DNA from: Panicum virgatum
Lineage: Eukaryota; Streptophyta; Magnoliopsida; Poales; Poaceae
Length of the DNA: 64,000 nucleotides
Direction of reading: 5' to 3'
Assembly: GCF_016808335.1 (NCBI RefSeq)
Contig: NC_053142.1
Location: 45,179,674-45,243,673 of the forward strand
Shown here: positions 1-64,000 of the stretch, piece after piece
Position numbering within the stretch: position 1 is the first letter of the stretch
How the letters are laid out: each line of letters begins with the position of its first letter
Position numbers and translations under genes: made by a program
The notes under the pieces: generated by a model
Databases searched by the model: none
Told to the model about the DNA's origin: nothing
What the model saw: only the letters and a program-made list of their open reading frames with translations

Positions 1-490
1 GTTCATCAGCGAGGAGAACCCGTATGCGTGCTCTGTGATGTAGAACTTTTAATTAATTTTGCAGGTGGATCGTGCATGCCAACAATAATGCTATATTAGC
101 TCAAATTTTGCTTCTTGGCTCAGGTTGGTTAGTAGCTATATAAGGGTGCATTCTTCAGGTTATTCTCAGGGTGACATACTGAGATGTCAATTGACTGATA
201 ATCATGCGTCAGTAAGCGCAACATTTGAGATCAGGAAATTGTGACGCCTTAAGCTCTTAAAATGAGAAATGCTTGGGCACTGAAATGATTTAGCTATGCC
301 CTTCATCGTAACATTTGGCAGTATCGATTATGTAGATTACTATATTTGACAGTAACAAAGAAACAACTGTGTCAAGCTAGTTTGCTCGATTATTAATCGA
401 TTACAAACTAAAGAACATGTGCAGTCAACACACTGCAATCAGATTGCTTTTGTAAACAAGCTTTCATTTAGGCTCATACCTTCTAAACGG

Positions 491-551
<61 letters not shown>

Positions 552-628
552 TAATATCAGCAGCTATATATAGATAAATTCTGTTATAACTTTAACCTAT
601 GACTATATTTAAGTTAGCAGCAAATTAA
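1..628. other. Intergenic, no gene seen
   Basis: AT-rich sequence with a long (AT)n run at 493-550. I see no supported coding region, RNA gene or transposon terminus before the LINE target duplication at 629. Confidence 0.6.
493..550. repeat. (AT)n microsatellite
   Basis: Uninterrupted AT dinucleotide run of about 57 bp, read directly. Confidence 0.97.
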
Positions 629-641
629 AGATTAGGGTGCC

Positions 642-930
642 CCAAACACAGACCTAGACTGGTGATCCAACATTCTTCTATTGCGCTCAAGCCAGATCGC
701 TCACCTCGGGTCTTGAGGATGAGGCTGTCACTTGGGGTCTAGCTGGTCACTGCTCGATTACTTCTTTTGTTGTCGCCCTCGGTAGATCATTTGGTCGCTT
801 TTTAGTTCATATGTAATTTTTTACAGATGTTTTCGAGCTTTGGGCCCCTGTTCCAAAGCTAGTATTTGTTCTGGTGACTTATTTTTTTTCTTCTTAATGA
901 AAAACGTGCTCAGGCACGGTCGCGAAAAAA
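642..930 (+). mobile_element. 5'-truncated L1-type LINE 3' end
   Basis: The segment ends with a plant LINE-type 3' tail (CTTCTTAATGAAAAACGTGC, then a run of A at 925-930). It is bracketed by a perfect 13-bp direct repeat AGATTAGGGTGCC at 629-641 and 931-943, extendable by A residues. A long variable target duplication plus a poly(A) tail and a missing 5' end is the signature of target-primed reverse transcription. Only about 290 bp of 3' sequence remain; no RT or endonuclease coding is left. Confidence 0.85.
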
Positions 931-943
931 AGATTAGGGTGCC

Positions 944-3033
944 ATTATTTTCTAGCTGTTTGAAACCACCATTTTTTTTAAATCACCAATTCACCATCAA
1001 TCATAAGCCCTTGGATCAAATCCAACCACCTGATGAATTGATAAGTAGTTGCCTAGTTGGGCGTTGATTCTAAAAGAGAAAATTAAAGTAAAGTTGGTTT
1101 CAAACAATTGAAAAAAATGCCAAAACTGTTAGGATTATGAATAGATCTGATAAGATCATTATTTATTGCAGTGATGAGAGCCCATATAGTTTTCGATCTG
1201 ATACCGAGTAGAGTTTAAAATAGTCACTATAATATTCAATTCAAGGCTTCAAGCACATGTGCACAACAGAGGGTTTCAATTAGTTCAATCTAGGATCAAA
1301 GATGAAACTGTTTCATCAATAGATATATGTGTAAAGAATCATGAGAGCAACGATTATCAACGCATGGACATACAAAGAGACAGCATAGTACAATATAACA
1401 CCCACAGAGAAATAGTGCTATTAGCTAGAGTTGGCAGTAATTAGATATTCTTTGCAGGAAAAAGATGGTCAGTGATTAACCTTCTACATTTTTCAGTTGT
1501 TTCATTAACAGAGTTCATGCAATAGAAGTCAAATATACGTGCCCATAGACTGAAGTAGGTAAGATAGTGCTACACATGTACATTCTTCATTGAATTGCCT
1601 TCATCATTTTTCAGATGAATTAATTATTAATTGTTCAAACTCAAATTATTCTCAACAGATCTAGCTAGTATATGCAGTTTTAAGAACTCAAGTTATTTGG
1701 TGCCAGTTTGTTTGCCCCTAATCAAGGTATAACAAGCTTAGAATTGAACACAACCACTACAAATTGTTGGATGCAGTTTTAAGAACTCATCATTAGGGTT
1801 AATAAGGAACGGAAACCTCAATATACAATTCAGCATGGAAGAAAAGAAATTGGACTGCATGTCTCAGTTTGGTTAATAATTAGCACATAAGCATGTTATT
1901 TCAAGACAAGCTGAACGTTACCAAGGTGCACACACCATCAAATTCTATAGGAATGATGTAGAGTAGGAATTAAGCTAACCATTCACTGGTTCTAAGCTCT
2001 GAACAGCGATGCAGCTACACAATCCAAAGAGGCCGTACCAAACACTAGATACCATATGTCGTCAGTGAAAACCTTATGAATCTTTGAATGTCCAAGTCCC
2101 AAGAGCTTGGGGAAACTAGCAATCTAGTTTCTTTTATTTCGACAAGCATCTTGCAATCTACGCATATGAGACAACAAAGAACAAGGGCAGTATAGACAGG
2201 CAGAGAGACTTGTGAGCATTCCCCATGCATGAGCTTGCTTTGCGAGAGGCAATTTACTAGCAGAATTGAGTATGCATGCTAGCTTTGTGATGTTTAAACA
2301 AAGGAAAAGCGTGCACACGTGTGAGCAGAAAATTGTGTGGTAACTTGTGACGAAGCAGTTCCCAGACTACTCCCAAATAAATTTAGAAGAACCAGAAGAA
2401 ACTGATTGACGATACGATCAATAATATACTATACACATATCACTAATTGTTGTTGTACACGCAGGCAGGTAACACCTTTGTATAACTCAAAAAACAATTG
2501 CCCAAAAGCATGCACAACACATCTAGCTAGCAGCAACATGATGATAAAGTAAGAACTGACAGCTTAAGACACTTAGAATACGCTAACTTTTCTTAACACA
2601 ATTTGGTTGAAAGCGAATCTCTCATCCAGAGGAACAAGAACAACAAGAACCCCAGGCATGGAAACATCGAGTAACACACAAGTCACACATGCATCTGGAG
2701 AACAGATTAAATTAAAGGCTACTTATTAAAAAGCCAGATTAAAAATTAAGACAAGCAAGGGTACACCACAAATTAATTAAGTTGCAAGAGACACGAGAGA
2801 AGAAAACGAAAAGAAGGATGAACAAGGAAAAGACATAATCAGAGAGACCGAGCAAACACTACGAAATTGTACAGAGATCGAGATAGAAATGGTAGATATC
2901 CTTGCAAGCATGCGTGCGCTAACCTTCTGCAAGCCTGCCTTCATCAACCCTTGTGCCGTTCACTGCTTTCTTCTTGCCATCTCCTGTTGTCACACACCGT
3001 ACCTGAATTATACCCCCCATGGATTACTTGTCA
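944..3033. other. Intergenic, downstream of AHL gene
   Basis: AT-rich. The only structure seen is a 19-bp direct repeat (ATGCAGTTTTAAGAACTCA) at 1672-1690 and 1771-1789. The part next to 3033 probably holds the 3' UTR of the minus-strand AHL gene. Small ORFs here look random. Confidence 0.5.
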
Positions 3034-3969
3034 TCAGAACGGTGGTGGCCGTGCACCAGCCCACCCATGGCCATCGGCACCAGGCGGGAGCTGTGATCCG
3101 CCACCGGCCATGTTGTGGAGCGGCAGGTTGAAGAAGGGCAGGCCGGCAGCCGACGGGTCGGGAGGGAACGGCGGGCCACCGCCCATGCCTCCTGCGCCAT
3201 CGGCACCGCCGGGCGGCTGCATCTGGAGGCCGGGTGGAGCTGCCTGGGCCTCCTCCTCCTCCAGTGGGAGGCGCTCGTAGGCGACGTTGGCGAAGGACGC
3301 GGCGATGACGATGACGGGGCCCGCGGCGTAGAGCGCGCCGACGACGTTCCCGCCGACGACCTGCCCCTGGCCCCCCGCGAGGAAGATGGTGAGGCTGGTG
3401 GCGCCGGGGGGTGCCGGCGGAGGGAGGAAGGAGCCCGAGAGCGACAGGATCTCGAACCTCCCGTGCAGCGTCACGACGGCGCCCGTCGGCGCCGACGGCT
3501 GCCGCAGCGTCACGTTGGTGACCACGCCGCTGCCGCTCAGCACGCAGACGCCGCGCTGCCGCCGGCGCGCGTACGTGGAGACGGACTCGAACACGTCGCA
3601 GCCGCTCCCGACCTCCAGGATGTGGGCGCGCAGCGTGTTGGCGCTCTCCCGCGTGATGATCACCGGGGGCTTGGGCTTGTTCTTGGAGCCCGGTGGGCGC
3701 CCGCGGGGCCGGCGGGCTACCATCTCGCCGTTCCCGCCGCTGCCGCCGCCCGGGGCATCTCCAGCTGGGCCGGATGAGGATGACCCTCCGTCGTGGTCAC
3801 CGTAAGGCCCGCCGTTGTTGCTGTTGCCGCCGCCGCTGCCATTGGGGTCGTCGTCGGAGGGCTCCGGCTGCTTACTGGCGTAGTTGTGCTGCAGCTGGAG
3901 GTCGGGGTGAAGGTGGTGGAGCTGGTGGACGTAGCGCGTCGCGGCGGTGCCGAGGTCGAGTCCCGCCAT
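3034..3969 (-). CDS. AT-hook motif nuclear-localized (AHL) protein
   Basis: Predicted 311-residue DNA-binding protein of the AHL family, nuclear factors that bind AT-rich DNA in the minor groove and regulate growth and development. One AT-hook lies at residues 86-102 (core [12 protein letters not shown]). It is followed directly by a PPC/DUF296 domain, about 107-235, containing the G-R-F-E-I-L core at 170-175 that PPC domains use for trimer formation and partner binding. One hook plus this motif order is the type-I (clade A) pattern. The N-terminus is His/Gln-rich, then Gly/Ser/Asn-rich; the C-terminus is Gly/Pro-rich. The start M-A-G-L-D is the first Met of the open frame and fits the family. 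It is intronless, as clade A AHLs usually are, and stands alone. The opposite strand is open only because of GC bias. The closest paralogue cannot be named. Confidence 0.93.
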
Positions 3970-4301
3970 GGTTCTCTGCTAGCTCATGTACTGATGTAGC
4001 TAGCAAGCAAAATTTAAAAACTAGAAAAGCAGGGGGAAAAAGAGAAAAAATACTCAAATTGCAACAGAGTGGTGTTTTGTTTTTAGGTTAAAAGGAAGTG
4101 TTGGAAAAGGAAGCAATGATTTTTAAAGAGGGGGATTGTTTATGATCCTGCCTGTTTTAAAAGTTTTGGACGCAGAAAGAAGCAAACGGGGAAGAAATTA
4201 AAAAACCAAACAAGTGAGTGCCTGCATATGGAGGAGAGAACGAACACCAACAGGGGCAGCAGAGAAGAGCTGTGTGCTATGACTATGAGCAGGGTAGGAG
4301 A

Positions 4302-4334
4302 AGGAGGAGGAGGAGGAGGAGGAGGAGGAGGAGG
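4302..4334. repeat. (GGA)n trinucleotide repeat in AHL 5' flank
   Basis: About 11 GGA units on the plus strand, read as TCC/CCT on the AHL sense strand about 335-365 nt upstream of its ATG. Pyrimidine-rich 5' leaders are common in plant genes, so this probably lies in the 5' UTR or proximal promoter. A palindrome CCACAT-AAAATA-ATGTGG lies just upstream (about 4433-4450) and contains an AT-rich TATA-like core on the minus strand. Confidence 0.9.
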
Positions 4335-4489
4335 AGAGAAAGGGAAGCTATGAAGGGGGAAGGGGGAGCACAGGAGGAGGATGGGAAAGAGAAGGGTTTG
4401 AGATGTTCTTCCAACCAGTGGTAGGAGGAGCACCACATAAAATAATGTGGGGGAGGAGGAGAGAGTTGGGAGAACAAATTCTTGTGCAT

Positions 4490-5599
4490 CCTTTGCAGCT
4501 AGCTACGGACAAAGAGATAGGGCTATGACACTGACTCGTGGACCACCATATTCTGGGGCCTACGCGTCAGTTTCGCAGGGGTCCTACATGATGGTGACAA
4601 GGGAGGCTTCGGAGAAAGAGAGATGGAGCGGGAGGAACTATGATGCACAAATGTGATGCATGGTGATAGCGATGGCTTAGCGTGTCCGTCGCAAGATTAT
4701 GCTAATTAACCAGGGTTAAGTGCCTAAACCCATAGTTTAGGACCACTAATCCCTGCTGGGTTAATGCGAATTGGTATGGAGGTTGTTCATGACTACACTC
4801 TGGTGGGGCCCATGCCAGCGCGTGCTGCGGTCTCGGATTGATTGCACGGAGTTTGGTCTAACCCTTCATGAGTTAGTATGAAGAACAGTAATAGTACGCA
4901 GAAGTATTGTGCACTATTCGGAGTTAATTTCAAACTGATTTCACAAATGTTATATTTCATTGGCATCTCTATATATCATCAAACAGTGAGATCACACTAT
5001 CATTTATATTCCACTACAACATTAATTAGTTATAATTTAGTTTTCACTTTTCTTCATGATCTGCTGTTGACTTGAGTTTTCAAACGCAAACACATGAACA
5101 ACAAACAAAACTCTATTACTTTTATCAAAATCTGAGGTTTCGTGGGTAGAGATAATTGCATGGTTGCCTCCCATTTTGAAGCCTAATTATGAGTTTGCCT
5201 TGATTACTTTCACTTTTTTGCACAATCACCCACACCAATTATTGTTTTCAAAAAGTTAGCGAACGATGAGCAGTAGTGAAAACATTATTAGAAACACAGT
5301 AGTTAGAAAACATTTTGAAGCGGGGAGAAAGCATGCAAATGCCCCTAATTAGTATTGACTCTCGATTGAGAACTAGAGAGCCAAAAACTGGTCCAAAAAA
5401 GAAGATAATACAACCTGAACAAAGCTTACGCACATTTAACACCACAACAGTTAAGTTTTGGTCCAATAATTTGTCAGTATTTAAGGCAGCAACCTTTATT
5501 AATATATGTACTTTTGACCACCACTATTGCATTGACTTGTAGCTAGGCAGCTAATTAAAGTAGTTGAAATGGGATTATTAGGGGCATGGTTTAGCCTAG
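4490..5599. other. AHL upstream region, no other gene seen
   Basis: Mixed-composition promoter-side sequence turning AT-rich. I find no convincing ORF, transposon terminus or RNA gene. Confidence 0.5.
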
Positions 5600-5602
5600 T
5601 TA

Positions 5603-5787
5603 GGCCAATTTCAGTGGGAGTGTCATAGATATTAAATTTGCTAATATGTACCAATAGTATGAGGAGAGAGAAAAGAAGAGTGTCATGAAATGTGAGAGGA
5701 GTGTCATCACCATGACACTCTACTGGCACAGTTCTTAAGATTTCAGTCTAGATAACTGTGTCGATGACACTCCCACTAAGCCTGGCC
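5603..5787. mobile_element. Tourist-like MITE (PIF/Harbinger type), TSD TTA
   Basis: A 185-bp element with 24-bp imperfect terminal inverted repeats: left GGCCAATTTCAGTGGGAGTG and the reverse complement of the right GGCCAGGCTTAGTGGGAGTG, both continuing TCAT. TTA is duplicated at 5600-5602 and 5788-5790. A 3-bp TTA duplication is the hallmark of PIF/Harbinger-mobilised Tourist MITEs. No coding capacity. Confidence 0.85.
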
Positions 5788-5790
5788 TTA

Positions 5791-6658
5791 GGCATACACA
5801 CGAGTCTTATTAGACAACACACAGCACATGTGTGCTGCATGTGTAGAGGCATATATATGAGATCTATCTGTGCCATTGCCTTCAGCATAAAAATTGTGTT
5901 TACAAATTGATAGATGCATTTTTAATTGTCGAATTGTCCTTTCTAGCATAGTTTTTGATAAGAGCATTTAAAACTAGATTATATATATAGTATGCTAGTA
6001 ATAAACTATGTCAGGTCAAATGGATGACCCATATCATCCTCACTCTTAACTTATTTTTATATGCACAAATCTTATAACTGTAACCAGCATGCCAGTACTT
6101 TCACTAATCACCACGTATGATGACTTGAATACTTTGGAAGCTAGACTACTTTTTACCATCTTTTCATGACACCAATTAACATGAGTAACCTCACCTGGTT
6201 TGGCCAAAGTTGCAACATCTTTTTTAATGCTTGTCCTTGATCTTTTGGAGAGATCCGTTCTATTCAACAAATCAACGTGGTAGTTTTCAACTGCATGGTG
6301 ATACATAGAATATTGTACGTGTGCTGAACTTTTCATTATATTAAATAAAATAGGCTATTATACAGGAAGGAAGCATGGATAGTTTATGCTCTGTCAAGTT
6401 GTGTTAGTTTCATTGTTTATATAACTAAAATATACAAAGCAATCATGTAACTTTATGACAAATGAGGACAGATCGTGCAGCCATGGTTGGTGTTATGATA
6501 AGCAGCATTAAAAATCTACAATCAACTAGCCTGTTCTCTGCCATATGCACTAACAGACTCTAATAACATAAATGTAACATACCAATAATAGTATATCTCA
6601 AATTCTCAATAATATATTATTCCATGATCTAACTTGTACTGTTTTTGGATATGGATCG
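5791..6658. other. Intergenic, no gene seen
   Basis: AT-rich sequence without recognised features. A 96-codon minus-strand frame at 6046-6336 has no recognisable motif and is probably chance. Confidence 0.5.
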
Positions 6659-6770
6659 ATGTGTGTGTGTGTCTATATATATATATATACATATATATAC
6701 ATATATATATATACATATATATATATACATATATATATACACACACATATATATACATATATATATATAT

Positions 6771-6867
<97 letters not shown>
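6659..6867. repeat. Compound (TG)n/(TA)n/(CA)n microsatellite
   Basis: About 200 bp of alternating TG, TA and CA dinucleotides, ending in a pure TA run of about 80 bp that abuts the repeat element starting at 6868. The Tyr/Ile-only reading frames here are not genes. Confidence 0.97.
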
Positions 6868-6868
<1 letters not shown>

Positions 6869-7616
6869 GGCGAGGCTAAAATGCAACAAGGTGCATTTGT
6901 TATCGCAAATGCACAGACCCTCCACCGGTCTCGCCAACCAACTACAGCTCAATCCCGCCACTCACCAGAAAGCATGCATGCAGAGAATCTTTTGTTGATT
7001 CGGATCGAAAAATGCAATATCTCTTAAACCGTAGCTTCAATTTCAGATTTGTTTGCATCAGGTCATTGGAAAAAATGTGCTTACCAAAACGAGATCCATG
7101 AAGACTATATTTGATGAACTTTTTTTTTCAAGTATGTAATTGCAACATCACTATACTAAGAGTTGCTAGCATAGCTACATTACAATTGCAACTTGGCTAG
7201 CATAGCTAAGAGACTACATCACTATACTAATTGCAACTGAGAGACTACATCAATTGCAATTGGAAGAATAGGTCAATTGCAATTGGGCGGAACTAATTGC
7301 AACTGGGTGCGAACACATTGCAACTAGCCACGAGCCGGTTGCAACTCAGACCGACCTGGTTGCAACTGAACACAAACCAATTGACTCTCAGACCGGTATC
7401 AATTGCAACTGGACACGAACTGATTGCAACTCAGACAGATCCGATTGCAACTGACGTGAACTGGTTGCAACTCGGACTGACCCGATTGCAAGTGGATGCG
7501 AACCGGTTGCAACTGGACACAATCCAGTTGCAACTAGAACGGTCATAGTAGTTGCAACTTAGAGGGTGGGTGCATTCTCTATACAGAATGCATCCAGGTG
7601 CATTATACCATAACAC
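6868..7616 (+). mobile_element. Microsatellite-associated non-autonomous element, copy 1
   Basis: Begins CGGCGAGGCTAAAATGCAAC right after a TA microsatellite and ends ...CATAACAC before TATATATG. A second copy with the same two ends lies at 55410-56410. Near the 5' end is a hairpin with arms GTGCATTTG/CAAATGCAC; near the 3' end is a hairpin at about 7567-7595 with arms GGTGCATTCT/AGAATGCATCC. The middle (7139-7555) is an irregular array of TTGCAACT-type units about 20-24 bp apart. No coding potential. Placement inside dinucleotide repeats recalls rice Micron elements; a Helentron-type non-autonomous element with internal repeats is an alternative. Orientation is assigned relative to copy 2 only. 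Confidence 0.7.
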
Positions 7617-8732
7617 TATATATGTGTGTGTACTTCTTAATTCCACAACTTTTCTACAAAACTTTTGTTAATTTAGTTGCATAGAGGTCTAGCAAGATTA
7701 GGGAAGGGATAACTAGATTACAGAACCCTGTACCACCATGAAACATTGCATAATTTAATATGTCTTAACTTAACTGGTGTTTAGTAGAATTTATAACTTT
7801 TCCTTAAGGTATATATATGTAACATCCCAAAAATCCATAAAATTTAATCACGCGCTAAGTAATTTTCAAAATTATTTTTTTCGTCGTTGAACTCGAGATC
7901 CTCCTAAAGCCCTAAACCCTAGATTCCGGAAACTTCTCCCTGTCCCGAACACCCGATGTCTCATCTCCTTTTTCCCGCTCCGCGCGATGCGCTGCGTGTC
8001 GCCCGAGAACGCGCGCGTGGCCGACCAGCCCACGGTCGCCGCCGCGGATTTCGCCGACACACTCTCTCTCTCTCTTGCTCTCCCCCTCTTTTTCTTGTTC
8101 CCTCCTTTTTCCTTTTTCCATTTTTCTTTCCTTTTTCTATTTTTTCCTTTTCTTTTTTCTTTATTTTTCGTTTCTCCCCCTCCTCCCTTCTCTTTCTCCC
8201 TCCTCTGCCTCGCTCCAGTGCGCCCCCTCCGAACGCCCGCTCGCCCCCTGACCCGTACCCCGCCACTGGCCACCTCCCTCCTCCACGCGCTGGCCGACCC
8301 CACGCGCTTGCCTGCTGCCACTCGCGCGCGCCCTGCCCATGTGCTCGCCGCCGCCACGCGAGCCGCTGCTGCACGCGCCCGGCGCGCCGAGAATCGACGC
8401 CGCGTGCCCCGCTGTGCCCACGAGCGCACCCTTGCCCGCGCCCGCGCACGCGCTGAGCTCGCCCGGCCCGGCCACCGCCGCGCGGCCGCCTTCCGCTCAC
8501 CCCCCGCACGCCCTCGACGCTCACGCCGCTCGGCGACAAGCACAGCGTCCGGCCCCCCATGTGCCACAGTGCGCGGCGCACCGCTCGCAGCTGCCCAAGG
8601 GGTCATGTCACCCCTGTGCCGCCGCGAATCGGGCTGCCGCGGCTCCAATCGCCATTAATGGCGCCCGCGCCGCTCGCCGGCCGCCACCGCCGCGCTCAAC
8701 CCCCCCCCCCCCCCCCACCGCCTCTCGCGCCC

Positions 8733-8740
8733 TATAAAGG
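8733..8740 (+). promoter_or_regulatory. TATA box of LTR D
   Basis: TATAAAGG inside a GC-rich region of the solo LTR, followed by a GC-rich leader. It is the best promoter candidate for transcripts reaching the mini-ORF downstream. A possible first-exon donor GAG|GTAGTT lies at 8897-8898. Confidence 0.55.
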
Positions 8741-9624
8741 AACCCCCAACGTCACTTCCCCGCTCCACGACCGCCTCCATCGTAGCTAGCCCCTTTTGAG
8801 CTACAACAGCGCCGCCGCCGCGATCCTGCTCCGCCCACCGCGCCTGCTCCCGTGGCTGGCCCGCTCCGCCGTCTCCCTGCTCAAGCCAAGGGCCGAGGTA
8901 GTTGCCCTGGCCCTCCCTCTTCCTTTTCCCCACGACCACTCCCCCTGAGCCACCCTTGCCTGCGCCGCCCATGGCCACCGCTCGCCGCCACAACCATGGC
9001 CGCCGCGCCCCTTCCTGCAGACCCCCTTCCATGAAATTGGAGAGGGGAATCAACCCCCATGGCCCCACCTGTCTTTTCCCCATGACTCCGGCCGCCTTCG
9101 AGCCCCCAGGCCACTGGACTAGGGCCGCCGCCGGCATACGCCGCCCTCCCCTACTTCTCAGCGCGGGGGAAGGAAGAAGATAGGGCACTTTTGCCCATAA
9201 CCCCCTCCCCTCCACCATTTTTAACCATTTTGCAAAAGAAACCCCCCCTTCTGTTATATTTCAAAATAAACCCTTCCACCATATAAAACTAATTATAAAT
9301 AAACCCCTACACCATTTCAGTATGTCCCAGATATTTCTAGAAATTACGATCAAGCCCTTCCACTCTCAGAAATAATCACAAATAGGCCCCTGGACTCTGA
9401 TTTAACCCCTAAGCCTTTATATAACCTATCATTTCATGCGCCAAACGACCTCGCATCGACCTAAAACTTTACCACGCCTCTTATGACATAGTTTTGTCCA
9501 TGCCACTAGGAAACCGCCCGAAAATGTTACTCCGAACTCCATATCTTAATTATTTCCGATTCAAGCTCAACGATAAACTTTTATTTCTTTTTCTTGATTG
9601 TGTGTTTGTTTGTATGCGTCATAG

Positions 9625-10913
9625 ACCACGGTGTGAATGAAGGAGAGCCCGATGACGCGCAGTACTGCGAGCAAGCGAACGAGGACCAATTCTGCGACCC
9701 CGAACCCGACGGACAGTGCTTCGATCAGGACCTCCCTGAAGGCTTCGAAGACGGCAAGTTCAATCCCATCCTTTGATGCATGCTTTTGTCCTAGTTTTTT
9801 TTATAAACACAACCTATTAGCCTGTTTTACAAAATTGCATATGTTTTGCTTGCTGAAAACACGGTTGGATAGCCACCCCTTGATTTGTTATAACCATTCA
9901 TTGACCACCTAGATTAATGTCTGATTTTGTTTGGACGTTAATCGCTGTTAGAACGCTTAGGATTTTATACACAATACAACTTGTTATATAAAGAAAAGGT
10001 GTGCGTGTGTGGGAAGGATAAAAGTGGATTTTCGAAAGATGAGTCTAGACGGGATGGATGGCATTTCTGTGGGATTTGCTGTTTGGTGTGCTCGTGCCTG
10101 TGTGGCAGGGCAAGGAAGAGAGATATCCATCTTGTCACAACTAAGGACCGAGTTGGTGTGACATCTCACCTAACTACACTATCGTGCAAACCACTCGACC
10201 GTTGTATGGGCAACGGCTTAGCATAAATCGCACTAGTTAGTCTGATAGCCATCAGGAGAGCTGAGTGCAACGGGTGATCAAGGAGAAGGGATTAGCTCGG
10301 TGTGACTTATGCCCCGGTTAGAACCTCTGTGATAGGTCAATGACCCCTTGGTGCATCCCGTGATGGCTAGTCAGGTCTAGCTAAGGTGGGTAATGGCTTT
10401 GTTGGGATCAGCACCGACACTAAGGTGTTCGTGCTGTGGTACCCCACTTGTGGGTAAAGTTGCACACCTCTGCAGAGTTAAAACCTATTCGAATAGCCGT
10501 GCCCATGGTACTGGGCGAGTTACGGTGTGGTCACACAACTAGTGTTTATTCTGGGAAGGGATGGGTTGGCGCGAGTTGTTTTGGAAATGTGTCCGGCAGT
10601 TGTGCCGTGTGCTACGGCGGATGAGGAGTCCGGTAGCAGTCTTAAAACTTGGATCCTGTGTGGATCAACCCTTCGTGTTACTCGGTACAAGAAAACTGGT
10701 TTTGGAAATGCTTGCTTTCAAATGAACCCTTGCATAAAATATTGTTTTCCGCAAAAGCAAACCTTAACCTTATCATTGAATTACCCTGTGCATTATACTC
10801 TGTTTATTCCCCCTCCGTGGGTGTGATTGGACTTGCTGAGTACGTTTGTACTCACACCATTCTTTATTTTTACAGAAGAAGATCCAGACTTTGTACCTGA
10901 CGATGTTGAGTAG
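9625..10913 (+). CDS. Predicted spliced LTR-encoded acidic mini-protein (LTR D), 3' part
   Basis: Function unknown. Two exons are inferred. The acidic exon 9625-9753 (129 nt, rich in Asp/Glu/Gln, four Cys) follows a TAG acceptor (9623-9624) in phase 1. A GC-AG intron 9754-10875 has donor G|GCAAGT and acceptor TTTTTACAG. The terminal exon 10876-10913 ends in TAG and encodes E-D-P-D-F-V-P-D-D-V-E. The hairpin GAGTAC-GTTT-GTACTC (10838-10853) lies 22 nt before the acceptor. The first exon or exons must lie upstream in the GC-rich LTR and are not resolved. Support comes from the same exon order, phases, GC donor, hairpin and P..DF ending in three other LTR families in this window. The splicing is predicted, not observed. 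Confidence 0.5.
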
Positions 10914-11184
10914 GGGTACCGTACTGCACCCAGCCTTGCCTGTGGATTAGGGACACTCGCAGGAGATACCGCATGGCGCAATACTCTGATGACCCCCTTT
11001 TTGTATTTAACATCGTTGCGTGTGTGTCGATTGTAATCCTCACGATAGTGGCATTTCTCTGCTCACTACCGCGTAGAGTTGTACGGTAATGAACCATCTG
11101 ATATAATAAATGTGTCATCAGCCTCCTGGGACTGATGTTTGTATCACATTTAAGTCTTCTCTTATGAGGGGACGCTTCAATATA

Positions 11185-11505
11185 TACTCTAAATTCCTAT
11201 TTAACAAAGGATAACTAGATCCTTTTTTCCTACCACAATAAGCAAAATAACCATATATCGTGCTTTTTTGCCAACTAAGAATTATACCAGCCCATATTGT
11301 AATATATATTTTGTTACATTTATACGCTTCTTTGCTGAAATTATATGTTAAATCAAATTTTGACCATGTCGTTTCTTTTTCTAGATAATCATGCAATCAA
11401 ACATTTTCATAAATTTGAAATTTTTATATTGGTACATGTTTGATGTAACATTATACTGGGAATAAATGGTAGTAAATTAGCTCACTCCATTATTAGAAAT
11501 GACAT
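11185..11505. other. Gap between solo LTR D and element A
   Basis: About 320 bp of AT-rich sequence with no recognised feature. Confidence 0.6.
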
Positions 11506-11510
11506 CAAGT

Positions 11511-13766
11511 TGAAGCGCCCCAACCCAAAGATCAAGGCTAAACCATGTATTAATAACTGAAGCAAGTCCCCGATATAATACATGTTACATCAAGTGGAGT
11601 CCAAAGTCATACAGAGCTTTATTCAACACGTACACGAGGAGTAAAGTGACAACACCAAGCTACCGCAAATAAACAAAGGATAACGATTAGCATAATGACA
11701 TGCAAGACTAGCTTTTCGTCCATCACGGCTCCACTCGATCAGCTTGAGTGCGGACACAATCTACTCATAATCTTCAGGCACAAAGTCAGGATCCTCTGAA
11801 AAAAAATCAACAAGGGTTGAGTACGAAAGTACTCAGCAAGTCCCACCTCACCCTTACGGGGAGGGACTTACAGATTAATATTCAAAGGTCCATTAATCAA
11901 CCAAAATATATAACAAATGTAGTATTAAATGTAACCCAAACAGTCATCCATCTCATAAGCTAGGTGGCTCAACTAGTTGAGTGAGATGTCCACACTGTAA
12001 CCTATCCAAACCAAGGACACGGACCATTCGAATGGATTGTACACTCTGCAGAGGTTGTACGCTTTACCCACACGCACTTCACCATCCAGAGATGGCTGCG
12101 TCATAGCCGACACCCAGCCGTGGCTCAACCCCAACTAGTCGCCCACAAACCCCCGGGTCTGGACCAATCCAGGTCTCACCCCAAAATATATCCACCTCGG
12201 ACGACTACCAGGTTAGCCAGTGGGATTAGACTAAGGCTTACCCATACAAGCTCATGTGGTCGTACTGAAGGTAGGTTAGGTGAGATGGCACCACAACACT
12301 CGGTCCTTAAGGCTCATCAGGGCAGCCAACAACCATAACCAACAAAACCCGAGATGTCACCACGACAGAGCTCGGTCGCAAGTCTACCACCACGGTAGCG
12401 CATGCACCAGCACATTCCATACTGCCCTGGTCTCATTCCCATCCCAGTTTCATCAATTAACATATGCAAGTCTAACATTAAATCAATATGCAACATGGCT
12501 TCAGTCAATGGTTTCTCTCAGTCTCTCGGTGCTTCATCTCATGCAATCCCTAAGTCTAGCAATTTTTGTTTTATATTTAACCTTACTTAGGATCAATTAT
12601 GGTCAAAGTAAGGGATCGATGAGACTTGCCTTCGCTTACGTACCCGTCGGCGGCAGCGTCTTCCTGGTCTCCTAGTTCCTCCGAACTCTCCTCCGGAATC
12701 GATTCTGCGGCTCAATCGAGCTGGGGACGAGCTGCGGAAGGAGATCGACGGTGCTCTGTTCTTCGGCTAGAGGAAGAAGTAGGGCTTGGTCTGTGGCTGG
12801 TGTGCACGGCGACGAGCTGCGGATGGAGTGAGGCGTCACGGTGCCGGCTCAATTTGCAGGCGGCCAAAGGCGGTTCATGGCGAGAAAAATCTCGGCCGGC
12901 AAACTGTAAGCGGCGACGACGGCACAGCGACGTCGCAGAGTTCCAAGGCTGGTAGGACGATTCGACCTGCAGTGGGGCACGGCTCAGGCGTGGCTTGTGA
13001 AGGGCGGCCTGGCTGGTCAGACGTGCATGAGGGCGTCGTCGAGCTGCTGCTCTCTCTCTCTCTGCTCGTGGCGTCCTCTCAAGTTCGGCAGCGATGTGTC
13101 CGAGTCCGGCAGCGTGGCGTCTCCTTGGGGCAAGGTCCACTTGCACGACAAGATGTGTCGATAGTGCATCAAAAGCTGAGAAGGCGGTGGCGGACAACTT
13201 GCAAGCTCCTACACGCATGTTGCTAGCAGGAATGGAGGTCGGTTCCCGGTGCCGGGGCGTGAGTAAAGTGGAGTAGGTGCTGCTATCGGTTGACTGTGAG
13301 TTATTGCGATGTACGGTGAGGTCGCGATGCTTCCATGGAAAGGGACTGGTGAGCTTTGTTGCAGGTACTGTCATGGCGTTTCTTGCTACTGGAAGGTGAG
13401 GGCGTGCATCTGTGTTGCTCCTGAACAGGGAAGGAAAAGGTAGGCTTTTGCATGAGGGAAGAAGATAGACATTTTGTGCAAGTATAGAAGCACGTGTCTG
13501 GTCATTGAAAGGAATGGGTTGCTGTAAAGTATTTTCAATTGGGGTAGCACAAATGATCTTGGTGAGATTAGGAGGTTGTTCAGTAAATAAAGGAGGGCAA
13601 TGATTAAGTTGGTTGTGTGAATTATATTAGTCCTAGGAAAGTCCTTCGTATAGAGTAGAGACACGGGTCTTGTAATGAAGATTGTTTGTTAACGTTGATC
13701 AAGTTAACTATGTAATCGAGAAGTATACTTCAATTTTATTTTGTTGATGAAAATTGGGATGTTACA
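11511..13766 (-). repeat. 3' LTR of element A
   Basis: 2256 bp, uninterrupted. Near its low-coordinate end it carries the palindromes CCATTCGAATGG (12024-12035) and CTCTGCAGAG (12044-12053) and the hairpin GAGTAC-GAAA-GTACTC (11819-11834), all matched in the other LTR and in solo LTR D. The GC-rich half (about 12600-13300) gives long open frames that look compositional. Confidence 0.92.
11761..12704 (-). CDS. Predicted spliced LTR-encoded acidic mini-protein (LTR A), 3' part
   Basis: Function unknown. On the minus strand the acidic exon 12704-12630 (75 nt, Glu/Asp/Ser-rich) follows an AG at 12706-12705 in phase 1. It is joined by a GC-AG intron (12629-11796, donor GAAG|GCAAGT, acceptor TTTTTTTTCAG) to a 35-nt terminal exon 11795-11761 encoding E-D-P-D-F-V-P-E-D-Y-E and a TAG stop. 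The conserved hairpin lies 22 nt before the acceptor. The terminal peptide nearly matches that of solo LTR D. The upstream acceptor is the weakest part: a TGA lies in frame just before it, and in the right LTR the AG is mutated to AA. Alternative: the upstream GC-rich frame joins elsewhere. Confidence 0.45.
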
Positions 13767-13778
13767 AACCTACCCCAC
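13767..13778 (-). other. Polypurine tract of element A
   Basis: Minus strand reads AGTGGGGTAGG directly before the 3' LTR start TGTAAC. This is the expected plus-strand priming site; the pol stop codon (13781-13779) overlaps its upstream edge. Confidence 0.75.
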
Positions 13779-16700
13779 TTAGGCTGAATCTCGTCCCCGA
13801 GATTCGTCTAAATTACTAAATAGACTAGGGAACTCGGCTCGCAGTGCGTCTTCTCTCTCCCAAGTTGCTTCTACTTCAGAATGTCTGCTCCACTGAACTC
13901 GGCAAATTCTGACTTCTGAGTTTCGGGTCCTTCTAGTCACAGTGTCCAAGATTTTCACTGGCACCTCCTGATATCTGAGATCATCCTGTAGGTCTATTGT
14001 TTCTGGAGCCACTTGTTCCTCTAGGACTCGCAGGCACTTCCTGAGCTGGGACACGTGAAACACATTGTGTACATCTGATATGTCTGCTGGCAATTGAAAC
14101 TTGTAGGCTACTGCTCCCACTTTCTTGATTACCGTAAAAGGTCCAATGTAACGTGGGGCCAACTTCCCGCGCACCTGGAATCTGCGCGTGCCGCGAATTG
14201 GGGAAACTTTAAGGTGCACATAATGTCCAACTTCAAAGCTGAGAGTACGTCTTCTTTTATTGGCATAACTTTTCTGGCGGGATTGAGCTGCCTTTAGATT
14301 CTCTCTTATTTCTGCTATCTTGTCTTCTGCTTCTTTAATAAAATCTGGGCCCTCAATGATGCGGTCGCCAACTTCGGTCCACATGGGAGGTGTGCGACAC
14401 TTTCTCCCATATAGGGCTTCGAACGGCGACATCTTCAAACTTGACTGGTAGCTATTGTTGTAAGAGAACTCCGCATATGGCAAACTGTCTTCCCAATTTT
14501 TGTCATAAGTAAGAACATAGGCTCTTAACATGTCTTCAAGGATCTGATTAACTCTTTCAGTCTGGCCATCAGTCTGAGGATGATAGGCTGAACTGAAGTC
14601 CAACTTTGTACCAAGTGCTTCATGTAACCTACTCCAGAATCTCGAAGTGAATTGGGTGCCTCTATCTGTTACAATCCTCTTAGGTACTCCATGCAACTTC
14701 ACAATACGCTCAATATATAACTTGGCTAATTTATCACCTCCATAAGTGGTACGCACTGGGATGAAGTGTGCCACTTTAGTGAGTCGATCAACAATCACCC
14801 AAATTGAGTCATGACCGCTCTGGGTTCTTGGTAGACCGGTGATAAAATCCATACTAACTTCATCCCACTTCCATACTGGGATCGGCAACAACTGGAGTAA
14901 TCCACTGGGCTTCTGATGCTCTGCCTTGACCCTTTTGCACACATCACAACGAGCGATGAATCGAGCGATATCCCCCTTCATACCATTCCACCAATACTTC
15001 TCCTTAAGTTCCAGGTACATTTTTGTGGTGCCGGGGTGAATGGAATAAGCTGAGTTATGGGCTTCATCCAAGATGGTCCTGCGGAAATGACCTTGCTTAG
15101 GCACACATAATCTCTTCTTGAACCACAAGACTCCATCCTTATCTATTCTGAAATCTGGGGCTTTGCCTTCACTGTTGCAACCTTTAATCCATACCAATCT
15201 TCTATCCTCCATCTGAACTTCCTTGATCTGGTCATCCAGGACGGGATGGACACTAAGGTTGTAGTTGCAAGAGCGGTGTACAACCCTTAGGTTCAACTTT
15301 CTCATTTCTTCACTCAGCTCTGGGGCTTGTGTAACTAAGTGATGGCAATACGCTTTACGACTGAGCGCATCAGCCACCACATTAGCCTTTCCAGGGTGGT
15401 AATGAATTTCCAAATCATAGTCTTTGATCAACTCCAACCATCTTCTCTGTCTAAGGTTGAGGTCTGACTGGGCAAAAATATACTTCAGGCTCTTGTGATC
15501 CGTGTAGATTTCACGCTTGTTCCCGATCAGATAATGTCTCCAAATCTTAAGGGCATGCACAACTGCTGCTAACTCCAAGTCATGGGTGGGGTAGTTCTGC
15601 TCATGTGTTCTCAACTGTCTTGAGGCATAAGCTACAACTCTTCCTTCTTGCATAAGTACACAACCCAATCCTTGTCGGGATGCGTCGCGATACACGACTA
15701 AGCTCTTCTGATTATCTGGCAAGACTAGCACTGGGGCAGAAGTTAGTCTTCTCTTCAACTCTTGAAAACTTCTCTCGCAAGCTTCAGACCAGACAAACTT
15801 CATGTCCTTCCGGAGCATCTCGGTCATCGGCCGGGCTATCTTAGAGAAACCTTCGATGAATCTTCGGTAATAGCCGGCTAATCCCAAGAAACTCCTGATC
15901 TCCGAGGCTGAGGTTGGTTGCTTCCATTCTGATACTGCCTTGACCTTTTCTGGATCCACTTCAACACCTTCAGCTGTTAAGACATGACCCAGAAAACTAA
16001 CTCTCTGCAACCAGAATTCACACTTGCTGAACTTGGCATACAACTAATGTTTTCTAAGCTTTCCCAACACAACTCTGAGATGTTATCCATGCTTCTCAGC
16101 ATTCTTAGAGTAGTCCAGTATATCGTCTATGAATACCACGACAAACCGATCTAACTCCTCCATAAACACCTTATTCATGAGGGTCATGAAAAAGGCAGGA
16201 GCATTAGTCAGCCCAAAAGGCATCACTGTGAACTCATACTGGTCATAACGGGTTCTGAAGGCTGTCTTAGGGATGTCCTCTTGTCGAACTATGAGCTGAT
16301 GATAACCTAACCTCAGATCAATCTTCGAGAAGAACTTAGCTCCTTTCAGCTGATCAAACAGGTCGTCAATCCGAGGCAGAGGGTACTTGTTCTTGATGGT
16401 GACTGCATTCAGATCACGGTAGTCCACACAAAGTCTCATGCTTCCATCTTTCTTCTTCACAAAGAGCACCGGGGCTCCCCACGGAGAAGTAGCAGGTCTA
16501 ATAAATCCCTTTTGTTGAAGCTCTTCAAGATGCTTCTTCAACTCGGCAAGCTCTGGGGCTGCTAACCGATAGGTATTCTTTGCTATAGGCTTGGTTCTAG
16601 GGACTAAGTCAATAGTAAACTCTACATCTCTTTCTGGAGGCATACCGGGTAATTCATCTGGAAACACATCTGCGAATTCCTGAACTACTGGCACATCTTC

Positions 16701-18347
16701 TGGGGATTCTGCTTGGATGTGGTTCACCATGGAGTCTGAAAGGCTAGGCTGGATTAGGCATGTGACTGTTAACCCTTGGTGGTTGGTGACTGTCACTGCT
16801 ATCTCAGCCCAGGCTATGTTTCCTCGGTGCTTGGTGAGCCAGTCCATACCGAGTATGACATCTATCCCTTTGAAAGCAAGGACTACTAGGTTGGCAAGGA
16901 ATACTACCCCACTTTGGTTTATAGGGATATCTATGACACCTAAGTGGCAAGGTATATGACCTCTAGGCGAATGGGTCATTAGCGGCCTCTTAAGGGCTAT
17001 AGTAGGTATATCATGCTTTTCCACAGAGTGAGAGGATATAAAGAAATGCGATGCTCCAGAATCAAAAAGCACTGAGGCTAGAGCTGATTGGACCAGAAAC
17101 TCACCGAAAATCACTCCTGGTTCATCCTCTGCTTCTTCAGCATACACATGGTTAACCTTTGCCTTGCCAAAGGACTGCTGCTGGCTCCTAGCTGGTGCTG
17201 CACGGTTGGCTTCAGTCGGCTGCTTTGGTCCTTGAACCGAGTTGGAGAAAACAGAAGGGGCGGGCTGGCTGAGATACGGGCAGTTGGCCTTGAAGTGTCC
17301 GGCTTCACGGCAGTGGAAACAGGTCCTCACATTGGTCACTTGACTTCCACCAGACTGCTGGGTGCGGAAGGTACTTTGGGTCTTCACAACTGGAGCTGAC
17401 TGAGCTGGCTTCTGGAAAGAACCGGGGTGCACCTTGAATGAGAAGGCACCCTGGCTTCTCTGACCTGAGTGACCTGGATACTGAGTCCTCTGGAACTTCT
17501 CCAACTGCTGGGGCTTCTTGCTTTCAAACCGACATTTGCGCTCACTGAGTTCTACCTTCTTGTTTCTCTCAGTGGTGATAGCCCTGTTGACCATGGCATT
17601 GAAGTCACTATTGGTGGTGATTTCAACCAAGGTCCTGATTTCAGGGTTAAGCCCACCAAGAAAAGCTTCTTGCTTCTTCTCGTCATCATTGATATCCTCT
17701 GGTGCATAATGAGACAACTCTGAGAACTTATGAAGATACTCTGTCACAGTCATCCCACCTTGACGAAGCTTTCTGAACTCATCCTTCTTGAGCTTCATAA
17801 CACTACTGGGAATGTGGTGTTCTCTGAAGATCTTGACAAAGTCAGCCCATACCATCTCGTTAGTATTTTCGTTTACTTCCTGATAACTTTTCCACCAAGC
17901 AAGGGCTGGTCCCCTTAAATGCTGTACTGCGAGCAAAATCTTGTCTCTATCATCTGCATGGACCACTTCAAGCTTCATTTCAATCTCTTGCAGCCAATCA
18001 TCTGCCTCAATTTGGTTATCAGATCCTCCAAACTTAGGTGGCTGCAAGCAGTTGAAATCTGCAATTCTGCTGCCATTGCCATTAGGATGCACCGCAGGTC
18101 TATGGTTGCCAAAATTGCCTTGAGCTTGAGTTGTGAGAGTGGTCACAAGAACTTGAAGGAGTTGGTTCTGCTACTACAATATGGCTGCCAGATCAATGGG
18201 TGCTGGGGTACGGGGAGGTGGCGGCGGTAGGTGTCCATTTTCTAGTGCTTCTGGGGCTACATTCAGAGGGGCTTGGTTTCTCGGGTTGACCTCGTCACCG
18301 TCTTCCTGAGCATGGAGTCCCTAGACTCGGCTCGAATGACGAGACAT
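13779..18347 (-). pseudogene. gag-pol polyprotein of element A, broken by stops
   Basis: One continuous frame of about 1523 codons from the ATG at 18347 (M-S-R-H-S-S) to the TAA at 13779. In-frame stops lie at 18323, 18176, 18173, 16085 and 16046 (first base, minus strand). Domains in order: gag capsid region; zinc knuckle [14 protein letters not shown] at about 17321-17280; protease D-S-G-A near 17063; RT with the active-site motif F-I-D-D near 16130 (next residues I-L-D, where V is usual at the last); RNase H; integrase with H-H-C-C zinc site and D,D,E catalytic residues (D399, D460, E496 of the last open stretch); chromodomain-like tail. Apart from the stops it looks complete. The two adjacent TAGs near the gag start and the pair within RT would block translation. 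The stops fit C-to-T decay of Gln/Arg/Trp codons. Confidence 0.92.
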
Positions 18348-18534
18348 CTGCGGTCAAGGAGGGATAGGGCAAGATTAGGTGACTCCCCTAGTATATTACT
18401 GGGGTAGATTTGTATATATAAAATATTTTGTACCACACAATGCACACAAGCAAATCATTCAAGCCCCACACAAGCATTTATTCAAACAAGTAGGGATACA
18501 TAGCACAACGGATTACAATAATGTGGCTCGACTT

Positions 18535-19392
18535 TTAAGGGTCGGCCGGAACAACTTGACTACTGGACCCTACGACACAGTCTTCAGGTTCTCTGTCTTC
18601 AGCTTCACGGGGTGACGTGGGAGGTGTGGGTGGCACTGATTCACCAATCCTCCTGCGTGGTTGGGACAAGGAATATAGTGGAATTCCCTCAAGGATTGGC
18701 GGCTCAGCGGCAGTCCTGGGATGGCGTTCCTTGCGCTTGACATGGTCCACTAGGTAGACTCCCCTAAGGAGCTGACTATGGCGGTCTGTCTGCTCCCTAA
18801 GGTTCTCTTCGGCTGCAGCAAGGCGGCTTTCAGCTTCAGCTGCTCAGGCTTCTGCTTGAGCTAAGGCCAGCTTAGTCTTACGCCAACGGGACTCCGCTCT
18901 CTCAGCACGTTGGATGAGGTCTTTCACGCGCTGGTGCAGTTGGTCGCACAAATCATCAAGGCTAAGCAAATAGGCAGACATAGCGACAACTGTGGGGTCC
19001 TTCTCGGTTCCTGCGGTGCTCTCCAAGTTGCGGATCCTCGCCGCCCAAGCAGGACGGTTACGATCCAGCGGGGGAAAGTACTTCATGGGGGTAGAGCCCA
19101 AGTGCCATTCAAACAACTGGCACAGGTACCGCAACGCCTTGCAAGCTACCAGTTGAATGGTGTCAGGCATACGAGCTCCAGTGGCAGTGACACTCTAGGG
19201 TTGCATCTCCAAGAACTTGTCACTGGCGCCAATATGCACGGTGACTTCACAGCTTTCAGTGCCATGCTCCATGAACTCGCGGCCGACGTACTCCGGACAT
19301 TCCGGAATACCAAGTCGCACAGTGGCAGCATAAAGCACCTTGGGGAATCCATCTTCGTTGATGCAGTAGGTGGTGGTCCAGTCATCAGCCAT
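18535..19392 (-). pseudogene. Extra ORF upstream of gag in element A
   Basis: A single frame of 286 codons from the ATG at 19392 (M-A-D-D-W-T-T-T-Y) to the stop at 18535, lying between the PBS and gag in the sense orientation. It has two internal stops, a TAG at 19197-19195 and a TGA at 18843-18841. The first third is globular-looking. The middle, after K-Y-F-P-P-L-D, is rich in Leu/Ala/Arg/Glu with heptad-like spacing and probably forms a coiled coil. The end is Pro/Glu-rich. It is not gag (no zinc knuckle) and not a known pol domain. Additional ORFs near gag are known in some plant Ty3 lineages; I do not recognise this one's function. Confidence 0.7.
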
Positions 19393-19525
19393 CTAACTTA
19401 ACAAGGGTAAGGTTAGCATAACAAGGATAAAGTTTATCAAGGAGTAATAGGTTTTCAAGGATTGACCATCCTAGGGCTCCTACGGTCATCGTTTACTACC
19501 GGTTCGTGTCCTACAGCCAAGCATG

Positions 19526-19537
19526 GCTCTGATACCA
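19526..19537 (-). other. Primer-binding site of element A
   Basis: Minus strand TGGTATCAGAGC, complementary to the 3' end of plant initiator methionine tRNA, 2 nt inside the 5' LTR. It fixes the element's orientation and LTR boundary. Confidence 0.92.
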
Positions 19538-20614
19538 CTTGAAGCGCCCCGACCCAAAGATCGAGGCTAAACCATGTTTTAATAACCGAAGCAAGTCCCC
19601 GATACAATACATGTTACATCAAGTGGAGTCCAAAGTCATACAGAGCTTTATTCAACACGTACACGAGGAGTAAAGTGACAACACCAAGCTACCGCAAATA
19701 ACCAAAGGATAACGATTAGCATAACGACATGCAAGACTAGCTCTTCGTCCATCACGGCTCCACTCGATCAGCTTGGGTACAGACACGATCTACTCGTAAT
19801 CTTCAGGCACAAAGTCAAGATCCTCTGGAAAAAAATAATCAACAAGGGTTGAGTACGAAAGTACTCAGCAAGTCCCACCTCACCCTTACGGGGAGGGAGT
19901 TACAGATTAATATTCAAAGGTCCATTAATCAACCAGAATATATAACAAATGTAGTATTAAAGGTAACCCAAACAGTCATCTATCTCATAAGCTAGGTCAC
20001 ACAACTAGTTGAGATGTCCACACCGTATCATGTCCAAACCGAGGACACAGACCATTCGAATGGATTGTACACTCTGCAGAGGTTGTACGCTTTACCCACA
20101 CGTACTTCACCGTCCAGAGACGGCTCCGTCATAGCTGACACTCGGCCGTGGCTCAACCCCGACTAGTCGCCCACAAACCCCCGGGTCTGGACCAATCCAG
20201 GTCTCACCCCAAAACATATCCACCTCGGACGACTACCAGGTTAGCCAGTGGGATTAGACTAAGGCTTACCCATACAAGCTCATGTGGTCGTACTGAAGGT
20301 AGGTTAGGTGAGATGGCACCACAACACTCGGTCCTTAAAGCTCATCAGGGCAGCCAACAACCATAACCAACCAAACTCGAGATGTCACCACGACAGAGCT
20401 CGGTCGCAAGTCTACCACCACGGTAGCGCATGCACCAGCACATTCCATACTGCCCTGGTCTCATTCCCATCCCAGTTTCATCAATTAACATATGCAAGTC
20501 TGACAGTAAATCAATATGCAACAAGGCTTCAGTCAATGGTTTCTCTCAGTCTCTCAGTGCTTCATCTCATGCAATCCCTAAGTCTAGCAATTTTTGTTTT
20601 ATATTTAACCTTAC

Positions 20615-23600
20615 TGTAACACCCCGGTGTTAATCGTCTCACTAATCATGAGTTAACTCGCTAAGTGTGGACTCAAATTCGTCGTTAACGCTAATCGCGT
20701 TCGCTTAGCAAACATCTAGTTAGCAGTGTTCGATCTCGTTTTTGTCCTTGATCTGAGCTCCAAATCAACTTCCGCCCAAAACGAAAGTTGTAGATCTTTT
20801 AATCCTCTACAACTTTTATTTTGGCCAAATTTCAAGTTGTTATATGAAATTTGGAGTTTTATTTGGTCAAAAATTGAGTTAGAAATCGTCAACGAGTGAG
20901 CAGAGGAACTGCAGTGCTCGGCACTGTGCACGCCCGCGCCCATACCGGCGACTGAACGCCGGCGAGCGACTCCACGCGTCGTTCATCCCGGTGATCCTCG
21001 TCGTCCGAGCGCCGCTCTTCTCCTCGCTAGGTCGAGAGGCTTCCAGTGCAATCCATCCCAATCCCCTTCCTCGCGCAGCGAGCGGACTGAGCGAACCCTA
21101 GCTCGTCACTCGCAGCGCCGGCCGTCGTTCGTCGCCCGGCCATCGTTCCTCGCGCCCCGATCCTCCCAAACCCCTATCCACCTCGTCCTTCACCTCTTAC
21201 GACCCTCCGCGAGCCCGTTGGAGCTCCACCACAGCCGAAGTCGAGCTCCAGAACGCGGCCGCCATTGCTGTCCGCCCCGAACTCCACCCCGCGCCGTCGA
21301 GCTCCCTCTCCGAGGTCTCCTCCGCCCAAAATCGACCCACGGTGAGCTCAATCGCGGCCTCCTCCTACTCCCCGACCTATTCCCCACCCGAATCGGCGCC
21401 ACCGTCGTTGAATCGCAGCCGCGCCGCCCGCCGCCCGCGTGCGCCGCCGGACCTTCCTGCTCCAGCCCGCAGCCCCCTACCGCGCGCCCTAGGGCCGCCT
21501 GGCTTCACTGGAGCTTGCGCCGCCCCACGCCGCCGCCACCGCAAGCCGCCGCCGCCGGGACGCCGCAAGCCGTCGCCGCCAGCCGCCGCCGCCCTGGTCT
21601 GGAGTGCCGCCGCCGCGTCGCCCCGCCTCGCGCCGCCTCCGCGCGGGCTGAGGGTGCGCGGGCCCCTGCGCGCGGGCCGCCAGCGCTGCGCCGCCGGCCG
21701 GCCAGCAGCCGCCGCGCGCGCGCCATGCGCGCCCCGGTTTGCGCCGGCCCGCACGGGGCAGAGCAGAGGAGGGGGGCAAGCTGGGCCGGCGCCCACTGGC
21801 AAGTGGGGCCCGGCTGTCAGCCCCCCTTTTATGTTTTTTCATTTCTTTTTTTTTAGCTGAAACTTTAAAAATCCATAGAAATTTGTAGAAAAATCCAAAA
21901 ATGGCAAACTCAATTTTGTTAGGTTTCTAAAATTATGATCTTCAGAGGAAAAATAGCTGTGCAGAGCAGTTGTCACTTTCTCTCTGATGAAAAATTCAAT
22001 TTGTGTTTAACCTAGTTTATTTGTACCACTTGTTTTGTTGCTCTAAAAATTATGAAAAATTTGCAGTAGCTTACTCTTGGTATGTGTGGTTCACTGAAAA
22101 AGTTTCAAGTGCTAGTGTTGTACACTTTTGGGTAGATCTATTTGTGTTCCATTTACCTTGCTAGGGTTATTTTAAATGCTTTGTTAGCAGCAGCTTTGTT
22201 GGAAAATTTTGGGTGGCATGCTTTACTGCTTCTCGTTAAATTGGTAAATTTTAGTTGCTAGATCATGTATGTATGTTAGAGTTTGCTTATAATTAACCCC
22301 TAGCTTTACTCTTTTCTTTTTATAAATGTTGTTAGTTGTTTGTCTCTTGCATGCAAAACAAATCTCTATTTTAATCCCTGCTGCTCTAAGCAGTTAGTAG
22401 TTGTTTTTAGAAGGAAACACTTCAGGCTAAAATGTTTTAACTTTTGGAATCGCATCAGCAGCACTCATGCATTGCGCTGTGTCCTAACTGTTGCATGTCA
22501 TATTTTATTCGTGTAGACGCCACGAGCAACGCTGTCCACGAGCTAGTTGCTGAGCCGATCCAGGAGCCACGAGCAGAGGAGCAGCAGCAGGTCGCCGTTG
22601 AGCACGCCCCCGGAGACCAAGTTAACCCCGCTGACCTGCAAGGCAAGCCTCGGAGCATAACCTTATTTTAATTATTCAATGTTTATTTAAGTATTGTGCA
22701 TTTATGTTCTAGGAGTTGAATGGAACCATAGTATGCATGTTTTCCCTAGATACCGTGGGCCTATACTAGTATGCAGGTGTCGCTAGAAATGCTTTGCTAA
22801 ATAGGATTTCGGTAGAAGTCGAGTGATTGCTGTCACTCGCGAGTTTAGGATCTTGATCCCTTAGCTTTGGCTTGGAAATGCGTTGATGAGTGAAAAGAAT
22901 TGGAGACCGGGCGGGAATGAGTTGGAATAGATGAGAAAATGAACTCCCGCCTATGTCGATTGAGGACCGTACCGTTGTTGGCCCTGATGACCGAGTTTGA
23001 ACAGTACTAACCACATACCGGAAGTAGGAGGTAGTCGAAACCGGTAAGCTGTGTACCACGTTACAGCGGTGATTTGAATTCCGCCATGCTACGCTGGGCG
23101 TGGGAGTTGGCGGGTGTTGGATAGGATGCCGCCTCCGGGTTCTCCGGGAGTTCACCGCGAGGGGCCCATCACCTGGGTTTTAGCAGGCGTAGTTCAGATG
23201 CCGTGGTAATGTGGAAACAGTTGACGCGCATGGCCCGGCGGGGCTTACATGTGTCGTGTGAGTTAGGTCCACCTTGCAAGGTTAAATCGGATCGATTCGC
23301 CGTCTCTCTCGGTTAAGAGGACCTTGGTCACTGCGTCACATCGTAGTAAGAAGTGAAATAAGTATTGGAAGGTAGCGATGGAATGTTGTATCTGTTGTTC
23401 TAAAAGATAATCTGTTCCACCATGTGTGTTTTAGATGAATAGGCGAACTTAGTAATACTTGGTATACTAAATGGAGCTAAAATATTGAAAGTAAGGATTC
23501 ACTTCTAGCAGCTTTTCAGCAAAAGAACTTCAGAGCCAAAAAGCTTTGCATGTCTAGGTAATGGGCTAAGTATACCCAGAGTCGGGTAAGCCTTGCTGAG

Positions 23601-24114
23601 TATTAGTATACTCAGGGTTGTTGTTGTAACCCCTCTGAGCAGGTTGTGTCCCGGCGGACTTCGAGGAGATCTGTGCGTCCTGGATTGGACAGCCGCTTCC
23701 TCCAGGTTGGACCGTCGAGTGGGCCCCGTCTTCCCCGTGAAGATTGGGCAGGTTGGCGTCACATCGGTGGGCAGGATGTGGAGCTCACCTTTTATCGTCG
23801 TCGTAGCTATCGTATTGTATTTCGACTCAGTTTTAAATTTCCGCTGTGCGTTTGAACTCTGTTGTTTGTATTTTAAGACCTTTATGTAAAACCGGTGTTG
23901 TAAATTAATTTGAAGACTTCTGTGTGCTGGTATCACCTGTGCTCGTCTTCGTACGGGTCTAAGTGCAATTGTGATCCTGGAGTACAGTAGTTTAATCGGG
24001 ATTTTACCCGACAGCCTGTCAGGTTACACCGTTTTAAGTGCACAGTAACTGGATTAAGTATTAAGATGATGGTTAGTGCATTTAAGCTGGTTTAATTTGG
24101 ACGGTGCTGCTACA
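20615..24114 (+). mobile_element. Solo LTR, Ty3/gypsy family C, nested in LTR A
   Basis: Starts TGTAACACCCCGG, ends GGTGCTGCTACA, with CTTAC duplicated at 20610-20614 and 24115-24119; the uninterrupted left LTR of A shows the empty site. At 3500 bp it is an unusually long LTR. It shares blocks with the LTRs of element B: the CGGTAGAAG-CGAGTGA region (about 22808), the GCAAGGTTAAATCGGATCGA block (about 23275), and GTCGGGTAAGCCTTGCTGAG (about 23581). The GC-rich block 21090-21830 precedes a candidate donor GTGAGC at 21342. No PBS or coding domain adjoins it. Confidence 0.92.
22517..23740 (+). CDS. Predicted spliced LTR-encoded acidic mini-protein (LTR C), 3' part
   Basis: Function unknown. The acidic exon 22517-22642 (126 nt) follows CGTGTAG in phase 1 and encodes a Glu/Gln/Pro/Ala-rich stretch with V-A-E-P and Q-E-P motifs shared with LTR B. 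A GC-AG intron 22643-23642 (donor CAAG|GCAAGC, acceptor CTGAGCAG) leads to a terminal exon 23643-23740 with V-P-A-D-F-E-E and a TGA stop. The hairpin CTGAGTAT-TAGT-ATACTCAG (23596-23615) lies 27 nt before the acceptor. If the intron is retained, the frame stops at 22669-22671. The first exon is unresolved; the donor at 21342 is a candidate. Confidence 0.5.
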
Positions 24115-25277
24115 CTTACTTAGGATCAATTATGGTCAAAGTAAGGGATCGATGAGACTTGCCTTCGCTTACGTACCCGGCGGCGGCGGCGTCTTCCTGG
24201 TCTCTTGGTTCCTCCGGACTCTCCTCCGGAATCGATTTTGCGGCTCAATCGAGCTGGGGATGAGCTGCGGAAGGAGATCGACGGTGCTCTGTTCTTCGGC
24301 TAGAGGAAGAAGAAGGGCTTGGTCTGTGGCTGGTGTGCACGGCGACGAGCTGTGGATGGTGTGAGGCGTCACGGTGCAGCACCCGGCTCAATTTACAGGC
24401 GGCCAAAGGCGGTTCGTGGCGAGAAAAATCTCGGCCGGCGAACTGTGCGCGGCGACGACGGCACAACGACGTCGCGGAGTTCCAAGACTGGCAGGACGAT
24501 TCGACCTGCAGAGGGGCATGGCTCAGGCGTGGATTGCGGAGGGCGGCCTGGCTGGTCGGACGTGCACGAGGGCATCGTCGAGCTGCTGCTCTCTCTCTGC
24601 TCGTGGCGTTCTCTCAAGTTCGGCAGTGACGTGTCCGAGTCCGGCAGCGCGGCGTCTCCTTGGGGTAAGGTCCACTTGCACGACGAGATGTGTCGATGGT
24701 GCATCAAAAGCTGAGAAGGCGGTGGCGGACAACTTGCAAGCTCCTACACGCATATTGCTGGCAGGAATGGAGGTCGGTTCCCGGCGCCGGGGCGTGAGTA
24801 AAGGGGAGTAGGTGCTGCTATCGGTTGACTGTGAGTTATTGCGATGTACGGCGAGGTCGCGATGCTTCCATGGAAAGGGACTGGTGAGCTTTGTTACAGG
24901 TACTGTCATGGCATTTCTTGCTACTGGAAGGTGAGGGCGTGCATCTGTGTTGCTCCTGGACAGGGAAGGAAAAGGTAGGCTTTTGCGTGAGGGAAGAAGA
25001 TAGACATTTTGTGCAAGGAATGGGTTGCTGTAAAGTGTTTTCAATTGGGGTAGCACAAATGATCTTGGTGAGATTAGGAGGTTGTTCAGTAAATAAAGGA
25101 GGGCAATGATTAAGTTGGTTGTGTGAATTATATTAGTCCTAGGAAAGTCCTTCGTATAGAGTAGAGACACGGGTCTTGTAATGAAGATTGTTTGTTAACG
25201 TTGATCAAGTTAACTATATAATCGAGAAGTATACTTAAATTTTATTTTGTTGATGAAAATTGGGATGTTACACAAGT

Positions 25278-27506
25278 TTCTAAATAAAAAGTAGACAATT
25301 TGGTCATCATGTTTTAGTGCTAATCAACCTTTGAAAGTTTCCATCATCTCGATAGTCATATAAATACAAATACTAGGTCCATGTGTATTTGCCAAAGAAT
25401 GCCTAGTCAACTCTCATTGTTGTGTCTACAATGGTGTTACATTGTTGTTGGCATCTAGACTCGTGAGACAATTATCTCTTAATCACTAGTGTCATATTTG
25501 ACTCAGATTACGGACTTGGAAGAACCAAAGGTGTATTATTGTTATTTTGTTAATTTGATCAGGTGTTGGGTGACTAGTTGTGTTCTCTCTTTCCTTGTAG
25601 ATTAATGAGCTAACGGATAGATGCATGATTGCTACTCTTTTTTTACTTCACATGCCACTCCCCAATATGAATGTTCTTTTTTTTTCGTTTGTTGATTAGA
25701 CAATATGAATGTTCCGACAAACCAACATTTTTTTTATTACAAAAAGCTTGATATCGTTACGTTAATAGTGCTACTATATTTTTTCCCCGCTCACAGTATC
25801 TGTCATGGTAACTTCAGCAACCGGATTTTAACCATGCTCCCTCTTTACGTCTTTACCACTCCAACATCAACACAGGAAGTTGTGCCGGGCTAATCAGCTC
25901 TCGACAAGTGCCCATCCTGGAGCCGAGCCAGCGTCCGAAAGCGAGCCGGTGCAGCCGAGCCAAGCTTCATCGGCTCACGTGCCCGGTCACGTGCGGCCAC
26001 GTACTCCCAGGCGGTAACTCAGCGTGGCTGTCGGCCATGGCCGGGCACGTCAGGAGCTCGCCTTTCTTGGGAACGGGCCGTGCTGTGCCTGCTGAGACCC
26101 ACGCCACGCGTCCCGCTGCAAGTAGGCCCCACCACGCAGCCCCACGCTCTATGTTGCCCTGCAGGTTGCCAGGGCAACGACTGGAAGGAAACCGTGTAAC
26201 CCTAGGGATGCTCCAAAAGTTAGAGCGATGAGAACGCTGCCGGCCTGCCGCATTTACTAATGCATCTTGCGGTCCAGCAATGACACTTCATTTTGTTCAT
26301 CTCATCATCTGGATCTCTCCATTCAATACGGAATAGGAAAGCATTTATCTCAATTTTTAGTCACCGAGAGTTCTTACATGAGCTTATTATAAAAATAATT
26401 AATTTACAGATATTCATGTGTATGTACTTGTTGAAAAGAAAGTGCATGTGTGCAAGGCATGTACAATTCTTGGTAAGTACAAATTCATTTTTCCAGGATT
26501 AGCAGCCGATAAGTTATCACTTCTGCTGCTATCATCACAAAGTCTGAATATATAAGAGGGATGCTGAGATCTGGAACAGTGCATCATGCATACTCGATCT
26601 CAACTCACTAGCATTATATTGAGGATACAAAAAAATTGCATGATTTGTTGTTTTTTATCAACACAAAGTAAGCACTACTTGAGGTTACAAAGCTACGTAC
26701 TATAAAAAGGAATCCAAGCATTTGGATAAGACGTACGTAAGTACATTGCACTGTTTTTGTTTCGTTTTTTTGCTTCTTCTTCTTCTGATCTCCTCACTGC
26801 TTTCGGGTATCTTAGGTTGTGTAACCACCATTTTTTTAAGGGTGCAACTAAAATATAGAGCTCGTCAATCACAGGTGTGTTGTAAATTAAAAACTTGGAT
26901 TGGATTGCAAGTTTTCATGCTGTCTCAGGCGAAGGTGATTACCGCATAAACTAATCATCTAATTATACAATCATTAATCATGTGTCCACCTTTCACCAAT
27001 ATGGAGCTTTGGATACCTTAGATCTCAGAAGGAAAAAAACTCTGGATTCCTTATTATTATTAGGACGTTGGTATAGAGACTGTAACGACGGAGTAATACT
27101 TAATTGTCAAACATGTTATCAAGTGGAAGCTAAGTGCACACACGTTAGTTCTTAAACTTGTTCAGGAGTACTATATATTAATATGCAGATTTGAATTTCT
27201 AAACTTGCCAACTATGTCACTTGAGCGTGTGCGTATATACACACCCAGTTTATATGGGGTAATGGGGGCCATCTTAGCGTTGAATCTAGTAGCTATGGGC
27301 ACACATTTTCTCTTCTTGTGCAATCAAGTCAGACCTTTATTTTATCAGTCTGCACTACTGTCTCCTCTTTGATCTTCAATTTTGAAAATTCAGCTAGAAT
27401 ATTGCTTGCATGTATGGAACCCAATCTACATTGATTTTCCCGGCCATGTTCACTATATATATATATATATATAATTGGCATGTCCGGATGCACGCTTACG
27501 ACTAAA
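25278..27506. other. Intergenic; GC-rich island and lone TATA box
   Basis: Mostly AT-rich. A GC-rich island at about 25890-26170 contains G-box/ABRE-like CACGTG cores (about 25977-26000). A TATA-like TATATAAG lies at 26549-26556 with no convincing ORF downstream, so an unrecognised non-coding transcript is possible. A short (TA)n run lies near 27453-27472. Nothing firm is supported. Confidence 0.4.
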
Positions 27507-27736
27507 GAGGTGTTTGGATACAAGTGGCTAAACTTTAATCCACTTATTTACATGCCAAATAGTCGGTTCAAATATATGCCTAACTATTAATCTAAATACA
27601 CAGATAATGGCTAATTAGTTATTAGAATCCATTAGCCCTTGATTATTAGCTCTCATTATCTCTCATGTTTAGTCCCATTAGCACATCTAGAGCTAAACTT
27701 TTAGCACCCCTGTTTTAGCACATCCAATCCAACCAC
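27507..27736. mobile_element. Degenerate MITE with GGTGTTTGGAT-type ends
   Basis: The left end GAGGTGTTTGGATAC and internal CTAAACTTTAA resemble the right-hand CTAAACTTTTAGCACC and CATCCAATCC in inverted orientation. These ends are common in grass MITEs. No clear target duplication is visible, so class and boundaries are uncertain. Confidence 0.4.
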
Positions 27737-27846
27737 CACTACCGGAAACTCGTAGTTTCCCGTGTGCCAGAATCTTTGCCGTATGCACTATCTCGGGGTT
27801 TACCGTGTGCCCCTGGCACACGGCAAAGGGGGGGTCTCCCGTAGTG
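27737..27846. mobile_element. 110-bp mini-CACTA element, TSD CAC
   Basis: Left end CACTACCGGAAA, right end CCCGTAGTG, flanked by the 3-bp duplication CAC at 27734-27736 and 27847-27849. Internal TTGCCGT and GTGTGCC motifs recur in both orientations, as in CACTA subterminal repeats. Non-coding and dependent on an autonomous EnSpm/CACTA transposase. Confidence 0.8.
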
Positions 27847-27849
27847 CAC

Positions 27850-29070
27850 CTCCTAATAATACTACACAAGTGATTGATGGATCGAAGGGTGCGTGACGAA
27901 TTATATATTCCACACCACCAGCAGCTAGCTAGTTCATCGATGGATCGATCGATCTGTGCGTGCCGCATGGACTGGGCGCACGCACCGCACCAGCAGCCGC
28001 CGCTAGCTCGTGATCTCCGGCCGGCGAGCAAATGAGGTTTCGTTCTTTTCGCCGTCTTTTGACCGGTCGCGGGCGTCGTGGTGGCCGAGCCGGCCGATCG
28101 ATCGGTCATCGGTGGAGATGCCCTAGATCTTGGGCAGCTAGCTGCGTGCGACCAGCAGTGGTGGTTCCAAGGACGGCGACTCGTGCCCAGTTGCACTATT
28201 TTTAATCCGCGTGACAACTTTACTCGCCCGCTCGCCCGCTAGCTTTAAGAAAGCTTAGCGCGATCGAGCGCTAGCAGGTAAGCAAGGTATAGCCCCAGGC
28301 ACGACGGCACAATTGATTAATTAATCGCTCGCTAATTAATTGTGCGCGTCATGGTCCCTAATCCCGACAAACACGCTGCCTTTTGGCCAATGGCGCGAGG
28401 ATAAGCCCGAGACCGGGGGCGCGCGCGCCTGCTAATGGCGTGATTAAACCTAGCCTATTCCCTCGTCGAGTCCGCGCGCGACGACGGGGAAGACCACCAA
28501 AGCCGCAGCTGCTGATGGCAAAGCACACATCGATCTACGCATGCAGGCAGGAGAGCGATTCGAGAAAGGAGATCGATCAAGAAGAAGAGAGACGCCACCG
28601 CCCCCAGCAGGAGACGATCGAGAGGCCAATTCGGTAAAGCTCATCTCGGCGAGGCGAGCGTTCAGATGCAACAGCTGCTGCTGCGCTAATTCTCCTGATT
28701 CACACGTAGGTCATATAATTTGGTTTCGTGCCACTAGCTAGTTTGTGTGCATTGGTTGGCCTGTCGCTGTTTTCCGGCCACACAAGCTGAAAGCAACAGC
28801 GGGAAAGTCCAACCTCCGGGATGGCTTCACAGCCGCTGCCCATGGCCGTTCGTGATTTCGGATATGTCACCGAGAAATGCTGTCGGCTAGCTAGCTTGAT
28901 CCCTAGGCCTGTTTAATTTAATCCTCCTCCTTTTTTTTTTCTGATCGAGTACATGTTGTACAGCAGCTTGGAGAGGACACAGCACCCACACCACACGCAA
29001 CGCCCACGCACATCCAAGTCGTAACATACGCGCGCCTAAACAGGATTGAAAGTCAATCCTCACATATATA
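27850..29070. other. Intergenic GC-rich stretch, no gene recognised
   Basis: Contains many GATCGATC/CTAGCTAG-type palindromes and GC-rich blocks at 27950-28190 and 28370-28650. Open frames on both strands show no recognisable domain. It may be promoter-like or conserved non-coding sequence; nothing can be assigned. Confidence 0.4.
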
Positions 29071-29312
29071 GGTCTATTTGGTTGAGCTCCATTTAATTCT
29101 AATTCTACGAGAGAAGTGATTCTCTTTAATTCTCTGGCATAAACTGTTTTCTAGAATCGGAAAAGGCTACTCTTTTTTTCCAGCTCCGATCCCAGCCTCT
29201 TAGTTCATTTCACATATCGCATAATCAGCAGAGAATCATCGCTTCTATCAGAAAAATTGTTTCCGTTGGATTCAGCCGAGAACCAGTTTTAGGAGCTCTA
29301 CCCAACACACCC
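29071..29312. mobile_element. MITE with GGAGCTC-type terminal repeats, copy 1
   Basis: Left end GGTCTATTTGGTTGAGCTCC; the right end GGAGCTCTACCCAACACACC is its imperfect inverted repeat. Internal GATTCTC/AGAGAATCA stretches match, in inverted orientation, the related copy at 36812-37099. No clear target duplication. Superfamily undecided (hAT or PIF-like). Confidence 0.6.
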
Positions 29313-29475
29313 ATAGTTTGGTATAAAATGTTGTCATACCAGTAATTGTAAAAGTTCTCCAGGCTGGGTTATTCACTCTTCTAGTGCAAACATTCACCCC
29401 AGCCCCATCTATAAATTAGTACAGTGTTGAACTAGGTCAGGTTCCTTTTTTAGTAGCATTTCTTTCTGTAGAGAT

Positions 29476-31025
29476 AAAATAGGCATCTTAGTCCCTCAAC
29501 TTCGCTCCGAGGGTCAAGCTGATCCCTCAACTTTCCGATTGGCCAATCTATTCCCTCAACTTATCCTTGGTGCTGATGTGGCCCTTCCTAGTAACATGAG
29601 ACTGATGTGAACAATCATTTTTACCCTTGAGTCCTTCTTCTCATACTCAATTTTTATTATTGTATTATTGTAATTAATCAATGATATGGCATAATAGGTT
29701 CACTGTTGTTTCTCCTAGCATGTTGTTTCTCATATTTATTGAAGTGCCCTGTCCCATTTAATTTAATCTAGATCATATAAGAACAACATGCATATGTTTG
29801 ATCAACTTCCACAGCACTGCTCAAAATGTGACTTGTGAGTTGAGGAAATAGCCAACGGTAAAGAGAACTTTTCACATTAGCCTCATGGTATTAAGGAGCT
29901 TCACATTAATATAAGGATGAATTCACTACTACAAAAAAATTAACTGTGACCTTTAAAAAAGCCCTTGAAGGCAGGCAGGAAAAATAACCGACTCAGTTAA
30001 TGGCCAGCATTAACCTAGGCGGTCACTTTTTATTAACCGATACAGTTATACGAATAGCCTCGCAAAATTGATTAACCGAGGCAGGCACCGTTAAAATGCC
30101 TGCCTCGGTTAATATTGATTAACCAAGATGGTTGTTTTAAAACAATGGCCTCGGTTAATCTATTTACGGAGGCGGTCACCTTAAAAGCCTGGCTTCCAAA
30201 AGGCTCAGGCCCAGGCGAGACCCGATAACTATTGCGATATAAATATATGAAGTTAGGGTTTGGCCACTGATTTCTCTTCCTCTCCCTCTCCCTCCTCAGC
30301 CAACGGCCATTCCTCCCTCGCATGGCGAAGGCGGCGACAGCGGCCATGGTGCGCGGAGCTTGACGCTCAGTGTGCGGCATCAGCCGCGGTGCGCGGAGCT
30401 CGATGCTCAGCATGCGGCGTCCGCGAAGGTAGCGTTTCGCGCGCGGTGGCAAACCGGCGGCGGATCCGGCCAGGAGGGCCCCCCACGGCAGCGACGGCAG
30501 TGCTTCTGGAGCAGGCAGCGCGTGTGACGAGGCCGAGCTCGAGTGGTGGCGAACGAGACCGAGCGATGACGCGGGCCTTCGGCTCGAGCGACATGACTCC
30601 GTCGCGGCCTGGGCCCTTCTCCCGGCCCTCCCCTCCCAGTGGCGGTGGATCCAGCGAGCAGGGACCGGATCCGGGCTCCCCTGGCGGCGGCGCAAGCGGA
30701 GGCAGCGGTCTCCCTCGTAGATGGGCTCGGTGGGACCCTAGATGGACTTGGCGGGCCTATCCACGGGTTTTCTATTTTATTTTTGTTTTTTTATTCGATT
30801 AACGAAGCGGTTGCATTAAAAAACGCATCAGTTAAAGGATTCACCGAGGCCCCGAGGTGGTTGCAAAAACCGTCTTGGTTAATGTTTTTTGCCCGCCTCG
30901 ATTAAGATTTCTGTAGTAGTGATTTGACCTAAAAATAAAAGTTGAGAGACTAAATTGGCCTTTTTAAAAGTTGAGGGACGAACTTGACTCTTAAAGTGAA
31001 GTTGAAGGATTAAAATGTCTATTTT
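29476..31025. mobile_element. Long-TIR non-autonomous element carrying a CACTA insertion
   Basis: The left arm starts AAAATAGGCATCTTAGTCCC and the right arm ends as the inverted repeat of AAAATAGACATTTTAATCC. Similarity continues for about 100 bp, with C-C-C-T-C-A-A-C-T-T repeated three times per arm (left about 29494-29560, right about 30935-31010). Without the nested CACTA element it would be about 550 bp. Long TIRs suggest a Mutator-like MITE, but I could not read a clean target duplication. Confidence 0.65.
29924..30921. mobile_element. Non-autonomous CACTA (EnSpm) element, TSD ATT
   Basis: Ends CACTACTACAAAAA and TTTCTGTAGTAGTG, with the 3-bp duplication ATT at 29921-29923 and 30922-30924. 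Subterminal repeats of the type TTAACCGAGGC occur in both orientations (about 29990-30170 and 30796-30905), the usual CACTA transposase-binding arrangement. The 998-bp element has a GC-rich core (30250-30740) whose open frames show no transposase motif. It may include captured host DNA. Confidence 0.88.
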
Positions 31026-32520
31026 TCCATCTGTAAACATAATACAAATAAAGGTATGCAACACTCTCCTGCGTAAGCAACTAAATAATTTTTCAAGGCG
31101 ATGAGATTAGTATATATAATTTGCCGGTGACTGTGATACCATATAGAATGACGGATTGACGGTTAAGATCGCTTACTATGTTAGTTGCGTGATACTACCA
31201 TAAGTATGTGTGTTCATGTCTCTCCAGCACCATAGATATATATTCCCGATGCAACTCAACCGGTTTATTATTTCGTACCCAGGAAGTTGATTAATCTTAT
31301 AATTCAGAAAGCGGCAAGAAAGCGTTGGGGGAGGATGCACATTTTTATTGGTACATAAACTATATTTTGTCTTAAACATATACATGTGTCGTCTTGTCCT
31401 TCTTAATTTTATGAGATGTACGTCCTTTCTTAGTGATATATTTACTCTATATGTGTAGATGCGCCCGAAGGATTGGAAGATTCTGTTGTTCAATCACTCA
31501 TTGATGAGGATACTACTACTTAATCTAGTGTCACCATGCAAGAAAGTAATAAGTTAACTAAGGGAATAGACAATTCTACACTAACTCGCATGTTGGTACT
31601 AAAAGTAACTTCTAATTCTAGTTTATCTCTTCTTTGCCGGTTCTTTCTGCTAGCTTTTGTTGCTGTTACAAGTAACTAGTGCAAACAATTCGTCCACGAC
31701 ATAGCATAGTTTATGCTCATTAACTATTAAGTCCTCGAATTAGCTGCTAGATTGCCATGTGTTGGAGTTTATAAAACACCACAAAATCTAGCTCCAGTTC
31801 AAGTCAAATACTAGATTATTACTGCAAAAGTCCATATAACCACGGATAATATATTAGATATGAGAAGTGGTTACCCGTAAGCAAACTACATAGAGTTACA
31901 GCCTTATGTTTCTTTTTTATATGTCACTGATGATACTATATAATGAGTACACACGAGCACCTTGTTTAATTTATATATATGCTGTGTGTGCAGAAGTCTA
32001 GACAAATCAACTATATTATCTGACTAGGGGGAGGAAACATATGGAAAGTTGGTTATCGTTAGACGCTTTTGTACGACGCAGTACGTTAATAAATGATGAA
32101 CAGAAAAAGTTCATTTTGTAGGTTACTAGTACTTATATAAGTAAGACAGTAGTAAGTACTTGATTACAGGCCAGGCCTGCAACATCAACATCATTTGTTG
32201 CATCAATCTTTTTATAGTCAATGTAGAGTCATTTCTTTATATTACCCCACTGTGAATGTGCATGTTGCGGGTGAAAGTGCAACTTGTGTTAATCTGTGTG
32301 AACATAACACAGAATTGATAACCTTATGTAAGAGAGTTTATTAACAGTAAAAGCGGAGTCATATATAATACGATAGTAGTAGTAGTAATCAAGCCGAGTA
32401 TACACTTCACATGTACTGTACGACATGATGAACCATGCACTATCTCTTTATCAAAAATACTTCAACGTCAACATATTCTTAATTAATTGTGATTAAATAA
32501 ATCAAATAGGAAAAGATGCC
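31026..32520. other. Intergenic, no gene seen
   Basis: AT-rich sequence with no supported coding, RNA or transposon feature. Confidence 0.5.
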
Positions 32521-32663
32521 CCTGGAAATGTATTTTTAGGGACGGGTTCGTTGCCCGTCCCTGAAAAAGAGGTATTTTTAGCAGTGAGAACTAACCACTG
32601 ATTTTCTACCCGCCCCTAAAAATAGCGTTTTATCCGCCCCTACAAATCTTTATTGTAGTAGTG
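32521..32663. mobile_element. Remnant of a CACTA-like element end
   Basis: Ends TTTATTGTAGTAGTG and contains GCCCGTCCCT and CGCCCCTAAAAAT motifs in both orientations, like CACTA subterminal repeats. The matching CACTACTACAA left end is not present, so this looks truncated. Confidence 0.45.
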
Positions 32664-35447
32664 CTTGCATCAACATTACATTTTCTGTAAGTGCTTTCAA
32701 GTAAACATGAGTGAATTTACAGTGCTCGTAGTTTAATTAAGATAGATGACGCGACAAAACATCATCCCTCATCAGCTCTAATAATCAGTATGCACAATAA
32801 TAAGCATGCATCCCGAACGACCCAAGTGGATGCGAATGATAGGAAATAATGAGAGCTCGCACATGCATGTACACAGTACAGGGGTTATATAGTTTATTAG
32901 GAATTTGGGATTGGCAAAATTAAAGAAGAGAAAAGATTCCGCAAAGACTTTGTTTGCTCGCTCGGAGGCGCATCACCTAATCATGTCGCCACTTGAAGCC
33001 AGCCGCCTCTCTCTTTCTCCCTCCCTCTCCCTCGCATGCACCCACCACCATTACCAAAAGCCAACGGGCGATTAGCTTGCGATTATTATTTTAGGGCTGA
33101 ACGGCATCTTTGCCAGGGTGGAGCCTTTAGCTGAATGGCCGCTAAAGATAAGCACTACATGCACCTATTAAGACCAATAATATTGTACGCGCGTAGTATA
33201 GCATATGGTCCCTTGATAAAGTGACGACACCGGACATGAAATGAGAGGCGCGAACGGGAGGATAGAAGCAGCTGAGTGTGCGATAATAAAAAGGTGTTGA
33301 CCTAAAGGAAATGCGTATGTGCTATTTTTTTTAAGGTGGAGAGAGAAAAATATTAACCGACCAAGAGTTGATTGTGTGTTTGTGCAAACCCCCCTTGTGA
33401 TTGATAATGATTGATTTGTCACCCCTTTCAACTCTATAATTTAGTGGCTTAAACAAATTGTTAATTTGTCATGTCAAATCTAGCTAGCTATGTATTCGCT
33501 CCTGTCATCTCCAGCTAGATATCCGATCCCTCACATAGCTTATACTACTAGCGCTCTAAGCCTGGCCCAAAATGTTATCTTTGGTGTTGTTTATTTACCT
33601 ACGGAAAAGTCTGGCGATCTGGTGTGCGGATGATGGATGCTTGATTCTGCTCACAGAATATGTGACCACACCAAATACTTAATCAACTGCTACTACTATA
33701 TACTATATGCTCAATCTTTCTAAGATTACTATGCATTGGTTATTAACCGCTACTCAGATCATCTGTCATGTTCAATCTCTGTTAGTTCGCTAGAACAAGT
33801 AAACAACGCAGGGGCTTACCTGAATACCTGATGATCCAATAAACACGCAATTACTTGCTGCCGCCGATGTGACTCTTAATTGTTGCCATTCAGCTCGACC
33901 TACCTCTCTGCCTGATCCAACAACGCGGATTGGCTCTCGTACTCATCACTCATCAGTCGATCCATCAACCACTGGCTGTACTTGTGACGGACCGGCGGCC
34001 GCGCCGGCAGATTCAGTCATCTACAGGCAGTCATGCACTACAACGAACCCCAATCGAGCAGAGTGATGCCAAGCCGGAGGCCGTCGTGCACGTGACGGCA
34101 TGGCGTTTACGCATGCGTTCACGTGCGCCGGCGTCGCGTCCGGACCGGACCGGACCACCACCTCCTTGCTGCCGGCCGGCAGGCCGGCCGGGCGCGGCTC
34201 TCTCGAGATATTCGAGCGCCCTAGCTACGACCTAAATCGCTCGGGGCCGGGCGGCCGGGCCACGCATGCGTGTGGCCGGAGCGTGCACGCAGCATAATCA
34301 TGGAGATCGAGATTGAGGGAGGGGAGGAGGCCGAGGACCGGGCGCTGTCCGTCGCGCTGCACGTGCGCCGTGCAGCCGGGCGCGGCCGCCGAGCCGCCGA
34401 GGCGGGGGCCGCAGCATAATCATGTGCGAGCATGCGCCCCTCCACGACGTACCCGTCGGCCCCCCACGCCTCGCCATGTTCCCCGCTCGCCATTGGCCGC
34501 GGCCGCCCCCCGCCCGCGTGGTGCGCAGCGCGGGGGCGGTGCGGCGGTGGGCGGAGGACCACGGCCGCGCCCCGGCTGCCGGAGAAGTCCCCGCCGCCGT
34601 TGTGCGCGATGGGATCCGGAACACAAGCGCCTAAAAATGTCACTCGTTGGGCCGGAGAGACCTGCCCCGCGGAAGTCTTCGGGCCCAGTCGCAGAGTCGC
34701 GTTACAAAATGGGCCGTGATGGGCCCGGTTTCATTCCAGACCAATTAGCTTACTGGGCCGGTACTGTGTTATGGGCTTGTTGACACATTCTGACACACAA
34801 CTAACGCAGCCCCCCCCCCCCCCCCGTTCCCCTCTAGACTGTCTGTAATTTTTCTTGTCAGTAAAAATCATTTTTATCGTGCTAAAAAAAGTAAAAATCA
34901 TTTTTATTTTATTTTATTTTATTAATCAGTGTGATGTGTGAAGTGGGATACCGGTCGGTGCGTGAACTTTAGCCGGCCGGCGGCCGATTCTATGGTCTAT
35001 ACGGGATGTTGGTGCCGCACACACTGATCCTAGTTGTGTCTTACATGTGATTCTCAATTTCATCGAACTTCTACCGTTCTACGTGTATGGTGACGTTTGA
35101 TTTAGTGTTACGTACTAACAAACTTCGGGGAGATTGCGTTTGTTCAACTCTGGCATACACCTGGAATACATTGAAAACCAGAGAAGATTCATCAGTGCGT
35201 CGTTTTAGTTCTTTTTCGGCTAAAAGGGACAAAATTTGCCCTAGCTTTCCACCTAATAATGTACACAAAGTGAGCAATGCAAGATTTCTTGACTAACTAA
35301 AGGACACAGAGAGTTCAAAAAAAAATGCTTACATTCACCTCAAAGATCAAAAGGTAAAACAAACATGAAACCGGGCTGGCCAGCAGCAAAAATTCATAAC
35401 AAAGCAAAAAGGAAGCAATAGATCAAAAAAGGGAGAAAATAGCTATG
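32664..35447. other. Intergenic; very GC-rich block at 33860-34790
   Basis: The flanks are AT-rich. The GC-rich block has open frames in all directions (for example 34221-34643 minus, 34422-34634 plus) without a recognisable domain, a duplicated 14-mer GCAGCATAATCATG (34290-34303 and 34411-34424), and several TGGGCC/GGGCCC motifs at 34640-34770 of the kind found in plant promoters. A poly(C) run lies at 34811-34826. It may be a promoter/first-exon CpG-type island or a degenerate gene; unassigned. Confidence 0.4.
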
Positions 35448-35572
35448 TACCATTAAAAGGTCCCAAAGTTAGATATATACCATCATGATCCACATGTCAT
35501 TGACTCATGTGAGCCCCACACGTCAGTGAGATAACGATGATATATATCTAACTTTGGGACCTTTTAATGGTA
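35448..35572. mobile_element. 125-bp hairpin MITE
   Basis: Near-perfect terminal inverted repeats of about 36 bp: left starting TACCATTAAAAGGTCCCAAA, right ending with its reverse complement. The centre holds a 50-bp spacer with CACATGTCA-type motifs. The transcript would fold into a long hairpin. No coding capacity; superfamily not resolved. Confidence 0.75.
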
Positions 35573-36122
35573 AAGATCCAAATTTTTCAAAAACACAAGG
35601 AATACACATTGTTCAAAGACGCTTATTTAAAAAAAATTCTAATTTTGCACACAATGTCACAATAAGAGTGCCACCACTTTTTTCAATCATCTATGACTCT
35701 GTCCACTGCTAGCTGTTGTGTGATGACCAGTATACCTTTTTCTAACATCTCTGAAACTATATTTTTCCTCGGGTAAAGTGTTGAACCACTTGTGCAAACC
35801 TATCTACTTACGCATTATACATGTACCACTCAGCATGTATCGATGTCAGACTAGTATCAGTTGATACACATGTAGCAAGAAAACGCCCCTCGTTTTGTGC
35901 TAAAGAAACAGGCAACTAAACGGCATGGCTTCTCAGCATATGCCCCCAAAATATAAATAAAACTACAGCTAGAGACGAGGACGACAAGAACGCACCAAGT
36001 TGTTGGACTCTCTCCGAAGTCCGAACCCCAGCTGCTCTCGACAGAGATGTTTTGACTCATCGACAACCTTAGTTAACTAGAACTACGACGCACCTGCACA
36101 CCTCATGTATAGTATATATGGA

Positions 36123-36204
<82 letters not shown>

Positions 36205-36811
36205 CTCTGTTCGAGGAACTGTGGAAACAGACCTGTAAACTTGAATGCAACTCCATTGTAACAGGCAGAAAAATGCGTTCTAGAAGAGCATGACGGCATG
36301 AGGAAGGTCTTGCAAGGACATGGAGGCGAAGCAACCAAGGATCCATCAGTATAGCTATACGGCGGGACACTATGGAACAGCTAGCGGGATATTGTATTCA
36401 ACAACAGATACGGTTCAGCCTGTGGTCGTTATGTTAGTTTAATCTACTCAGGGAAGCTAGATTCACTTGGCTTGTCTGAAACTCTCGGTCCAATGGGAGC
36501 TCAAAAAAGTCCTAGTTTAAGTGTAGTATCAGACTGTTTAATTTCTGTTAAGTACGCTTTGTTTTGGATTTCTTTCTTGAAAGTACATGCTTGAAGGACG
36601 CAAGGACGTCGTTGGGTTCGTCACTTTAGTATTGTGTGCTTGTCGCCATGTATAAGTGTTCCTTTCTTCCTGTAAATTAATACTACTTGTATTCTGAAAT
36701 TGTTGTATGTAACTGGCGCCTGAAGCTGCTGCCCTGGTTCTGAATGTAGCCAGCATTATGCCGGATTGCCGGATGCTCTCTGGTATCAACTGTTTGTCTC
36801 CACACATTTAA
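35573..36811. other. Intergenic with (TA)n microsatellite
   Basis: Contains a TA run of about 78 bp at 36124-36201. Otherwise no supported gene, RNA or transposon terminus. Confidence 0.5.
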
Positions 36812-37099
36812 GGGTGCATTTGGCAGAGCTCCCAGAGCTACTTCTCTGTTGAATCTAGTAGAAACTCTGCCAAACAGATTTTTTAGAGAGAGGGGATTCT
36901 CTGCTTTTTATGTGAAGTGAACTAAGAGGGCTTGGGAGCTAAAAAAAGTAGCTTCCCTTTATTATGTGAAGTGATTCTCCATTCTAATTTTAAGAGTTTA
37001 TACTAGAGAATCAAAGAAATTCATTTTCTGCTACAGAATCAGGAGAATCAGCTCTTATAGGTAATGTGAATCAAATGGAACTTTACCAAATATAAGCCC
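36812..37099. mobile_element. MITE with GGGTGCATTTGGCAGAGCTCC end, copy 2
   Basis: Left end GGGTGCATTTGGCAGAGCTC; right end GAACTTTACCAAATATAAGCCC as its degenerate inverted repeat. Internal AGAGAATCA and GTGAAGTGA blocks match the element at 29071-29312 in opposite orientation. Non-coding. Confidence 0.6.
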
Positions 37100-37780
37100 T
37101 TAACTTCCGTGGTACTTGCATCTAGCACAAAGAAATGCGTTTTTAAAGGGGAAAAAAGAACTTTCTATTGTGGGTGGGTGTGTGGGTGGTTGGGGGGTGT
37201 CGGAACTCGCGGGGGCAGAATCTGAAAATTTTAAAGGTGTGGTTCTGGAAACGGGCTGCCTACTAAAGGTGTGATGATTCAACATTGTAGTGAGCAGGAA
37301 ACTACGCATGTGCAGAGGATGTATGCTTCTCAGTTCTCACCCTTGTTGTTATTGCAGTAATTCTTGTCTCTATTGTTTAGCCCTAGAGTAACAAAAACAT
37401 AGGCCACCATGCTAGAACAAAACTCCGTTAATACTGTCCAACAATGTGCTTCCAGAACTGAACATGGTACTTCAGTTTCACCGAGATTCTAAACCCCTCA
37501 TTGATCCCAACACAGATGCAAAGCGTGCTTCAACCAAAACCGAAGAAGCCAGTGCACCACAGCTGTGCCTTTGAGCTCCTACGCTAGCTATTCAATCTTC
37601 CGATCCAGCGGCACCATCAGCTCCCAGGATCCACAGGTGAGGTGATACAACCCAAGCCAGTTCTCACGGCCTTCTCCCTGTCTCGACTATGCAGACAGGA
37701 ACAAAAGCACAACGGCACGGTGACACAACCAAAGCTCGCCTCCCACTGTCTCTCGCTCACTCCCGCCACCAATGCGCTAG
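37100..37780. other. Upstream region of the zinc-finger gene
   Basis: No ORF or transposon recognised. This is the promoter-side sequence of the gene at 37886. Confidence 0.5.
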
Positions 37781-37787
37781 TATAAAT
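37781..37787 (+). promoter_or_regulatory. TATA box of the zinc-finger gene
   Basis: TATAAAT about 100 nt before the ATG, giving a predicted start near 37812 and a 5' leader of about 70 nt. No upstream ATG lies between the predicted start and the CDS start. Confidence 0.75.
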
Positions 37788-37885
37788 ACTCGGCAACGAA
37801 GCCGCTCTCGTGTCCCGTCGTCGAACGAGCTGAAAGCACGAGAGCATCAACGACGTCAGGCAGATCGACAGACCGAGCTCCGTCA

Positions 37886-38455
37886 ATGGCGCCTACCAGC
37901 AGCACCGAGCCTGCGCCGGTCAAGCACATCACGCTGCACCACTTCCTGAAGCAGCAGCTGCTGCAGCAGCACCGGCTCAAGCCCGCCGTGATGTGGGGAT
38001 GGCCGGCGGCCGCGGCCGCCATCGGGCGGCACGCGCCCGAGGATGCCGCGGACGACGACGACGGCCTGGGCGGGGCGTGGCCGCCGCGGTCGTACACGTG
38101 CGCGTTCTGCCGCCGCGAGTTCAGGTCCGCGCAGGCGCTGGGCGGGCACATGAACGTGCACCGCCGCGACCGCGCCAAGATGCGCGGCGGCCACCACGGC
38201 GGCGCCGCCGCCGCGGCGCAGGCGCAGCTCGCGGACGAGGCGGCGCACGCCACCGCGGCGGCGACCAAGTACGCGGTGCTGTGCCCGATCCTGAACTCCA
38301 ATGCCGCCGGCGCCTTGCTCATTCCCAGCGGGGACGTGCTGCTCTCGGCGCCCGTGGCGCTGGCTCCCGCGCACGACCGGTGCGAGGTGAGCGACGATGA
38401 GGAGGAGGGGGATGACAAGGACGTCGACCTGGAGCTTCGCCTCTGGTGGCCGTGA
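37886..38455 (+). CDS. Single C2H2 zinc-finger protein with EAR repression motif
   Basis: Predicted 189-residue nuclear transcription factor of the plant SUPERMAN-like group. The single finger has C72, C75, H88 and H92 and the plant-specific Q-A-L-G-G-H helix (83-88), followed by a basic stretch ([10 protein letters not shown]) that aids DNA binding and nuclear import. The end carries D-L-E-L-R-L (181-186), an EAR motif that recruits TOPLESS-type corepressors, so the protein probably represses transcription. An acidic run (D56-D59) precedes the finger; a Glu/Asp-rich stretch precedes the EAR motif. Intronless, as usual for the group. The start fits the TATA box at 37781. The finger context W-P-P-R-S-Y-T-C matches SUPERMAN/RAMOSA1-type proteins, but I cannot assign the orthologue. 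Confidence 0.93.
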
Positions 38456-39701
38456 ACGGAAATCATGGAGAGCTGTTTTTTTGGTTATCTTCGTGATGAT
38501 GACGATGTGTGATTTTTTTGCTGTGCCTTTCACATAATTTTTCATCGAATAATTAACGGCACGAGATTTTCGAACTGCCATTCAATTGAAATTGGAAACG
38601 AACCATTGAATTGAAATCGGAAATGAACGCTTGATATTTTGGCGACGAGTGTACGGTAAGGACAAGCCTCCGTGACGGCAACAAGAGGAAAGAGTTGCGG
38701 ATTGCTTAAGTAGTAAAAAAATTCAAGTCAAATATTAAAGGCCCTGATGCCTCGATGTCATCCAAGTGCACAATCATTTTCTCCGGCGGCAAGTTGGTGT
38801 GGTTGCATAGATTTCCGACAGTTTTGAGGCGGCACCGACGATGCCAAGCTGCCAACTAGTAGAAAGTCTAGAAGCCGATAAGTGAGCACAGCTCGACTTG
38901 TTTTATATATACTCATTTTTGTTTATGAAATGTCATTTCATTTTATCTCCGAGCTGTAGGAAGCAATCAACTAAAACATTACTTAGTACATCTGTTGCAT
39001 CAAGCTAAGTCAGACAAGTTCTTGGATTCTCTTGCTTATCACATAACTACGGCTTCAAACGAGGCAGAAATATCCGAGAAAAAAAAATCAAGAGTACTAA
39101 GATCCTAGCCGCGAATGCGAATCATTTCCATTCTGCCAATCGGTTAAACAGACTATCCAGCTTGCACGCAGAATCTGAAGTTCTCCTGAAATTTATGTTA
39201 AAACGGGCATGCCTTAGGTTAACACTCTTGACATGAAGCTCGGAGAAAATGCAGAAAACCTAAGGCTGTATGTGACTCACCGGATGAACCTGCAACGCCT
39301 GATGTTGAACCTTTTCTGAATGATGATTATGCTGCGCTTTCACCTTGCACAAAACCATGTTCGTTCAAGTTCTCCACCACATGCTCATTTATCATTCTCT
39401 GAGGATATCTCAATCTGCAGGTTCATTTGAACGAGTACAGACTTAGTTGACAAACAGAAGTTCTACAGAAACAATACATGCATCTGTCTAAATTGAATTG
39501 ATTTGTAACTGAATATCTCGAGCACATATTCTGTAGAATTTCCTAAGCAGCTATTTTCAATTAATCAAATGAATTTGTATACAATAGCGTGTAGGGTTGA
39601 AACTTGGGTATGAAAGGCATAAATCACATACTATATTTCAGGGAGTTAAGTTTACATAAATAGCAATTCTTCAGAAAATAGAGAACTGAAAGATACAAGT
39701 T
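38456..39701. other. Gap between convergent genes, no gene seen
   Basis: Probably contains the 3' UTRs of the zinc-finger gene (plus) and the plastid-membrane gene (minus). No ORF, RNA or transposon terminus is supported. Confidence 0.5.
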
Positions 39702-41927
39702 CTAGGAAGGCTCTACTTCTGTTTCGTCTATCACAGCCTCATTTTCCACATTGCCGGTGACACGCTTTAGCCGTGAAGCAGCTTTGTCAATTGCCAAATT
39801 CAGTTGGCTTATCTTGTCACCCAGTGTTTGACGAGTTTTCTGGATGCAGTTAGCATGTTAGCTATCAATCTGATATTGAATAAAAGAATTGCATGTATAT
39901 TCGATTCCATACCTCTAAACCTTCATCATAATATTGACCACGCCGTGGCCCTGGAACCCTTTGGAGGCCAGTTTCATCGGATTCACTATCTTGTCCATTT
40001 TCATCCAACAAAGAATCCAATGTTCTGCTGATCTGCTCAAGTATGCTGAGTAGTTAACAACCACCTTTTAAATAAACGTTGTATAGAAAGAAAATCACAA
40101 ATAATAGCATCAAGAGCAAGATTAGTACAGAGTACAGACGAACACAAAAGTGTTTTTTTTTCCATCAGATATCAACTACAAGTTAGTAGGTCATATGCAA
40201 GATGTATTAGTTAAAAATCCACGGTGGCAAATGAGAAGCACATGTTTGAGCTTGTTTACACCATAAATTCAGAACCTTTCTTTCTGCCGCATGATGGAGT
40301 TCTTGTTGGCTACTCTGACTGTTGCTAAACAAAGATGATGATTCTATATTCTAGTGCAGGGATTTATTGTACATGTGTCAGTGAAGAATACTTTGAAGGT
40401 TTGGCAATACCTGAGGAGCAAAGACATATCCCAAGGTTCCAAAGATTGCTCCCCCTATAAGAAATCCAGCCAAGAATCCTCCCCCGCCTTTAGAATCTTC
40501 ACTGTATAACAGGATAGTTCCACAAATATTATAACCATGCAGTTGTAAACATATCACAGTAATTTGAAGACCCTGATCTATAGACAACATGCAAGAACGG
40601 AGGGGGGAAAGGTCATCTTCCTCATTTAGAAAGATGGTTCCACTACTTCTGTTATAATGCTACTAAGTAGTTGATCAGACCTAGTTGGAAGTATATATTG
40701 AACCAGACACATCCAAGACAAGCTAACGCTACACCAAGATGCAAACTGGCTATGTTAAAGGCAGATAAGTTTTAGCCTATCATGAACTGTTCAATTAGAA
40801 TGATACATCACTCACTAGTTAGTGTTCAGTTGAATGTAGCTAGAGTGAAACATGAACACTGACAATCATCATTCGAACTCGTGTAGTTTCAGTTTAGGAG
40901 ACAGATGAACCAAGGCGTGAGCACTCTTGTCATATTGATTTTATTCTCAATCGGAATATGACTAGAGCGGAACGTGAATACTGATGCTTATCAGTTCAAA
41001 TTAACTCAGATGTGATTTCAGCTTAAAAGAGAACTGAATTGGACACTTCTGTTAGCAGCATTCTCCAACATGAACTGCTGTATCTAAAGATGAAAAGTAG
41101 GAGTAACTCTGCACCCGTACCTACAGTCAAGTACTTTGAGTATATCAAGAAAATAATGATAAGAGATTAAAAGCACGACCTTTGTGCTCTGCAGATGGTT
41201 AACTTTCTACAGTAGTTTGCATTCTCTGAACTTGACGGAACTGCAACCTGCAAACGATTTTTGTTTAACTTTAGCTTGTCGTTCCTGCAGCCGAATGTAT
41301 TTGTATGTGCCGCACCTTCCACACAACAAAAGTAATGAAAAGTCAAAAGTTAATAGCAAACAAAGGGCCTACATATTCAATACAACTCATAAAAAAATTA
41401 GCAACAAGCTCCACTTTTTCGTCAAGCAAATAAACAGAACACCCTTTTTTTCCGTTCAGAATGTAGCAAATTATCACTTCATATTACTAACACTGTCTAT
41501 CCATACCATATTTTGGAAATTTAACTAGCAGAAGCTTCAACTGCACCTTACCAGACAATGAGACAAGAAAAGAAATCCTAATTTCTTCAGAGAATAGACA
41601 AATAGCGTTTTCACCACAAACTCACAGTCCATTCCCTTCGTGGAAAAAAAAAGTCCCCGCCCCCGCTATCCCCTGCTCCCTCCTTTTGTATGCCTTTATA
41701 CAATCCATTTTCCGTGGTGTATCTGTTCCTCACCAGTGACGAGACTGAGGATAAAATACAGCACAACACTAGCGAGGTAGCTACGGCCTAGATCCTTATG
41801 AAAGAACCCCAGAGACGGTGCGGTCAGTGCAGATGCCCAAATATGCCTCCAGCTGATACGAAGAGACGAGGGTCTGAGGCGGGGGGCACTCACCAGAGAC
41901 GGAGAGCGCGGCGGAGGGAGCGGCCAT
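39702..41927 (-). CDS. Small plastid inner-membrane-type protein, five exons
   Basis: Assembled by eye on the minus strand: exons 41927-41894, 41240-41180, 40501-40411, 40032-39913 and 39839-39702. All introns are GT-AG, phases close exactly, and the product is 147 residues. The N-terminus (about 32 residues, Ala/Ser/Val-rich, then Cys/Arg/Lys) looks like a chloroplast transit peptide. A glycine-rich hydrophobic stretch (about 40-60, G-F-L-A-G-F-L-I-G-G-A-I-F-G) is a likely membrane helix ending in Y-V-F-A-P-Q. The C-terminal half (E-K-T-R-Q-T-L-G-D-K-I-S-Q-L-N) is probably coiled coil. This layout matches a small family of plant proteins reported at the chloroplast inner envelope; molecular function is not established. 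Exon 2 uses the second of two nearby acceptors (see findings). The short exons explain why no single long ORF is present. Confidence 0.8.
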
Positions 41928-43405
41928 AGCTGCCGGGGGTGCGGCGAAAGGGCAGGGGAAGCTTTCCACTGTGAGGGAGACGATGAAATCGGCCGCCTAT
42001 CCTGCTGTCCGCCGGCTTCGAGGTTTCTACTCCTGCGTGCGTGGCCACGCGGCTGGATCCGAACGGTGAATGTAACGGAAGGGCAGAACCGTCAACCGTG
42101 GAGGGATGGAAGTCTGTCAGTGGACCCGATACGCAGGTTTATATGGGCCCAAGAGGCCTTTTCTGAAATGGGGCCCAAAAGGCCTGTGAAGTTACGGGCC
42201 GGGCCTGTGAAATTGGTCGCTCTCATTTAGGCCTGTTAATTCTCTTTTTACTCATTAGGCCTCTTGTCAGATTTGATGCTCCTCTTGAACTCGAGAACTG
42301 TTAAGAACACCCAGGAAAAAATTATCTCAAAATCAGATGGGAAACTTGCCGTCGAGTTGCCAACCAGTAGTACATTCTCATCTCATCAGCTGAGTTCTCG
42401 GCGACCCATCGCTATTAGGACTTCGGTAGGCAGACGCACTGGGCGCGTACCTGCGCGTCGTGGCAGCACGCTTGACACTGCCGAAACCTACGCGCGGCGG
42501 CAGGGCGCCGTCCGGGCCACGCGCGCGGCGTACATCGCTGGCAGCTATAGCCCCCGCCGGGCCCGGGTGTGGCGGGGACCGGGCGCGGGCGGTGGCGCGA
42601 TGGCAAGCGAGCACGACGCACAGTAGCGCACGCCCGGTCGGCCAGCCGGCCGGCGACGCGAGGCCGACGGGCCGCCGCTGCCGCGCGCGCACGACGTCGC
42701 CGGCCAATTCCAGATTCGCTCCCCGTCGCGCCTGCCACTTTTGCACGCGTCCCTCGTGTCCCGGCCGGCGCCCTCCGGCCCGGGCCGCCGTGCCACCGGA
42801 CTCCCTTTCCACGCGCGCAGCGGCGCAGGAGGGAGAGGGACGCGGCCGGTGTCGCGACGTGCACCGCGCATTATTGACGGCCGGTACATTGTAAGCCGGT
42901 GCACGGGCCATGGTCCTGTGTGCGTTCGTGCGTGCGTGGATGGTGCATGCGCGTTGCGGTTGAACCATTGGAGTTTGGAGAGAGTCCCTGGCTCCGCCAT
43001 GCTCCGGCGAGGACATGCGTCCCGGTACTAGGTGTGCCTCTGCTTTTGATTTGATTGTCTAGTTATCCGTGACGCGGTCCATACCAGCCTCTTCTTGCAC
43101 AGCTCTACCTGCCTGCTTGCCTCACTGCCTGGACACATCGTGTCATCGACGCAGGGACCAGCGCGTGAGCGCGCGCTGGGCCTTGTCTTGCGACACCGCG
43201 CGCTCCGCTAACCGTTGTCCTCCATGGTTCGCAGCTGGCCGCCGCTACCTCTCAGCCCCGCCATCAACTCGCCACCTTGGCACTCTACCTTGCTGTCAGT
43301 GACCTCCCTCCAAGGTAAGCCACATACTATATACTAAGTATAAGCTCACGAGAATATCCATACAAACATAGTTGATGTATTAAACAAATAACATGAGCAC
43401 CTCAA
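41928..43405. other. Promoter of the plastid-membrane gene plus GC-rich intergenic DNA
   Basis: GGGCC-rich promoter-like motifs at 42130-42260 (GGGCCCAA, GGGCCGGGCC). A very GC-rich block (42400-42890) is open in all frames but has no recognisable domain. No transposon ends seen before the CTCAA target duplication at 43401. Confidence 0.45.
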
Positions 43406-45941
43406 TGTAACACCCTGCCCGGATACTCTGGACATAGAGTTTCTAAGTCATTTAAGTTTTTACATCTGAGCCCCACAACCATTAAAACTAACTCATCTCT
43501 CTCACAGCTCACTCTCACACACTCTCTCTCTCGTTACTCTCTCTCCCTTTCACTCCCTTAAGAGCCCTCTCTCTCCCCAAACCCTAGAACTCAAAAATCC
43601 CCATCCCAAATAAATCCCAAGACCAAGGAGGCTCCAATCAGCGTGGGGGTCATCTTCTCCAGGTATTCCACCATGGGGTGGCTTCGTTTTTTAGTTTTCT
43701 TGCAAGGAGAGCTTGCTCAAGGTACTAAGAGTTAGGGCAAAAAGGGATTGATCGATCTAGAGTGTTTAAAGCGATTTCTTTTGGGTCAATCATCTCCCTA
43801 TGAACCATTCTATTAGGGTCTGAAAGGGTTTCAAATTTTGTGGGTTGGTTTTGCCAAAATCAAGATTTCAGTTTTTGGGGCAAAAATGGTGTGAAACCCG
43901 AAAACTCCGGGTATAGGCCCGGAAACTCCGGACTTGGAAGTCTCCGGGGGAAACTCCGGGCTAGAGCCCGGAAACTCCGGACTTGGGGGTCCGGACACTC
44001 CGGGTATTGGTCCGGATATTCCAGATCCCTGAAAATGTTGTCAACTAGTTTGGGCGTGTTTTTATGTAGATTATTAGTACTGATACGTGTTTAATGACTA
44101 ATTTATCATTACAAATCATAATCGTATTTCTCATATCATATGCATACGTGTAGCAGCCGTGACAGAGGAGGTTGTGTACGAGGTGGTGGCGGAGCCACAG
44201 GAGCCGCAGGGGCAAGCCCCGTAGCAGGAGGATCATGGGGAGTCGGCCCAAGGCCCATCTCACCCTAGCACTGAGTCGCAGACTCAAGGCAAGCCCCGGT
44301 GCATGTCCTATTATTTTAACTTATGATTCACTATATATATGCTTATTTAATTACTTGTGCATTAGGTTTTAGTAGTTGTCTGAAATCCTAGTTGCATGAT
44401 CCCTAGGTTTCCTTGAGTTTATACTAGTATGTATAGGTCGATACCGATGACATGCTTAATAGGACTCGGTAGAAGCCGAGTGACTTCTTGTCACTCGCGA
44501 GATATAGGATGTTTCAGAAGTCGGGTAATTGCCAGTTACTCGCGAGACGTTTAATTATTTATGTACTTCGGTATTGAGTTGTGGAATGCAAAGTGTTATT
44601 GATGAAAACTTGAGACCGGACGGGGAATGATGATGGTGTATAGGTATGGCAGCAGGACAGGGTTCCTGGTTGTCTTAGCCCCGTCTATGTCGATTAAGGA
44701 CCAGTCGTTGTGGCAGTGCTGATCGGGGATTGAACTGTACTAACCGCATGCCAGGAGTAGGAGGTAAACGAAACCGATAAGCCTAGTACTGCCTTGCTTC
44801 GAAAGTACAGGACTCTATCTCACCTCCTGGGGTAGTCGAGTAGTCGCGGAGAATTGGGATGCATGTTTTTACATTTGGTGGTCTCTCGTTGAGCTCGGCT
44901 GCCATATGATGGTGGGGCGGTCCTGTAGTTCGAGGTAGGGAGGGGAATGGCTGGTGCGTGTGGTCCAACGGGGCTTATGCGTGTCGTGTTGGTAAGGTCC
45001 ACCTTGCAAGGTTAAATCGGATCGATTCGCCGTCTCTCGTGGATATGAAGGCCTTGATCTCTTTGTCGCCTCATAGAAATGAGTTAGAATGCTAGTGATA
45101 TATGAGGATACTAATTTGAATCATTATTGAATGCTCCAACATGCTTGCTTTAGATATGCAAACAATTGTTGATAGTCTATTTATATAAATATGCGCCAAA
45201 AATATTGAAAGTAAGGATCCACCTATAGATGCTTTTTCTGCAAAACAAACCACTAGCCAGATAGCCGTGCCTGTCTAGATAATGGGCTATGTATACCCAT
45301 AGTCGGGTAAGCCTTGCTGAGTATTAGTATACTCAGGGTTTGTTGCCACAATTATTTCAGGACACCCAGACGTTGACTTCTGCCCCTGCTGTATCAAGTT
45401 CATCCGCCGGGATGCAGAGGGGTAGGAGGTGGTGGAGCGAGACCCTTAGGTTAGGGCGTGGGCGGGTTGCACGATTGAGTACAGCGTGTGCAGCCCCTCT
45501 GTTTTGCTTGGACCGGTCTGACCGGTAGGTTTGGGCAGGCCGAGTGCAATCGGTCTGACCGGTTGAGAGAACTGGTCTGACCGGTTGAATAGGAGCTGAA
45601 CAAGAGTAGTGGTAGGATTGTAGGATCTTTTCCATTTGGCTTGGCTAACCATTGTATAGGTTGTAAAGTAGTTGAATTATGTAAATTATGTAAGAAATTT
45701 GTGTATTTAAACTCAGTTTGTAAAAGCTCTTGTATTTGGTTGTATCTCCTTTGTATTTTCTAGTAATTGTCGTGTCTGTACCATCTGCGCCCGCCTTTGC
45801 GTGGGATTACCGGTGTTGTTTCGATCGGGCCGTGGGTTGAGAAAGGATCGCCAAATTAAACCATTAAGCTAATGCGCTCGATGTGTTCAAATGAGGGCCA
45901 TTACGCTTAATTTAGAGTTTTAATTTGGTGGTTCTGTCACA
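43406..45941 (+). repeat. 5' LTR of element B
   Basis: 2536 bp. Contains CT-rich sequence (43494-43575), a cluster of CTCCGG/TCCGGA repeats (43895-44035), the mini-gene exons, the hairpin CTGAGTAT-TAGT-ATACTCAG (45317-45336), and ACCGGTCTGACCGGT palindromes (45512-45590). Confidence 0.93.
44154..45425 (+). pseudogene. LTR mini-gene of B's 5' LTR, with stop
   Basis: Acidic exon 44154-44288 after TACGTGTAG, phase 1, with V-A-E-P-Q-E-P. It carries a TAG at 44222-44224 where the 3' LTR copy has CAG. The GC-AG intron 44289-45360 (CAAG|GCAAGC ... TTATTTCAG) is followed by the terminal exon 45361-45425, which ends in TAG where the 3' LTR has TGG. The hairpin ends 24 nt before the acceptor. Same architecture as in LTRs A, C and D. 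Confidence 0.45.
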
Positions 45942-45943
45942 GC

Positions 45944-45955
45944 TGGTATCAGAGC
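45944..45955 (+). other. Primer-binding site of element B
   Basis: TGGTATCAGAGC, complementary to the 3' end of initiator methionine tRNA, 2 nt after the 5' LTR. The leader from here to gag (46544) has no ORF but carries three more CCGGTCTGACCG-type palindromes (46305-46400). Confidence 0.93.
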
Positions 45956-46543
45956 CAAAACGCATCGGGGGTGGTACGAGCATGACTAATTTTAAGGGTT
46001 TGCAAATTTAAAATGAGATTTTAATTTAGGGTAAAAGTCGTTTAGTAGTATGGTTGGTATTAGTTAGCACAAGCCCTATGTAGTAAGTAGTGATCGAGTG
46101 GGGTATATGGGGGTTTTGTGAGAAGGGGAGAACATAAGACACTCATGCATCATGTCATTGAATTTTCAGTTGCATTTGAAAGTTTTCATAGGAGTTCATG
46201 CATCATGGCATGCATCATGGCATCCATTATTTTTGTTTGCATGTATGGAATTAGTTTAAGGGTTGTCACCCAAGTTTAGAAGTGAAGTTTAGTTTCTGGG
46301 TGGCGACCGGTCTGACCGATCCTTGACACCGGTCTGACCGGTTGCTCTATGTTGGGCCGGTTACAGTACCGTGCAGAGCCATGCAGACCGGTCTGACCGG
46401 TTCAGCGCAGACAGAGGCCTCTAAGTCGTGTTCAAATAATCTGTTCTCTGTGATTTCTTCCATGATTCGGATATTAGTTGCTGTCAGGATTATTTTTATG
46501 TAATCAGAAAAATGTGACTAATCCAATCATGGTTGAATGCAGA

Positions 46544-47327
46544 ATGGCAGGGCTCCCGAACCCTCTCGATTTGGCTCAGGCCATTGCGGCCATGCTCACC
46601 GGACGCGATGAGCAGACGGCACTCCTCCGGAAGATTGTGGAGCAGGGCAGAGCGCAGCGGCATGAACATCACCACCAGCCCGCTGTCCCCGGATATGAGA
46701 AGTTTCTGAGCACTCAACCGCCACTATTCCACAAAGCAGATGAGCCACTAGAAGCAGATAGCTGGCTCCAGACCATTGAGTCCAAGTTCACTCTGCACCC
46801 GTACAATGATGGGGACAAGGCAAGATTTGCAGCCCGGCAGCTCAAGGGTCCCGCACGCACCTGGTGGAACAATCACGTGGCCATGTTCCCCGAGGGCACT
46901 CGGTTCACCTGGGCACAGTTCAAGGAAGCATTCAGGGCACACCACATTCCAGTAGGAGTGATCAGAAGGAAGCTCACAGAGTTCTTGGCCCTGAAATAGG
47001 GTAACAACAGTGTCCTACAGTATTCCCAGGCCTTCAACAATTTATCGTAGTATGTGGGATATCACGTAGACACTGATGAGAAGAAATAGGCGTGCTTCAG
47101 GCAGGGGCTTAGCAGCAACCTCCAAGATCGCCTGGCCATGATCAAGTTTGACACTTTCAGTGAGCTAGTCAATGGGGCTATCATTCAGGAGGATGCCCAT
47201 CTAGCTCACAAGGCGGAGAAGAAGTGAAAGTCACCGGCAGTGGGGTCTTCTAGCAGTGCTCCTCAGATGTTCTGCCTGGTGCAGTCGGGCCCAAAGCGAG
47301 CCCCCTTTCAGCACCAGCCATAGCAGC
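46544..47327 (+). pseudogene. gag fragment of element B
   Basis: The frame starts at M-A-G-L-P-N-P-L-D and contains the retrotransposon gag region (F-H-K-A-D-E-P-L-E-A-D-S-W-L, then G-P-A-R-T-W-W). In-frame stops at 46997, 47048, 47087, 47225 and 47321 (TAG, TAG, TAG, TGA, TAG). Each is one C-to-T change from a Gln or Arg codon. The frame ends at the deletion junction before any zinc knuckle. The upstream in-frame Met at 46478 is less likely as the start. Confidence 0.88.
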
Positions 47328-47331
47328 AGTG

Positions 47332-49107
47332 GTTCATGCTCTGAAAATCTAGCGTCACTATCTCTTGGGTAATCTGGTTCATATATATTCGGACCACAAG
47401 AGTCTCAAGTACATTTTTACCCAGAGTGAGTTGAATTTACGCCAGAGAATGTGGTTAGAGTTAATTAAGGATTATGATCTAGAGATCCATTATCACCCCG
47501 GAAAGGTAAATGTTGTTGCTGATGCACTGAGTCGCAAGGCAAGTTGCAACTGCACCTCAGCAACGCCGTTGCATGCAACTTTATGTTAGGAAATGGAGAA
47601 ATTAAATCTGTCTATTGTGTCTGAGGGCACACTTGCCAATGTTGCCCTCACACCTACCCTTCGAGATCAAGTTGTTACTGCACTGAAAAATAATACAGGC
47701 ATGGAAAAGATCAGACAAAGACTTATGAAAAATGATCCTAGGGCTGTATGTTTTCACCAGGACAGTGAGGGTGTCTTGTGGTTTGATAATCGTCTAGTCG
47801 TACCTAAAGATCTGGAGCTACGGAAGCAAATTCTTGATGAAGCTCATCTCTCGAGGTATTCAATCCACCCAGGCAGTAATAAAATGTACCAAGATTTGAA
47901 GCAGCGCTTCTGGTGGACAAGGATGAAGCGGGAAATTGCCAGATATATGTCGGAATGTGACACTTGTCAGAGGGTTAAAGCAAGCCATTTGAGATCAGCT
48001 GGCCCTTTACAGTCCTTGAGTATTCCATCTTGGAAGTGGGAAGATATCAGCATGGATTTCATTGTCGGCTTACCCAAAACTTCCAAGGGGTATGATTCGG
48101 TATGGGTTATTGTGGATCGCCTCACCAAGTCGGCTCATTTTCTGCCAGTAAAAACAACACATACGGCAAAACAATATGCTCAATTATATATGGACCGTAT
48201 TATGAGTCTTCACGAAATTCCAAAAATGATCATTTCGGATCGGGGTACTCAATTCATTGCTCGGTTCTGGGAACACTTCCATGCCGCCCTTGGTACGCAA
48301 CTGATCCGCAGTTCATCCTATCATCCTCAGACATATGGCCAGACAGAAAGAATTAATCAGATTCTGGAGGATATGCTCAGAGCGTGTGCACTCACCTACA
48401 GCCAGAAATGGGATGAATGTCTACCCTTAGCCGAGTTTGCTTATAACAATAGCTATCAAGAGAGCATCAGAATGGCTCTTTTTGAGGCATTATATGGGCG
48501 AAGGTGTAGAGCCCCATTGAACTAGTTTGAAGCCGGAGAAAGGAACTTTTTCGGACCCGATATTGTTTATGAGGCTGAAGAACAAGTTCGGGTTATTCAG
48601 GAAAATTTAAAGATTGTGAAATCCCGACAGAAGAGTTACGCGGATAAGAAACGTCGATCTGTCTTGTTTCAAGTGGGAGATCATGTCTATTTGCGGGTAT
48701 CTCCAATGAAAGGGGTTCAGCGATTCGGCGTAAAAGAAAAGCTTGCACCTCGCTATGTTGGGCATTTTCCTATCAGTGAGCAATGTGGGCCAGTGGCATA
48801 TCGCCTGGAACTTCCAGCCCAATTATTTGCGGTTCATAATATATTTCATGTCTCTCAGCTCAGGAAATGCCTCCGTGTTCCAGACAAGATTATTGACATA
48901 GAGAAATTGCAACTGGAGCCCGATCTTGTCTATCCAGAGCATCCAGTGAAAATAGTGGATCCCAAGACCAGGGTCACACGGAATAAAACCAGCCATTTCT
49001 ATAAGGTACAATGGAGCAATCACTCCGAGCGAGAATCCACCTGGGAAACCGAAGAGTTTCTTAAATCCAAATATCCGGAGTTGTTACGAACTCATCAAGG
49101 TAACTAA
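47332..49107 (+). pseudogene. RNase H end, integrase and chromodomain of element B
   Basis: One frame running from the RNase H C-terminus ([26 protein letters not shown]) into integrase and a C-terminal chromodomain-like segment (V-Q-W-S-N-H-S-E-R-E-S-T-W-E). Stops lie at 47350, 47587 and 48523, all TAG. Within the long open stretch 47593-48525 the zinc site is H85, H92, C122, C125 and the catalytic triad is D155, D216, E252. The usual T-D-G-Q-T-E-R motif reads T-Y-G-Q-T-E-R. RT and protease are absent because of the deletion immediately upstream. Confidence 0.92.
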
Positions 49108-49166
49108 CCCTTACACTTCCTTTTCAAATTAGCACCTCCATTAAATCTCGGGATGAGATTTCTTTT

Positions 49167-49175
49167 AGGGGGAAG
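49167..49175 (+). other. Polypurine tract of element B
   Basis: AGGGGGAAG, 3 nt before the 3' LTR start, the plus-strand priming site. Confidence 0.85.
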
Positions 49176-49178
49176 TAT

Positions 49179-51747
49179 TGTAACACCCTGCCCGGATACT
49201 CCGGCCGTAGGCCCGGATACTCCGAACATGGAGTTTCTAAGTCATCTAAGTTTTTCCATCTGGGCCCCAAAACCATTAAAACTAACTCATCTCTCTCACA
49301 GCTCTCTCTCTCTCTCTCGTTACTCTCTCTCCCTCTCACTCCCTCAAGATCCCTCTCTCTCTCCCCAAACCCTAGAACTCAAAAATCCCCATCCCAAATC
49401 AATCCCAAGACCAAGGAAGTTCCAATCAGCATGGGGTCATCTTCTCCAGGTATTCCACCATGGGGTGGCTTCGTTTTTGAGTTTTCTTGCAAGGAGAGCT
49501 TGCTCAAGGAGCTAGGGCGAAAAGGGATTGATCGATCTAGGGTGTTTAAAGCGATTTTTTGGGTCAATCATCTCCCTATGAACCATTCTATTAGGGCCTG
49601 AAAGGGTTTCAAATTTTGTGGGTTGGTTTTGCCAAAATCAAGATTTCAGTTTTTGGGGCAAAAATGGTGTGAAACCCGAAAACTCCGGGTATAGGCCCGG
49701 AAACTCCGGACTTGGAAGTCTCCGGGGGAAACTCCGGGCTAGAGCCCGGAAAATCCGGACTTGGGGGTCCGGACACTCCGGGTATTGGTCCGGATATTCC
49801 GGATCCCTGAAAATGTTGTCAACTAGTTTGGGCGTGTTTTTATGTAGATTATTAGTACTGATACGCGTTTAAGGACTAATTTATCATTACAAATCATAAT
49901 CGCATTTCTCATATCATATGCATACGTGTAGCAGCCGCGACAAAGGAGGTTGTGTACGAGGTGGTGGCGGAGCCACAGGAGCCACAGGGGCAAGCCTCGC
50001 AGCAGGAGGATCGTGGGGAGTTGGCCCAAGGCCCATCTCACCCTAGCACTGAGTCGCAGACTCAAGGCAAGCCCCGGTGTATGTCCTATTATTTTAACTT
50101 ATGATTCACTATATATATATATGCTTATTTAATTACTTGTGCATTAGGTTTTAGGAGTTGTCTGAAACCCTAGTTGCATGATCCCTTGGTTTCCTTGAGT
50201 TTATACTAGTATGTATAGGTCGATAACGATGCCATGCTTAATAGGACTCGGTAGAAGCCGAGTGACTTCTTGTCACTCGCGAGATATAGGATGTTTCAGA
50301 AGTCGGGTAATTGCCGGTTACTCGCGAGACGTTTAATTATTTATGCACTTCAGTATTGAGTTGTGGAATGCAATGTGGAATTGATGAAAACTTGAGACCG
50401 GACGGGGAATGATGATGGTGTATAGGTATGGCAGCAGGATATGGTTCCTAGTTGTCTTAGCCCCGTTTGTGCCGATTAAGGACCGGTCGTTGTGGCAGTG
50501 CTGATCGGGTATTGAACTGTACTAACCGCATGCCGGGAGTAGGAGGTAGTCGAAACCGGTAAGCCTAGTACTACCTTGCTTCGAAAGTACATGACTCCAT
50601 CTCACCTCCTGGGGTAGTCGAGTAGTCGCGGAGAATTGGGATGCATTTTTTTTACATTTGGTGGTCTCTCGTTGAGCTCGGCTGACCATATGATGGTGAG
50701 GCGGTCCTGTAGTTCGAGGTAGGGAGGGGAATGGCTGGTGCGTGCAGTCCGACGGGGCTTATGCGTGCCGTGTTGGTTAGGTCCACATTGCAAGGTTAAA
50801 TCGGATCGATTCGGCGTGTCTCGCGGATATGAGGGCCTTGATCTCTTTGTCGCCTCATAGAAATGAGTTAGAATGTTAGTGATATATGATGATACTAATT
50901 TGAATCATTATTGAATGCTCCAACATGCTTGATTTAGATATTCAAACAATTGTTGAAAGTCTATCTATATTAATATGCGGCAAAAACATTGAAAGTAAGG
51001 ATCCACCTATAGATGCTTTTTCTGCAAAACAAACCACTAGCCAGATAGCCGTGCATGTCTAGATAATGGGCTATGTATACCCATAGTCGGGTAAGCCTTC
51101 CTGAGTATTAGTATACTCAGGATTTGTTGCCACAATTATTTCAGGACACCCAGACGTTGACTTCTGCCCCTGCTGTATCAAGTTCATCCGCCGGGATGCA
51201 AAGGGGTGGGAGGTGGTGGAGCGAGACCCTTAGGTTAGGGCGTGGGCGGGTTGCACGCTTGAGGACAGTGTGTGCAGCCCCTCTGTTTTGCTTGGACCGG
51301 TCTGACCGGTCGGAAGGACCGGTCTGACAGGTAGGTTTGGGCAGGCTGAGTGCAATCGGTCTGACCGGTTGAGAGAACCGGTCTGACCGGTTGAATAGGA
51401 GCTGAACAAGAGTAGTGGTAGGATTGTAGGATCTTTTCCATTTGGCTTGGCTAACCATTGTAAAGGTTGTAAAGTAGTTGAATTATGTAAATTATGTAAG
51501 AAATTTGTGTATTTAAACTCAGTTTGTAAAAGCTCTTGTATTTGGTTGTATCTCCTTTGTATTTTCTAGTAATTGTCGTGCATGTACCATCTGCGCCCGC
51601 CTTCGCGTGGGACTACCGGTGTTGTTTCGATCCGGCCGTGGGTTGAGAAAGGATCGCCAAATTAAACCATTAAACTAATGCGCCCGATGTGTTCAAATGA
51701 CGGCCATTACGCTTAATTTAGAGTTTTAATTTGGCGGTTCCGTCACA
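49179..51747 (+). repeat. 3' LTR of element B
   Basis: 2569 bp, collinear with the 5' LTR. Differences include extra CCGGATACTCCGG repeats at the start, an additional ACCGGTCTGAC unit near 51318, and scattered transitions. Confidence 0.93.
49932..51233 (+). CDS. Predicted spliced LTR-encoded acidic mini-protein (LTR B), 3' part
   Basis: Function unknown. The acidic exon 49932-50066 (135 nt) has no internal stop and encodes V-V-A-E-P-Q-E-P-Q-G-Q, close to the V-A-E-P...Q-E-P of LTR C. A GC-AG intron 50067-51144 (donor CAAG|GCAAGC, acceptor TTATTTCAG) joins in phase 1 to a terminal exon that begins G-H-P-D-V-D-F-C-P-C-C and stops at 51231-51233. The hairpin CTGAGTAT-TAGT-ATACTCAG (51101-51120) ends 24 nt before the acceptor. 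The upstream acceptor is TACGTGTAG. The first exon is unknown. Confidence 0.5.
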
Positions 51748-52512
51748 CTCAATAACAAAACAGTACCACATTGATACAAGTTGCAATGTGTACAAAATTA
51801 TTATTCACTCCCCATTAATAGTAGTAGTAGTACTACACTACTACTACACCTAACTCTCACATATAATGCCTTCAACAATCTAGGTTGCCAAACATCTTAA
51901 GATACTAGACCATATATGACACCTAGAACATGTCCATATCCATCATTTGATCAAAAAAGAAATCTTCAAGATGATCATCACTAGCCCAAGCCGCTTGGGA
52001 GCTCCCAGTCCCCTCCATTATTGGAACCGCAGAAGAACTGGTGGCCCCCATATGGTGGTTACTAGCCCCGGCAGGCATCTGGCTGCTGTCAATATTGGCT
52101 TGACCGGTGTGATAAAGGATGGGCGATTGGTCTTGATCCTGGTTGTTCATGGTGGCATGCTGGCCGCTAGCACCATAGCTATTCGGATTGTAGGCGCCAC
52201 CATCGGAGGCATACCCTTCCCATCCGGAAGTGTTGTTTTGCACCCCTGGCTCAACATTAGAGAGGCCAACATCATTGATGCCGTAACGCTGCCTGTGGGT
52301 AGTGTTCCCATGCTTGAGAAAGAACTTTTGGGCATGGCCAGAGACTTGCACCGGTGTCCTAGTGGTGACAAAGTACTTAGAGATATTCTTCCAGTTGCCA
52401 CGGCCGTACACTTGCAGACCACGAAGAAACAACCTGTAGTGAGATAGGGTTTAGGTTGAAACAATGAGAAAGGAATTTATAGTTTATTCATATACTCAAA
52501 ATAAGTTAAAAA

Positions 52513-53048
52513 GCACGTCTCTCCACCAGACGTCCGATGACTCAAATGCAGCAAGCGCAACGTAACCTTTGTCGCATGCTTGGACTTTATAATGACGAGC
52601 CTGAGCCAATTGAAGCCGCACTCCATGAGTTTATTGGCATGTTCAATGGCCCCCTACTACTAGATGTGAGTGATGCTCTGAATGAGATGTTCAACCTCAA
52701 CGATGATGGGGCAGAAGCGATCGACAATGCCCTAATCGGCATGATTGGAGAGGGCAATGATGAATTACTAGAGGTGGTGGCACATGAAGCTGTTTGAGTC
52801 AAGCGACCATAGACAGAGATATTTGAATTGTGGAGTTTGGGGTAGCTGAGTGCTGGAGTGGTGGTTTGTTGCTTTGAGTATTTGAGTGATGTGTCATGTG
52901 GTTTGTCTTGAGTGATGCGTCATGTGGTTGTCGAGTTGCTTGATGCAGGGTTGTTTTATCTCTCTATTGTTGTACTGTCCAATCTGGACTTTCATCTTCT
53001 TATTTAATATAATCGGCAGCTCTTCTGCCTGGTTCGTTTCGAAAAAAA
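52513..53048 (+). mobile_element. 5'-truncated L1-type LINE in the MYB intron
   Basis: Ends with a typical plant LINE 3' UTR (CTTCTTATTTAATATAATCG, then CTCTTCTGCC and a poly(A) run at 53042-53050). Flanked by an AAGTTAAAAA duplication at 52503-52512 and 53049-53058. The plus-strand open frame 52537-52797 (86 codons, C-rich in Leu/Asp/Glu, with M-F-N-G-P-L) is probably the C-terminal remnant of the element's last ORF; I do not recognise a catalytic domain. It is antisense to the host gene. Confidence 0.75.
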
Positions 53049-53125
53049 AAGTTAAAAAAACACCAGATTACCAAGTTTCATGACAATCAATACTCCACCA
53101 AACTACGCTACTATTCAATGCCTAT

Positions 53126-53129
<4 letters not shown>

Positions 53130-53172
<43 letters not shown>
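53130..53172. repeat. (CT)n microsatellite
   Basis: About 21 CT units, read directly, within the MYB intron. Confidence 0.97.
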
Positions 53173-53174
<2 letters not shown>

Positions 53175-53586
53175 GAGCAACCATCTCCTTTTTTCTACAA
53201 AAACTTCTCCCTTCAAAGCTAGCGCTCGCTATAGTCTTCCTCCCATTTTTGGCCACTTCCTCCGCCTCTTCCTTGCCTACCTACCAGACTTTGAGCTCCC
53301 CTATCACCAACATGCCCAGAGGTTTCCCTCTAGCACTCCGTGGTCTGCTGCACCATGCCTCCTAGCTCTTTCCTATTGCTCACTTCCTTCATCAGTCCGG
53401 TCACCTCCCCAAACCCCTCGTTCTAAGCTCAATAGCAGCAATTTGTCAAATGAAATGCCAAAATTCAGGCCCTCCCTTCCCTAACCAACCTCACATCTCA
53501 AGCATTTATTGCATATGAGCACATCAGTTGAGATTTAGTATTTTTTTAGGTGTTGAACTTAGGAAATGTATCCCACACGGCTACAC

Positions 53587-54157
53587 CACATTCCTAATGA
53601 GTATAATAATAATTCACATGAATTGTGTGCCAATCTTTTCCAAAAACAATCCAAAAAAAAAGATCATAACTTGTGCATGTAAGAGGGATACAAGAGTGAA
53701 AGATATCTAGCAGAAATAACCTGTGCTCTTCCTTGTTCCAAAACCCGGTGAGCTTCTTCTGAGGAGCGGGTGGACTACGTGGCACATCATGTGCCAACCT
53801 CATGTTGTCCATGGCTGGATCCTTTACTGGAATTTCAAAATTGTTGTCCACACCATCCCTGGCCACCTCATTCCTAATAAGTGTAATAATAATTCACATG
53901 AAACGTGTGCTTAATAATTCCAAAAACAATGCAAAAATTAAATAAAAAGATCACAACTTTTGCATGTAAGAGGAGTGAATGGTATCTAGCAAAAATAACC
54001 TGTGCTCCTCCATGCTCCAAAATTCAGTAAGCGGCCTCTTCATCCGAGGAGTAGGTTGCCCACATGGCACATCTTGTGCCACCTTCATGTTGTTCATAGC
54101 TGGATCGTTCCCTGGAGGAATTTCATAGTTGTTGTTCATATTGTCCCCGCTTGCCTC
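53587..54157 (-). repeat. Tandem duplication of the MYB exon-1 3' end and intron start
   Basis: Two diverged units of about 280 bp (about 53587-53869 and 53870-54157). Each contains the end of exon 1 (N-N-[FY]-E-I-P...D-P-A-M-[DN]-N-M...F-W-[NS]-[KM]-E-E-H-R), the splice donor ACAG|GTTAT and the first part of the intron. The distal copy (coding part about 53866-53721) keeps an open frame and intact donor and so is a possible cryptic exon. Confidence 0.8.
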
Positions 54158-54430
54158 TACAAAGTGGTAGGTGTTGTTGCCGGTGCCGCTTTGTATCATC
54201 TCCACCACGAGATCAACATACAAGCGGATAACCTCATGCTTCGCCTTCTAGGGGAACATTGCCTGGATCTCATTAACAATGTCATTGTGCTTCTTGTTCA
54301 TGTCACCAACATAACTATTGTTGCCATCGTACCTAGCGATGAGTGATTTCACTATGTGGATCTCAGAGGCACTCCACTCTCCATTGGATTTGATGGGATC
54401 CATGGAGGCAAGCGTTAGGTACTCAAACAA

Positions 54431-55146
54431 TTGCTATCGGCTAGTTTGAACTATATGAAGAGGGCTCTTGGGATGTGAAGAATTACAAGAAAAAGACAGC
54501 TATTTATAGATCCTTTGGCGAATCTTTTTGCCCCGGTTTCAATTAATTGGAATCAACTTTGATATCAAGTCAACTAGTGATTGCTTAATAGTAAGGTTCA
54601 CATATATCAAATCGCACATAATCATATTTATTTAATGTATAATATATATTTCTAGTGATAGAATAATATTAGATATGCATGCACGTAGACGCATTAGTCG
54701 CATAGACCTGATCATGTATGGTCATACCACTGTTGCCAACAAGCCGAAATTGTCAAGCACACAGGATAGCATGATACCGGTGCTTGGTTTGGCTACTATC
54801 AGTTGACTTAATCTTCAAAAATTGTTTTAATCGTATCCCCATATCTTTTCTCAAGATTTGTGTGGCATTCAGTATATATACTTTGCTATTTTTTTTGACT
54901 ATCCATGCCTGCATGGATAGATGAGTATCGATATGGCATTTGCATACTTACTCATAGGATAGCTAACCGACATGAATGAGGGTTTGTGGGGTAGTGCTCT
55001 AAAGCATGATAGGGGTAGTCACTACATCTTACTATATATTCAGAGATATATTTTGCAATTTTCACATTAACCCTAGTAAGATTATTAAAAAAATCCTTTC
55101 TAAATATATATTTCAATTGCATACCTCTGTTCATACTTAAAGTTTT
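54431..55146. other. Upstream region of the MYB locus, no gene seen
   Basis: AT-rich sequence, no supported feature. Confidence 0.5.
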
Positions 55147-55363
55147 TTCTACACTCGTGTGTAGCTATTATCATCATCATTATACCATCGTCTATACATC
55201 CGCATACTCATTTATCACTTTGAGTACATTCATATACTTATTCTAAGATACTTCAAAGGTATCTTAGAATTAGTATGTGAACATACTCGAAGTGATAAAT
55301 GAGTATGAGAACATACACATGGTGGTATACTGATGATGAGAGTAGTTACACGCGAGTGTAGAA
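55147..55363. mobile_element. 217-bp near-perfect hairpin (foldback MITE)
   Basis: Two arms of about 104 bp (55147-55251 and 55259-55363) are inverted repeats with about 85-90% match by eye, separated by a 7-nt loop TTCAAAG. Ends TTCTACACTCG/CGAGTGTAGAA. Related motifs (AGTATGAACACATAC) recur at 56430-56590, beyond the neighbouring repeat element. No coding capacity. Confidence 0.75.
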
Positions 55364-55377
55364 CAGAAGGTATAACC

Positions 55378-55380
<3 letters not shown>

Positions 55381-55409
<29 letters not shown>
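55381..55409. repeat. (CA)n microsatellite
   Basis: Fifteen AC units ending exactly at the left end of the repeat element at 55410. Confidence 0.97.
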
Positions 55410-55412
<3 letters not shown>

Positions 55413-56410
55413 CGAGGCTAAAATGCAACAAGGTGGATTCTCTGTTGCGGATGCACAGACCCTATCGTAGCACCAATCCGTGCCCACAAGAAAAAAAAAA
55501 CAATAAAGCCAACCAACTATCTGAAGCCACGTCATCCCACAAAGCACCCACCAGAAGTTTGCATGCAGAGAAATATTTCCTTGATTTGAATCTAAAAATG
55601 CGATATCTCTTGAATCGTAGATGTGATTTCAGATCCGTTTGAAGCATGTTGTTGGAAAAAATGTACCGAACAAAATGAGATCCATGAACGATATATTTCA
55701 ATAATATTTTTAAAATAATATATAATTGCAACTATATGCACTCTGAATTGCAATCACAGAAATAACAGAATTGCACCATAGTCTTAGCCTGCTAGTTGCA
55801 ACCCCAGTTAGTCCTGGTTGCAACCCGTTACCACATAATTACTACTGGTACAATCGGTTAGTACCCAATTGCAACTCAATTACTACTGGTTGCAACTAGT
55901 TAAGACTGAGTTGCAACCCAATTGCTATGCTAGTTGCAACCCAATTGCTATATTGGTTGCAACCAAATATGTGCCAACTGTACTTGATTATTGTGACATG
56001 ATACAAATAGGACACATCGTTATACCTAGTTGCAATTTGATACTGGACAGAGTTGCAATCGGTAATAAATGAAGATGCAATTTGTAAAATAAATATAAAA
56101 ATATATCCATATTGGATCTAGTTTTGTTAAGCACATTTTTTGAGTAAGATGCAACAAACGGTTTGTTAATCAGACTTACGGTTTAGAAGAAAATTTGTTT
56201 GAATGAATCGAACCAAGAAAAGATTCCATGCATGCAGGCTAGTGGGATTTTTGTGCGACGTGACTTTGCCTGGTTAGCGGGTGATAAAAATTAATAAGAA
56301 AAAACACATGCATGTGCGGTCGGATGCACCAGGTGGTTCAGCCTGACGCGCTCGGCAGCCTGGGTGCATTCTATGTACAGAATGCACCCAGGTGCATTAT
56401 ATCATAACAC
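55410..56410 (+). mobile_element. Microsatellite-associated non-autonomous element, copy 2
   Basis: Same 5' end (CGGCGAGGCTAAAATGCAAC) and 3' end (ATAACAC before TATATA) as the copy at 6868-7616. It lies between a CA run on the left and a TA run on the right. The 3' hairpin at 56360-56391 has perfect 13-nt arms (CTGGGTGCATTCT/AGAATGCACCCAG). Internal TTGCAAC units are fewer and more diverged (55725-56065), and the 3' third (56070-56330) is extra relative to copy 1. Non-coding. Confidence 0.72.
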
Positions 56411-57445
56411 TATATATATATCATAGATATTCTAGTATGAACGCATACCCAAAATATATATAACCATTAGTATTAGTATATAAAAATAAGTATGTTCATA
56501 TACTCTATGTAATATGTATGGTCACATACCCAAAATATATATCATCATAGATATTCCAGTATGAACACATACTCCACGTACATACTCTTCGTTGAATCTA
56601 ATACATCAAGTATCATGAGATACACACATATGAGCAGCGACAAGCGAGTGCTGCATTTAAATTGGAGATAACCTAGAGAAACCCCCTAAAATGCATCTAT
56701 ATTATTACGAAATAGTCCATTAGCTAGGTAAGTTATCATCCTCCGGAGTAGGTCTTACTTGGGATATCATCCTCCGGAGTAAGTTATCATCCGATGCTTT
56801 TGCCTGTACTCTGGAGAACGAAACCACTGCAGAGGATCGGAGACCCAACGTCCAACGACCTCAAGGTCAAGACCTCTATTTGAGTGCTTCAACATATATG
56901 AGTATCAAACGGCCTAAAAGCTGGCTAGATTCTATCGGAGTTGTATCCTATTCTGATATGGTTTCTTAGTGCTCCGTGTACCGGTCGTGTCAGCTAGTTG
57001 CCGCATATATCAGTGTGGTCATCGCGTGGTCGCATCCCAGAAGACATTCCAAAGGGGTATCTATGTCGGTACTAGTTGGCACGGACTAGGCGCAAAAAAT
57101 TACTACACCCGAACAAAATTGTTACGTGCCTAGACGCCTAGACCTCGCATCTACCAAAGAGTTGGCGAGCATTGCGAGGGAGTAAACAAAGGAGTTGCTC
57201 TGATCCTCTTTGTGCACGATTATTAGTGTGCTTGTACTTTGCTGCTTTGGTTCTTGCAAGTCGCGCTTGCATTGTTTTGCACTACAAAAAACTTGCTTGG
57301 TACGTACTATATGGTAACTGTCAGGATAAGTACCTAGAATAAATGACTGTGTATTCGTACTAACGGTGGTCACAGAACTACATTCTTTTGCATGCTAATA
57401 ATAAGATCGAGCAGTGTTCATTTTTGTATTAGCAAGTATAGAATA

Positions 57446-57488
<43 letters not shown>

Positions 57489-57744
57489 GAGTTGAAAAAG
57501 TCTGCTGAATGGCTAGATTAATTGCTCTGGAGCTTATGCAGATCAGTGATCTGTCGGACGCCCAAAAGTGCGGCAGTACGTGCACGACACTTTGTGGCCT
57601 CCTTGTCTTGTTGTCGTTCTGCTCACTGTTAATCCATGTGCCTATGTTTGTCCTATATCCCTCTTCATGCATGTGACGTGCTATTTGCACATAACCTAGT
57701 GAATTTAATTTCACACCACCACTTGGGCTTATTGAAAAATCATA
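56411..57744. other. Intergenic; short duplications and (TA)n
   Basis: Contains a duplicated CATAGATATTC-AGTATGAAC segment (about 56423 and 56552), a short tandem repeat TATCATCCTCCGGAGTA (about 56725-56790), and a TA microsatellite at 57450-57485. No gene recognised. Confidence 0.5.
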
Positions 57745-58964
57745 TCTATTATTATCTTATTACCTGGCCAACAAAAGCAGCCTCCACATTCGCTCTCAGG
57801 GCCTAGAAATTTTCACGTTAATCGGAGAAAAAAGAAAAAAAGAAAATTACCCACCACTGCCATTACGATAAAATTTGCCTAAAATACCCTTATGCCTAAT
57901 TAAAATTAACCCACCATTGCCATTAAAAAATAATCTAAAATACTATATATCTTATTTGTATGAATTGCCGCAACTTAAGTCATGAAAATAGAAAACTTAT
58001 TTGTACACACGGATTGGAAACATTAAAATATGAAGCAACCACCTTTTGAGCCTACAATACAATCGATCTCACATGTACAAATCGTTGAGTGTTCATCTTG
58101 ACCAAGTTATAGCTTAGCCGGATATGGGACACCGGAGTCGCGACTAGCAGTAGCAGTAGTTCATGACGGCTGTGAGTTGGCCCGAAAGAGTATTAAGCAG
58201 TGTTGTTATCAGGCTTGAATACGGTAATCTCATGTAGTTGAGAGACGAGCGACTGGGCAGAGTAACATATTGAGCAAGACGATCGAGAGTTCGAGACAGC
58301 GTGCGGCGGCAGCGATACAAGATATGATAACGAAGATGGGAAAAAATCACAAATCTCTATTTTGGTTATCATATCTTGTATGATAAACGAAAAAGAATCA
58401 AGCGAGATAAAAAATTATTTTTATTTTCCCAATCTCTATTGCTAACACACTTGCTTCTTTATGTATATTCGGTCTCAAGACATATAAATAATCATGCTAA
58501 TCAGAAAATAAATAAAAAATATCGACCACTACAATTATGATAATATTAGCCAAAAATATTGCTATGCCTAACGAAAATAACTAATCATTGCTGTTATGAA
58601 AACATTAATCAAAAATACCTTTAGCTACCTTCTTTGCAAAGATACCTCAAGTTATGTATAAATTATCAACTCATATTATTGATTAAAAAATAAAGCCAGC
58701 AAAAGTTATTTAGTTAGAATAGGAACAAGTTAAAAGAAAAGAGAGATTGACCAATGAAGATAGTAATAGAGCCCTAACAAAAAAACTTATGACAATATAT
58801 CTACATTTAAATTACTTTTAAGAACTAGACATAGAGTGTGATAGTAAAAGAACAACATAAGGGAAAAGTATAAATTTAATAATAATAACAATGATACCAA
58901 TATATATATATAAACATTTAGATTCTCGATCCTAGCAGCGCAAATGCGCGGGCCATCTCACTAG
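57745..58964 (+). mobile_element. Non-autonomous Helitron-like element
   Basis: The 3' end fits a Helitron: a GC hairpin (GCGC-AAAT-GCGC at about 58938-58950) followed about 10 nt later by CTAG (58961-58964) and a host T. The 5' end is set tentatively at TC (57745-57746) after a host A, TCTATTATTATC. No target duplication, as expected. The interior is AT-rich, with repeats of the type CCACCACTGCCATTA, and lacks Rep/helicase coding. Confidence 0.6.
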
Positions 58965-58965
58965 T

Positions 58966-59365
58966 TAATCTTGTAAGATGTGTTGCTTTTGTTTTTTTAT
59001 TAATGGACCGGATCGGATAAGGATATATCTACTATGCTCCGTTAGTCGCAAAAGAATGTCATTTTAGAAATGTCGACATCGCGAAAGAAATTCACTAGTT
59101 GGTAGTATAGAATGTAACCAAAATATAGCCACATTCTGTAACTATTTGTTGAGACAAATAAACCATTTGAAAATATCAATCATTTTTTTAAAAAAAAAGT
59201 GACATGAGTACATGCCCTTACTTTGACCTCCAGCAACACGTGTTTGTCCTCATCTTTAAAAATGCATGCAATCTACTAGTAAAACAACACGATTTTTTTT
59301 TTACTCTTTTTACTGGAGGAGGTATATCCAATGCTTAGCTCTTCTTGATGCTAATAATTTAATTG
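58966..59365. other. Gap before the copia element
   Basis: AT-rich, no feature seen. Confidence 0.5.
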
Positions 59366-59641
59366 TGATGCCAGCATTTGGTATAGTTGTTTGTATTAGA
59401 TAATACAGTTGTAACAAAAGGATACCGATAGATATCTTTGGCCAAGTTGTTGTATTCTCCTATATCTGTTGTAACCTCTTTGATGTAAATCTGTCTAGTT
59501 AGTTATGGCCAAAAGATATCTTTAGGGAGTCCTATAAATGTAAACCTCATTGTGCCTATGCGGCCATTCAATTAACACGCAATCCGAATGCATCCAAGAT
59601 AGGAGCATCGGTTCCACCATATGCGCCTCTGATTTCTTTCA
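59366..59641 (+). repeat. 5' LTR of the copia element (left edge uncertain)
   Basis: The right edge is fixed by ...TTTCTTTCA next to the PBS. The left edge is a guess at TGATGCC (59366); TGTTGT at 59448 is an alternative giving a 194-bp LTR. GATATCTTTGG-type motifs occur twice in inverted orientation (about 59431 and 59505). Confidence 0.5.
59533..59539 (+). promoter_or_regulatory. TATA box of the copia LTR
   Basis: TATAAAT about 110 nt before the LTR/PBS boundary, the expected place for the U3/R promoter. Confidence 0.7.
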
Positions 59642-59655
59642 TGGTAATCAGAGCC
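59642..59655 (+). other. Primer-binding site of the copia element
   Basis: TGGTAATCAGAGCC, complementary to the initiator Met tRNA end but with one extra A compared with the TGGTATCAGAGC of elements A and B. Confidence 0.85.
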
Positions 59656-59664
59656 TCGACGTGA

Positions 59665-62600
59665 ATGGCGTCCAGTTCAAGTTCATCCAATCCGCGGTTC
59701 GGTGTTCAGATCACCGAGAAGCTAAGCAAGAGCAACCATGCGCTATGGAAGGCGCAAGTTCTCCCCACCATACGGGGAGCACGCTTGGAGGGGTACATCA
59801 ACGGCAAGACCGTCGCTCCTCCATCTGAGATTGAGGGTAAGGACTCGGCTGGCAAGGCCACCCAGATCCCTAACCCTGAGTATGATGAGTGGTTTGCCCG
59901 GGATCAACAAGTTCTTGGGTTCATCTTCACCTCCGTCGGCAAGGACATCCTCGCCCAGATTGCTGGATCAGCAACATCGTTCTAGGCATGGAGCGCGGTG
60001 GAGAACATGTTCACCGCTCAGACGCGTGCGCGTTCCATGAATGTGCGTCTCGCACTATCCACAACAAGGAAAGGTACCCTATCCATTGCTGAATATTTTG
60101 CAAAGATCAAAACTCTCTGTGATGAGATGGCAGCCTCTGGAAAGCCGTTGGATGATGAAGAAATCGTCGCCTACATCTTCAACGGCCTCGACCAGGAGTA
60201 CAATCCTGTTGTGACATCCATGGTGACGAAGAGAGAACCGATCACGGTCTCTGAAGCCCACTCGCAGCTGCTCAGCTTCGAGATGCGTCTTGATCTGCAA
60301 GATGGGGCGCTCTCCTCTGCCAACACGGCCAACAGAGTCTGTGGAGGCTCGTCAGGTGGACGAGGCTACGGGCATGGGTCGCCTGGTGGCCGTGGAAACC
60401 GTGATCGTGGCAGCTTTGGCCGCGGCCGTGGTAACCACCAGCAGCAGCACAACTCCAGCGACAACCGGCAACGCTCTCAAGGCAACTCCAACGATAGTCG
60501 CCCCCGCTGTCAAGTCTGCTACAAGAAGGGCCATCTGGCCGTCGAGCTCTGGCATCGCTTCGACGAGAACTTCAACCCCGACGAGCGTCTTGTTGCTGCT
60601 GTGTCAAGTGCCTACACCGTCGACACCAACTGGTACACCGACACGGGTGCCACAGATCATGTCACAAGTGATCTAGAGAAGCTCTCCTTCCGGGAAAAAT
60701 ACAAGGGAGGAGATCATATCCACACAGCAAGTGGTGCAGGTATGGAAATTAAACATTTTGGTCATACTATTGTTCCAACCCCTTCCAAACTGTTGCATCT
60801 AAACAACATTTTTCATGTTCCCCAAGCAGCCAAAAATCTTGTTTCTGTTCATCGCCTTGCTAAAGATAATTCTGCTTTCCTTGAGTTTCACCCTGATCAT
60901 TTTCTTATTAAGGATCAGGCCACGGAGAACACGATTCTTAGAGGGAGATGTCACAAGGGGCTCTACCCACTTTCTTCAACACAATCAGTAAAGCAGGATT
61001 ATGGAGTCGTCAAGCCATCCCTTGAGAGGTGGCATAGTCGTCTGGGTCACCCAGCTTATCCCATTGTTACCAAAGTTGTTAGTAGCAATAATCTACTCTG
61101 TTCAGTAGATGAGAATAGGGAGTCAGTGTGTGATGTGTGTCAGTAGGGCAAAAGTCATCAGTTGCCCTATCCTCGCTCAACTAGTGTGTCTCAATTTCCC
61201 TTGGAACTTGTTTATTCGGATGTGTGGGGTCCTGCACCCAGCTCTGTTGGAGGAAAGAAGTACTATGTGAGCTTCATTGATGATTATAGTAAATTTACTT
61301 GGATTTATTTGCTCAAATATAAATATGAGGTTTTTCACAAATTCACTGAGTTCCAAAGCCTAGTTGAGCGCATATTCAATAGAAAGATAATTGCAATGCA
61401 AACTGATTGGGGAGGGGAGTATCAAACCATTCATGCCTTCTTTCTAAAAGTTGGCATTATGCATCATGTCTCTTGTCCGCATGCGCACCAGCAAAACGGA
61501 GCTGCTGAATGAAAGCATAGACACATAGTTGAAGTTGGGCTTTCCCTTCTTGCTCATGCATCCATGCCCCTTAAATTTTGGGATGAGGCCTTTGTTTCAG
61601 CAACCTACCTCATAAACCGAACACCAAGTAAACTTCTTCAGTTTGTGACTCCTTTGGAGCGCCTCTATAAACAAACCCCTGATTATTCTTTTCTCAAAGT
61701 GTTTGGGTGTGCATGTTGGCCAAATCTTCGCCCCTATAATCAGCGAAAACTTGCTTTCCGTTCCAAGCAATGTGTTTTTCTTGGGTACAGTCCTCATCAC
61801 AAAGGATATAAGTGTCTTGATGTGAATTCTGGCCGAGTTTACATCTCTAGAGATGTTATCTTTGATGAAAATGAATTTCCCTTCTCCAAATTACATAGCA
61901 ATGCAGGAGCTCGGTTGAGATCTGAGATTTCTCTTCTTCCTCCTCATTTTCTTAATCCTACGGGGGAAGAATAAATAGGTGTCCGCATGTTTAATTCTCC
62001 TAGTTCTACTGATGTCACTGGAGAAATTTCAGGAGAAAACAGTGCAGGAATCGCCTCAGAACAAGAAACTGGAGCTCCTGACACGGAAACACGAAGCTGA
62101 TCCGGCGCCCACTCCCACCGGATCACCCTCGGGATCGTCGCCGAATTCATCTGCTTCACCCGACCGGTTGCCTGCGCCGGCGGTCGGCAGCTCGCACCAA
62201 CCCGCTCCGCCCACGTCATCGCCTGTTCCCCCCGGGCCGCCGCTTCCTGCCAGGAGTTCTCCCGCGCCTGCCATGTACCCTGTCCCGGTTCGGCGCGACG
62301 GGGGATTAGCTGCGACATAGGGATCTTCTGCGGCAGATTCGGATCCGGCGCCTGTGGAGCACCAAGAATCTGCAGAAGCTGCACGACCACGTACTTGTCT
62401 CCAAAGCGGTATACGCAAAGCCAAGACCTACACTGATGGCACTGTCAGGTATGGGTTCTTTACCTCATCAGGTGAACCACAATGTCTAGAAGAAGCATTG
62501 GGAAATAAAGATTGGAAGGAGGCCATGGACAATGAATATATGGCGCTTGTTAAAAATAAAACCTGGCATCTTGTACCACCAAGAAAGGGCATCAATATTA

Positions 62601-64000
62601 TTGATTGCAAATGGGTGTACGAAGTGAAGAGGAAGGCAGATGGAAGTCTAGATAGATATAAAGCTAGATTAGTGGCAAAGGGATTCAAACAAAGATATGA
62701 GATTGACTATGAGGACACATTTAGTCCGGTTGTCAAGCCAACTACCATCAGAGTTGTTTTGTCGCTTGCTGTTTCAAGAGGATGGACCATGAAACAATTG
62801 GATGTACAAAATGCTTTTCTTCATGGGTTTCTAGAAGAGGAGGTTTACATGAAGCAACCTCCAGGTTATGAAGACAAGTCATCACCAAACTATATATGCA
62901 AGCTTGATAAGGCGTTGTATGGGCTCAAGCAGGCTCCGAGAGCGTGGTACTCTAGATTGAGTACAAAGCTACAAGAATTGGGGTTCAAATCTTCAAAGGC
63001 TGACACATCGCTATTCTTCTATAATTCAGGGGGAGTTACTATGTTTATGCTTGTGTATGTTGATGATATTATATTGGTGAGTTCGGATCACAGTGTGGTT
63101 CCAATGTTGCTCAAGGATCTCAACAAGGATTTTGCATTGAAGGATCTTGGAGAGCTCCATTATTTCCTCGGGATAGAGGTAAACAAAATTCAGAATGGTA
63201 TATTGTTGACTCAAGAAAAGTATGTGAATGATGTTCTACAACGAGTAGGTATGAAAGATTGCAAACCTGTATCTACACCACTATCCAGTTCTGAAAAACT
63301 TTCCTTGCATGAAGGGAGTTTACTAGGGTCTAGTGATGCTACAAATTATAGAAGTGTTGTGGGAGCATTGCAATATCTTACGCCTACTAGACCTGATATC
63401 TCATACTCAGTTAACAAGGTTTGTCAATTTTTACATGCGCCTACTACAAGTCATTGAGCAACAGTAAAAAGAATATTGAGATATCTGAAACTCACGGCTA
63501 AAGTGGGTTTGCAGATTTGCAAGTCCTCCTCTCTACTGGTTAATGCCTTTTCAGATGCAGATTGGGCAGGTTGTTTGGATGATAGGCGATCCACTGGGGG
63601 CTTTGCAGTTTTCTTGGGTAAAAATCTGGTATCTTGGAGTGCCAGAAAGCAAGCGACGGTGTCAAGGTCAAGTACTGAAGCCGAGTACAAGGCAGTAGTG
63701 GATGCAACTGCAGAAGTTATGTGGGTTCAAACATTATTGTTTGAGTTGAAAATAGAAGCGCCAAGAGCAGCTAAATTGTGGTGTGACAATATTGGAGCTA
63801 AGTATCTCTCGGCTAATCCTGTTTTTCATGCTCGAACCAAACATATTGAGGTAGATTATCATTTTGTGAGAGAAAGGGTGGCTCGGAGGTTACTTGATAT
63901 TGAATATATTTCTACAAAGGAACAAGTTGCATATGGGTTTACAAAACCTCTTACAGTTCGACAGCAGGAGCTTTTCAAGCACAATCTGAATCTAGGAAGA
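59665..64000 (+). pseudogene. copia gag-pol polyprotein, broken
   Basis: Starts M-A-S-S-S-S-S-S-N-P 10 nt after the PBS. In order: gag; a damaged zinc knuckle (C-Q-V-C...G-H, last Cys missing) near 60510; protease D-T-G-A near 60640; the integrase zinc region (H-S-R-L-G-H...C-D-V-C); integrase core (S-D-V-W, Q-T-D-W-G-G-E-Y, Q-N-G-A-A-E); RT with Y-V-D-D at about 63057; RNase H (S-D-A-D-W-A-G near 63555). In-frame stops at 59983, 61144, 61510, 61972, 62318 and 63455, and a single-base frameshift at about 62085-62098 in the Pro/Ser-rich linker between integrase and RT. The frame is open from 63458 to the window edge. Confidence 0.92.

Follow-up and report, generated by a model that had tools for sequence, protein, structure and literature searches.

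A putative spliced accessory gene within the long terminal repeats of Ty3/gypsy elements

The long terminal repeats (LTRs) of plant retrotransposons are usually viewed as regulatory sequence, and the locus analyzed here raises the question of whether they may also encode protein. An earlier note on the window (the whole 64-kb stretch of Panicum virgatum DNA) had proposed that four LTR families, denoted D, A, C and B, each hold a short acidic exon followed by a terminal exon that closes in frame, and that the encoded peptide is kept by selection. The reading that we favor, with a probability of about 0.68, is that these exons belong to a Ty3/gypsy accessory gene that resides in the LTR and is spliced inefficiently, and the product of which is under selection while the elements transpose and decays after insertion. 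According to this reading, a homologous small gene consisting of an acidic exon, a GC-AG intron with a hairpin and a short terminal exon would lie wholly within the LTR; a fraction of the RNA would lose the intron and, thus spliced, code for an acidic protein that is kept by selection during transposition, with decay setting in once the element is inserted. The unspliced RNA would then be the genome and the spliced RNA the messenger.

LTRs and the elements that carry them

All four repeats prove to be true LTRs, with TG..CA ends and 5-bp target duplications. LTR D (7818–11179, plus strand) is a solo LTR with TG..CA ends and the low-complexity target duplication ATATA. Element A lies on the minus strand and comprises its 3′ LTR, A1 (11511–13766; TG..CA ends, target duplication CAAGT), the gag-pol ORFs (13779–18146) and its 5′ LTR, A2, which is present as a 3′ part (19540–20614, including the terminal exon at 19790–19824) and a 5′ part (24115–25272, including the acidic exon at 24163–24237). 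Nested in A2 is LTR C (20615–24114, plus strand), a solo LTR with the target duplication CTTAC. Element B, on the plus strand, extends from its 5′ LTR, B1 (43406–45941), to its 3′ LTR, B2 (49179–51747), with the target duplication CTCAA. Elements A and B are complete, with paired LTRs, TG..CA ends, a target duplication and a primer site, TGGTATCAGAGCC, after the 5′ LTR, which we take to match tRNA-Met. Between the two LTRs of an element, 90 of 2220 aligned bases differ in element A and 101 of 2517 in element B. Rfam at gathering scores gave no match within the LTRs.

The order of domains typical of Ty3/gypsy elements (gag, protease, reverse transcriptase, RNase H, integrase) was found in element A, where Pfam detects gag, protease and reverse transcriptase in one ORF and RNase H and the integrase zinc-binding region in the next; the solo LTRs C and D lack an internal region. 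The three ORFs of element B that were run in Pfam contain gag, the integrase zinc-binding region, an SH3-like domain and a chromodomain, and the integrase core falls just below the cut-off in both elements. The Pfam Chromo domain of element B scores 33.6 bits (cut-off 25.1), and none was found in element A at an E-value of 0.1; a chromodomain at the integrase end would be the mark of a chromovirus of the Tekay/Del clade.

The exon pair and its GC-AG intron

All six LTR copies in the window (D, A1, A2, C, B1 and B2) carry the exon pair, and the sequence bears out the four pairs that had been described. In LTR D, the acidic exon (9625–9753, plus strand) has 129 nt and the terminal exon (10876–10913, plus) encodes EEDPDFVPDDVE; in A1, the acidic exon (12630–12704, minus) has 75 nt and the terminal exon (11761–11795, minus) encodes EDPDFVPEDYE; in C, the acidic exon (22517–22642, plus) has 126 nt and is followed by the terminal exon at 23643–23740 (plus); and in B2, the acidic exon (49932–50066, plus) has 135 nt and is followed by the terminal exon at 51145–51233 (plus). 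The four terminal exon spans include the stop codon. Each acidic exon length is a multiple of three, as claimed, and in each family the acidic exon, read in frame f2, leads into a terminal exon that follows an AG and encodes the expected peptide. Frame f2 is the only one that is open across the acidic exon in all four families; it is the sole open frame in D and C, A1 is open also in f1, and B2 also in f0. The exon pair of B1 (44154–44288 and 45361–45449, plus) contains two in-frame stops, both absent from B2.

The inner intron, 0.8–1.1 kb in size across the four families, opens with the donor GCAAG in each of the six LTR copies, A2 included. It closes with AG in D, A1, C, B1 and B2, so that the inner introns are GC-AG introns. 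A GC donor suits partial splicing. The donor region is lost or altered in 5 of the 272 public copies among the matches listed (see below). As a separate observation, the GC donor of all four inner introns had gone unremarked in the earlier note. Upstream of the terminal acceptor, all six copies contain a hairpin in which GAGTAC or GAGTAT is separated by a loop from GTACTC or ATACTC; the pattern occurs nowhere else in the 64-kb window. In LTR D the predicted fold spans approximately 10837–10855 (plus strand), with the pattern at 10838. The loop-closing pair is C-G in A and D and T-A in B and C, which amounts to one compensatory change.

Public proteins were searched three times with the spliced peptides, yielding 272 distinct proteins: all 55 matches of the first search, the best 120 of 1680 of the second and the best 120 of 491 of the third (97 of them new). 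With its lower limit of about 65 amino acids, the first search was unable to show D-type joined ORFs, which are about 64 amino acids long. Among the matches listed, 6 of the 272 are contiguous ORFs with the exact predicted junction and the predicted stop, at least one for each family: in the D-type ORF P0176, PEGFED is followed at once by EEDPDFVPDDVE; in the A-type P0177, AYVSE by EDPDFVPEDYE; in the C-type P0056, NPADLQ by GCVPADFEEVFASWIGQPLPPGWTVEWAPSSP; and in the three B-type ORFs, P0064, P0070 and P0108, TQ or AQ leads into GHPDVDFCP or GPQDVDFCP and on to the same terminus. Since each of these proteins was predicted from a contiguous contig, the junction is not an artefact of the query. 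Of the public proteins that extend as far as the donor, nearly all continue across it (GKFNP in the D-type, GKPRSIT in the C-type), like unspliced DNA or RNA. The joining of the acidic to the terminal exon, originally a conjecture, thus recurs in each of the four families with the predicted bases, and the predicted removal of the inner intron has independent support for each of them from these database records. The six joined ORFs all come from JGI (6 of 34 JGI-containing records vs 0 of 238 ENA-only records among the matches listed, tallied by hand; Fisher p = 2.5e-6), a source pattern that fits transcript assemblies, so that the joined records may be RNA. P0108, whose contig is 6333 bases long, might be genomic and simply lack the intron; none of the other five joined ORFs lies on a contig of more than 1436 bases.

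The upstream side of the acidic exon fared differently. Entry into this exon by splicing after the AG, as originally proposed, is not supported by the public sequences: in all five informative joined ORFs (P0056, P0064, P0070, P0108 and P0177), the frame runs on through the AG, matching by eye the unspliced relatives, and P0176 begins inside the acidic exon and is uninformative on this point. The corresponding site reads CCGCAG in A1 and CCGCAA, without the AG, in A2, and the upstream boundary of the acidic exon is uncertain in D, A1 and B2. Nor did the common first exon envisaged in the earlier note emerge: scanning D, C, A1 and B2 for an upstream ATG exon in phase 1 with a GT donor matching at least six of nine consensus bases yielded a single candidate, in B2 (MGSSSP), and none in the other three. 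An in-frame ATG is present in C at 22495, 22 nt ahead of the proposed acidic exon, and no start codon was found in the open frame of the window copies of A, B and D. In D, the first AUG of the acidic exon belongs to another frame, f0, and this frame, once past a stop, is open across both exons.

Conservation of the reading frame and rival explanations

Comparison of the spliced products between families singles out frame f2. For both D/A1 and C/B2, aligning the f2 peptides with each other outscores the other eight of the nine frame pairs, with scores of 68 (z 8.9; next best 44) and 74 (z 8.9; next best 34), respectively. Taken singly, the terminal exons of D/A1 (z 9.7) and the acidic exons of C/B2 (z 6.1) carry the signal; none was detected in the acidic exons of D/A1 (z −0.6) or in the terminal exons of C/B2 (z 1.3). 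The P..DF likeness of the terminal peptides is present as described, but so short a motif does not by itself amount to a significant link of A/D with B/C.

The substitutions between families depend on the frame. In the blocks of 17 codons (C/B2) and 11 codons (D/A1), these 28 codons having been picked because they are alignable, the three codon positions show 4, 4 and 14 differences, with a dN/dS of 0.17; a nucleotide-only alignment of both exons, with 75 out-of-phase columns dropped, gives 14, 19 and 31 differences (p = 0.009). As a control, the C/B2 intron was divided into 494 overlapping windows of 51 columns, of which 11 have a phase bias as strong as that of the C/B2 block. Between D and A1, the terminal exons are identical at 28 of 33 positions and the preceding 60 nt at a fraction of 0.81, and immediately past the stop codon the identity drops to 0.60, close to the 0.59 of shuffled sequences. 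Within elements, the differences by codon position are 2, 3 and 2 for A1-A2 and 3, 3 and 1, plus two nonsense changes, for B1-B2; the third-position bias is gone after insertion.

Among the public matches listed, protein-level diversity is 0.198 in the exon, 0.411 upstream and 0.307 downstream for the D-type (138 proteins), and 0.212, 0.399 and 0.134, respectively, for the C-type (113 proteins), such that in the C-type the codons just inside the intron vary less than those of the exon. This comparison, in which the flanks are read-through sequence and 21 of the 272 proteins were left out by a motif filter, is suggestive only, given that the matches were selected by exon similarity as the best 120 of 1680 and of 491. 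Moreover, between C and B2 the similarity of intron 2 (75.1% identity, 956 aligned columns) matches that of exon 2 (72.2%, 115 columns), which indicates that constraint at the RNA level is also present. The proposal of protein-level selection, made from the kept phase and peptide, is supported insofar as the substitutions between families are frame-dependent, but such selection is not the sole constraint. Judged from these alignments, purifying selection on the frame is supported, short of proof, and the product is likely, though not proved, to be a selected protein.

The equally similar intron of C and B2, together with the constant sequence past the C-type donor, is what one would expect of a leader intron without a functional protein, which would act through regulation of the leader (export, removal of upstream AUGs or a split of the RNA pool), with the purine-rich exons serving as splicing enhancers and the peptide being a by-product. 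The lack of a start codon in the window copies of three of the four families and the failure to find a common first exon also favor such an arrangement, which we regard as the most serious alternative but still rather improbable. Against it stand the third-position bias, the f2-specific peptide similarity between families and the end of the D-A1 similarity at the stop codon.

The joined ORFs themselves could be genomic copies that lost the intron by reverse transcription of spliced RNA, splicing being rare and useless to the element. The length of the P0108 contig agrees with such an origin; the short contigs of the other five joined ORFs do not, the restriction of all six to JGI suits transcript libraries better, and the pattern of selection would be left unexplained; we consider this origin quite improbable for the set. 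Least probable by far, and already contradicted by the joined ORFs, is that unrelated short ORFs keep their phase by accident: isolated motifs of the P..DF kind are short, and two of the four single-exon comparisons lack a signal, but the exact junctions were recovered independently in all four families, and the donor and the hairpin are common to all six copies. As for the accessory gene that we favor, reverse transcription of a spliced RNA would, in the standard scheme, copy an intron-less 5′ end into both new LTRs; the intron is kept in all six window copies, and hence it is most likely the unspliced RNA that is reverse-transcribed.

The predicted product and its relation to known systems

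The spliced product would be an acidic and probably disordered protein of roughly 45–90 residues. The net charge of the five peptides computed ranges from −9 to −20, and AlphaFold2 on P0056 (30 rows) gives a mean pLDDT of 54.6 and no confident fold. A Pfam search with five of the six joined ORFs (all except P0070) returned a single match, under its cut-off, and no family. A PDB sequence search with P0056 hit a WW-domain chain over 13 residues (E 0.57), which we take as chance. The back-translated EDPDFVP pattern has five loci in IMG/VR, where the matches lie in long open frames of microbial or phage appearance, and an RT/integrase search of the viral contigs gave five pattern matches of its own, none of which was confirmed. 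The C-type donor pattern has no match in viral contigs and eight in genome contigs, all with prokaryotic titles and with at most 24 nt of LTR match, and these were likewise rejected.

Rev and Rex contain a basic RNA-binding segment; in the plant peptides, no arginine-rich stretch was seen by eye beyond KFIRRD in the B-type. With an export regulator like CERV, Rev or Rex, it is the anatomy alone, that is, the joined ORFs and the intronic hairpin, that would fit. A role of the protein in regulating the element's own RNA, at the level of transcription, splicing or export, is a tentative suggestion. It is equally speculative, and drawn by analogy, that each LTR, solo LTRs included, might form a promoter-exon-intron-exon-polyA unit encoding a small acidic trans regulator, with the hairpin marking the unspliced genomic RNA in the manner of Rex and its response element or of CERV; that such LTR-resident regulatory genes would form a previously unrecognized class is doubtful at this stage. 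Coding or RNA-export functions in LTRs are familiar from vertebrate retroviruses, namely MMTV Sag, HIV Nef and the HTLV Rex response element in R; the likeness is one of placement, and the plant ORF differs in being split by an intron inside the repeat.

Among retrotransposons, Cer1 of Caenorhabditis elegans is reported to encode CERV, a regulator produced from a spliced mRNA and needed for export of the genomic RNA (PMC10309623). The likeness to CERV is anatomical and concerns a host of another kingdom; unlike CERV, the plant gene has both exons and the intron inside the LTR. Distinct RNA pools for translation and replication are described for BARE (PMC3735527), and partial splicing of the RNA is reported for EVADE and Ogre (PMC12786077, PMC6317226). 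The plant LTR gene resembles the three elements in that partial splicing would yield separate RNA pools, whereas in them the splice serves Gag or the gag-pol frame, and here it lies within the LTR and involves a separate small ORF; in contrast to their internal-region introns, the exons and intron are within the LTR in all four families.

A search of the literature that covered titles and abstract openings, with most subscription journals outside it, found no description of a spliced protein encoded by a plant LTR, which does not imply its absence from print. If the proposed gene is real, solo LTRs, usually seen as dead remnants, could express an element protein, LTR exons of this kind would currently be misannotated or missed, and the elements would separate genome from messenger by retaining or removing an intron in the repeat. 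Involvement of a grass solo LTR in splicing has a parallel in MIKKI of rice, a single rearranged locus that acts as a miRNA decoy and, according to its authors, does not function as a protein (PMC5599236).

Intron 2 and its borders in the C and B LTRs

Intron 2, the inner intron between the acidic and the terminal exon, contains a strongly conserved block of 142 nt (75-77% identity) in the solo LTR C (23213-23354) and in both LTRs of the complete element B (44943-45084 and 50727-50868), and this block may serve the unspliced transcript as an RNA signal. Directly 3' of the C-type donor, the stretch 22642-22668, which yields GKPRSIT on read-through, is nearly invariant among the C-type proteins listed, and B resembles it at the equivalent place despite the intron status of the stretch.

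Variants among A/D-type public copies

The donor region is deleted or altered in five D-type copies among the retrieved public proteins (P0006, P0011, P0013, P0016 and P0266), the change being of nearly the same manner in the first three. Two other public proteins, P0264 and P0270, are read-through ORFs that pass from the intron end into SEEDPDFVPEDVE, another variant of the A/D terminal exon.

Other features of the window

A match to the Rfam family snoZ247 (RF00321; 65.3 bits) at 60145-60283 falls within a long open frame (59998-61146), which on visual inspection represents a gag region of Ty1/copia-like type; this Rfam family may itself be of retrotransposon origin. The inverted repeat at 55147-55363 (105 nt, 83% complementary, with a 7-nt spacer) is possibly a foldback or MITE-like element. 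Three further open frames look host-gene-like by eye, resembling genes for an AT-hook protein (3034-3969, minus strand), a C2H2 zinc-finger protein (37886-38455, plus strand) and a MYB-like protein (51923-52432, minus strand), respectively.
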